Source: Patiria pectinifera (taxonomy: Eukaryota > Echinodermata > Asteroidea > Valvatida > Asterinidae). Taken from it: a DNA stretch of 64,000 nucleotides. Each line of letters starts with the position of its first letter. The first letter of the stretch is position 1. Position numbers and translations under genes: made by a program. Location: assembly GCA_029964075.1 (NCBI GenBank), contig CM057149.1, positions 14,208,465 to 14,272,464 on the forward strand, read 5' to 3'. Under the pieces are notes generated by a model. It did no database searches, was not told the origin of the DNA, and worked only from the letters and a program-made list of their open reading frames with translations. Positions 1 through 64,000 of the stretch are shown here, in pieces.

Positions 1-245
1 TCAAAATACAAACATTTCTGACTAAAAGTCGATTTTGCAGTGACGGCGAAGAATCTGACAGTGAAGATGCATTTGTAATTTTCGGAAATTTTCACGCAGA
101 CGGTCCTATTTAGGCTCATAATAGTCCGACGTGTTCTAAGTGTGGATTCGTAATTCCGAATCCACACTTTACTAAAGATTCGTCGTTCCGAATCCACACT
201 TAGTGCCTAGTGTAAGAGATTCGTAGATCCGAACCCACACTTTTA
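1..245 (+). mobile_element. Element M, partial copy with acidic coding-like remnant
   Basis: Matches 49205-49450 in inverted orientation. Both contain an in-frame peptide RFCSDG(E/G)ESDSEDA, and both carry inverted copies of GTGTGGATTCG. It is cut by the window edge. The acidic peptide may be the remnant of a transposase N-terminus (inference). Confidence 0.6.
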
Positions 246-389
246 ACAGTAGTGTGACGTCATATGGTTTAATTGCATCCAGCACTCGCAATTTGCAATC
301 GATAAATGTTTTATCTATTGCATACCATTATTTCCCAAGAAGGATTTATAGCCTCTGCATGTAATCTTACTGAAATAGTGTCAGCTGGA

Positions 390-575
390 GAGGGGGTCTA
401 CCCGATGTTCCCCAATTTATATATGTTCCCCAATACCGATGTTCCCCGAAATCCTTAGGTTTAGGGTTAGGGTTAGGCCAGGGTTAGTGCTAAGGGTTGG
501 GGTTAGGGTTATATGGTAAGGATTTCGGGGACATCGATATTGGGTAACACCGGTATTGGGCAACATAGGTATGCA
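390..575. repeat. Fold-back with TTAGGG-like interstitial tract
   Basis: GTTCCCCAATACCGATG on the left pairs with CATCGATATTGGG on the right. Between them are several TTAGGGTTAGGG-like units (about 467-510). Confidence 0.55.
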
Positions 576-599
576 CCCCTCGAGAGGGGATGCGTTGTT

Positions 600-1289
600 T
601 CATCAAGTGTCCAATCACTTGTGGCATGCAACGTGTTAGTCAACCCGATCTTTTATTGCCTGAAATGACAACATTTTCGGTCACTGTTGAGGGACCTTGT
701 ATTCACTCGCTCCCAAAGAAACTGAGTAAACATTCTTAAGCCTTCTGTAATGTTGAGGATTACGTGAAGTACAGGGGCATAATATGTTCTATTTTTTTTA
801 CCTGGGATTTGCCTTTGTTTCAGTCAAAACCGCGGGTTGCGTCATATTTATCGCTTGTACACTGTCCAATTAAATAATGAATGTCACTGAAATGGAACAC
901 ATAATCACAGGTGATAGGCGATTGTGACTTAATTCCGCCTATTTGCACCAGAATGTTTGCTGATATAATTTTCTCTTTCAGCAAAGGAAGAGAAAATTAA
1001 TGACAAAGAATAAACAAGAAGTGCAGAAGAATGAGCAAGCCTGAGCGCAAAAGACCTCGTGGCGTTGTCACTCGGCATTTGTCGTCTCCGGTAAATTCGC
1101 GTCGTGCGTCGTCGCTGACGGTGTAAAATAATGCCGGCCCGAGTCACAATAGCCCGACAAAATTCGGAACTGACCTATAACTGCGCGTTTCCAAATCTGA
1201 ATTTGAAATATGAGACCTGAATATATATACACCCTAATGTATTTGGTCACCAAAGCGAGCTTTTGACAAATCAATCTCGCATCATTTTA
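600..1289. other. No feature seen
   Basis: Mixed-composition sequence with short open frames on the minus strand only. They show no domain, no splice context linking them to the large gene, and no repeat match inside the window. Confidence 0.4.
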
Positions 1290-1716
1290 TACAAAATATA
1301 TACAAAAATACTTTGCAGTAACTTTCAGAAATTAATGGATTTGGGGACGAGTACATTTATAGCAAATATTGTTACCTGTTAAGTTTCGTGTTCATAAATG
1401 CTGGGTAAGCCAAGACAAAAATGTTGTTTTTGTAGTCTGGTTCCCTGACCCTACTTAAAAAGAAACGAAGCAATTTATATACGTCAGGGAATTGTCATGT
1501 CAGGGCACCAGACTAGCTGGCTTGCAGCCGTTTTTCCCACGATGGTCGGCTGACCATCGATGGAAATTGATGCAAACATTCCACTTTTCTTGAAAGTGAC
1601 TGCACAACGGGTGCAATGACTTCACAGGATGCTTTGAAACTACTATTCACTTAGTCAGGTAAGATATTTCATAATAATTTAGAAGTGTATTGTTGATGTT
1701 TGCACAATACCTTTAA
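1290..1716. mobile_element. TTAA-type element, family A, old copy
   Basis: Diverged copy of the family that is intact at 15104-15620: same interior (AGTCTGGTTCCCTGAC), same palindromic core (ATGGTCGGCTGACCAT) and right end TGTTTGCACAATACCTTTAA. The left end is degraded. Confidence 0.65.
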
Positions 1717-1718
1717 AC

Positions 1719-2287
1719 CTTCGAATTAAGATATTTCCGTTTCGAATTTGTTTTTGTTGTATTCAAAGACTTCAAGAAAACTCAGTCCACAATTTGCTTC
1801 AAATATATATATTTATAACTTTTTGTTTCAAAACTCTTGAAATTCTATAACTCGCACATACAATTCTACCCAAAAACAAATATGCATTTAACTTTGCTAT
1901 CACTCCAATTTAAAACAATATAATCAAACAAATTAAAACCATAAAATGTAAATGCCTTTGTTGGGCAAACGATTCAATTTTTAGAAAAAACAATAGGTTG
2001 AATGGCAGTAGCTCATTTTTAATTTTGATCAACATAATAAAACAAACTAAGGTAAAGTACAATAGGAACAAATAAAAACAAAATATATTTTGAATATATA
2101 TATATAACTGGATACCTAAAACCCATGTCCAGAAGAATTAAGTACAGATTGTCTTTATGCACACTGAAGGATTTTGAACTTAAAACTTTCTGCTACGGAT
2201 TTGCGCCAATATCAATTTTGAAAGTTGGCTTGCAAATTGGAACTGTCACTGCATTAGTGCATAGAAGCCTAAAATATGATTATGTCC
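1719..2287. other. AT-rich stretch, no feature seen
   Basis: Very AT-rich, with short TATA runs near 1806 and 2097. No gene or repeat supported. Confidence 0.4.
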
Positions 2288-2288
2288 A

Positions 2289-2581
2289 AGGGCGGATCCA
2301 GGGGGGGGGGGCCAAAAAACGAAACCAATTTTTTTTTTATATGTGACATCGCAATAAAGGCAGGCAAAGAGCACACCACCATCTTTTCCTCAAAAACCAT
2401 TGGTTAAGGTGGTCAGAAATTGCCTCAGATCGCACCACAGAGCAACTAGAACTACACAAAAAATTCGGGGCCCTTAAGCGGGCCCCGAACCCCACGCCGT
2501 AATTTTTGGACCCACTTTTTTGGGGGACCAAATTTTTTTTTGGGCCCCCCCCCCAAAAAATTGTGTTCTGGATCCGCCCTT
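2289..2581. mobile_element. Short element with GGGCGGATCCAG ends (hAT-like)
   Basis: Inverted ends AGGGCGGATCCAG and CTGGATCCGCCCT enclose poly-G, poly-C and poly-T tracts. Ends of this type are widespread in animal hAT-like non-autonomous elements (established pattern). A second copy lies at 62109-62431. Confidence 0.65.
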
Positions 2582-2669
2582 GAATATGTCGAATGCATAA
2601 ATACCCCTTGGCCTGATTATTATTATCATCTGACGAAATTTGGAAAGAAAATAATAACTCGATACAAAT

Positions 2670-3116
2670 TGACCGCCGTGGTCAAGTGGTTATGGTGTTC
2701 GACGGGAAACATGGTGCTTGTGTTCTTGGGCAAGACACTTTACTACAATTGCATCTCTCCAACCACTAGTATAAATGGGTACCTGTGAGGGTAGCGACCA
2801 GAATGCGCTGACCTCGAGCTGCTGCAGAAACTGGCATCACGGCCTGCTCAACAGGGGCAATGGACCGATCCAGTAAGCTCCGCCCAGTGCGCACGTGGGC
2901 AAATTAACACGCGCTCCTCTCCAATGCCACGCTGCATTTTTCTTCCGCGCGCATCATACGCGCGTGCACGCATGTCGGACTTTAGTGCACGCACGTCGGA
3001 CATAGATGACGGCTGTGATTGGTCAGAACACCATGAGGCGGTGCTTACTGGATCGGTCCATTGTGAAGCGCTTTGAGACCTTTGGTATAAAGCGTTTTAT
3101 AAGCACCGCATTATTA
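2670..3116 (+). mobile_element. tRNA-headed SINE (group F), interrupted
   Basis: Shares the stretch TGCTTGTGTTCTTGGGCAAG..TATAAATGGGTACCTG with copies at 10578 and 51539, and ends in an ATT/ATC tail. It is split by a separate inverted-repeat element at 2859-3063. Confidence 0.7.
2859..3063. mobile_element. Small inverted-repeat element nested in SINE
   Basis: Ends CAATGGACCGATCCAGTAAG and CTTACTGGATCGGTCCATTG are a perfect 20 bp inverted pair. The flanks continue the SINE consensus as seen at 10578-10862. Confidence 0.75.
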
Positions 3117-4640
3117 TCATAACTTGGATATAAACTAAAAATGCATCACGCTGGCAGATTATATGCATGCATCCCCTAATAAAATGGGCATTTTGCATTG
3201 ATGTACTACTACAGTTCTCACACCCAATATAGAAAAAGTTGAAAGCGCTGTCGCCTTGATCCACAACCCGGGCAAGCCACTATGGGAGTCAGCTGAGAAG
3301 AAAAGGTGCTTTGTTCAAAAATTGTCATCGTACAAAGATAAAAAGCAAAGTAGAAAGAAAACGAGAAACTTTTCAACTATTAAACATGAAAAACTAAAAG
3401 AAGATGGGGTTGTTTAGTGGTAAAAACTCTAAAATATAATATGCTTATCAATTTAATATCTTTTTAGAATGTTTTTAACATATTTAAAATACTGTGTATA
3501 GTGAAATACATAAGTCATGCTTTGACAAACTTAAAACTGCAGCAAAACGTAGATAACATGGCAAAATACACCAAGTGCACTGCAAACAACGGCAAAGAAC
3601 ACAAACTAAACTTCTATGTACAATTATCACAAACAGTCGTCACTGCTCCTTTCTCCCTATACACAGGCTTCAAAGCTCAAATAAGTCTAAAACTGTACAG
3701 TAATACTATACCTTATAGTTTTTTTAATAAATAACTATACATCTGTGCTTGTGAAACAATATTTGAAGACTCACATAGATTGTCCAATACATTTGTATTT
3801 GATCAGCTGGCAAGAAAGGTTGTGTTTTTAAAGACAGGTCTTCTAAACGTGTAATCACTGTAATTTGGCAATCAGCGGGTTTCTGTATCTCTATGGCAAC
3901 ACAAAATCGATCTGACCAGCCTTTTCACAGTACAGAACAGTAGTTCTTACATGGACTATTGTCAATAAAAATCAACAACTTTTTTAATAACAAGCACAGG
4001 AATTCTTGAAAGGATGTATGACCTAAATGCTCATTATTCATTACAAGACAACATAAATAAGTTTGTATTTTTATTTCTTTCGGCTGTAATGCTGTGATAA
4101 TGGACAAAAACGGCAGCAGAAGCATACTTTTGGAGGTAAAACACTTCTGTTAATACTGAATAAAACCTGTGCCTATCTTAAACACAAAACAGTCTTCTCA
4201 AAAATGCACATGAATGTATAAGACCTGTGCCTCTATAGTAAACACAAAAGAGTCTTAAGAATACATGTCAATGTGTACAAAGAAAATACTAAAAAAAAAA
4301 CCACTCTTATATAAATCTACTATTTTGTTCAGAAAATGCTCCTTGAAAAGTAATCTTTTGTTCATTGCAACAAGCATATTTCAATCATTATAATGAATAC
4401 GACAAATCTTTATTTTTGAATACCAGTAATAACCCCCAGGAGAAAAAAATCTACTATGTTAACTGCAAAGTGATTGTCATTTTTTTTTTAAATTGTATTG
4501 ACACTTTAGAGGGGGCAAAAATATTAACAGATGGCAAGAGAATGACTAGTATGGGCTCCGTGAACGAGTACTCCTTCAATGGCCAGAAAAGGAGGCCTAG
4601 ACTGGTACTGGTTCCCGGTCCATTCACTGCACATTTAGAA
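3117..4640. other. No gene seen; one small tandem duplication
   Basis: AT-rich. The only structure found is a diverged two-copy tandem at about 4168-4285 (unit about 58 bp, starting ACCTGTGCCT). Confidence 0.4.
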
Positions 4641-4739
4641 TGATTCAATGTTATTGGGGGTGGGGATCAGTCTGTGAGACCATCGCAAGTTAAAATTGAA
4701 CGTATTCGCGCCGACGACGCCTGACGATCATGCGAAGAC

Positions 4740-4800
4740 GCTTTGGCTAATAGCTTGGCACATTCACGCGCGAATGTGCCAAAGCTATTGCACACAAACC
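4740..4800. repeat. Palindrome around GGCACATTCACGCGCGAATGTGCC
   Basis: AATAGCTTGGCACATTC pairs with GAATGTGCCAAAGCTATT across a CGCG centre. Likely a remnant of an inverted-repeat element. Confidence 0.55.
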
Positions 4801-4919
4801 AGTGCAGTACAGTAGCCACGCACACGCTGTGTGTCCAGTCCACGGGGCTCTCAAAAGTGATTAAAAATGTGCCCTCTTTTGTTGGCGCACGGAGCCCACA
4901 ATTACTTGTCATAAACTAA

Positions 4920-6018
4920 GGTACCCTGAAAATGTTTTGGTTTTTTACCATTCTTATGTAAAGACACGACACGACATTAATGTGTCATGAGCAAAATGGG
5001 AAAAAAATTAACACAGCCGGTCTGTTAACATACTATGTACATAAAATGAGTAGAAATCCCTTTATCTCCCAAACATATTGGTGGAATGAAATGTTTATGA
5101 CTCGCATCTGATCAGTGTAAACTTTGCTCTCATAGATTTTTATGCGACCAAAAATTATTTTAGTACTAGGGCTGGGGGACGAAAGAATATGTGTAGAAGA
5201 GGCATTTGAGATATTCGTACGGAAAAGCAACCATTACAGAGGCAAAAATCGTTCTTGACCTGCATTGCATCATGAAAATGTCGACATCTGTTTGTAGACA
5301 ACTGCCAAATGATTTTCATGCTGCGCTGATTCAAACTGAATTATCTTCAGCCTCCGACTGAAATTATTTGTTTAGAGAAGGTATTTCTGAATTGCATTCT
5401 AAATGCCTAGACACAGGTGGGCTAATATCATTTGTGACCTATCATCATGAGATGAGCTTGAAGTCGGGATTTTTTCAGAATAGAGATATTTATGTATCTT
5501 GATTTTGCAGAACGAGAGCTTTTCAATGATTTACAATATTAAGGGGTACTGAGTTCAGTAGCAGAAATATCAACCACTCTATTACTTGACCTTGTAAAAC
5601 TGATCCTTGACAAAATGGTATTTAAAAAAATACTGCAGTTGTGTGAATGCACTCAAATAGATGGGTGAAATAGGTATTAAAGCTATTTTACCAACAAAAC
5701 AAAATTTTGATAAAGGTAAAAACAGGTCGTAAACATTAACCAGGGCATGTCAGAAGACGCGTGTACACGCAAAGGTTTTGCGGTATTCGGAACGGATGAC
5801 GGATAAACACGTACAGAGCAAGGCTGGAAATATCTGTCAGCGACCTGCTCGCAGCGAGCGAGGCAGGAAATATCAGGGTGTGCTACCCGCAGATGATGGC
5901 CTGACGAGGTTCATGAAAACAATCCCGCGCCTGGGTCCGGTCATTATCAAAACTGTCATTTCGTGGTGACAGGCCACACTGGGTATCACTCTCAGGAAAA
6001 AAGATTCTAAATTAGTCC
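4920..6018. other. Downstream flank and probable 3' UTR, no clear signal
   Basis: AT-rich sequence just past the stop codon. It must include the 3' UTR, but I find no AATAAA or ATTAAA on the minus strand close enough to assign a cleavage site. Short open frames here have no gene-like features. Confidence 0.4.
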
Positions 6019-6302
6019 CTAAATTGTCACTGATGATTTCGTTCTTCCACCCGCTGACCCGTTTTCCTTGCTCGCCGAGAACGGCCTGCGGTCCACGCTG
6101 AGCATCTTCTTCTGTCTTGGGCTGCGTCTGCGGTGGCGGGGGGCTGACGCGGCCCTGGGGGCAGCGCCGTTCAGCTGGGAGGAGGCAGTGGAGGAGGTGG
6201 ATGTGGAGATGGACGGGGTGCGTGATGAGGATGACTGGGGCTCAGCCCACTGGCGGGGCGGGGCTTGGTGAGGGGCTAAGCTGCTGACAGTGACTGAGGA
6301 AA
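6019..6302 (-). CDS. Exon 35: terminal exon, basic Ser/Ala-rich tail with stop
   Basis: Acceptor TTTTTTCCAG|TT. It reads 93 residues to TAG at 6019-6021. SISTSTSSTASSQLNG and APRHRRRSPRQKKML are typical. The tail is strongly basic and looks disordered. Of three frames after the acceptor, only this one stays open past the first 17 codons, and it is the frame required by exon 34. GC content is much higher than in the flanking introns. Confidence 0.88.
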
Positions 6303-9300
6303 CTGGAAAAAAATCAACCAGTCATTATGCGTTATCAGGTGATTTATAAAATGGTTACTTTAGGCCAAAAAAAAAAAGTCTCAGGTTTCTGGTATGCGCG
6401 CGCGTCGCCGTAGCCATGCGCGTCGGCAAAATGAAAAAGTTTTTTTTCCAATGAAAGATGATGTCTCAAAACCACCAAACTCACTGGTTTGACTGGAATC
6501 CTGCTGCTGCACAATTTTACGTGTTTTTAGATTGGGTTATGGTCGAGAATAAGCTTTATGTGGCCTCTCTGGACTCCCATATATTTGCACTAAGTTTAGT
6601 CGAGGAAAATTTACAGTCATCAGCCGACATTTGAAGCAAAAAAATCAGGTAAAAAAGCTCCATACCAGAAACCGGAGACTTTTTTTTTTTTGGCCTTAAC
6701 TGTCGTTATTGTCATTAATTATACATGTAGTGTACTTTGCAACCTTGCATTTCAATTTTGTCATTTTGTGAGAACGATACATCTGAAGTTTATGAAAGTT
6801 TTGTCAAAATTGATACAATGCTTTGCATGATGAAATATTGAAGGACTGCGATATTTGCTTTCAATGGGTAAGACAGGTTTAATTTACAAAGGCATGCAAC
6901 TTCAAATTAACAAAAAAGACAGTAAATCCAAAGCTTTACAAAACTCTCTGCAGAGTTTTCCAATTTTCAGCGGCATATGAAGTAAAAAAATATGGAAATC
7001 AGTTGATCCAAGTAAGAGTTGCATGCACTGTTTACAAGTTTGGTAAATTTTATCTTTAAACAAGCTGCTGGCAGGATTGAAACATTGGTGCCACCTAACT
7101 ATTATAATATATCAATTTCAAGCCACTCTGGTTTGCAGCATCATGATTGCTTTCATCACAGGCAATAATCACAGGTGATCCTGGCAACATAAATCCATAA
7201 AGCAAATGGGTTTCCCCCCTCCAAAAAAAAAAATTAAGAAAGAAGGATAAGAGCCACCAGAATTTGTCTGTTGGTCTTCGTACAATGACATAGCTCTAGA
7301 GATGCCCTGTGAAAGGTGGACAGTACCTGATGTGGAACGAGACAGAAGCTTGGGTGAATTTGATCGAGGTGAGGACATTTGTGACGTCTTGACGACAGAG
7401 TCCAGGGTTTCATCTATCATCGTGGTGAAGGAGCTCCGGTCGCAGGCTGCAAAGCACCCTTGCCAGGCCAGATACCCTAGGGATGATAAATATCATATGA
7501 TGAAACACTGCCCAATGAGAAAACTGCATTTGACTCACAAACACGGACGGGGTGCAATGAACAAGCGATACCTTACAAAATGAGTCTCTGCCCAAACCTT
7601 GGGGAGGGGTTCGGGATAGGAGGTAGCCTTGGTCAAGGCGATCAACGATAGTGTCCAATGATAAAAATTCGGCGGCTAACATAAAACAGTAGCCAAGTGC
7701 TATGCACTCACACATATGGTACGTAGCGCGAACAGCGACCTCACGCGGCTGGGCTACAGTATGCAAATCAGTGCTGCCGGACGACCGCCTTGGAACAACT
7801 GTTCAGCTTGGCTGAATTTCCAGCCATGACCTCATATGTGAATTAAGATCAGATAGTAAAGTTACATTCTCCAAGAAGTTTGGAGTCTACAGACCACATA
7901 TAACTCCAGCGACAAAATTGCCCAAAAAAGATAGGCCAACACGACATTTGTTCCAATGAGTTTGACCAGCATCAACTTATTAGTATTCTGTGCACTAGCG
8001 GCATGAGGTTGCTGTTCGCGCTTTGTCCAGTACGTGTGAGTGCATAGCACACAGCACTGTTTATGTACATTAGCAGCCATGTGTCGATCAACGGACACTA
8101 TCGTCAATTACCTTGTCCAAGGCTAGATTAGAGAAGGGAGATTGTAGGGAACAGCAAGTTTCGATCGTTGAGTTACCTTCAGGATGGAGGATGATTATAG
8201 TCGGTGTTGCTAGGACACCAAACAGCTCGGCAACACTGACAACGGACGATGGTAATGAGCCAACTGGTATCCTGTCATTACCAGATGCCTTGTCTCCACT
8301 CTGTCCTGTAAATTCAAAATCATAAAAAAATATTGCTTTAAAAAGAGCTCAAATCGGTTCAAAGGCTCTTGTCTCAGTCCAAATGAGTAGCTTTGCTTGT
8401 CACTCAATTGAGATTGACCTGTGATGGTTTACGATGATCTGTGATGCTTCCAGACTGACTTTTAATTGACTTACGGTTACTTCGTCACCGTCACCACGAA
8501 GTGACACTAACCTCGAAAAATCGATATTTTGCGATTTCGATTTTTTTTTCCTGATTTGTGATTAATTACACATAATCTATCACCTCAGTTAATTAGATTT
8601 GTCAAAACATAGATTAACATTAATTAACAAATGGGTCAAAACCGCAAATGCGTTTTTCACGTGTAATATTACGTTTTAAGTGTACTATACCATTCTTTCG
8701 CGTGTAAGTGCCTTTTCACTACGTCAAAAAAGGTTATGCGTTTTCAAGTGACACAAATGTCACGTGATACGCGCGCCTCACTTCTGGCAAACCCATTAGC
8801 TAATACATACACGTAGTTAGTGTCACTGCGAAAAACTCAACACAGCGTAATCTGAATATTGAGCTTTCACGATGAGCGTATGGTTAATTAGTTTGATAAC
8901 TCATTAATAGTAATTTATTTCAATCAAAATCATACATTGACCTGACACTCAAGATCCCAGCTTTCACCCAATGTATAAATATATGTATTTTACACATTTT
9001 CCACTTCGCGGGGGTTAAGGTCACTTCGTGGTGTCGGTGACGACTTGTGTTGACTTGTGCTCACTTGTAATTGATTTGTGACTGAGCTGTGGTGAACTGT
9101 AATGACTTGATTATCCTTGTGACTAGACTTGTGGTTGCCTTGTGATTGCGTGTTATTGATTTCTGAGTTGACTTCTTGGTTTTACTTGTGATGACTTGTA
9201 ATAAACTCATCATGTCATCATGACGTCAAAATGACGTCATCATGTGTCATAAATTATGACGTCATTTTACAGGTGCATTTTTCAATGGCCTACATCTAGA

Positions 9301-11756
9301 GAACTACAAGACCGATTGAGTTCAAACTTTGTATGTACACATTTTGGGATGTGTTATAAATGAAAACTGCGGTGACATCGTGATAACGTCATCATAAGAT
9401 TAAATATGGATTTTTTGACATTTTTAAGTTCTTTGCCGTATCTGGATAATATTTATCAATATGCAAAATGGGAAGTGACGTCCAGCTATCATCAGCTAAT
9501 TTTTAATAAATGTTTAAACTTTTGCATTTTTTGGCTACTAGCAGACTAGTACAATATCTGAACGACAAGAAAAGCACATACTCATAAACTAAATGCGGAA
9601 AAGCCCTATATTCTGTTTTCAAACAGACTTTGACCTCTTGTTTGTGACTTGTCATACTTCGATTACAACTATAGCTCTCGACAGCACCCTACCTCTGTCA
9701 GAGCTGCTTGCTGAGCTTGCCCGGCTGCCAGGCATCAGGCCTGTATCGCTGGTGCTGCAGCTGCAGCTGTGACGAATCACATTGTCATCTTTCCAGCCTT
9801 GCATTACAATCTGCTGTGAGAGAGTCTGTAGATGGGTGGAGCTTGGGGACTCGTTGCTTTTACAGCAGCACGCAAGACATATTACCTGAGGGTCAGAGAT
9901 GCATTGTCTTGAGTTATAATCAAATGATAATGCTTTTTTTAATACAGAGTAAATATCCACCAGTACTGGTGTTTAAGGTGCTGTACATCAGTATAACTTC
10001 CACTCAGTTGGCCCATAAAACACTCCACAGACAATCTCAGCTTCGTGGGGAGTGTACAACTCGATGCTGCCATTTCAGTACAAAGCAGCTATCTTATCGC
10101 AGTAACCATCTCTGCCCTCACAGGTACTCATTTACTCGTGGGTGCCGAGAAGCAATAGTGACAATGTGTCTTGCCCAAGGACACAGACCTCAAACCCCAG
10201 GCCTGACTTGCACACACAACCTACAGAATTACCCGCAGCCCTCGAGTCCAATGCTCCATGCCACCAGGCCACAGCTCTCCACGTTAAGTTGTAGCCAAGT
10301 CCGACACAAGTCAATCGGAAGAAAGGTCACAATGACCAATAAATGCCTTTGCCTCCATTCATTTGAAGGGTTTGTGACTTGACTCAAGACTGAATGACTT
10401 GCGATTGACTTGTGAGGACTAAACTTTGACACCTATAGACCGCTTGCAGACGCGTTCGATAATCGACGCGCGAAGGCGCCCGACGCCATGTTGTGGGACA
10501 AGCGTATATCTATTCATGCACATTTTGTCCCACAACATGGCGTTGATATAATTTAGAACTCCCAAAGGTAAAATCGTATTGGAGTGTTGTGGTCCAATGG
10601 TTACAGTGTTCCACTCTTGCCGTGGTGCGTGGGTTCGACCCCTGACCGGAACATGGTGCTTGTGTTCTTGGGCAAGACACTTTACTACAATTACCTCTCT
10701 CCACCACGGAGTATAAATGGGTACCTGTTAAGGCAGAGACCACAATGCGCTGAGTTGAGCTGCTGCTAACACTGGTCTCATGGCCTGATGATCAGGGGTA
10801 ATAATTCCGAAGCGCTTTAAGACATTTGGTATAAAGTGCTACATAACCACCTTGTAATTATTATAATAAATATTATTATAAACAGCCATACCAATATCCA
10901 TATATCTTCGATGCAAGAAAAAACTACCTTTCCTGCTCTGTTTTTGGCATAGTCCACAAAGTAATCCATCATCTTCTTTGAAGCAAGACACCTGTAGAAT
11001 AGTGAAATATAGATACCAAAATACTATTGCTAAACATACCTTCAAGTAAAAATCCTTTCGGAATACTTCAAAATTTCCAGAATTTCTTGTTGTCCAAATA
11101 TTTTGGGTCCTTCATGCACCCATAACCAAATCCATAATACTCACTAAACACTTTCTGGAATCTATGGGTAAAGGCAAAGCAGGTCACATTTTATAGTAAC
11201 TTTAAAAAGGACTAACTACAGCACCAACACACACGTTGACTGTACATTTCACTACATACTTCAAGAATCTGTGATAGCACTCAGCTATGGATGTTAGCCT
11301 AGCATATACTGACCAGCGTGTCCAGAACAGCAGCAGGGTTGGACAGCGGTTGGTGAGCTTGGTGGGGACTAGGAGGTGCGGGGACCGGTCAAAGACATCC
11401 AGCACGGTGACCGAGGCCGGCGGGATGCGTCGGCTGGCCAGGTCAAGCTGCTGATGGAGACCCATGATCAGGGCCGAGGAGGAGGATCCAGGGGAGACCT
11501 CCGAGGCTAGGGTCTGCTGGTAGCTGCAGCAGCCTTCCTGGGGGTGCCTGGATTGACAAGAAAAAGATGGGATTGATAAGGAGGGTGATCAGGGCTGGTG
11601 GAATGCGAAGGCTTTCCGGGTCTAGCTGCTGGTGGGGACTCAGAATGCACACATATATTATTTGGGTGAGAAGGCTTGCTGTTCCTATGGATATCCATTT
11701 TGTGAAATTCTTTTCAAAGACAAATTACTTCAAGTAGTTCCGGCGACTTGTGCCTC

Positions 11757-11787
<31 letters not shown>

Positions 11788-14700
11788 TATTTGGCCAAAT
11801 TACAAGGTACAACAAGCAATCCACAAAAGTAAACAAAAACAATCCAATCCAAGTTGGCCAGGATTGACAAAAGTATAATAAAACACTGTGACTCGAAAGC
11901 CTGTCAATCCTAACTTGAATGGTACATGTAACATACAAAATATATTAAAAAATAGGTATAAAATTCAATGAAAAATAAGACCGCCTTAAAAATAATAGTT
12001 AAAAAGATAACTAGATTTAAAAGATTAACAGTTATAACAGTTGTGAATGGGTTTGGTCACAACAGGGTTAATTAGCCAAGAGAAAAAAAACGAGATAGTG
12101 ACTCAATATCAGGTTTTCTTCATCATGCATTAATGACTATTTGTGCCAAGTGTGATGACTTTATACCAATATGCACACCAGGCCTCCATACCCCACAAGA
12201 GGGGTGCAATGCAACTGCTAGCTAGGAGGATGAAGGAGGTAACAACAACCAGTGTTTTTGAGGCTTTGCATGGTGGAGATACTAAATAATGAAAGGTTTG
12301 TTGTGGAAACACCATGTGCGAATAATTTCTCAACTAAGAGAATGGTTCTAAAAAAATTCAGAACCAGAGGTATAAACTCGACATTCCGGTCAGTATGCTC
12401 TGACCGTCTTCAGGAGAATCCTGAACATTCTCCTGAAGATGGTCAGAGCCTACTGACCGGAAAGTCGCGTTTATACCTCTGGTTCTTTTCAGAACCATTC
12501 TCTTAGTTGAGAAATTATTCGCACATGGTGTTTCCGCAAACCTTTCTTTATTTACAACCAGTGTTGTAGTCAAGTATATCACAAGTACTTTCAAAAGTCA
12601 TTTCACAAGTAACGGGATGAGCAATGACAAAGGAATGCTTTTGTAACAATTCATTTGAATAGCTAGTGACTTGACTTGAGACTGAAGCACTTGTGATGGA
12701 CTTGCAGGAACTAGTGATGGACTGGACCTCAACACTGGTTACAACACCACAGCTTTTGCAATAGCCACAGTTACAAGTTCATCACAATTCATCCAGTTTC
12801 AAGTCAGGTCACAAGGTATTCAAATTATCTGTGACATCACCCTGTTACTCACATGTACCGGTGTGTCCACACTTGTGACTGACTTGTGACTGACTTCAGG
12901 TTTCTGAAGCAGGCATGACCCCGAGCTTAAAGATATAGTCCATCATTTGTAATTTGTGCATTTTGTTCGTTTGAAACAACAAAAGTGTTCAAAATCTAAT
13001 GAAGGATACTGAACAACTAACCTGATGAAGTTTCAGGTCAGCTTCAGCTGTATATTTCGAGAAAAACAGCATTCTAGGATCTCCATTTCAAATCAAAAAT
13101 TGCTGAATCATGTTTTGAATTGGGCCTGAATTCAGCATCCGAGACACGTTCTCACTGAGCCGGTTGCAGCTATACGCGATGTCGCGCACTGAGCCGACGA
13201 ATTATAGCAAACCGCACGCGCGTGTGCATCGTGCCAATGCTTGCACGCGCTTCGTCGAATAACAAAACGAACTACTTATTTAAATTTTCCTACAGTGTGT
13301 CTTAAAACGCACCATTGGAAAGGCCTTCTTTCGTTGATTACTTCAAAATGACAGCTTGCCAGAAAGAATAATTTCACAGGGAGTTTAGTCCCCTTACTAT
13401 CTTTCAACCAAGTATGTTTTTCAACAATAATTACGCCAGTTACTTTTCGGATGGCTGTAAATGATGGACTCTGGCTTTAAGAAATGACAGACGCCCATGC
13501 AAAGTCGGCAACAATAAACACATAGATAGCACACACTGCTCTGCTCTTCCTACCTGCTGTCCTTGCGATGCACTGAGTGCAGACAGTAGCTGGTGAACGG
13601 CAGGAATGGACTAGTGTCTACGACGGTGACATCTGATGGCTCACTGTTTCCCACTGGATGGTCGGTGGTGGCAACCACGCAGATCTTATGCAGGCCATCA
13701 TAAGCACTCAACTGTAAACAGTAGACATAGCACAATAAATAGATAAGGATGAAAAGATAGACTTGGAGAACTCAATGGATACCATGCCTCTATTTTCTCT
13801 TAACCCTCCGAGCAGCGAAGTGGTGATTTCATTCTCCACATTTTCCAAATATGGGCATAAATTGTTGTTCAATGGGACAATAAGGCCAAGCTTCCATGTA
13901 ATCCTCACCCCCTCTATACACCACAAGCCTGTAGACTCCCATTGGCCAGACCCTAGCCACTCCGGAGTAAGGAGTGTTGAAAGACAGCAGCCAAGATGGC
14001 GGCTAATGCCTTTGTGCAGTAATGTGAGATCTTAGTGGCCAACCCCTCAGTGCCGCCGATCCCTTTGTGTCAACCCCTCGTGAAGCCAGGAGCCCAGACA
14101 GGTTGTAAACAATCCCTGACCATGTGAATGACCTATATCTTGTGCATGTACAGGCATTCCAGGGTTATTGACCCATAAACACATGTGGTGATCAAATTCT
14201 CCACGTGGTTCCACTGTGTAATTTTTTTTGATAAGCTGCTCGGCGGGTAATGTGTCTTCTTAATGGTTGACCATTAGTTTAATCCTTGTTTCAGCTAGGT
14301 CTAATGATTCAGCTAGGTCTAATGAATGAATCAGACAGTATGATGATTTCAAACCCTTTACAAGTATTAGACTGTTACTTCAATGATTAGATTATTTTCT
14401 ACGTATTGCCACCTTCATCTTAGTCTATGATACACGAGCAGATTTGGTGATTAATTATCAGGCATGCAACTGGGAATTTAGAAAAAACAAGGACATTCCG
14501 AAATACACAAGACTTTGTACAGTATTTTTCAATTTGTAATGGCATTCACGAGAAGTAAAAAACAAGGAAATCAGCGGATCCGAGGAAAAGTTGCATGCCT
14601 GAATTATGCAACTAGACTACATCTTGACCTCAAGATTCTAACCATTCAGCGGGCGCATTCTATATCAGGTCTTCGGTACCCCGCTGTGATAGCCAATATC

Positions 14701-17700
14701 GGGTTTTATTAGATCTCTATGCCCGTTGTTTTATTACAAAAACATGGCCTCCAAATTGACCATTCAACAGCTTAGTCCACATTTCAGAATAAAGTGACGT
14801 CATGTTGACCCCGATTGACTGGCAGGAGAGGTCGCATAAATTTGCATGCTTAGACATATAAGATGTTGGACCAGGGACATAGAGGGCTCCGTTGGACAAC
14901 CAGTGATACTCAGACTACCTTCATCAATGCAATGAGAAAAAATCTTGCCATTGTGAATACAAACGTCAAACCAGTGATAAAACATCTTTTGTCATTAGCT
15001 TCAAGACAACTGTTAAAGCCAATTTGAGTCGGCTTGAGTCTACCACATTCGTAAATTATGAAAAATGTTTGAACTTAGTTCAAACCCTACATAAGTTTTA
15101 AGTTTAAAGGGAATGTACATCATTGGCTTTTGCTGTAATATTCTGAAATTAACTATTTGAGGGGTTAGCATAATAGATCAAATATTGTTACACTGACATG
15201 TTTGAAGTTTTGTGCTCGAAAATGCTGGAAAAACCAAGAAAAACAAAAAGGTTCAAGTAGTCTGGTTCCCTGACTCCACTAAAGATGAAATGGATCAATT
15301 TATAGATGCCGAAAAATTGTATGGTAAAGGAACCAGTTTAGCTGGCCTGCACCCGTTCATGAACATGTAACCAATAGCAAACAAAATTTGGACTGGAAAA
15401 AAGGTAAATGGGAGCAGTAGGTTTTTTCAACGGTGGTCGGCCGACCACCGCTGGAAATTTATACAAAAATACTACTTTTCTTGAAAATGACTTCACACCA
15501 GGTGCCATAATTTTACAGGATGCTTTACACTGTCATTTACCAACATTCTAGCAAGGTATTTTGTAAAAATTTGGTAGTTTTGTTTTTAGATGTTTGCAAA
15601 TGTTGTATATTCCCTTTTAATGATTGTAGAAAAGCCCACTGACCTGCAGACATATACGGTCCATGTTTGAGTGTAGGAGGAAGCCGTTCTGCTTGCCGTT
15701 GACCAAGACCTTGTAGCCAGAGAGGTTCACGTCTTTGTTCTCATGGACTGGGTTCCACTCCACATCCACTGCTACAGTGCCTACGAGAAAAAGAGCAGAT
15801 CTTCCAACCTTAAACAAGGCCAAGAGCACCAATGAAGAAAAAGTAATTGTTTTCCCTTATGGAACATCAAGTAACTCAAATCTGAATGCAATATGACTCG
15901 ATCGTCCACACCTGCATCGCTAGATGTAAAATGCGAAGATAATGCAGTGGTTACAGTGTTGAATTAAAGCTATAGTCCATCACTTGCAGCCATCCAAAAA
16001 AGTAACTGGCGTATTATTGTTGAAAAACAAACTTGGTTGAAAGATAGTAAGGGAACTAAACTCCCTGCGAAATTAATCTTTCTGGCAAGCTTTCATTTCG
16101 AAGTAATCAACGAAAGAAGGCCTTTCCAAATGGTGCGTCTTAAGACGCACCGTGGAAAATTTAAATTAGTAGTTCGTTTTGTTATTTGGCGCAGCACGCG
16201 CAAGCATTAGTACGACGCACAGGCGCACGCGGTTGCTATAATTCGTTGGATCAGTGCACGACATCGCATATAGCTGCAATTCAAAACAATTCAAAACATG
16301 ATTCAGCAACTTTTGATTTGAAATTGAGATCCTAGAATGCTGTTTTTCTCAGAATATACAGCTGAACCTGAGCTGAAACTTCATCAGGTTAGTTGTTCAG
16401 TATCCTTCATTAGATTTTGAACACTTTTGTTGCTTCAAACCAACAAAATGCACAAATTACAAATGATGGACTATATCTTTAAGGGGAACCAAAAGATTGA
16501 GCAGACACAAATGTATGCATACAATACTTGGCAAACACACTATTGCAAATTAGGGTGACATTACCCTAAAACAAAAAATGCTATGCAATGCCTTGTATGC
16601 TGTCAATGTTGCAATTTTGTATCATCATGTTGATGGCTACCTGTGTATGGGAGGAGTGTTTCGAGGACTTGAAACAGCTGGTCTTCGATCTCTGCCAGAG
16701 CTGATAAAGCATCCGAAATCTGCACAAAGGAAGGAATAACATACGCATTTGATAGTCTTACTTTTGTAGTGCTCGTATAGGCATACAATAAATATGTGAC
16801 TTGTGCATTTTCTTTTTCCTTTCCGTTTACCTCTTCTTTTATTTAATTTTCACTACAAAGTAAACAGTTTCGACAGAACTTCTATTGATCCCCAAATAGA
16901 GCAGGTCAGAAATGAGAATAGAAATGAAAGGGAACATCCTTCAACAGAGTCTCTGCTGACGGCTTTCACAGTAAATAACTTCACTTCGTTCACCCTCTTG
17001 CTGCTTAACCCTGCGCAGCGTTTACAAAAAATGTTTATCAGAGCTCACCAAAGGTGGCCCTTTGGGCCACCGGTACTTCCCCGCACTACACAAGACCCTA
17101 TTCATGTCAAAACAACAACAAGCCACGTGCCAGACAGTGTCCAGGCAGTTGCCAGACAGTGCACTTAAAAGATAATTGACTGGCGGCTGTGGTTTGCGGC
17201 TATTAAGGGAGATGGCTGTGTCAAGTTACAGGTGTTTGTATATGTTTCAATGAGACTTGGCAGGAGGCCTGGTCGAAAGTTTGTTGACACGGCCTGGGTG
17301 AAGCCCTGGCTGCAAAGTTCATTGAACCAGCTGATTTGGCAAGGGTTGAATGAGGATTAGATGGAAGGTGACCGTCATTAACCCTTTTTTTTTTTTTTTC
17401 AAAAAAATTTGGTCACCTGTGTACCCACGGTACGGAGGTCACTCTGCGCAGGGTTAAAAGGTCAATGGTCAAAATTCCCATCCTCTCCCCCGGCATACTC
17501 TTAACAAACCAATGGGGGTCTTGACCCAAGTAATAACAAGGCTCAGAATGCACGTCTCCATAGGAGGGTTAACAAAACAAAATAAAAGTGGCCATGAGAC
17601 AAATCAGCCGAACAGAGAACACAACTCCAGTCAATGAACGTTTGCATTTTCTATTGAATTCACATGTAAGGTTCAATTCTGAAGTAGCAATTTGAGTAAG

Positions 17701-20700
17701 CCTTTTTGGAGTTCCAACTGCGCATTCATAACCTGTGACAACGCGCATTGTTTGTCTCAAATGGCCTTTGACATCATCGCGCCACTGACTTTACAAAAAG
17801 GCTGTTTGTGCATTGTGGGTACTGTCAAAGGGCATTTGAGACAAACAATGTGCGTTGTCACAGGTTACGAATGCGCGCAGTTGGAACTCCGAAAAGGCTT
17901 ATTCTGATAGGGCTCACCTCTGTTGTATGGTCTGCATATTCCACGTCGCCTGGCGGTAGACCAGGGTTACTTGCCTGCTGATAGCTGATCAACTCTTGAA
18001 GCAGCCTGGGGGTTATTAAAGGGAATATACAACATTTGCAAACATCGAAAAATAAAACTACCAAGTTTTTACGACATACCTTACTAGGATGTTGGTAAAT
18101 GACAGTCACAAGCATTCTGTAAAATTACGGCACCTGGTGTGAAGTCATTTTCAAGAAAATGGTATTTTTGTATACATTTCCAACGGTGGTCGGCCGACCA
18201 CCGTTGGAAAAACCTAACTTAGTTCAACTACTGCTCCATATTTACCATTTGTTTCAGTTCCAATTGTGTTTGCTATTGGTTACATGTTCATGAATGGGTG
18301 CAGGCCAGCTAGACTGGTTCCCTTACCTTACAATTTTCCGGCATCTATAATTTGATCCATTTCATCTTTAGTGGAGTCAGGGAACCAGACTGCTTGAACA
18401 TTTTTGTTTTTCTTGGTTTTTTTCGAGCATTGTCGGACACAAAACTTCAAACATGTCAGTGTAACAATATTTGATCCGTTACACTAACCTCTCAACTAGT
18501 TCATTTCTGAAAATTACAATGATGAAAAAGCCAATGATGTACATTCCCTTTAACAACACATTCTTATTTCACTGGAAATTTGCATCAGGAAGGATGTCAA
18601 CTTTCAAACTTGGTTGAGCTTTAAAAAAAGTACTGTTAAATACATATGATATGAATGCTCAGTGCTCTCTGCGATTTTCTAAGAGAAACAACTTGCACGG
18701 CGAATATATTACGGTACCGATATCTATCACTGCACCGTGAAACATTTATATGTATGAATGGAACGTTTTTCACAATAGGGAGGTTTCGCAAGCGAACGGA
18801 TACGCTTACACTTACGTTTAGCTATCCGTATCCGTATCCAGACGACACGCATATCTCGCTCGCTACACGTAAGTAAAAAACGGATACGGATAGCTAAACA
18901 TAAGTGTAAGCGTATCCGTTCGCTTGCGAAACCTTCCTAATAATGTACAAATAACCCCCCAAAATACAATACAAAGTTGTGCTAATGCTAATGAAGATTC
19001 AGATCCACTTTTCTTTAACAATGCATGATTGTCAACCCATCTTCATTTGTTTGAAGGGCAACAAATGTGTGAAGTCACATGCTATAAAAACGCCTCTATC
19101 TCATTTTAAAGATATAGTCCATCATTTGTAATTTGTGCATTTTGTTCGTTTGAAGCAACAAAAGTGTTCAAAATCTAACGAAGGATACTGAACAACTAGC
19201 CTGATGAAGTTTCAGCTCAGCTTCAGCTATACATGCATATTCCGAGAAAAACAGCATTCTAGGATCTCAATTTCAAATCAAAAGTTGCTGAATCATGTTT
19301 TGAATTGTAGCTATACGCGATGTCGCGCACTGATCCGACGAATTATAGCAACCGCGCGCGCCTGTGCGTCGTGCCAATCTTTACGCACGCTGCGCCGAAT
19401 AACAAAACAAACTACAAACTTAAATTTTCCTACGGTGCGTCTTAAGACGCACCGTTGGAAAGGCCTTCTTTCATTGATGACTTCAAAATGATAGCTTGCC
19501 AGAAAGATTAATTTCACAGGGATTTTAGTCTACTTACTATCTTTCAACCAAGTATGTTTTTCAATTCTAATACGCCAGTTACTTTTTCGGATGCCTGCAA
19601 ATGACGGACTATAGCTTTAACCAAATTTGAAAGAACCAATATCAGGCTGTGCTTATGTTCATTATTTCCCAAAATGTACAATGTTAATTCATCGTCATTT
19701 TATCCAATAAAACCAAAAAAAAGGAAATTCGGTTTGAATCTCGCAACCCCAAGCCAAACCCCATCGAACCCACCTGTGTCTGACATTGACCAAATGGCAG
19801 GCCTCGATCTCAAGTGCCCGACGCTCTTCCAACCCCCTGACCGTCACCCGGACTGTAGGGGGCGCTGGTCGCCGCGCCACGTACTGCTTGCTCAGTGGGC
19901 GGGACCGCAGGGCCTTGCCCATCCCGCCCACGTGGGTGTCAAGCAGGATCGTGTGGGCAGCGTGGGGAGAGAGGTGGGGGAATTCGGCCCAGCGCTGGTC
20001 CGGAGGCAAGGGGCCGAGGGTCTTGAGGGGCTGGCGTCGGTTCGGAGGTATCGCCTTGTGGCCGGTGCCCAAGTCTTCGATACACATCACCTGCAAAACA
20101 GAAAAATGATCATCAGCGTTATTCACAAAGGTCACTCTGTATAGACCTTATGCAATTCAGATGTCCGAGAAGGTGTTCTTTGTCATTTTAATTAGTAACA
20201 ACAATTCGGGCGATTCACAATTCAATGCGCCACCAAGAGTTTGCCACGGAGAGTTAATATTTCCCAGTGCATTGTGGGAGATGGTCGACAAATTCGCAGC
20301 GCGGGACATTTGAAATTGTTAGTTTTTCCGGTCAGTAATTTCGTAAGAGTATGATTCGAATATATGTTCGCCCTTTTTTTTTTGTAATCAATATGGTGTT
20401 TTTTGTAAGGCCGCAGTACGCAATGTCCCAATCTATAACAAAATTAGCTCAAGTTGTCTACTGACACTCATTCAAATGGACAGCGTTTTTTCGATCTGAA
20501 ACTTGAAAAAGGGACTCTCCATGCATTGTGAATCGCCTGAATTGAACAACTTGTTTACTCATGCCTATCCAAGCAATACAAACCACTGCCCACTAACTCC
20601 GCCTTAACGCATAAGGTTTATTGAACATCAAACCTTCAGAGCCTTGAGACCACCTAGGACCCCTCTTATAAAGGTATGCACCCCAACCTGTCTGATAACA

Positions 20701-23700
20701 TGTTTCGTTCATAAGATATACTCAAAATAAAACTCAAATTTACATTAACAAATCACATGCTAACGTCATCATGTTGTCACATCAATTCTTACCTATAACA
20801 CATCCCTGTCTATGCACAAAGTTTCATCCCAATTGGACTTGTACTTCTCTAGATATAAGTCTTGGAAATACACATCTTGAAGATCAATCGATCAAGTCGA
20901 GATGCCGTCACATGACATGTGATGACGTCATAATGATACCCATGTTAGCGAAACATCTTTGATCTATATGGCCTTTGCTTTTAATTAAGTTTGATTGGAG
21001 CATTGACTGAGATCAAAGTAGTCTGAGCATCACCCGTTATACACGGAGCCCAGACTCCTGTCTTACATCTGATATATCAAAGCATGCAGATTTATGCGAT
21101 CTCGCGTCTCAGCCAATCGGAGTTGACTTTACTAAATCGTGACGTCATTTTATTCCCAAATCAGGATTAAACGTTTGATTGGTCAATTCGAATGCAGGAT
21201 TTTGTAATGCAACAACGGCCAGGCGCATTATCGCGTAACATGATACCAAGCATGATGCAGGGCTTTTTAATCCATTGTCTATGACGCGCAACGGGCGAAT
21301 GACCGAAGACCCAATTTAGAAAGCGCCTGCTGATTGGTCAAAATCTAGGAGGTCAAGAGGCGGGGTCTTGCCTCATTAATCAGCGAATCTGCTCACATAT
21401 CATAGACCCATGGCGAATTATTACGTAGACTTAGTCCAAAGTGGCAGCCAGAAAAATCGTGTACAAAGTCTATGGGATTTGGGATGGAACAATAAGATGA
21501 AAAAAAGAAGAAAACAAAAGGCAAACAAAGCATAACAAAAGCCAACTTTTCCCCAACTATGCAGAAAAGCCAACAAAGGAAAATATTCTGTAAATTCTCT
21601 GAAAACAAATTTCATATGTGATGCGATCAAGCTACATGAGTCGTTTGACAATCCTGGTCAACAAAAAAAATTACAAATATTACATTGAAAAGAGCACAAT
21701 CTCAGCATTACTGCTGTGAAAACCGCATGCTGATACCATCTTTAGTTCAAAATTATGGAAGTAGGAACACCAAAAGATATGATGAAGTGATGTGATGAAG
21801 TGCCCCTTTTTTTGGCCTGTATCTCTAAACAAAAATTACCGACAAACGACTCATTTAGCTTGATCGCATCACATATGTCTAGTACAAACTCCAACTTAAT
21901 CCCTCCTGTAGGACAACAAACCTTGTAGTGTTGCACTTTAGCTCCCCCCGTGGCTTTAGGCTCGGGCCATGTAACTTTGATGGCATTGAGTTTAGTGGTA
22001 GCCGTGCGGTGTAAGGCAGGGGGCACGACCCCTGGCCAGGTCACAACAGCAGGCTCCGATGCTTGACTGTGAAGATGGGCAATACTGCACAAGGCCTGAG
22101 AAAGGAAATCCAATAAGTATCTTTTAAAGGGAATATACAACATTTGCAAACATCGAAAAATAAAACTACCAAGTTTTAACAAAATACCTTACTAGGATGT
22201 TGGTCAATGACAGTCTAAAGCATCCTGTAAAATTATGGCACCTGGTGTCGAGTCATTTTCAAGACAGTGGTATTTTTGTATACATTTCCAATGGTGGTCG
22301 GCCGACCACCGTTGGAAAAAACTTCTGCTCCAAATTACATTTTTTTTCAGTCCAAATTTTGTTTGCTATTGATTACATGTTCATGAACGGGTGCAGGCCA
22401 GCTAGACCATGTAGACTGGTTCCCTTACCTTACAATTTTCCAACATCTATATATTGATCCATTTTATCTTTAGTGGAGTCGGGGAACCAGACTTCTAAAC
22501 AGTTTTGTATTTCTTGGTTTTTCAAGCATTTTCAAACACAAAACTTCGAACATGTCAGCGTAACGATATTTGATCTATTATACTAATCCCTCAAATAGTT
22601 CATTTCTGAAAATTACAGCAAAAGCCAATGATGTACATTCCCTTTAACTATAATAACTATTTTATTAAAAAGCAAACAACAAAATCCATTTGCTAAGCAA
22701 GACAGTTACTGCTAAAACAACAATTACAGGACATCCAATACTTTGGATTGGTTTCAGCTGTTTTATTCTATTTTATCATTTTTTTCCCTGAGCATTCACG
22801 TTTTAAAGCAATATTGTCTATTTCAGCATCTCACGCACATCCTTAATTTGACTGGCCGAGAGCATGTCACATAGTACATGTATATGCTAGTTTTATCATC
22901 TTGTTATGCATGGCTCAAAAACTATGCAGTCTCACTCTGTAAAAATACACTCTGAAAAAAAACATAGTAAATCGTGACGTAATAAACAGGACTCGTTTAT
23001 ACTACGCTGCATCGGGAGTCCTGTTTATTACGTCACGATTTACTATGCTTTGTTTGCTGCCCCAACGACGACTTTTACACAAATTGCACGTTCGGGTCGA
23101 AACAGGACCTGAAAAACAGCTCTCAAAAGTACCTTTTGTACTCATTTCATGACAGACACAATAGTCGTTTTTATTTCATCACACCTTAGGCTACATATAC
23201 CCGAAAAATGACGGAAATGTCTTCGAGCATTCCACCTCTTTAACGCCAGGTATAATAAAACTAGCCTCCGCTATCAGCTTGGTTATCCATGGAGTGTTCT
23301 ATTTTGAGAGAACGCTCCATGGATCACCTAGGGAGGCTCATTTTACACCACCTGAAGCAGTCAATATTTGTATACTATTAACTGGGAACTGTAAGTACAG
23401 TTTGGATGCCTGATCAATTAACCTATGGAGGTAGCATCACGTCAACACAGCTTTTGAAATATTGTCCAATTACATAATAATAATAACAATAACGGAGTCT
23501 TATATAGCGCACGTATCTACCAACAATTAGGTACTCAAGGCGCTGGAAATTATGTCAATTATTAAAGAAAGGTAAATAAAGTTTGTGAGAAATATGAGAC
23601 CCATTATGTAGCACCTTATAATGGTTTACAAGGTGCTGCGGCGCATACTGCAGCCACTGCCAGAAACACCGGGGCAAACCCCTTCTCTTAGCGATAAGTG

Positions 23701-26700
23701 TTACTGGGTTCTTTAACGTGAATTACACAACACACGGGACCTACGGCTTTACGTCCCACCCGAAGGACAAAGCAATAATGGTAAAGTGCCTTGCTCAAAA
23801 GCACAAGCACCATTTCCCATGGTCAGGATTCGAACCCATGCACCACAGCACACGAGTCGAACACCGTAACCATTGGACCACAGCGCCCCACAAATGATAT
23901 ACAAATGGACGCGGAACGCGCAAAACCTGAGACAAACAAAATTTAACATAGAAAATGTCATAGGGTTGTCTAAGGGGCGTGGCTAACTCGCAAACGGCGA
24001 TAGGTCAATTATAACACACCTGCATTGTGAAGCGGTACTGTTTGCACATCTTGCCCGATGTGAACAGATACGTGGACGTGCCAGCTGGTAGCCTGTCATG
24101 ATCTTTGCCATTCAATTGCAACTGGTAACCGGCCAAGTGGGCGTTGCCAAACTGCGTGGGCTTGTCCCATTCCAATATGCAGCCGCTGTAGGTGCAGGAC
24201 CTATGAGTGCAAGCAGGAAAATACATATTTAAGTAAAGTCTGTCCCGAGCCAATGTGGCTCATCAGGCCGGCGTTTATCTCCGGTTTCAGTAGCATGAAA
24301 CGGCTGAGAATATCTCTACTCCCCCTGGATGGGATGCTAGTCCATCGCAGGTTACTCCCCAGCTAATGCCGGTACCCATTTATACTCCTGGGTGGAGAGG
24401 GGCAGGTGGGGGTGAAGTGCCTTGCCCAAGGACACAACATATGACCAGCGGCTGGATTCGAACCCCGGACCCTCTGATCATGAGTCACGAACCCTAATCA
24501 ATAGGCCACACACTCCCCCTAAATAAATAAACATACATGTAATTGAGCATACCTAGGGAATTTGAAAATAATCAACGTGACAACGAGATCCAACATGCAA
24601 TAAGGATATCTAGCTAATAGTGTATATTTACTTGTGACTCTGATCCGGATCGTTCACTTCAATTCCAACAGTCTTATCTCTGCCTCTACACGTATACCGG
24701 GTATACAACATCTGTTACATTCATTTTTACAGTTTTCTGAGGTTGACTTTGCATTGCTGAGGTGGCATGAGAAGCAAGACCAACCATCTGTGGTTGTCAA
24801 AGAATCATTTGCTTTTACATACATTTTGTTCAATTTCAATAATAACACCACTCAAAATCCAAAGAAGAGTGTTTCAAACCTAACCTATTGGATATTACAC
24901 TAAGGGAATAAATGTGTGCTCGAGAGGTTTTAATCACTCTGTTTCCGCTTAGAGTCTGGGTGCTGATAATTACCCGAGCCGGAGGCGAGGGTAATTATCA
25001 GCACCCATTCATAAATACCTTTTCGGTCTAAAAAAAATATAAAATGTTGGTCAAAAAATCCTGATTTTGTTCAACAAGTTCACTTTATGCTTTTTGGAAC
25101 ATCCCTCTAGCAAAATAATGGAGTGTTCAGCTGGCGAGTAAGATGTAAACAACCCTTTTATGGAGATTGACGCGCGCGTAGCATGTTCTTTGCGATGTCG
25201 CGCAGAACACACCTGGGGCGTTGCGTTTTGAATTTAGAACTATAAAATTCTGACTCGCTGGTAGTGTTGCGCATGCCTACGTGAGGACTGTGAACGTTCA
25301 ACCAATAAAACGGTAAGAGGCACTGGATTTTTAGGAGTCCACATTTCATGTGACACTGGAAAAGTGTTTAAGACCAGCTAGCCATGTCTTTATCATCCAG
25401 TTAAGACTGGCCACGTGACAGGTTCTCGACCAATAGGAATGGCTAAACTGTCTCAGGTATTTATGAATTTGCGATAACATGGTAAAAAAACAAAACATGC
25501 ACAACCTTTTGATCACTGAACACGATTTCGCCAATAGCACTCTTTATTTGCAAAATCAGTCATTTGACTGCTCCTTCAGTACCAGTACCATCTTGATATT
25601 TCAATTCAGTAGGTTACTTTTGGGAATAACGCAAATGATCCTATATGCCTTTAAAATGACTGGACAAAGATTTTCAACTGGATAAAACCACCCAAAGCAT
25701 TACGTTTGGGGTTGAAAAAGTGAACAGAAATTATGTCATTTCCATTATTTTGTCAGTGAAAATCACTGGCCCTAACCATTTGTTCACCTTATCCTGAGAT
25801 GAGGCGCAGTCAGCGGTGCCGTAGTCTGTATAGTGACCTGTCGGGATCTGTGCAACACCCTGTCAGCTTTGTCTATGGCCGTCACTGCCACAAAGTGATT
25901 GGTGCCAGGCGCACAGCCCCTGATGGTGTACTGGGTGGCCGTGGGTTTCAGCAAAGCTTCAAGCTCCTACAAATAAGATGTTAATAATAACAAGAAAAAA
26001 TAATAATAGGTTCTTATATTGCGCTAGGATCAAAGCGCTTTACATTATTATTACCCCGGACCATTGGGTCAATGACATTCCAGATACCATCTCAGCTCTT
26101 TTGGGAGTATGCAGCTCGATGCTGCCACTTCGACGCAAGGCAGCTAAAATCGATCACAATAACCATCTCTGCCCTCACAGGTACCCATTTACTCCTGGGT
26201 GGAGAGAAGCAATGAGTGACAAAGTGCCTTGCCCAAGGGCACCACACCATAACCCCAGGTTGGACTCGAACCCACAACCTGCGGAATTACCAGCAGACCA
26301 CAAAGTCAACGCCCCAGACCACGCGAGGCCAGGGCACTCCACAAAATGATGAAAAATAGCCCAAAATAGCCCACTACAAACCTTAGGCTTTGCAACACTG
26401 CTCCACATGACTTTGATTCGATCCACCAGCTCCTGACTCTCCACTGTATACAAATGGGAAAGAAAAACCAGAAACATAAATTAAACAACAGGTTTATATA
26501 AGTTGCCACAAATTACATGTACATACCTAAAAAAAAATGTCAGGAAGAAAAACGTGAAACAAACTAACATAAGGTTGTGTAGAATGCAGAACCCCACTCC
26601 CTTCCAATTTCGTCAGTTCATTTTTTAATTTTCATTGGAGTCTGTTAGTTTCTATTTCATTCATACTCATCCAGTGGACTGTTGTGATCTTGAATCAAAG

Positions 26701-29700
26701 ATGTAATTTGATTTCGATGCAGCTAACCTTTGGGAATATTTACTGCCATTGTTTTTTAACTAAGTAACAAAAGATGACTGTTCTGGATAAGTATAAGCCC
26801 ATATGCACATGCTTACACAAGAATGTGAAAACTTTCCAATAAAATGTGACCTGTTCTGTCAAAATCAGACTTTTCTGGGCATAAGGTCAAAAATGATATT
26901 TTGCATATTGTTAACATATGTTCTTTTTTTCTTTTAATAGGTGGTTTAATTTTTGAAACCGGTCATTCCTGGGCAGAGTTATGCTATTTTGAAGTTCATT
27001 GTGTCGAAAAGTAGAAAACACAGAAAATGGCCACGAACGTCACAAAACAGTAATTTCTTTAACTGATATACCTTAACAAATCACCAAAAATACTATATTT
27101 AGAGTTCAAATTAGGGTTTCAAACTTGTATAGTATATTTTAGGCATTTTCAGGATTACAAATATGCAAACAATTCAAAATTGAAAAAAATCACTCCCACA
27201 GCGTTTTTTTGGCCCAATCTCAATTTCAACCTCTGCCCAGAAGCGTCTGCTTTTGACAGAACAGGTCACAAATGATCAAACAGACAGATGGAAATGAACA
27301 AACAGACAGATGGAAATGAACAAACAGACAAAACAAGTCCCTCACATCCAATCAGATCAAACAGACAGATGGAAATGATCAAACAGACAGATGGAAATGA
27401 ACAAACAGACAAAACAAGTCCCTCACATCCAATCAGATCAAACAGACAGATGGAAATGAACAAACAGACAGATGGAAATGAACAAACAGACAGATGGAAA
27501 TGAACAAACAGACAGATGGAAATGAACAAACAGACAGATGGAAATGAACAAACAGACAAAAACAAGTCCCTCACATCCAATCAGCGGCAGCCTCCACTCC
27601 AGCACAATGCTCGTCTCTGACAGGTCCAGCACACCAACAGAGATATCCTCAGGGCAGAGCAACCCCTTACTGCACCCGTCCCCTTGCCCACGGTATTGGC
27701 TTCTCTGTGCTGTGGTGCCCGATGAGGGGTGCGCGGGGTGGGCCTCGGGCGACCAGCAGGTGATGAGGACCTCATCGGATAGGTCCGAATCCCTGTAGCG
27801 GGGGTTGGCACTGAGGGCAACGATGCTCATGTGGTAGGTTCTGAAACAAATGGATTACAGAAACATGATTGATGTGTAGTGTTGTCCAGTCCATCATGAG
27901 TCCTACACAAAGTCCCTTCACACACACAAAAAAATCTAGAGTATTGGTAATAGTAACCTAAGGATGCCTTGTCACTGTTTATTCAAATAGCTTTGCGGCT
28001 TGACTTTGGACTGAGTAACTTGTGATTGACGTGTGATTGACTTGTGATTGACTTGTGACTGACTTGTGATTGACTTGTGATTGACTAGTGATGGACTTGT
28101 GATTGACTTGCGATTGACTTGTGATTGACTTGTGATTGACTTGTGATTGACCTGTGATTGACTAGTGATGGACTTGTGGTGGACTTGTGATTGACTTGTA
28201 ATTGACATGTGATCGACTTGTGATTGACATGTGATTGACTTGTGATTGACTAGTGATGGACTTGTGAGGACTTGTGATTGACATGTGATTGACTTGTGAT
28301 TGACTAGTGATGGACTTGTGATTGACTTGTGATTGACTTGTGATTGACTTGTGAGGATTTGTGAGGACTTGTGAGAATTGTTGATGTGAAGCTTACATCT
28401 CATATTGAACAGCTCTTAAGAATTTTAACAGATACACCTCGTGAAGGGACTACCCCTAAAAGAGTAGTGGTTCTGAGAAAGATCCTAGATGCTGACTTAA
28501 CACTCTGTCAGATTCCCTGTCTAGATAGCGGTTTGATATTTTCTTGAAGACGGGTAGAGCATAGAGACCCACACAGGCAATTTACACATTTGGTTCTTTT
28601 CTGAATCACCTGTCGTTTATAGAAAAAAACTTGCCACAGTGTATCCACAAAACGTTTTGTGAAGCTAATTGTATCTTAAAACTACAGTACAGCAGATAAA
28701 CATGAGTAAGATCTATTCCTCGTGAACTAGTATGTGTCCTGCTCTGCAAAACTAAGCCTGCACCCGATTTCACGAAGCGCTGCGACGCGTCGCAACTCGA
28801 GTTACGACATGTAACACGTCGCAACTCGCTACGCATCGTATCATCCATTTCACGAAAGTTGCGATGTGTTGAACGCGTCATAAGTTCCTTGACAACGGTT
28901 TAAAACAAGTCGCAAGTTACAATGGTCTAGTAGTCATGGCAAAATAAGAAGAGTCTCTTTCTTAGCCAGTTTAATGCCATAAACATTACATAAACAAGAT
29001 TATAATACCGAGGCAATGTGTGTAAAGTTGTAAATAGAAAATTCCTTGAATAATTATGAATTAGACTTGAATATTGCAGTTGAAATTTCAAAGTAGCTTT
29101 ACAGTCCACTGAGAGCTTGTTTTCCTTCAAAATTGCATCCCACGGCCGCCATTTTGTTTTACGTTTTAACAAATTTCAAGCTGAGATCCTACGGCTCTTT
29201 GTTGAACATCAGACAACTATTTACTGTACGCTGACTAAATACATAAAACAGTCACCGAGTTGTGCTATAAATGCACCTACGACGCGTCGCACTTACGACG
29301 TGTTCTGTGAAATGGATCGCAGGATGCGTCGCAGCTGCGACGCATCGTAGGGATACGACGCGTTGAATCGCTGCGATGCATCGTAAGTTACGAAGAGATT
29401 CATGAAATCGGGTGCTGAAGTGGGAACAGAATTTGCGAGAAGTGTGCACTGAGGCAAACCAATTGGGGGGAGGGGGGGGGAAGAGAGAGAACCGACCTGT
29501 TGGGGCGGCAGGGGATGGCTGCTTTGTAGTGAGAGGCACTCAGCTCCTGGCCAACCTTCTTGTCATTCATGTAAACCTGTCAAAGATTGTCAGGAACTCT
29601 CTTTATTCGCTTAAATCCACATATAAACAGATTGAAAAGAATTTGATTTTGCTTAACCACAGTTTTCAACCAAAATCAATGTTTTTAATTTATTGCAATT

Positions 29701-32700
29701 CGGGCGTTTCACAATGCAGTGCACCACCAAGAGTTTGCAACGGAGAGTTCATTTTTCCCAGTGCATTGTGGGAGATGGTCGACAAATTCGCAGCGCGGGA
29801 CATTTAAAAATAGTTAGTTTTTCCGGTCAGTATAGTTTCGTAAGCGTATGATTCGGGCATAAGTTTGCCCTTTTCTTTTCTTTTTATCAGTATGGTGTTC
29901 TTAGTAAGGCAGCAGAACGCTATGCCCCAATTTATAACAAATTAGCTAAAGTTGTCTACTGACACTCATTCAAATGTGCCGTGTTTTGTCAACCGTAAAT
30001 TTGAAAAACGGACTCTCCAAGGCAAACTCTTGGTGGCGCACTGCATAGTGAATAGCCCGAATTTAATATGTACCTTCCATACTGGTCAACAATTTGTTGT
30101 TTTTGTAAACAAACCTCCAAGTGTATGTTCTTTATTTAGATGTGAGTAACTTTTGTATTGCTAGGGAGAAAAAAAAGAATTTACAAAATATTTTTTTGGG
30201 GAGGGGGGATCAAACTCGAAGATATCACGGAAATGTACACCTTTAAAGAGGTTATGGAATGCTTGAAGACATTTCCGTCATTTTTCGGGTACATGTAGCC
30301 TAAGGTGTGATGAATTAAAAACGACTATTGTTTCTGTCATGAAATGAATACAAAAGGTACTTTTGAGAGCTGTTTTTCCGGTCCTGTTTGGACCCGAACG
30401 TGCAATTTGTGTAAAACTCATGGTTGGGAGCAGCAAACAAAACATAGTAAATCATGACGTAATAAACAGGACTCCCTATGCAGCGTAGTATAAACGAGTC
30501 CTGTTTATTACGTCACAATTTTTCTGATTTTACGAAGAACCCGACGACTGTTGATTTCAGTTATGCGCTCGCCGACCAACAAATTACTCGATAAATTTCA
30601 GTTTTATAAACATGTAAACGCACATTACAAAAGAATGGGAGTTTGTCATTATGATAATATATGGGTCTACTCTACAATAACAAAAATATAAAAAACAAAA
30701 CGACTTTCAGCATTCCACAACCTCTTTAAATATGCATTTATTGGACCACTTGATGGTGTTTCTACAACTGTTCTCGCACCTGATAACCCCTGATGCCAAC
30801 CCCTCCATACATCCTAGGCTCTCCCCACTCTAGAATAAACTCCTCCTGCATGGCCGAGGTGCAGCACAGGGCGGGCGGGTCCGGGGGTCCCGGGATGACG
30901 CACTGAATGCTGGGAGTAGGCTCGTCCTGCCACATGTCATCGTACTGACTGGCATGGAGAGTCATCTTGTATATGCACCTACATGCAGGAGCAGACAGAA
31001 TTTCTGATTAATAATATTAATAATAATAATAATAAAAATTACTCTTTTGGCTGCAATAGGGTGACTTTCCCATAGACTTGTGCACAAACCTAAACTGTCA
31101 CCTAACCCAAGTTTACCTTATGTTTTTTCCACGAAATTTAGTATTTATACTAATTGGACCATGAGGAATCGATCTAGATGGTTTGCGACAGCAAAATTCC
31201 TTGTCCTAAGGGTCGTTTTCATAAAAGGGCGACAGTTATTATGTCGCCTCAATAAGGTGTATTGCCCTATTGTGGACGGAGTTCGCAAAATCTATCGCCC
31301 TATTACAGTAATAGTAGTAATAACTGTATTTATATAGTGCCTTTTGCCAGAGGATACAAAGCGCTGGGGGAGAATGCAACCAAAGACAGGTAAATGAAGT
31401 ATATGAACATATGAGACCCATTATGTAGCACCTTTTTGCTAGGTGCTGCGGCGCATAACTGCTGCCACTGCCAGAAACACCGGGGCAAACCCCTTCTCTT
31501 AGCGACAAGTGTATACTGGGATCTTTAACATGCATTACACAACACACGGGACCTACGGCTTTACGTCCCATCCGAAGGACGAAGCAATAATGGTAAAGTG
31601 CCTTGCTCAAGAGCACAAGCACCATGTTCCCACGGTCAGGATTCGAACCCATGTACCACGGCACACGAGTCGAACACCATAACCACTGGACCACAGCCCC
31701 ATCTCTGGTTAGAGATGGATTGCTAAATTAGAGTTAAGCACTTCCATTGCATTCATTGATTAACCCATTAGCACCTGCAATATTGTATTACAATGTGTTT
31801 ATTCACTGAAAAATCAATAAAACCATAAGAGTGCTCGGACGGTTTCGGGCGCTACAGTGAGTAAAGGGTGATTATCATGAACTTTGTTTCAGTATGAAAT
31901 TAAGAAAAAGAATCAAATTGCTAACCCCCACCCCAAAAAAACCCAAAACAAACACATCCCCCCCTAAAAAAAACCAAAAAACTAAACAACAAAATTTCAT
32001 CCTTATTAGTTGTGATCTTAAGGCCCTGTCACACCTTTGCGTATCCTAATTCCTTATGAGTTCCTTATCAAAAATGTTCAATACGCAGCCGTACGCTCAA
32101 AACGTCGAATTTTTTTTGGATTACTTTGACTTATGTGCGACGCACATCTTGCGAACAAGTAACAAATTCAGCGCATCCATTGCGTATGAGTGCTTTCTGT
32201 GTGTTTCTCATAAGTTACGAATAAGTACAATGCGCTGCCCGCTAGCAGGACCAGCGGTACTAATTCATGCAATACGTCGACATTCACTATGGGTTCGTTC
32301 AGCGTTGTATCTGCGATGCAAGTACGCCATGTATACGTCCAATATAGACGGCTCGGGGTGCGTGCCGGGAGGTCAGCGTATTACCGCGTATGAACTGCTT
32401 CTCCCCCACGAACACATAGCGTACTCGTACCGCGCTCGACCGATGCGGGACCGATGCACTGCGTATTTATAACTTATGACCTGCGTAACAGCGTACGCAG
32501 TGTAGTTTTGTGCATGCCCAAAACTATCCGGCGTACTGGGCCGTACTATGCTTAGGCTATGCCTGCGTACATAAAACTTACACAAAACAATAGAGATGCA
32601 TATGAGGTGCGTATTGTGCATACAACTGCGTATGAAAAAAATGTCAATGCGCAACTCATAAGGAATTAGGATACGCAGAAGTGTGACAGGGCCCTTAAGC

Positions 32701-35700
32701 TTGTGATTTGTCTCGTGGCCTTACATGTGATTGTCTTGTTACAGACTTTTGATTTGTCTGGTCATTGACTCATGATTTGACCTGTGGCTGACTTGTGAGT
32801 GGACCTGTGGCTGACTTGTGATTGGACTTGTGATTGGACTTGTGACTGGACTTGTGATTGGACTTGTGATTGGACTTGTGATTGGACTTGTGATTGATTT
32901 GTGATTGGACTTGTGATTGGACTTGTGATTGGACTTGTGACTGGACTTGTGATTGGACTTGTGAGTGGACTTGTGATTGGACTTGTGAGTGGACTTGTGA
33001 GTGGACTTGTGAGTGGACTTGTGAGTGGACTTGTGAGTGGACTTGTGATTGGACTTGTGATTGGACTTGTGATTGGACTTGTGATTGGACTTGTGAGTGG
33101 ACTTGTGAGTGGACTTGTGAGTGGACTTGTGATTGGACTTGTGAGTGGACTTGTGATTGGACTTGTGATTGGACTTGTGATTGGACTTGTGATTGGACTT
33201 GTGATTGGACTTGTGATTGGACTTGTGAGTGGACTTGTGAGTGGACTTGTGATGGTCCTATAGACTGGCACGGATAAACTCCATAAAACCAGCCGGTTTT
33301 TGGGTTTACCTATTATGGTAGACTGGAATATCGTAGCTGGTGGCAGTGGGTGGCAGGGCGGCCACTCGCTCCGCATCATCAAAGTCGTTGGACCAAGTGA
33401 TGTCATATCCAACAATGCCTTGCTCTTCAGCTGTACCGCAGTCCTGCAACGCCCAGTTCAAGTGGATATCGCCTTGCAGATCACTGTTGAAAAAAAAAAC
33501 CTCAAAATTCAAGGGAGTTGCATGTGCGACACCTAATTCTTTATCAAACGAGACACTGAAATGTTTACAGGTTGCTGTAAGAAATTACACTATTTCACTG
33601 TTGGCTATCAGTTGTCTGTAAGTTTAATTAAAATTCAGATTTGTTCGAGTATTTCATACAATTCGATTGGAAAAATCAGATCGACACATTTCAGCAATGA
33701 ACAGAATTAACAGTAAAGAAATATATGAATTATTATGAAAATGGTTGAAACATGGTTGAAACATAAACAATAAAATAACACTGTAAAACTCCAAAATAAA
33801 ATTTAGAAAAAGGAATAAAATAAATATTTAAAAAAATAAAAAAATACAGTATAAAAAAAAAAAATGGATCCTTACTTGCTTTCATCAGAATCCTCACTCT
33901 GTCTTTCTGACGAGGGATGGAACTTGGCTTCAAATTCTATGATATTCCCTGAAACAAAAACAAATCATAAATATTTGACAATGAGCAAAGTTTGAGGACA
34001 AAAGGTTAAAGCTATAGTCCATTATTGGCAGCCATCCGAAAAGTAATTGGCGTAATTATTGTTGAAAAACATACTAGGTTGAAAGATAGTAAGGGGACTA
34101 AACTCCCTGTGAAATTATTCTTTCTGGCAAACTGTCACTTTGAAGTAATCAACGAAAGAAGGCCTTTCCAACGGCGCGTCTTAAGACACACCGTAGGAAA
34201 TTTAAATTAGCAGTTGGTTTTGTTATTCGGAGAAGCACGCGCAAGCATTGGCACGACGCACACAAGCGCGCGGTTGCTATAATTTGTCGGATCAGTGCGC
34301 GACATCGCGTATAGATGTACATGTAGCTGCAACTCAAAACAATTCAAAACATGATTCAGCAACTTTGGAATTGAAATTGAGATCCTAGAATGCTGTTTTT
34401 CTCGGAATATGCAGCTGAAGCTGAGCTGAAACATCATCAGGTCAGTTGTTCAGCATCCTTCATTAGATTTTGAACACTTTTGTTGCTTCAAACTCTTTTA
34501 ACACTGTACTCTTTTAGGTATTTTCATTACCTCCACATGCAGACATGAATTTCCCCACAGAAGTGTGGGTCTGTCTTCAAGAGAAAACATGTAAATTTGA
34601 ATTTTTCTCTTCACCAGCGGGAAAATTTGCCGCCAATTTAAATCTGCCTTTTTGTTCTAAGTGTGTGGAAAGGAAAGACGTGTTAATACTGTGTACTTCT
34701 TGCCAAGTTTGTAAGCTAATTGGTCTAATGACACTGTTAACAAAAAATCTCCGGTTTCTGGTATGGAGCTTGCCCCAAAAAAGTGCGGCGACGCGGCTTT
34801 TTTTTAAAAACTTTTATTTGCTTCAAATGTCCGCCTAAATTTAGTGCCAAATACATGGGAGTCCAGAGAGGCCACATAAAGCTTATACTCGATCGTAATC
34901 CCATCTAAAAACACATTAAAATTGTGCAGCACCAGGATTCCAGTCAAACCAGTGAGTTTGGCGGTTTTGAGACATCATCTTACATTGAAAAAAAACTTTT
35001 TAATTTTGGCAACGCGCGCACAATAGAAACCGAAGACTTGGGGGGGGGGGGGCTAAGTGCTTTTTTTACAACCTCATTATTACATAATTCTCCACCTATC
35101 ACCACATACCTGATTGTTGTTTTGGCAGAGTGACAGTCACCGTCTCTGAGGTGGACCTGTCGCATACCTCCTCAAACTCATCCGAGTCCAGGCGGTTGTG
35201 GTTCCTACCCCCACTTGTCAGTGTCTTGCTGATGCTCCTGTCCGTTGTCGTGACGGCTGTCAGGCAGATTTCGTAGGTCTTGCCCGGCGAGCAGTGGACG
35301 GTGTAGCAGTTGGTGCTGGGCTTGAGGTGCGCATAGGGGACGCCGTTGACGCTGAGCGTGTAGCCTAGGAGGGTGCGTCGGAGACAAGTGGAGCCAGACT
35401 CATCGTCTGCTAGACCAATGGTTGATACACAATCAATTACATTTGTGACCCAAATCAACGCAGAGTTGGAAGGTACCAGAGCTGCTTTTTTAGTATTGGG
35501 CATTTTTTAAAAAACTTGCATGATGGAAACCCTTAATTAATAATAGTGGGGTAGATAGGGGAAATATTTGAGGGTATTGTGCATTTGATGATACAAGCAT
35601 GGCATTTGGCACACAGTCAGAGTATGTCATGCGAAAGATATTTGGCTATAGGGCCATCACAGATTTTTCCTTTGAAAAAATATAACAGTACTTCTTGACT

Positions 35701-38700
35701 TTTTTTTTTGTTTATTTGGTTCAAAGAGGTTTCTTTTTTTTTTTAAGCTTATCCAACTCGGCTTAAAATACAGCTTTGTGAACTGAGATAAAGACAGAAA
35801 TAGCATGTCATGCAAGGTTTTTGTTGAACAACAATTTATATGAAGTGCAGTTTAAAGGTATATCTTTTGTTTAGGTTAACATGAATAATAAGCAATTCTG
35901 AAGAATGGGTTAACATTTACATGTAATACAACGACAGTTAACTAGGATTTTAGGTGAGGATTTCATTACCTGTATTTTTACGGATGGAAACCAGCACAGG
36001 TTTCTCCCAGTATATATCTGCCCAAGATGGACCAAATCCTGTGAGCACCACATCCGGTGCGGCGCAAGGGGCCGGCACTCTGACTACAAAAGGCTCCGAG
36101 GCCAGCCTAAGGATGGTCTCTCTGCCATGCTGGCCTCGCCTCTTTCCTTTCTTCTTTGAGCTCTCCTGCGTCTGCTTCCCAAAGTCCGGCTCTGCGATGA
36201 CCGCGACGACGGTGAAACAGTACCTCGTGCCTTTGGTTAAGCCTTCAATGTCACACGACGTTGTGCCTTCTGCGTTCGGAATTTCAAGAATTTGGTGGGG
36301 GTCACTGCTTGAAGCCAGGCCTTCCCCGCTTTTCACCTCGGCCCATTTCACCTCGTATTTCTTCACCGTCCTCTGCTCTGGCGCCCTCCAGGTCAGAGTC
36401 ACCGCGTCCCCGTGATCAAAAGCGCAGCTCAAGTCGCTCGGTGGCAAGACACCGGTCGTGGTGGTGTCAACACTGACGCACGGGAGCCACATGGAATCCT
36501 TGGGTATGAGATTCCATTCTGCCGGGAGGCCCCGCAGTTTCGTTCGGGGGCTTTCGGCAGACGCAGCGCCCTCGTGGAAAAACTCGTCGGTGATGGTGAC
36601 GAGGTGCAGGGAGTAGGCGGCGGATTCCTGCAGGCTTTTGATGATTGCTGAGGTAGCATCTGGTAGCAGATCAAGGTACTGTACCGTCTTGAGGGAGCTA
36701 TCGTCGCTCTGCGTTGTGACATAAATCCGTAACCCTGTGGAAGCACAGTGACACAACACCAGTCGGGTTATTGTTACATAAATTAGCTGTTAATAATGAT
36801 AGGAAATTGTAATACCCCACAAAGCCGTGTATATTCACCTGTAAAGCACCACAGTTCTATGGTTATGGTTTCCAACTCAGTGAAGCAGTATGCAGGGTTG
36901 AACCCTGACGAGGATTGTGGTGCTTGTGTTCTTGGGCAAGACATTTACTACAATTACCCCTCTCCATCCAGAAGTATGAATGTTTTCCTTGGATGGTAAG
37001 GAACAGGTTCCACTGTTGCATAATATTGATCTCAAGGATTGATGTACTGGTACAGGAGTAATATTAACCTGTAACAACATCGGTATAAAGCCCCACACAA
37101 TCACCACATTTGTTTATTATTATTCATTTGTTGGGTTCAACCAGAAACAAAAATCCAAACGTGGAAGATGAATCTGGCTTTCTGTGGTGAGTTTAACCCA
37201 TAGTAGTCCCTTTATCTCAAACTACCATGCCTGTGACTCCCTGTACCACCCCAAACTGCCCGGGCACACCAAGGTTTAATGCATTCAGTAAGGGAATAAC
37301 TTTATACACTGTAATACAATGTAGTACTGGTGGGATGGGTGGCTTGTGCGTAAAGCGCTCGCCTCTCACCAAGGTGACCACGGTTCGAATCCTGGCCGCG
37401 GATCACATGTGAGTAGAGTTGTGCGTTGGTTCTCTCCTGTGCCACGAGGATTTTTCTCCAGGCTCTCCGGTTTTCCTCCCTCCGGAAAAATCAAACACTT
37501 TCGATCTCAGGCTGTGCTCCGTGGTCATATATGGGTCGATGTGGCCGGCAGCCATAGGCGCCTTTACGTGCCAGCGGCCCGACCACGTTGTAGCCGCGTC
37601 CTTCGCAATTCAGCATACCAGCTGCCAGTAAGGATGATAAGCCTCCCAAATTATTATTATTATAATCTCATCCCTCACCTATGACTTCAGCTCCCTTCTC
37701 TGTGGGTGGGTCCCATTTCAGTTGGACAGTGTGTGAGCCTACGGAGGCTACGGTCAGCTGGCTGGGTGGATCAGGGGGGCTGGCCGTGGTGACAGTGATG
37801 GACTCGGTCTGGCTCAGGATGGGAACCTCATAGGGTTTGGTTTCTTGGTTGCCTTCTAAGAGTGAATGGGAAAGTGAATAGCAAAAGCATTATATGCAAT
37901 ATCAAATATTATGAATATCAGATATTAAGACAAGATAAGTTTGCGGTAGCACCATGTGAATAAATCTCTTTTGTGAGTATGTGTGGTTCTGAAAAGAACC
38001 GGAGGGACTCAACGTTTCGAACAGTATGCTCTGCCCGTCGTCAGGAGAACGAGGGATTCCAACGATGATGCTATGTTATAAGGATGGGTGCGGTGAGGCG
38101 TGAGAAGGGTGCAAACTGGTTAAGCTCGAAACTGGTGAAGCTGAGAAGGATGCAAGTTGACTGAAGGATGCTGGATGATCACTGGAGCGTGTCAGTACAC
38201 AGTGAGGGGGCAAAGGGGAAGGAGCTCAGGGTATAGGTGACCCATAGGCGAGAACTGAACCTAACTTGTCCTAGGCTATAGGAGACCCATCAGACTTGAG
38301 CAGAGCATACTGTTCGAAACGTTGAGTCCCTCCGGTTCTTTTCAGAACCACACATACTCACAAAAGAGATTTATTCACATGGTGCTACCGCACACTTATC
38401 TTGTCTTAGTATCTTTCCACCATTCAAACCTTCAAATCTCAATATCAGATATACAACAACAAAAATCTTGTTCAACGAGTAAATCAAAACCAATGTGTCA
38501 GAAACACTCAATTTGCTAACACAATGCAATTACTAGTAGATAGACCCTTAAAGGTTTATACTCACTATGCCTGTGTGATTGGGTGTGCTTTCCCTGGGCC
38601 TGAACAGTTACACAATACTTGGTGCCGAGGTCTAGTCCATCGATTAGCAAGTGGTCATCTGTATATGAGGAAATGAAATGGGGGCTAATATTCATTGTAG

Positions 38701-41700
38701 TCTCACTGTATGGTTACACAACTGCATAATGATTTGTGAGTATTATGAGGACAAGAGTTTTAAAGGGAAGATACAACATTTGCAAACATCAAAAAACAAA
38801 TTTTTTGATCAAATTATCACGAAAAATCTTATTGGATTGTTAAGGAATGATAGTCTAAAGCATCCTGTAAAGCTGTGGCTCTGGTGTGCTGACATTTTCA
38901 AGAAAAACTGTATTTTTCCAACGCTGGTCAGCTGACCAGCGTTGGAGAAAACTGGCATTTTTTTTCAAAAAGTGCTCCTAATTTTTAATATTTAGTTCGT
39001 CTGCATTTTCTTTGGAATTGATTACACACCTGTGGAGACTACACGCCTGCTAGACTGATTCTCTGATCTTACAATCCCCAAAGTCTATAAATTGCTCCAT
39101 TTCATCTTTAGTGGGGTCAGGGAACCAGACTACAAGAATATGATTGGTTTTCTTAGTTTTTCCAGCATCTCCGAACCCAAAACTTGAAACAAGTCAGTGT
39201 AACAATATTTGCTATAACATATTAATCCTCTAAATCCATTTATTTCTGAAAATTGCAGCAAAAGCAAATGTTGTACATTCCCTTTAATGTACCGGTACAT
39301 GTAATCAGACTGGAGATTTGAACTCACCGATGTGCAAAGCAAGTTCTTGATAAGAGGCAATATCCCAAAAGCTATTGCAATGGCATTTGTTTCTTATGTC
39401 CTCGACGATTCAATCTTTCAAGTTGTCTAATTGGCCTATTTCTCAAGTACAGGTACATGATGCTCATGTGTGCCAGTTTATAGGGCTCGTTCAATGACGG
39501 CCATTTCTGTAGGAGAAGTGCAACTGCGTATTTTACGCAATGAAGCACGCATTGCGCAGTGTTGAAAATGTTCCAAACACGCGCGCTTGTTGCTTGAAAT
39601 GTGTTCGAAATATGACGCAGCTGATGTTCGTTATGCAAGTTGCCGCTCAAAATGCCGATGCACGTGGATGGTCTGTAGGAAATTGCGTCATCTGAACGAG
39701 ACCTGTTAAATGAAGTTTGACCAAGGTCGTAGGGACAACACACTGGCTGTTTTCTGACTATGAGTGAGAAAATTGAGAAATTCTTTGACTTACAGTATAT
39801 CCATCTGAATATTTTTGAAATAACAACAAAATCACAAAGTCAATTTTGAACTTGTTTTAACTGTGTGGATACTTAAAATCCTTCATGTTGTAAAAAAAAT
39901 GGCTGTGGTTGGGGATTGGAATCATTTGCCTTGCTATCAGTCATCATGGCAAGACCACAGTTTAATGCTCAAGGGCAAATGATTCCAGTTCCAAACTGCA
40001 GAATTTTATTCACAACACACAGGATTTTACACAGCTTACATAATAAATCACTGAAATTGATTAAAGGGAATGTACAACATTCGCTTTTGCTGCAATTTTC
40101 AGAAATGAATGGATTTGAAGGATTAGTATGTTAAAGCATATAGTTTTTAACTGACTTGCTTCACGTTTTTGGGTTCGGAGATGCTGGAAAATCCAAGAAA
40201 ACCAACCATGTTCTTATAGTCTGGTTCCCTAACCCCATTTAAGATGAAACGAAACAATTTATAGACTTTGGGGAATTGTAAGGTCAGAGAATCAGTCTAG
40301 CAGGCTTGTACCCCTTGTACCACAGGTGTGTAATCAATTGCAAAGAAAATGCGGAATAACTAAATATGAAAAATTAGAAGCAGTTTTGAAAAAAAAGCCA
40401 GTTTTCTCCAACGCTGGTCAGCCGACCAGCGTTGGAAAAATACAAGTTTTCTTGAAAATGTCAGCACACCAGGAGGCACAATTTTACACTGTCATTTTGG
40501 ACTGTCATTCCCGAACAATCCAGTAAAATATTTTGTGATATTTGATCATTTTGTTTTTTTGATGTTTGCAAATGTTGTATCTTCCCTTTAAAGCAAGGAA
40601 CTTGGTCACAGTGTCCAAAAATGTTGTTGTGATCAATTGACTATTGTGCATTGAGGCTGAGGGAAATTACATAACACTCATTATGGGCTGAGCCCAAGGA
40701 TTAGGAGTATCTGCACAATTATACATTTTCAAAATTTACCTCGTGGCTTTGTTGTTATCTCAAAAATATTTAGACGGCCACTTTTTGGGGGGACATACTG
40801 CAGATAGCAATGTGCTTACCAGCCGTTACTTTGCTCTGAGGTGGTTCCCCTGACTTCTTTGACAGCTCCCACCATGTGATGGCGTAACGTTCAGCAGGTG
40901 CAAAATGCTTGCGTTGCTTTTTTCCTGAAAGTGGAGTGTACAAACAATGCATGATTCCAATATCAAGCTAACCTTTTGCATTTCAATACAAAGGTCTTCT
41001 AAAAATAAAATATTAAAGGTACAGTCCATCATTTGTAATTTGTGCAGTTTGTTGGTTTGAAGCAACAAACCTACTCAAAATCTGAAGAAGGGTGCTGAAC
41101 AACTGACCTGATGAAGTTTCAGCTCAGCTTCAGCTGTATATTTCGAGAAAAACAGCATTCTAGGATCTCGATTTCAAATCAAAAGTTGCTGAATCATGTT
41201 TTGAATTGGGCCTGAATTCAGCTTCCGAGACACATTCTTACTGAGCCGAATGCAGCTACGCGATGTCACGCTGATCCGACGAATTATAGATGGTACGCGT
41301 GCATGTGCGTCGTGTGAACGCTTGCACGCACTTCGCTGAATATAAAAAACGAACTACTAACGGAAATTTCCAACGGTGCGTCTTAAGAAGCACCGTTGGA
41401 AAGGTCTTCTTTCGTTGATTTCTTCAAAATGACAGCATGCCAGAAAGAATAATTTCACAGGGAGTTTAGTCCCCTTACTACATTTCAGCTAAGTATGTTT
41501 TTCAACAATAATTACGTCAGTCACTTTTTGGATAGCTGCAAATGATGGACTATAGCTTTAAATTACAATACCAAAGAGCAACATCGGTGATCGAGTGGTA
41601 AACAATAGGTCATAGGTTTGGGTCTCACTCAAGCAAGCTTACCATTTTTTTCTGGATGATAATTCTGTGATCCAGTGGCATTGTCGCACCTACTTTTGTG

Positions 41701-44700
41701 AAATGCTTGGCAAAATACATCAGACTAGAAGTTCTACCGACCTTTATCCCAGACCACCAAGAATGAGTGGCCGGTGACCAGCTCACACCAGATCCTAGAT
41801 GGAGCTTGAACCAGACGATCATAATTCACTCGCATTACATGACTCTGTAGGATCAAGCTCGGCGGGTGTTTCTTAAGTGATTCTTCTATTTCATCTGCAA
41901 GTACAGACAAATCAGGTTAGTATGTCCGCAATTTAAAACAGTAAGGTACAGTGCAAGATATCAAATATATATACAGTTTCAAAATTATAGGGTTGTTCTA
42001 GTCCTTCTGATTTGAGGCGTGCGATCACACCCCCACGCACATTCTCATTTCTTTGAGCGCAAATTTGTATCCTTGTGGAGACATTTCCACAATGGGGAAC
42101 AAAAGATTGTATAGGTCTCCACAGGGCAATTTCTGTAGATGAATAGGTCTCCACAAGGTTTTCACGAAATAGATATATGGATTTTTACTCAAAAACTAGG
42201 ACTTTCCAAGGTGGGTTGATCCGTCGCAAATGGAAGAGTTTTAGAAAAGGGATAGTAAGTCCGAATTTCAGCCAAGGAAATTAATTCTGGTTAAAATTAG
42301 AGCATTTTGAAACTTCACTTTCAAACTCGAAAATTTTACTACACGAGAACGCCATTGCACGCCTAAAAGCTTCCCGAGAAGTGTGAATAATTGCACGCCT
42401 GAATTTCCCTGAACCACAGAATCACACACCTAGAAAATAACACACCTAGAAAATAACACACCTAGAAAAACCACACGCCTTAGAAAAATCCAGGTGTGCC
42501 TTTTTCCACACGCCTGTGATTTTCAAATCAGAAGGACTGTTGTTACAAAGGCCACTGTTTCACATCAATAGAGTAGAAAAGTGCAGCCAATTATAAGTTG
42601 GTTTTAAGCAGAATTGCTGCAGTACATGTGGTATGGTCAGTTCATAAAAGAATACCAATGCCAGTGTGAATGCGACCCAAATTCAATATACTGAACATGC
42701 ACAACAAACTCTGTCGGATTTGAAACGTGTTCAGCCTGCGCAAATTTCCAGAATGAACAATTTCTGTTTGTGCTCAAGTGGATTCCATGCCAAGTCCATC
42801 ATAAGTCCGATCACAGGCAAAACACAAGTCCACTCACAAATTCAGTCTCAAGTATACAAGAGAATGAACATTAACAAAGGAATGCCTTTGTTGGACTTGG
42901 TACTTGGTTGGTTCTTCTCCTAAGGACTTCCACAAGGGAGCATAACTAGGAGGCCAGAAACACCGGGGCAAACCCCCTTCTCTTAGCGATAAGTGTTACT
43001 GGGTTCTTTTACGCGCGTTAGGCCTTTTACAACACACAGGACCTCCAGCTTAACGTCCCATCCGAAGGACGAAGCAATAATGGTTAAGTGCCCTGCTTAA
43101 GGGCACAAGTGTCCGGGCCCGGGCTCGAACCCACGTCACTGTTGCCTCTGAAACACCAGAACATGAGTCCGGTGCTCTTAACCGCTAGGCCATGACACTC
43201 CACTTGATTTGATGTCTTGTGACTCGATATGAGACTAGATGACTTATGATTTCAACATCTAGACATCAGACTCATCATCATCATCCTTTGGCTGCGGAGC
43301 AGTCGACAACAAGCTTCTTCCATTTACTGCGATCTTGGGCAAGTGTTGCAATTTGGTCTGGTCGCAGCATGCCATCACTATCTCCAAGCAAGCGTTGAAT
43401 ATAAGTCAGGTATGATGTGCGTTGTCTTCCTGGTTCCTTCTCCCCTGGGGTGGTGTATAAAGGGCATACACTTTTGCAGGCTCCTCGTCTGGCATGCGGA
43501 GTATGTGCCCAAGGAACTTGAGCTGCCGAGTTCTTACACGCTCCACAAGAGGGTTTGAGTTGGTCATAGTATAGATGGTGGCATTGGGGACATGGTCGGT
43601 GCGCTTGATGCTCAGCATAATGCGGTAGCAAGAGGTAGCAAAAGCGTTTATTTTACTTTCCATGTCTTTGGAGATTACCCATGTCTCACATCCATAGAGG
43701 AGAACTGTGATGCATGTTGTGTTGAACAACTTCATTTTGGTGATAATTGGTAAGGAGGGGCTTCTCCACAGCTGTTCCAACTTCCAAAAAGTCGTCCAGG
43801 CCAGTGCCTTGCGTCTTTTGAGGTCGGTTGCGCTGGATGCTACCATGGATCCCAGATATGTAAGATCAGTCACATGTTTTATTGGTCTGCCGTGGACATG
43901 AAGTGAGGGGGAAGGCTCACAATGTGACGTAATATATTCTGTCTTGGGTACATTAATTATGAGGCCAACGCCTTCTGCAACTGAAGCTGTCATGGATAAC
44001 TGTGCCTGGGCCCGTGGTAACGTAGACTCAAAAAGGGCGATGTCGTCAGCAAAGTCAAGATCATTAAGCTGTTTTGCCGGATATCTCCTAGATAGACGTG
44101 GATGAGTTACGACTCCAGAATCCAAACCAGCGGTGGCTTTGTTTAGAAGGTAGTCAACAACTATGATGAACACAAAAGGAGCAAGCACATCCCCTTGCAG
44201 AACTCCAGTGGAAACATCAAAAGGCTCTGAGATTCTTCCACCCACCATAACAGCACTTCGAGAGTTAACATACATGGCTTGTATGGCGCTAACCACTGCT
44301 TCGGGTATGCCATAGTGGCGTAATATGGAAAACATTACAGCTCTACAACACTGCATTCCACGTCACAAATTTGGGCTGGGATCTCCCCCCCCCCCCCACC
44401 CCTCTTTTTGGGATTATTGAAGACCCCGAGCCAGAACTTCTGTTGACAGAAGGGAAATTAAAGCTCACAGACGTACCAGATGTAGTTGGCTCATCTCCGT
44501 CATCGCTTGATAGAAGCTTAGTGACGGCTAGAACCTGGACCGTGGGAGCGCTCCCGGGCTTCAGGTTAGACAGCGTAGCGCGAGTGATGCTGGGAGGTAG
44601 GACACTGCCGCTGAGGGGATGGTCATCCTTGAGAATGACAAATCCCTGCAGACCAAAGAAAGCAAGGTATTTCATGCAGAAATTTTGAACAACTTCTCCG

Positions 44701-47700
44701 GAATCTTCCCTCATTCAAAAGTTATTTGCTTGTAAACAATACTGATAACTCCATTGCAGGAAGATTCTGGAGAAGTTTTCAGAATCCTGAAACTTATTCC
44801 AAACACATTGGGCAAATCTCGGATGAACTTTTCCAAAACATATTCCGAACATTCAATTATTATTATTATTATTCACTTCTGGTAATGAAACCAAGGATTC
44901 CTCAAAAGCGCTCTAGGCACTGTAGCTCGCAAGCCTGAAGAAACCCGTGGAGAGAAGACAATGAGAAGAAATTACAGTTTTAGGGGTGGGAGGAAAAGCC
45001 CAGAAGCTTATTCTGGGGAAAACCCACAGAATCAGGTAGGGACTGAAAACCCAATCCACATATTAGCCCAGGCGGGATTCGAACCCGGGTCACATGCGGT
45101 GGAAGGCAAGGAAAGTACCGCTACGCCAACCTGAATCCCAAGGTTGATCTAAGTGACGATCACACTCACCTGCACTTCCGAGGCCTTGTCCTGGTCTGGT
45201 ACCACCCACGCTATGTCAACGCCATCGGAGTGGATGCACTCCAGTCTCAGGTCCAGAGACACAGGTAGCATTGTGGAGCAGGCTACGGTGAGTTGGTTGG
45301 ACTCTGTGCTCATGACACCACAGGTTACCTCAGTGGGTTGGTCCTGCTTCATGGAGGTCCAGCCTGCATGGGCCTGGTTTAAAAGGGGTACAAATGTTAC
45401 CATTCGCTCTTTTCATAGTTCTGCCATGGGCATACACAGCTTTGATCTGGCAACTTAACACAATAAATATAGCCGGATCAGTGATTCCCGTGTTGGGGTT
45501 CAGATCACTGAACCGGCTATTTTTATTGTGTAAAAGTTGCCGGATCGAGGCTCTGCATGCCCAATGACGAAGCGTGAAAAGAGCGAATTAAGATGTCATA
45601 CCCCTGTCACATCAGACAGAGATTGGTTAACCCATACATGTAAGTTGATCATGTGCCTAAACTGGCATTCCTTCTACTCACTGTAGAAGCTTGTGAATAT
45701 GTGGTTATCTGGTGTAATCTGTTACCAGGGCCCAATTTCACGGCTCCGCTAACCAAAGAAGTCCGCGCTTACGATCACCATTTTGCGCTAACAGAGGTAG
45801 CAGAACAATTCTGTGCTAACCCTGCAAGTACAGAATCCTTAGATACCGTAAGCCGTAAGCATGGAATATTTTCAGATTTGAGGCTTTGCATGGTGGAGTA
45901 TGGGTATCGTTTTTGTTTGCGGTTACACCATGTGGTAATAACTACTGCTTAGAAGATATTAAGATCTGAAAAGAACTTGTCCTGCTTATTATCAACTTTC
46001 GCTAAGTAGTTTTTTGTTCTGATAACAACAGTCCTGCTTTAAATTCAAAACAAACTTGTCTTTGGTCTCATCGTTTCGACTAGCCTGCTCTAATCATTGT
46101 CGAGCAGGCTAGTCGAAACGTTGAGACCAAAGACAAGTTCTTTTAGAACTTAAAGCAGGACTGTCTTATCAGAAAAAAAACTACTATGCAAAAGTTGATA
46201 ATAAGCAGGACAAGTTCTTTTCAGAACTAAATATCTTCTAAGCAGTAGTTATTACCACATGGTGTTTAATACCGCAAACCAAAACGATATGGAATGTTTT
46301 GCTACGGTAAGCAGGGCCATGGAATTGGGCCCAGTATGCCTTCGATTTCTAAGAGCTTAGCTCAGCAAGAAATGTCAGATACTGAATAGATGTGGTTGGG
46401 GGATTACGTATATTTAAATAATAAATTCGTCATTCAGTCTCTTCATCATGTTCATAATCAACACGAAATGATGCATGGACCAATGCAATATCTCAAAAAG
46501 AATGTTATAAATTTTTTTTGCGAGTCTTCCGAAGTCTTTTGTTTTTGTATGGTATCATACATGTACGTGAAAAAAAAAGGAACGAAATGAAAAACAGACT
46601 GATGATCAACTGCTTGACATACAAAACACAGGTTACTTTAAAGTTGAAAGTGACCTCTGAGGCAAAAGTTTGTAAGAACACTCAGTTGTGATTCCCTTAA
46701 AGGGAAAATACAACATTTGCAAACATCCAAAAATAAAACTACCAAATCATTTTGAAATACCTTGCTGGACTGTTAGTGAATGACAGTGTAAAGCATCCTG
46801 TAAAATCATGGCACCTGGTATACTGTCATTTTCAAGAAAAGTGGTATTTTTGTATCAATTTCCAACGCTGATTCGCCGACCAGCATTGGAAAAAAACTGG
46901 CTTTTTTTCAAATACTGGCCCCAGTTGACCATCGCACTTGTTTGCAATCGATTACACACCTATGAACGGGTACAAGCCAGCTAGACTGGTTCCCTGACCT
47001 TACAATTCCCCAATGTATGTAAACTGCTCTGTTTCTTCTTAAATGGGGCCAGGGAACCAGACTACAGGAAAATGATTGTTTTTCTTGGTTTTTATAGCAT
47101 TTTCGAACCCAAAACCTCAAAAAAGTCAGTGTAACTATATTTGCTATATATTTCCAACCCCCCAATTCCATCCATTTCTGAAAATTACAGCAAAAGCAAA
47201 TGATGTATATTCCCTTCAAGTAGCAACATTCTAATATTTACCTTGACTGTCACTTTGTATTGATGGCCGTCTGCTTTCAGGTTGCGCAGAGTGTACTTCT
47301 GGTATGCATGCTTCTTGGATGTCTTAGGTTTCACCTCCCCATGCAGCTTGCTATCAATGTACACCCTGTGTGTAGAAAGGACAGTGTTAGAACACAAGTT
47401 ATTATTATTATTTTCAAGGCTCTACGTACGCTGAAAAATATTGCAGGCTTTCAAGAAGATGCAGGTGAAAAAGAAGGAAAAGAGTAGGACAAAAACAAGG
47501 ATTTTGGAAGACAAAGTCACGATAAAAGTCAGACTTTTGCGGGCTTTCAGGAGTATAAATCAAATTAGGTTTTGCCCTTCACCAACGTTTTTTAAACACT
47601 GTATACTCAGTGTGTTACCTCCCGAGTGAAAGTTGGAAAAAATCACTCGGGTGGGACTCGAACCCACGACCTCCTGCTTTCTAGTGCAGATGTCTTACCA

Positions 47701-50700
47701 CTCGACCACCGAGCTAACGGGATCGGTTGGCTGGTTCGAATCTGATGTACATAGCAGCGGGCACCGCATAAACTATTATAAGATGGAATTTTGCGTCGGG
47801 GTGATATAAATCAAATTAGGTTTTGCCCTTCACCAACGTTTTTTAAACACTGTATACTCAGTGTGTTACCTCCCGAGTGAAAGTAGTTTTCGTTGATATA
47901 TACGCATGCCCAGCATCATTAGCCTCATTTGGCATGTTCTGTACTCGCAACGCTTGTGCTCCATCCTCAACTAAGCTCTTGGAAAAACAGCTGCAGTAAC
48001 CGGTACTCCTGCGCCCAAGCCCTTCATTGTGTGATTTACATATGACAGTGCGTAACACGGTTATGAAAAAATATTTAACGCGAGTTCATTTTTTGAAGTT
48101 GTGGGGCAAAAAGTAGGGAAAAAGTAGGAATTTCATGAGAAGAAATAGGAAAAGTAGGAGCAAGGTAAAAAAAAAATAACGAAAAGAAGGAATACTTGAA
48201 AGCCTGATATTAGGTAATACACTTGTACATGTAACATACTAATGGTTTCCCGGTGGTTAAAGCTATAGTCCATCATTTGCAGCTATCCAAAAAGCGACTG
48301 ACGTAATTATTGTTGAAAAACACACATTTGGTTGAAAGATAGTAAGAGGACTAAACTCCCTGTGAAATTATTCTTTCTGGCAAGCTGTTATTTTGAAGAA
48401 ATCAACGAAAGAAGGCCTTTCCAACGGTGCATCTTAAGACGCACCGTTGGAAATTTTCGTTAGTAGTTCGTTTTTTTCATTTCGGCGAAGTGCGTGCAAG
48501 CGTTCACACGACGCACACGCACGCGCGCCATCTATAATTCGTCGGATCAGTATGCGACATCATGTAGCTGCATTCGGCTCAGTAAGAATGTGTCTCGGAC
48601 GCTGAATTCAGGCCCAATTCAAAACATGATTCAGCAACTTTTGATTTGAAATCGAGATCCTAGAATGCTGTTTTTCTCGAAATATACAGCTGGAGCTGAG
48701 TTGAAACTTCATCAGGTTAGTTGTTCAGCACCCTTCTTTAGATTTTTAGCACGTTTGTTGCTTCAAACGAACAAAATGCACAAATTACAAATGATGGACT
48801 ATACCTTTAAGCATACGCACTTAAGTGTTCACAATGAAAAACAATGTAATGCCAATAACTGTTATTTCATTTGTGTATCCTGTTACATGCGCAACCTCTC
48901 TCTATTGCGTGAACTCACTGGTAATGGGTGAGCTGTTTGTTCTTCTGTCGATGCCACACGATGACAGCAGACCGGTCATCTGTTGAGGGCTCTTGCCTGA
49001 CGGCTGGGGGGTCAGGGACTTCTGGACAGGTCACGGTAATGAGGTTGGAGGCTTTGGTCTGGCCAGCATTGGTGGTCACCATCGATAGGGTGAAATAGTG
49101 CTTGGCACCTGTGGAAATCATTCAATATACTTAAACCATTGCTATGACGTCACATTATTGTTAAAAGCATGGTTTCGGATATACAAATTTCTTACACTGG
49201 TCACAAAGTGTGGATTCGGAACGACGAATCTTTAGTAAAGTGTGGATTCGGAATTACGAATCCACACTTTGAACACGTCGGACAATTTGTTTTCCATTAT
49301 GAGCATGAATAGGACCGTCTGCGTGAAAATCTGCTTTCCGAAAATTACCAATGCATCTTCACTGTCAGATTCTCCGCCGTCACTGCAAAATCTACTTTTA
49401 GTCAGAAAGAAATCGTCATCTGAACTATCTATTTTGACGTACATTGTAAGGAGCCTTTAAACACAAAATGACTTGGTTGTCCGGGTGTGTTATACACATG
49501 CTAAACACGCTAGGAAAAAAAGTTGCAACTTCCGCGCTTGTGTACAAAGTTTATGGAGAGTCATTGCAAGTATTTCCTAACAAAATTGGAAACATTTCTC
49601 AGTCCTAGATTCATGTCTTATCATCATTTTTGCAACGAATGACCTTCATTGAGATGATATACAGTATGTAGAAAAAAGTGGCATCAAGTTGCAACATTCT
49701 TTCCAATACTTCTGTTGACGCAATGGTTTAAGTCGAAGAATACACTCGCAAGTGTGGATTCTTAATTTACGAATTCACTCGGTGCTTTGTGCCTCGTGAA
49801 TTCTTAAATTACGAATCCACACTTCCTCGTGTAATTTCTCCTTAACATAATCCTCTTGTAGTGTTCCCCAACTCACAATGGTTGTTTCATTTTTATTTAT
49901 TTATTTTTTAATCAACAAATTGTAATGCTTTTATAGCACTTTCCATCGAATCAACAATCTCAAAGCGCTTTACAATTACTCCCCCGTTCATCAGGCCAAG
50001 AGACCACGCTACAGCAGATGTTAGCCCACATTTGGCCCTCTACCCTCACCTAGGTACCCATTTATACTCCTGGGTGGAGAGAGGCAATTGTAGTCGAGTG
50101 TCTTGCCAAAGACATCAGGTTTGAACCCCCGCACCATTGTACATGAGTCAAACACCGTAACCACTGGACCACGGCATTCTACATGTTTATTTCCTTCGGT
50201 TTTGCAAAGTAACATTATGTCAAAACATTTTCAAGCAATCTTAGCGCATCTGTCTCAGCAGGAATAAAAGTTTATTTTAAGAGGAGGGAAGAATAAAAAA
50301 TAAGATAAAATAAAAGACTAGGCCACCCTTGTTGAGCTAGACTTCAAAGGTCTAATTTTAGTACATTATATACACTCAGAGATTCAGTTAGTCATTTAGT
50401 GACTCAGTCAAGCAGAGGACTTCAGCATGTCACTTCGAGTCGAGTCAGGTGAGTCGATGTGTACCCATCCATAACGTATATTTCGGGTGGCATGGGTGGC
50501 TTGTGCGTAAAGCGCTCGCCTCTCACCAAGGTGACCACGGTTCGAATCCTGGACGCGGATCACATGTGAGTAGAGTTGTGCGTTGGTTCTCTCCTGTGCC
50601 ACGAGGGTTTTTCTCCGTGCCCTCCGGTTTTCCTCCCTCCGGAAAAATCAAACACTTTCGATCTCAGGCTGTGCTCCGTGGTCATATATGGGTCGATGTG

Positions 50701-53700
50701 GCCGGCAGCCAGAGGCGCCTTTATGTGCCAGCGGCCCGACCACAAATAGCCGCATCCTTTGCAATTCAGCATACCAGCTGCGAGTAAGGATGATTAGCCT
50801 CCCAAATTATCATTATTATTATTATATCAATTCATTATCTCAATAATTCTGCAATCATTTTGCTTTTATCAATACACCATAAACAAAAAGAAGAAAAGAT
50901 GTTCTGGGAATAGAAACAAAACAAAACAAACAAAATATAAAGATACAAAACAAAAACAAAACAATGACAAAATCTCACCCGGCTGTAAGTTCTTGATGGT
51001 CTTCTCCATCTTGCCGTAAGGTATTATCTCTGACATCGGTTTGCCGTTCCGCGTCAGCTGGTACCCCATGACGTCGATGTCCTCATGGCAGCGGCCGGGC
51101 TCCCAGCCCAGCGTGACCTCCTGTAACCCCACGGCTCGGGCCATGAGGCACGGGGGCTGGGGTGTGCCGCCCGTGGTGCAGAGCACGGGGTGGGAGACTC
51201 GCTTGACGTGGCCGCGGTGGGAGGTAGTTTTGTGGTGGTAAGTGGCATTTACTGATACCCTTGATGAAATAAAAAAGAAAGAAAGTCAATCTAAAAAGGT
51301 CATGATTTTGAGCCTCTAACTGTATCAACAAAAATTTTCAATTTCTTTGCATTTTTTTTTGGGGGGGTGGCTAGTTTGTGTTTGTTTTGGCTTTTCTTTA
51401 TTTATGGATTTTTTTTTTTTTTTTAATTGCAATGGATTGAGATGTCATTATTCAAAGCAAAATTATCGTATCGAACAGAAACAATTCCCCAATCTCATGC
51501 TTTAAACAGCAAAACAAAAATGGAAAAAGAAAATCCGTAATGCCATGGTCCAGTGGTTACGGTCTTTGACTCATGCACAATGGTGCGTGGGTTCGAACCC
51601 TGCCAGGCCCTTGGCAAGACACTTGACTACAATTGCCTCTCCTCACATCGGAGTATCGTATGAATGGGTACGTGAGGGTAGAGGACCAAATGTACACTGA
51701 TATCAGCTGCCGTGGTCTCGTGGCCTGATGAACGGGGGAATAATTGAAAAGTGCTTTGAGATTGTTGATAGGATGGAAAACGCGATAAGCATTAGAATTT
51801 AATTTGTATTTGTAAATTCACATGTAAATGGGATGTCATAATTCCTGTATCCATTAACAACACCTTAAAGTTTCCGTAAGTACATGTATTTCCAGGTTTG
51901 ATGACATTATTACTTTGAAACGTAACAAAGTAATTTTGAGGGTAGGGGTGCTTCCCTTCGATCACATTGGATAAATCAAATGAGGTTTTGCCCTTCACCG
52001 ACGTTTAAACATTGTATACTCAGTGTGTTACCTCCCGAGCGAAAGATGGAAAAATATCACTCGGGTGGGACTCGAACCCACGACCTCCTGCTTTCTAGTG
52101 CAGACGTCTTACCACTCGACCACCGAGCTAAAGGGATCAGTTGGCTGGTTCGAATCTGATGTACATAGCAGCCGGTACCGTGTAAACTATAAAATTCCAT
52201 CTTATAACACATTGGATTAGTTGGCATCTTACCTGTAAGCTGTGTTTTCTGCGAGTCCTGTGGGTACAAAGACTTGTCCCCTGCCGGCATTCCAACTGTG
52301 CTGTATCTCAGTCTCTCCAGAGTCTGTCGACACTTCTTGCCTGCACAATGACAATGTTAGAATGGAAACTCAGCATTAGCAATCAGAACTCATGTTAGAA
52401 TAAAAAAATGTGAGAATCAGTTTCATAGGACAACCATCCATTTGATAACCATGTGTAGAGAAATGTAACCTGTAGTTTTTGGACTGATGTGCAGGACCAG
52501 TAGATGCCACTAGTTGGTCTTCTTGTGAGAAAGAAGGATAAAACATAGCATGCGATCAAGTGACTGTAGCCTGGGGAGACAATGAAATTATTGTCCAGCT
52601 GGGACCAGATTTGCTGGTGCTGAAGCGATCTCGTGTTTTGTGATCGTTTTGGTATCATCCCTCTTGTCCTGCGCAATTCTTATTATCGTGAATTCCCTCT
52701 TTGCACGCTCCGCCATAAGCACGCAGAGCCTCGATCTGGCAACTTTACACAATATTCCCGTGTATACACAACTTTACACAGTGATTCCCGTGTATACACA
52801 AGAATCACTGAACCCCGACACGGGAATCACTGAACCGGCTATATTTATTGTGTAAAGTTGCAAGATTGAGGCTCTTCCCTGGGGTTTTGCCAGGACTCGA
52901 GGATAGGCTTTTTGTTATAAAAATATAGATTCTCCATAAAACTGTCTATCGTGTCTCCCTTTGATGTAAGCTTCGTGTAAACTGTTAAGCCTGGGGAGAC
53001 ACGATGACGTAACCGTCCAGCTTGAACCAGATTTGCCAAAGCGATCTGGTGTTCGCTTTGGTACGTATCTTCACTCTTATATAGTTTCTCCATAAAACTG
53101 TCTATCCTGTCCCCCTTTAGCGTAAGTTTCGCATAAATCATTTGTGTCAACAGCAGGAGCTAGAGCATATATCCTATTTTTTTCCAAATGAATGTGCACA
53201 AAGCCTAAAGCCTGGTTCATACTCGGTGCGAAAGCGAAAGCGAACGCGAATTTGTGACATCATGGAGAGTATTCGAGATGTGAATTCGTAAAAGTTGAAC
53301 ACATTTCAACTTGGGCGAATTTCGCAGTGAATGTTTCATGAAGTCAAATTCGCTTCGCATTCGTTTTCACATGAAGTATGAACCGGGCTTTACAATCTCG
53401 ATGTAAATCTGAACGTGGAACTCAAAAAGGCATTGTTAATATTACGCCAAATACTTTTTGGATCCTCTACACAAGGATACACGACTTCCCCAAATGTCTG
53501 GTAAGATGCCTTCTATGCGTTGTTTTATGCGTGGACGCAGCATATCACGCATGTAGACAAACCGTTCTGTACATTCTGTACACAAACAGATGAGTCGGCT
53601 ATTCTTGTGTAGAGGATCCGTGGTTTAACCCTGCGCTGACATATTTTATAATAGAAAACATCAGTTAAAGCCAGAGTCCATCATTTGCAGCTATCCAAAA

Positions 53701-56700
53701 AGTAACTGGCGTAATTATTGTTGAAAAACATACTTGTTTAAAAGATAGTAAGGGGACTAAACTCCCTGTGAAATTATTCTTTCTGGCAAGCTGTCATTTT
53801 GAAGAAATCAACGAAAGAAGGCCTTTATTAAGAAGCACCATTGGAAATTTCCGTTAGTAGTTTTTTTTTTTTATTCGGCAAAGCCCGCGCAAGCATTGGC
53901 AATACGCTGTTGCTATAATTCGTCGGATCAGTGCGCAACATCGCGTAGCTGCAATTGGCTCAGTAAGAACATGTCTCGGACGCTGAATTCAGGCCCAATT
54001 CAAAACATGATTCAGCAACTTTTAATTTGAAATCGAGACCCTAGAATGTTGTTTTTCTCGAAATATACAGCTGAAGATGAGCTAAAACTTCATCAGGTTA
54101 GTTGTTCAGCACCCTTCTTTAGATTTTGAGCACTTTTGTTGCTTCAAACGAACAAAATGCACAGATTACAAATGATGGACTATACCTTTAAAAAAGGCGA
54201 CACTCTTACAACAGCAGTAGCCCATAACAAGCAACTTTTAAGGGATTATGAGAAACAAAGAATCAGCCTTTCAGCAATGACCACACTATGAGAAAACAGG
54301 GGGCTGGGATTATTAGCTCGCAGCTTCGAATCTGATATGGCCGTAAATAAAGTACATGTACAGGAATCTTTTACTCTTGATCAAAGTCTTGCTTCTGTGG
54401 TCAATCTGGAAGCCAGCGGACTTTACCTGGCATGGCTGGTGATGCTGCTTTCAAATGTCCTCCCCACTATGCAGACATTGTAGTGATGCAGACCATAGGG
54501 GGTGTGTTCGCAAGATGCAATCTGCCAGCGGATGTGTAGCTCTGCAGTGGTGGGCTGGCTGCGGACGCTCACAATGGGTTTTGGTAGGGAGACGGTCTCA
54601 TGCTAAGTTAAAAAAATAATAATAAGTATATTAAATAATTATTAGTACAAGGAGTATATAACCTTACCAGACAATATAAATGACAAAAAAAACATTACTG
54701 ATGTGGCACAAGGATCATGGGCAGGTGTCATGTGCACACACAGACCCTTCGACCAATACGGTTTTGAAATTACATGTGTGCCTCAAATTAAGAACAAGCG
54801 CAACATGCCCATGAGTATGGTGTCACCTTACATGCCTTATGGCGATTGCTTGATGGGTCTACATTTTCGTCACCGACACCACGAACTGACACCCGGTGGT
54901 CAGCGTTGCAGAAATACAAATGGGAGAAAAACGCTTTTAAAGGTTTGACACGAATTTACTCAGTAAAATATTCCCTCTATCTTAGAGGTTTTAGTATCAC
55001 TCAACGTGAACATGCTTACACTATTCAATTATAAACGTTATATTGTAAAAAATCTGCTTAGTTAATTAGCAATTAAATGATTAAGATGGGTGTCAGTTCG
55101 TGAAAACCAAAATTGACGCGTTTTGGGAGAGTGCGCGCACACACTGCGCATGCGTGCGCACACTCTCCAAAAACACGTCAATTTTGGTAACAAAAAATAC
55201 CAGAATTGACCAATTTAGTGAAAATTCATTAGTAAAATGTGCTTATTTTAGATGATTTCAGCAATTTTAACTTCGTCATGTTAAACTTCATGATACAAAC
55301 TGCTAATATGCGCAAAAAAAGAACATTTGAATTCTAAAAATTTTTTGTACATGTGTGATGCAGAGGGTGTCAGTTCGTGGTGTCGGTGACGATTTGTATA
55401 AAGGGTCAAAACAAAAGCTTCTTTCTGATTTTAAGCCAAGTATTCGCACTGCAGTAGGTACGGTAATCAAACTGCATATGCTCACACTGAGATGTGACAA
55501 GTACACTTTTGGGATAAACAATTTAACAACTTCTGAAATTACTGAAAAATAATGGAAGTGCACGACTTACAAAAATAAAGATACAGTTTGTGCCAGCAAG
55601 AGGTGCTGACAAGCAACTCTGCAAAATCACTAAACGGGAACAAATGTTGCAACCTGACGCCATTTCAGGGGTCGGGCACAAAGTCTACGGAGAGTCAAGA
55701 ACATTTTCCAAGTATTTCCTAACAAAGTAAAAATGTTTCTCAGCCCCAGATTCGTGTCTTATCATCATTGCAATGACTGACCTTTATGAGATTATATACA
55801 TGTATGAAGAAAAAAAGTGGCGTCAGGTTGCAACATTTTTTCCACTTAATGTATTTTTCTTGCCTCAAGGGGGAAAAAACTGAAAGAGAAATGTAAAAAA
55901 AAAAGGAATTGGTATCAGAATCAATTCATGAAAAAAACATTAAAAAAATATGACACAAAATTTCAACCTCGGAAATCTATCAGTGTGCGTGAATGAAAAC
56001 AGAGAAATGGATGAGATGAGGGGAACAATGGACATTTTGGTTAGACATGTTAGAAGTTGGAACAGCTACCAATTTACAAGCAAGAGTCAGGCACAACAAA
56101 GAAAACTGAGGTGGGATTAGCTTGTTACATGGAGTGATTACAAATGCAGATACCTGCTGTTTAACTGGTTCTCCGCTACCAATGCCACCACAATCATCAT
56201 GCAACGATTCTGCGTTTATTTCATCATGCACAGCTATAGCCTCATCACCACCATGCCAGTCATCACCACAGTGTTCAATGTGGTCTTGTTCCTCGCCACT
56301 TTGTTCTGATTCCGCTACTCTCTGCTCTGCGGTAGGCTGGGGCAGACTAGGGACCACGAGACCTTTTTCCTGATCACAATTCTCAGTTCCAGCTTTTTCA
56401 TTGGAGCTTTTTACCGGGTTCTCATGCACTAGTAATACACTGTGATCACGATATGACACACCATCATGCAACGCAGACTGATCATTTTCAGCTACCCTAC
56501 TAGCATGCATTCCACCACCGTCTCTATCGGTTTCGCTTTTATTGGGTTGAATTAACGGGGTCGTTTCAGGGGGCTGAACATTAACATCAGCTGTGTGGAA
56601 TTCTTGATCATCGCAAACATTTTCCGCATTTTCTGAAGCCTGATCATCGTTCGGTGGAGGTGTTGTTCCCCTATTTTCAACCATTGCTTCAAACACTGCT

Positions 56701-59700
56701 CCCGTTTCATCATCGAGTTCGGCTTCATCAGGGATATTAGTTTCCCTCTTTGAATCAATGTGCTCGTTTCTACCATTGGCCTGTAACTTGGTTTCGGAAA
56801 CGGGATGCGAATTTTCAGTAATCTTTGGGGGCTGGGGGTCTGGGAATGTATTTTCAACACTTGGGTGGGATTTGGCCTCTAAGTTACCACATTCATCATG
56901 GGCCTCGCTACTGCCTGCATGATTTCTGCCGATGGCAATCTGCGAATCGGAAATGTTCAAGCTGGTAACTTTGCCAGCAGTGTTATCTATTTGTTTTGGG
57001 TCAACTGGAATTGTTTCATTGGTGCTTGAAACATCTGCGTCTGCCGAATAATTTTCCCTGGTTCCCTTGTCTAGGATCTCGTGAACGCTATGGCCAATCT
57101 CATGGTTTTGTGTAGAATGCTGGGGACCAGCGGGACCGGTCTTAGCACTCATGTCCATGCATGCATTGCTTACGCTGTCGGAATCTGATGGGTTTTGTGC
57201 GTGTTGGGGCTCACTGTCCATCCCGGTGTCTTGTTGGGTGTTCGTCTGCACCTCTGTCCCTGTGCGGTTGAATGTCTCCTCACTATTGCGAAAAAAAAAG
57301 TTAAAACAATCTCTCAGGGAAAAGTTCAAACTAGCAATACAAATAATCTGCTCTACAATGTTACCTTGTGCTGAGCTAAGAATTTTTCAAGAAATGTGCT
57401 CTCTATTAGTCAGTGTTGTAGTAGTACTTTTCAAAGTTTAATGTGCAATGTGCAAAGTTTACTGCCAAATATTGTACGTATATGACTTTCATAATTCTAT
57501 TCAAATAAAAGGTTTAACCCATTAGCATCTGTACTACATTTATATAATATTGGATGGCTTTGAGGTGGATACAAGAATATATTGCACGAGCTAGTGCAAT
57601 ATTGTCATTGCAAGTGCAATATATTATTGTATTCACCGAAAACAAGCCATCCAATATTATTATTAATATTTATATCAGGGCTGACTTGATCCACAAGAAG
57701 CGCAATTCAAGACGCTGTCTTCATTACATCTTTTTCGTTCACATCAAACGTTTTCAAGCTGCCACTGTAATTGTTAACAACTGTGCGCCTATACCTGGCC
57801 TTCTGCGCGCTGCATGCGCGCGGCGTGTTCCGTGTTCGACGGTACGCGCGCGCGCTACGCTCTGTTGAGTGGTTTTCAACTGTGACTCTCTATGCTCTTG
57901 ATCAAGCGGGAACCTGCGAAAATGCCCGGATTGACTGCAATAACAACGTTATTGCAGTCAACTTTTTATGAAAGCATACAATATGCTGATTTACTTTTAC
58001 CGCCGGAAGCCTGATATAAATAATAATGTATTATAATGTATTAATTAATATCGAGTGCTCAAACAGTTTCGGCGCTATACAGGGAGTAATTGACAGGGCA
58101 GTTTTGGGGGCTACATTGGCTAAAGGGTTAATGACCAAAGTACTCAATTGTTAGTTGCTTGAGTTTAAGTTCTATCGGCAAAAAAAGTTTCAATTCCAGA
58201 AAACTGTCGCTGCAATGACACAAGGAACACTTTGCATTATAAATACAAACCAAATATCGATATTGCAGAACAAATTTGTATACTGTGTTTCAAACCACCG
58301 CACCAGCATTGTAAGGCTTTTATAGATTGTTCAAGGAATAAAAACAATGCACTTGATACAATTTAGAGGAAATGCTAACATGTAAATTCTGTTCGTGCCA
58401 AGTGTTCTAGACTTGCTGGCTTCATACGGCGCACTGTAAAATAAAAAAATGCTGAAGTTCTTCTCAAATCATATCGTTCTCTCTGCAGGCCCATCTTGGA
58501 ATACGCCACGCTGGTTTGGCTACCTCACCAGAAAAATAAGATTTAATTTAATCTTATTTTACTTTATTTTATTTCATTTCATTTTACATGTATTTTTATT
58601 TTAGTTTAGTTTATTCTATTTATTTCATCTTATTTTATTTCATTTATATTCTATTTAAACTATTTATTTATATATTTGTTTATTTATTTATTTATTTATT
58701 TATTTACTTACTTACTTTTTTATTTATTTATTTACTCTTATTGTTATTTTTAATTGTATTTTTAATTATATTTTGCATAACTGCTTAATATTTTAAATAT
58801 TTTATTTAATGAATTTTATCCTAAATGTATTAATCACTGTTATCCAATTAGTTTGGAGAGCCCCTCGACAGAAACTTGTTTCTTTTGGGTAATCCTACGG
58901 GAGCTTTTGGGTGTTGTTTTCTGTTATGTTTTCTGTTATGTTTACTACTCAGTGTTATTTGTACATGTACCGGGTAATTGTTTTGTCTATGATTCACTAT
59001 TTGTAATATCCCGGAAAATGAAATAAATAAAATAATAAATAAATAAATGTTGTGACTGTCCACTACATGTATATGAAACACACTAGAATTAATGCCGTCA
59101 TTAGTTTGTGGCCTACCATTCCATGGATCTGTTGGGCACAGCATCATTGGGGTCCTCTTGAGGGACATTGCCTTGAGTAAGTGTAGACACTGAGCCATCA
59201 AAACTCTCCCGTTGCTCCACGGACTGCAAGAGGTCAGTCTTAGAATCTGAAAAATATACAACAAAATTGGTGTTACAATATGATAAATGCATTGTAAATG
59301 GGGCCCCATTTCATAGCACTGCTTATGTTGGCATTTATGACCCCAAACAAAGTGACTTCATTTGCATAACATATGGGCGACATGCGCAACTGCTCCCTCA
59401 ATGATATGTTAGAAAGGGAAAGTTGGGGAGACCTGGGACATACATTCCAACGCATTGTCGACAACCCCATAAAGTCACTAATAATGGTTTAAAGTGCCAA
59501 GCTTCATTCGAGTCTTACTAATAATTTGGTTTTGGCTAGTCGTTGGGATTGCGGTCATAAATTGTTGAAAATGCTTGGGGAGTCAGGTTGGCGTAGCGGT
59601 ACTTTCCTCGCCTTCCACCGCTGTGACCCGGGTTCGAATCCCGCCTTGGTCAATATGTGAATTAGGTTTTTAGTCCCTACCTGATTCTGTGGGTTTTCCC

Positions 59701-60402: not shown

Positions 60403-60499
60403 CTGAAGGTTAGAAAATACAATTCAGCAAAATTTCAATCTACGGATTTACTATTTCCAATGACAAATCATGTACGGAAAGTGTATTATACAAATATTG

Positions 60500-61010
60500 A
60501 GTAGCTCAGCGTGGAATGGGAGGAATATTATCGCAAGGTAAAATCTGGACTTTTCCATTTCACGAGGCGAAGCCGAGTGAACTGGAAAATCCAGATTTTA
60601 AAGAGCGATAATATTTCTCCAATTTCACAATTTATAGCCACTCAATATTTGTTTTCTATAACTGACATATAGATCCTTGTCATTTGATATATTTGAACTT
60701 TTATTTCAATACAAAACTGGAGGAAAATGTATTTCTCTCTTCCAAACCACCCCTTCACGAAAATGTTTGAACCCAACGCTGTAGCGCTGGCTCTTTGGAA
60801 CAATACGCGCTATGCGCAACGCTGAACGCGCACACCAGCATGCATTTGCACGCAAATACCGCGTCATAGAACAAGAATGATCCTAATTGTTCAATAGCAT
60901 TTCCCATTCCCCATGGGCAGATAGTACTTTTTGAGCCGTGGCGTGAATGGGAGCAATAACGAATGTCACACGATGTGAGTTCCACCAATCAAATGACAAG
61001 GATCTGTATC
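60500..61010. repeat. Two inverted-repeat structures (S)
   Basis: ATTGAGTAGCTCAGC..CCACTCAATATT frames 60498-60650 with ATCTGGA inside; AGATCCTTGTCATTTGAT recurs inverted at about 60986-61005. Confidence 0.6.
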
Positions 61011-61108
61011 TCAATGCTTGTGATAAAATATCACACGTAAACTCTGGTGGGACTTGAGCAAATGACCTTCTGTTTACTTTAAAGCAGACAATTTAGCACT
61101 CGACTACT

Positions 61109-61491
61109 AAGGCCAAAAAAAAAAAGTCTCCGGTTTTTGGTATGGAGCTTGCCCCAAAAGTGGTGCGGCAACGCGGCTTTTTTTTTTTTTTACCTGTTTT
61201 TTTTTTTTTTTTTGGCTTCAAATGTCGGCTGATGACTGCAAATGGTGCCCGACTAAACTTAGTGCAAATATATGGGAGTCCAGAGAGGCCACATAAAGCT
61301 TATTCTCGACCATAACCCCATCTAAAAACACGTTAAAATTGTGCAGCAGCAGGATTCCAGTCAAACCAGTGAGTTTGGCGGTTTTGAGACATCATCTTGT
61401 ATTGAAAAAAAAACTTTTTCATTTTGCCGACGCGCATGGCTGCGGCGACGCGCGCGCATACCAGAAACCGGAGACTCTTTTTTTTGGCCTA
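61109..61491. mobile_element. Inverted-repeat element, family I
   Basis: Left AAGGCC and A run with GTCTCCGGTTTTTGGTATG; right CATACCAGAAACCGGAGAC, T run and GGCCT. Interior matches 6362-6697 and 34740-35020. Confidence 0.8.
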
Positions 61492-61539
61492 AGCTTATCA
61501 ATGAAAGCCTGGCATCAAAAACTAGAATCATTAGGGTAA

Positions 61540-61972
61540 ACTGGGGTAAAAACGCCCATGGGGTAAAAACGCCCACTTGACTTGTTTCCACTGCTAGTAA
61601 AAAATGACAAGATGAATTGTTCAATGGAATATATTTTTAATAAGTACAATGTAGTTAAAAACTAATAATAAAAAGAATTAAATTCATTAACATATTTGAA
61701 GGGTATGTAGGTGCTGTTGAAAAAAATATTTAAAAAAAAGTTTTAAAAAATGGCCGTCGAAGGTTTAGCCTGTATCGCTTAAAATTATTGTATAAAAAAA
61801 AGTATCTTATATTTTTATTACTCTTTAGTTGATATATATTAAGAAGGGTTAATAACATAATTATAAATGATTACAATATTAAAATCTATTTTAATATTTG
61901 CTTAATAATGTTTTTTGAGTGGGCGTTTTTACCCCAGGCAAAATCAGGGGTCTCGGGGTAAAAACGCCCAGT
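61540..61972. mobile_element. Element with GGGGTAAAAACGCCC ends (P)
   Basis: Left: GGGGTAAAAACGCCCA twice in tandem; right: TGGGCGTTTTTACCCC followed by a direct GGGGTAAAAACGCCCA. AT-rich interior. A further GGGCGTTTTTACCCC lies at the window end (63986-64000). Confidence 0.65.
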
Positions 61973-62108
61973 ACTTTTCTTGATATCAAACTCTATTGCA
62001 GCCTCATTTATCTTCAAAAACCTCATTGTTAGAACTTTCTACAGCATTATATTTGTTGTATGAGTAAGTATTAGCTATAAGAGTCCCACTACATAAATAT
62101 TAAACAGT

Positions 62109-62431
62109 CAGGCGGGGATCGGAGGGTCACCCCGCTCTGTCCAAAAAAAAAAAATTATCATACAAATTCCCCAAAAAATAAGTCGAACCCCCTGCTGTGA
62201 CACCTTAACAAAAATTATACGGGTATAATGTCCGCCTGTTCGAAATACGGTACATCATTCTGTAATCTAGTGTTAATAATCATCGAATTTGAATATTCTC
62301 CCCCCCCCCAGCTTTTGGTTTTATAGAGGCAAAGTGTCCGGAGAAAAAAAACCTGTGTACATTTTTTGATTTTTTTTTGCTGATGAAATCCCCCCCCCCC
62401 TCCCCACAAAAACTCCTGGATCCGCCCCTGA
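62109..62431. mobile_element. hAT-like short element
   Basis: CAGGCGGGGATCGGAGG to CTGGATCCGCCCCTG with poly-C and poly-A tracts inside; relative of 2289-2581. Confidence 0.6.
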
Positions 62432-62534
62432 CAGTGTACCGGTATTGTGTGAAGTGGGGAGGTACATGTAGGCGGTACATCACTAACTGACGTTACGTAG
62501 TGGCAAGGAATCTGGCATTTGTTTAGTGGCGAAT

Positions 62535-62932
62535 GCCATGGGTCTATGATATGTGAGCAGATTCGCTGATTAATTAGGCAAGGCCCCGCCTCTTGACCTC
62601 CTAGATTTTGACCAATCAGTGGGCACTTTCTATATCGGGTCTTCGGTCATTCACCGTTGCGCATCATAGACAATGGATTAAAAAGCCCTGCGTCACGCAC
62701 TCTGTTACCATTTTACGCGATAACGCGCCCGGCTGTTGTTGCATTACAAAACACTGTATTCGAATTGACCAATCAAATGTTTAGTCCTGATTTGGGAATG
62801 AAATGACGTCCCGATTTAGTAAAGTTGACTCCGATTGGCTGAGGCGCGAGATCGCATAAATATGCATGCTTTGATATATCAGACGTCAGACAGGAGTCTG
62901 GGCTCCGTGGATAACGGGTGATACTCAGACTA
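62535..62932 (-). mobile_element. Repeat K, inverted copy
   Basis: CCATGGGTCTATGATATGTG to GGTGATACTCAGACTAGC, the inverse of 21020-21414. Confidence 0.75.
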
Positions 62933-63985
62933 GCATTTATTAGGGAATGCTCGAGAAATCATGAGCTCATGGCATTTTCTCAAGAAAAAAAAAATAACAC
63001 CTCTATGGTGATTTGAGTGTACTTTTAATAAGTAAAAATGACTAGAAATTGCTCTAGTCTAAGACCCAACTGGACCGGTTTCTGCTCTCATGCTATAATA
63101 GCAGAGCTTCATCCGTAGTAAGCCAAATCCAGTATTTTATATTCGGCTAAATTAGTCGTGTCAAATGTTACGGTGCATAGATACACATTAGTGCATCTAA
63201 TAACATTTTGTGTGAACCTTTTAATGAGTCCAATTCCCGGTTATTGATAAACCTTGATTTGACAAGTACACCTTTAAGATTTTTGGCCTTTTATAGGCAG
63301 GAATTGGTTTGCTGGGAAACAGATTGCATACATGTACATGTAATTTCAGGTGTTCCGGAATTAAATGCCAGTCTTTCAGCAATACTTTTGTTAGCTGCTG
63401 GGTTTTGATGTGTGGTGTGTAGATTATCTTGAAGACTAGAGGTGGTTCTTTTGGTCATGTTTCATTCATGATGTATTGCTCACAGATTTCAAATTGTATG
63501 TCTTTTATGACTGTCAATTTCCTCTTTCTTGTGGTTACAGAGTAGAAGTTTCTCCATGAACGAATTTCTTTTCTCTAAGAAATATGTCTTGTTGTCACAG
63601 AAATGTGCGTATCTTAGTACTGTAGTTCTCCTTTGATTAAGCCTTAGGTTACCAGCAGTAGGCTAGAAGCACAATATACAAAAATGCCTAATAACATAGA
63701 ACTATGATTTGGCTAAACAAGATTGAAATAGATTTTTCAATATTGGCAGGTTTTATCATAACCTACAAGTTTGTTATGGGCGAATTATGTACGCTAATGT
63801 TCCACTTCCTTCCACATAAAAATACCTGTTTCAAATGATCAAGTTTGTAGTTATAATTAACCAGTTGTGTTTGAAAAGTTATTTGTATTTGATGAAGTAT
63901 CCCTCCATATTAAATTAATTACAAAAATATGACTATACTACAGGGAAACCTGTGGTATAGCAATTTTTTTTTTATAAATGTGGGC
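62933..63985. other. Intron upstream of exon 1, no feature seen
   Basis: AT-rich with no exon in phase with exon 1 that I could support, and no family match apart from the P-like end at 63986. Confidence 0.4.
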
Positions 63986-64000
63986 GGGCGTTTTTACCCC

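Follow-up and report, generated by a model that had tools for sequence, protein, structure and literature searches.

A very large animal protein-coding gene lies incompletely within the window analysed here (64,000 nucleotides of Patiria pectinifera DNA; C21:14208465-14272464 in a host genome of 613.5 Mb and 1,020 contigs), which contains the exons for the C-terminal two thirds of its product. The gene model was built by a splice and codon search, after which three frames were read by hand with splice sites marked. This procedure recovered 34 GT-AG exons on the minus strand, running from 60402 down to 6019, of which 26 carry 1,980 open codons and the following 8 carry 448 codons. The exons are given below in window coordinates and in the reading order of the gene, with E values of single FN3 units against PF00041 unless another model is named.

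60265..60402, minus, end of FN3-like unit B, first exon of the preliminary description; entry phase 1 from an exon outside the window
59117..59246, minus, linker
56154..57282, minus, acidic stretch, pI 4.4
54427..54602, minus, start of FN3 unit 1 (unit 1, E = 0.016)
52233..52340, minus, FN3 unit 1
50979..51259, minus, FN3 units 1-2 (unit 2, E = 1.1e-4)
48919..49108, minus, FN3 units 2-3 (unit 3, E = 1.6e-5)
47242..47365, minus, FN3 unit 3
45170..45373, minus, FN3 units 3-4 (unit 4, E = 3.6e-5)
44477..44645, minus, FN3 unit 4
41742..41894, minus, start of FN3 unit 5, placed by hand and absent from the automatic model (unit 5, E = 1.2e-6)
40820..40924, minus, FN3 unit 5
38566..38658, minus, FN3 unit 5
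37679..37855, minus, FN3 units 5-6 (unit 6, E = 1.4e-9)
35970..36734, minus, FN3 units 6-8, with the whole of unit 7 (unit 7, E = 1.3e-11)
35110..35406, minus, FN3-like unit 8, without a Pfam FN3 match on its own
33876..33948, minus, FN3-like unit 9
33310..33483, minus, FN3-like unit 9, without a Pfam FN3 match on its own
30780..30978, minus, FN3 units 9-10 (unit 10, E = 0.001)
29497..29576, minus, FN3 unit 10
27575..27840, minus, FN3 units 10-11 (unit 11, E = 1.8e-5)
26382..26443, minus, FN3 unit 11
25788..25966, minus, FN3 units 11-12 (unit 12, E = 7.4e-5)
24020..24200, minus, FN3 unit 12
21922..22095, minus, FN3 units 12-13 (unit 13, E = 0.0068)
19774..20090, minus, FN3 unit 13 and start of unit 14; exit phase 2, a misfit with the next exon
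15644..15780, minus, FN3-like unit 14 (RIMBP2-like Ig, E = 5.8e-5)
13554..13711, minus, end of FN3-like unit 14 and linker; exit phase 2
11314..11547, minus, linker and thioredoxin-like domain as far as ...LLLFWTRW; coding-like codons ahead of the first Met
10928..10991, minus, thioredoxin-like domain with the active site W|CLAS (CxxS); own codon score -2.4 over 21 codons
9693..9885, minus, thioredoxin-like domain and start of the Ser-rich insert
8177..8305, minus, end of the insert and cis-Pro strand ...LATPTIIILHPE
7327..7476, minus, last strand and helix of the thioredoxin-like domain (G|YLAWQG...MIDETLDSVVK)
6019..6302, minus, last exon, basic Ser-rich tail and stop codon; the tail begins in the preceding exon

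The chain is in phase throughout except at one junction, where exon 19774-20090 leaves in phase 2 and exon 15644-15780 enters in phase 1. This mismatch means that at least one small exon is absent from the model or that one border is wrong. Exon candidates between 19.8 and 15.8 kb were all weak and none was accepted. The preliminary description had joined 35 exons in phase over 6019-60402 into 2,444 codons; 34 exons and both ends were recovered here, but not the phase fit at this junction, and the difference from the 2,428 codons recovered fits an absent exon of about 15 codons. Under the same settings an automatic gene finder gave the minus strand a score of 510, the plus strand 110 and three shuffled sequences 18, 19 and 23; this control used the automatic model and a codon table trained on this very gene, so it favours the gene and is not blind. 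Early automatic models, on which the initial Pfam run was made, contained spurious exons and missed 41742-41894, and were replaced by the hand-checked set.

Host genome DNA beyond the window adds 28 further exons on the 5' side, which continue the same open chain and join stop-free to exon 60265-60402. From the predicted start codon, an ATG 49.7 kb beyond the window edge, the 28 upstream and 26 in-window exons form a stop-free chain of 3,037 codons, followed after the phase gap by the 8 exons of 448 codons. The whole gene model comprises 62 exons, 10,462 coding bases and ~3,490 residues over 107.7 kb, from 14214483 to 14322184 on the minus strand of C21. Several small upstream exons (91170-91224, 102676-102739) are doubtful, as are weak sites such as the donor of exon 69678-69830 (score 1.6). 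Upstream candidates such as 74242-74276, 104326-104346, 107887-107917, 109042-109097 and 100373-100468 were dropped because their neighbours join in phase without them. The locus is bounded on its upstream side by a KIN17-like gene in the same orientation, at ~134.6-144.6 kb in continued window coordinates (WH_KIN17, E = 5.5e-14; KN17_SH3, E = 1.7e-12; assigned from two of five exon candidates further upstream). When the last 448 residues were compared by blast with the animal's own genome, 8 matches came back, all within exons of this gene. What had been described as a whole protein is thus its C-terminal two thirds, and the upstream exons add further domains; a gene reading confined to a single window can miss one third of a protein.

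The window also contains several repeats. One interspersed element of ~500-555 bp occurs in seven copies that are 79-96% alike, and its open frames mimic a repeated short protein yet probably belong to a mobile element. A second, of ~540 bp, occurs in six copies that are 73-88% alike, with a partial match at 1312-1708.

12927-13480, 15964-16482, 19106-19620, 34006-34493, 41013-41561, 48257-48810 and 53665-54191, both orientations, copies of the ~500-555 bp element
15094-15624, 18015-18553, 22123-22658, 38757-39287, 40061-40592 and 46697-47216, both orientations, copies of the ~540 bp element

An intronic reverse-transcriptase open frame that is oriented like the gene (43406-44362; RVT_1, E = 5.8e-9) presumably belongs to a non-LTR element, judging by its appearance. 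Two tRNA-like matches on the minus strand, at 47642-47716 and 52056-52130, lack a regular anticodon; they lie within a repeat whose two copies are 93% alike and are probably copies of a tRNA-derived SINE. Related units of 11-12 bases are repeated in tandem in three introns, at 32744-33253 (GACTTGTGATTG), 28018-28374 (ACTTGTGATTG) and 12871-12896 (ACTTGTGACTG).

Most of the encoded protein within the window is an FN3 array, preceded by an acidic region 377 residues long (pI 4.4) and followed by the thioredoxin-like domain and a tail of 111 residues with pI 12. The array of 1,515 residues matches PF00041 in 11 stretches (E = 2.4e-69), a profile match over the beta-sandwich unit that places it in the FN3 superfamily. 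It was cut by hand into 14 units, of which 11 match PF00041 singly at E ≤ 0.016 and 5 exceed the Pfam cut-off; no Pfam FN3 model matched units 8 and 9 singly, and unit 14, tested in its second half only, gave the RIMBP2-like Ig match. The acidic region, the roughly 14 FN3 domains (as FN3-like units) and the basic tail of the preliminary description were recovered. Together with two upstream units, the whole protein has about sixteen FN3-like units. In PDB the array has titin and myosin-binding protein C as its best rows, and by analogy with these it is read as a long intracellular rod. Elsewhere in the genome (C2, ~12097372-12186166; L001-L008), strong FN3 matches lie densely on one strand over ~90 kb, perhaps marking a titin-like gene; the search that found them scored the best 150 of 1,098 candidates, none of them from the gene under study, and is uninformative about that gene.

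The upstream exons encode seven cupredoxin-like units, a CHB_HEX_C-like domain and two FN3-like units. The seven repeat units share the pattern GF.P....V..GD.V.W.W....H (alignment A1). Over this region NCBIfam returned plastocyanin (TIGR02656, E = 6.5e-17 with 3 stretches), halocyanin (E = 1.2e-15) and pseudoazurin (E = 1.9e-5), all scoring below the curated whole-protein cut-offs, and a phmmer search of PDB returned plastocyanins in 9/9 rows (best E = 0.018). With a profile of the seven units, copper proteins of cupredoxin fold made up 40 of 45 PDB rows, including the best 26 (top plastocyanin, E = 1.1e-6), and the reversed units gave 0 PDB rows. These profile matches to plastocyanin-like proteins assign the units to the cupredoxin fold. 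Taken singly, units 1 and 5 match Pfam copper-protein models (E = 0.014-0.048), units 3 and 7 give only a weak PKD match (E = 0.098 and 0.085), and units 2, 4 and 6 have no Pfam match. A type-1 (blue) copper site is formed by His-Cys-His-Met ligands. The first His is in place in 6/7 units and the Cys in one (unit 3), which shows no second His and no Met. The unit 2 loop holds a Met, and the unit 6 loop both a Met and a His, that could not be placed in register. As the sole unit with the Cys lacks the second His and the Met, the full ligand set is found in 0/7 units, and the array does not qualify as a blue copper protein. The CHB_HEX_C_1 (chitobiase-C-terminal-like) domain exceeds the Pfam cut-off (E = 1e-6). 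Beyond it lie one FN3 unit just over the cut-off (E = 1.5e-5) and unit B, for which Pfam gave no FN3 match.

We read these exons as a single gene whose product would be an elongated scaffold or tether inside the cell, headed by a monothiol thioredoxin-like domain, a reading to which we assign a probability of about 60%. The exons could instead belong to two neighbouring genes, either an upstream cupredoxin/FN3 gene beside a downstream FN3/thioredoxin gene, or an FN3 gene followed by an independent thioredoxin gene that begins with the Met in 11314-11547. This division is unlikely. In its favour are the out-of-phase junction 19774/15644 and the stop that the frame of exon 13554-13711 meets just beyond its donor, and a phase fit arises by chance at one junction in three. 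Against it, exon 13554-13711 leaves in phase 2 and exon 11314-11547 takes phase 2, and the 27 codons ahead of the first Met in exon 11314-11547 score +11.4, whereas 3,000 stop-free stretches of equal length from outside the model exons, under a codon model whose training left out the last eight exons, gave a mean of -5.6 (s.d. 4.9) and 0/3000 draws as high. Coding sequence therefore seems to enter this exon from the 5' side, and among the last eight exons only 10928-10991 has a negative codon score. Domains also bridge the junctions in question: unit 14 spans 15644/13554, and on hand reading the last strand of unit B comes from exon 60265-60402, across the window-edge junction 66164->60402, so that this junction falls inside a domain. 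In the favoured reading all exons would belong to a single transcript.

The best-scoring ATG of the interval lies in an ACCATGG context, opens the sequence MGTGASKDTAA and has an in-frame stop 17 codons upstream. The N terminus Met-Gly-x-x-x-Ser/Thr is an N-myristoylation signal, and MGTGASK matches this motif; with the ACCATGG context, this start suggests an N-myristoylated cytosolic protein. The phase-fitting donor of this first exon scores 2.7 and a rival donor in the wrong phase scores 3.2. N-glycosylation sequons number 7 against 8.3 expected in the N-terminal part, 2 against 5.5 in the FN3 array and 3 against 3.3 at the C terminus, and cysteine content is 2.1-3.4% across the three parts (the N-terminal count included 17 residues ahead of the chosen Met). 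Sequons at or below chance together with frequent cysteines favour the cytosol, in line with the intracellular look that the protein had been credited with. An improbable alternative is a secreted or membrane-bound extracellular FN3 protein, the real first exon of which would encode a signal peptide and be absent from the model. Both FN3 arrays and the cupredoxin folds of animals, such as those of ephrins and multicopper oxidases, occur mainly outside cells, extracellular proteins account for 4/10 PDB rows of the FN3 array (fibronectin, tenascin-R and contactin-2 twice), and a run of N in the upstream DNA makes an earlier first exon possible. The ACCATGG start, its upstream in-frame stop, the MGxxxS N terminus and the sequon and cysteine counts all argue for the cytosolic protein instead.

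The C-terminal domain likely has a thioredoxin fold, as judged from motif order and profile searches. Read across the splices, a hydrophobic strand with FWTRW is followed by C-L-A-S-K, the strand VICLACCC and a Ser-rich insert; beyond the insert come the helix VAELFGV, the strand ATPTIIIL with HPEG, YLAWQG and the last helix. The active site, WCLAS across splice 11314/10991, keeps one cysteine and has a serine in place of the second, which sets the domain apart from the dithiol (CxxC) thioredoxin enzymes. Thioredoxin_8 matches the domain alone at E = 0.011 and the longer C-terminal part at E = 0.093, and all three NCBIfam matches are thioredoxin-type (TrxC, E = 0.0014; StoA, E = 0.015; thioredoxin, E = 0.026). 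Thioredoxins fill 20 of 24 PDB rows at E ≤ 1 with the insert in place (best E = 0.007), and 27 of 32 with it removed (best E = 0.0048). The reversed domain gave no thioredoxin-type family in Pfam and 0 PDB rows, the latter for the insert-containing form only. It is very improbable that the domain has another fold and resembles thioredoxin by chance. The matches of the natural sequence (E = 0.0014-0.093) are all below curated cut-offs, and the PDB alignments fall mostly in the first half, near FWTRWC; yet the matches are mostly thioredoxin-type and vanish on reversal, and with the insert left out Thioredoxin_8 extends over positions 4-93 of 94 (E = 0.0025, below cut-off). For the thioredoxin-like domain of the preliminary description, the kind of the matches points to this fold and their scores stay below every curated cut-off; HMM searches of the kind that it had proposed were clear for FN3 and weak for thioredoxin.

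In the tether or scaffold that we favour, the lipid-anchored N-terminal end would hold a membrane, and the copper-less cupredoxins and FN3 units would form a titin-like rod of beta-sandwiches, with the acidic stretch serving as its hinge. The thioredoxin-like head and basic tail would grip a partner, perhaps via a mixed disulphide, which would make the grip redox-sensitive. That the protein is instead a redox enzyme, whose cupredoxin domains pass electrons and whose thioredoxin domain reduces disulphides, is most improbable: two redox-protein folds do occur in one chain and one thioredoxin cysteine and the cis-Pro motif are retained, but all seven cupredoxin units lack a full copper site and the CxxS active site lacks a resolving cysteine.

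More tentatively, and with somewhat less than even odds, the tether may represent a new family of N-myristoylated cytosolic giants, which would join a copper-less plastocyanin-like array to a CHB_HEX_C-like domain and an FN3 rod, carry a monothiol thioredoxin-like head at the end, and link a membrane to a partner through a redox-sensitive grip. We know of no description of tandem plastocyanin-type domains in animal cytosolic proteins. The architecture was not found among the listed titles and abstract beginnings of open papers on FN3 with thioredoxin, nucleoredoxin, cupredoxin, plastocyanin, cilia or myristoylation, and the earlier statement that no well-described family is known to pair a long FN3 array with a terminal thioredoxin-like fold is uncontradicted within those same titles and abstract beginnings. 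In collections that do not cover animals as such, the C-terminal part gave 1 pattern match and 0 confirmed among viral contigs, and the FN3 part 6 pattern matches and 0 confirmed among prokaryote genomes. The gene may well be annotated elsewhere already as an uncharacterised protein. Pairing a cupredoxin run with FN3 units and a thioredoxin-like end would be a novel design for an intracellular giant. Provided that the start is correct, domains that are usually extracellular have been reused inside cells as copper-less building blocks, and the lone thioredoxin cysteine would offer an easy handle on redox control of a scaffold.

Several known systems share parts of this architecture. Plastocyanin, halocyanin and amicyanin have in common with the seven N-terminal units their fold, by profile, whereas here the units form a tandem array in an animal protein and have no full type-1 copper site. 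Thioredoxin and TlpA-type thioredoxins share the W-C motif, the cis-Pro strand and the strand order, but the present domain has a CxxS active site and a Ser-rich insert and is terminal in a giant protein. Proteins with a stonustoxin-type thioredoxin-like domain are animal proteins that join such a domain to other modules; the principle of combination is common to both, and their domain is absent among the Pfam matches listed here. RIM-binding proteins combine SH3 domains with FN3 domains and have far fewer FN3 units. Some units here match the RIMBP2-like Ig model PF25523, but the array is much longer and has a thioredoxin-like end. Among the Pfam matches listed, from a scan of the modelled exons from residue 39 onward, there was neither an SH3 domain, which sets the protein apart from RIM-binding proteins, nor an Ig I-set or kinase domain, which sets it apart from the titin family. 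With titin, twitchin and myosin-binding protein C the protein shares a long FN3 array and may work alike in kind, but to this plan it adds cupredoxin, CHB_HEX_C-like and thioredoxin-like domains.
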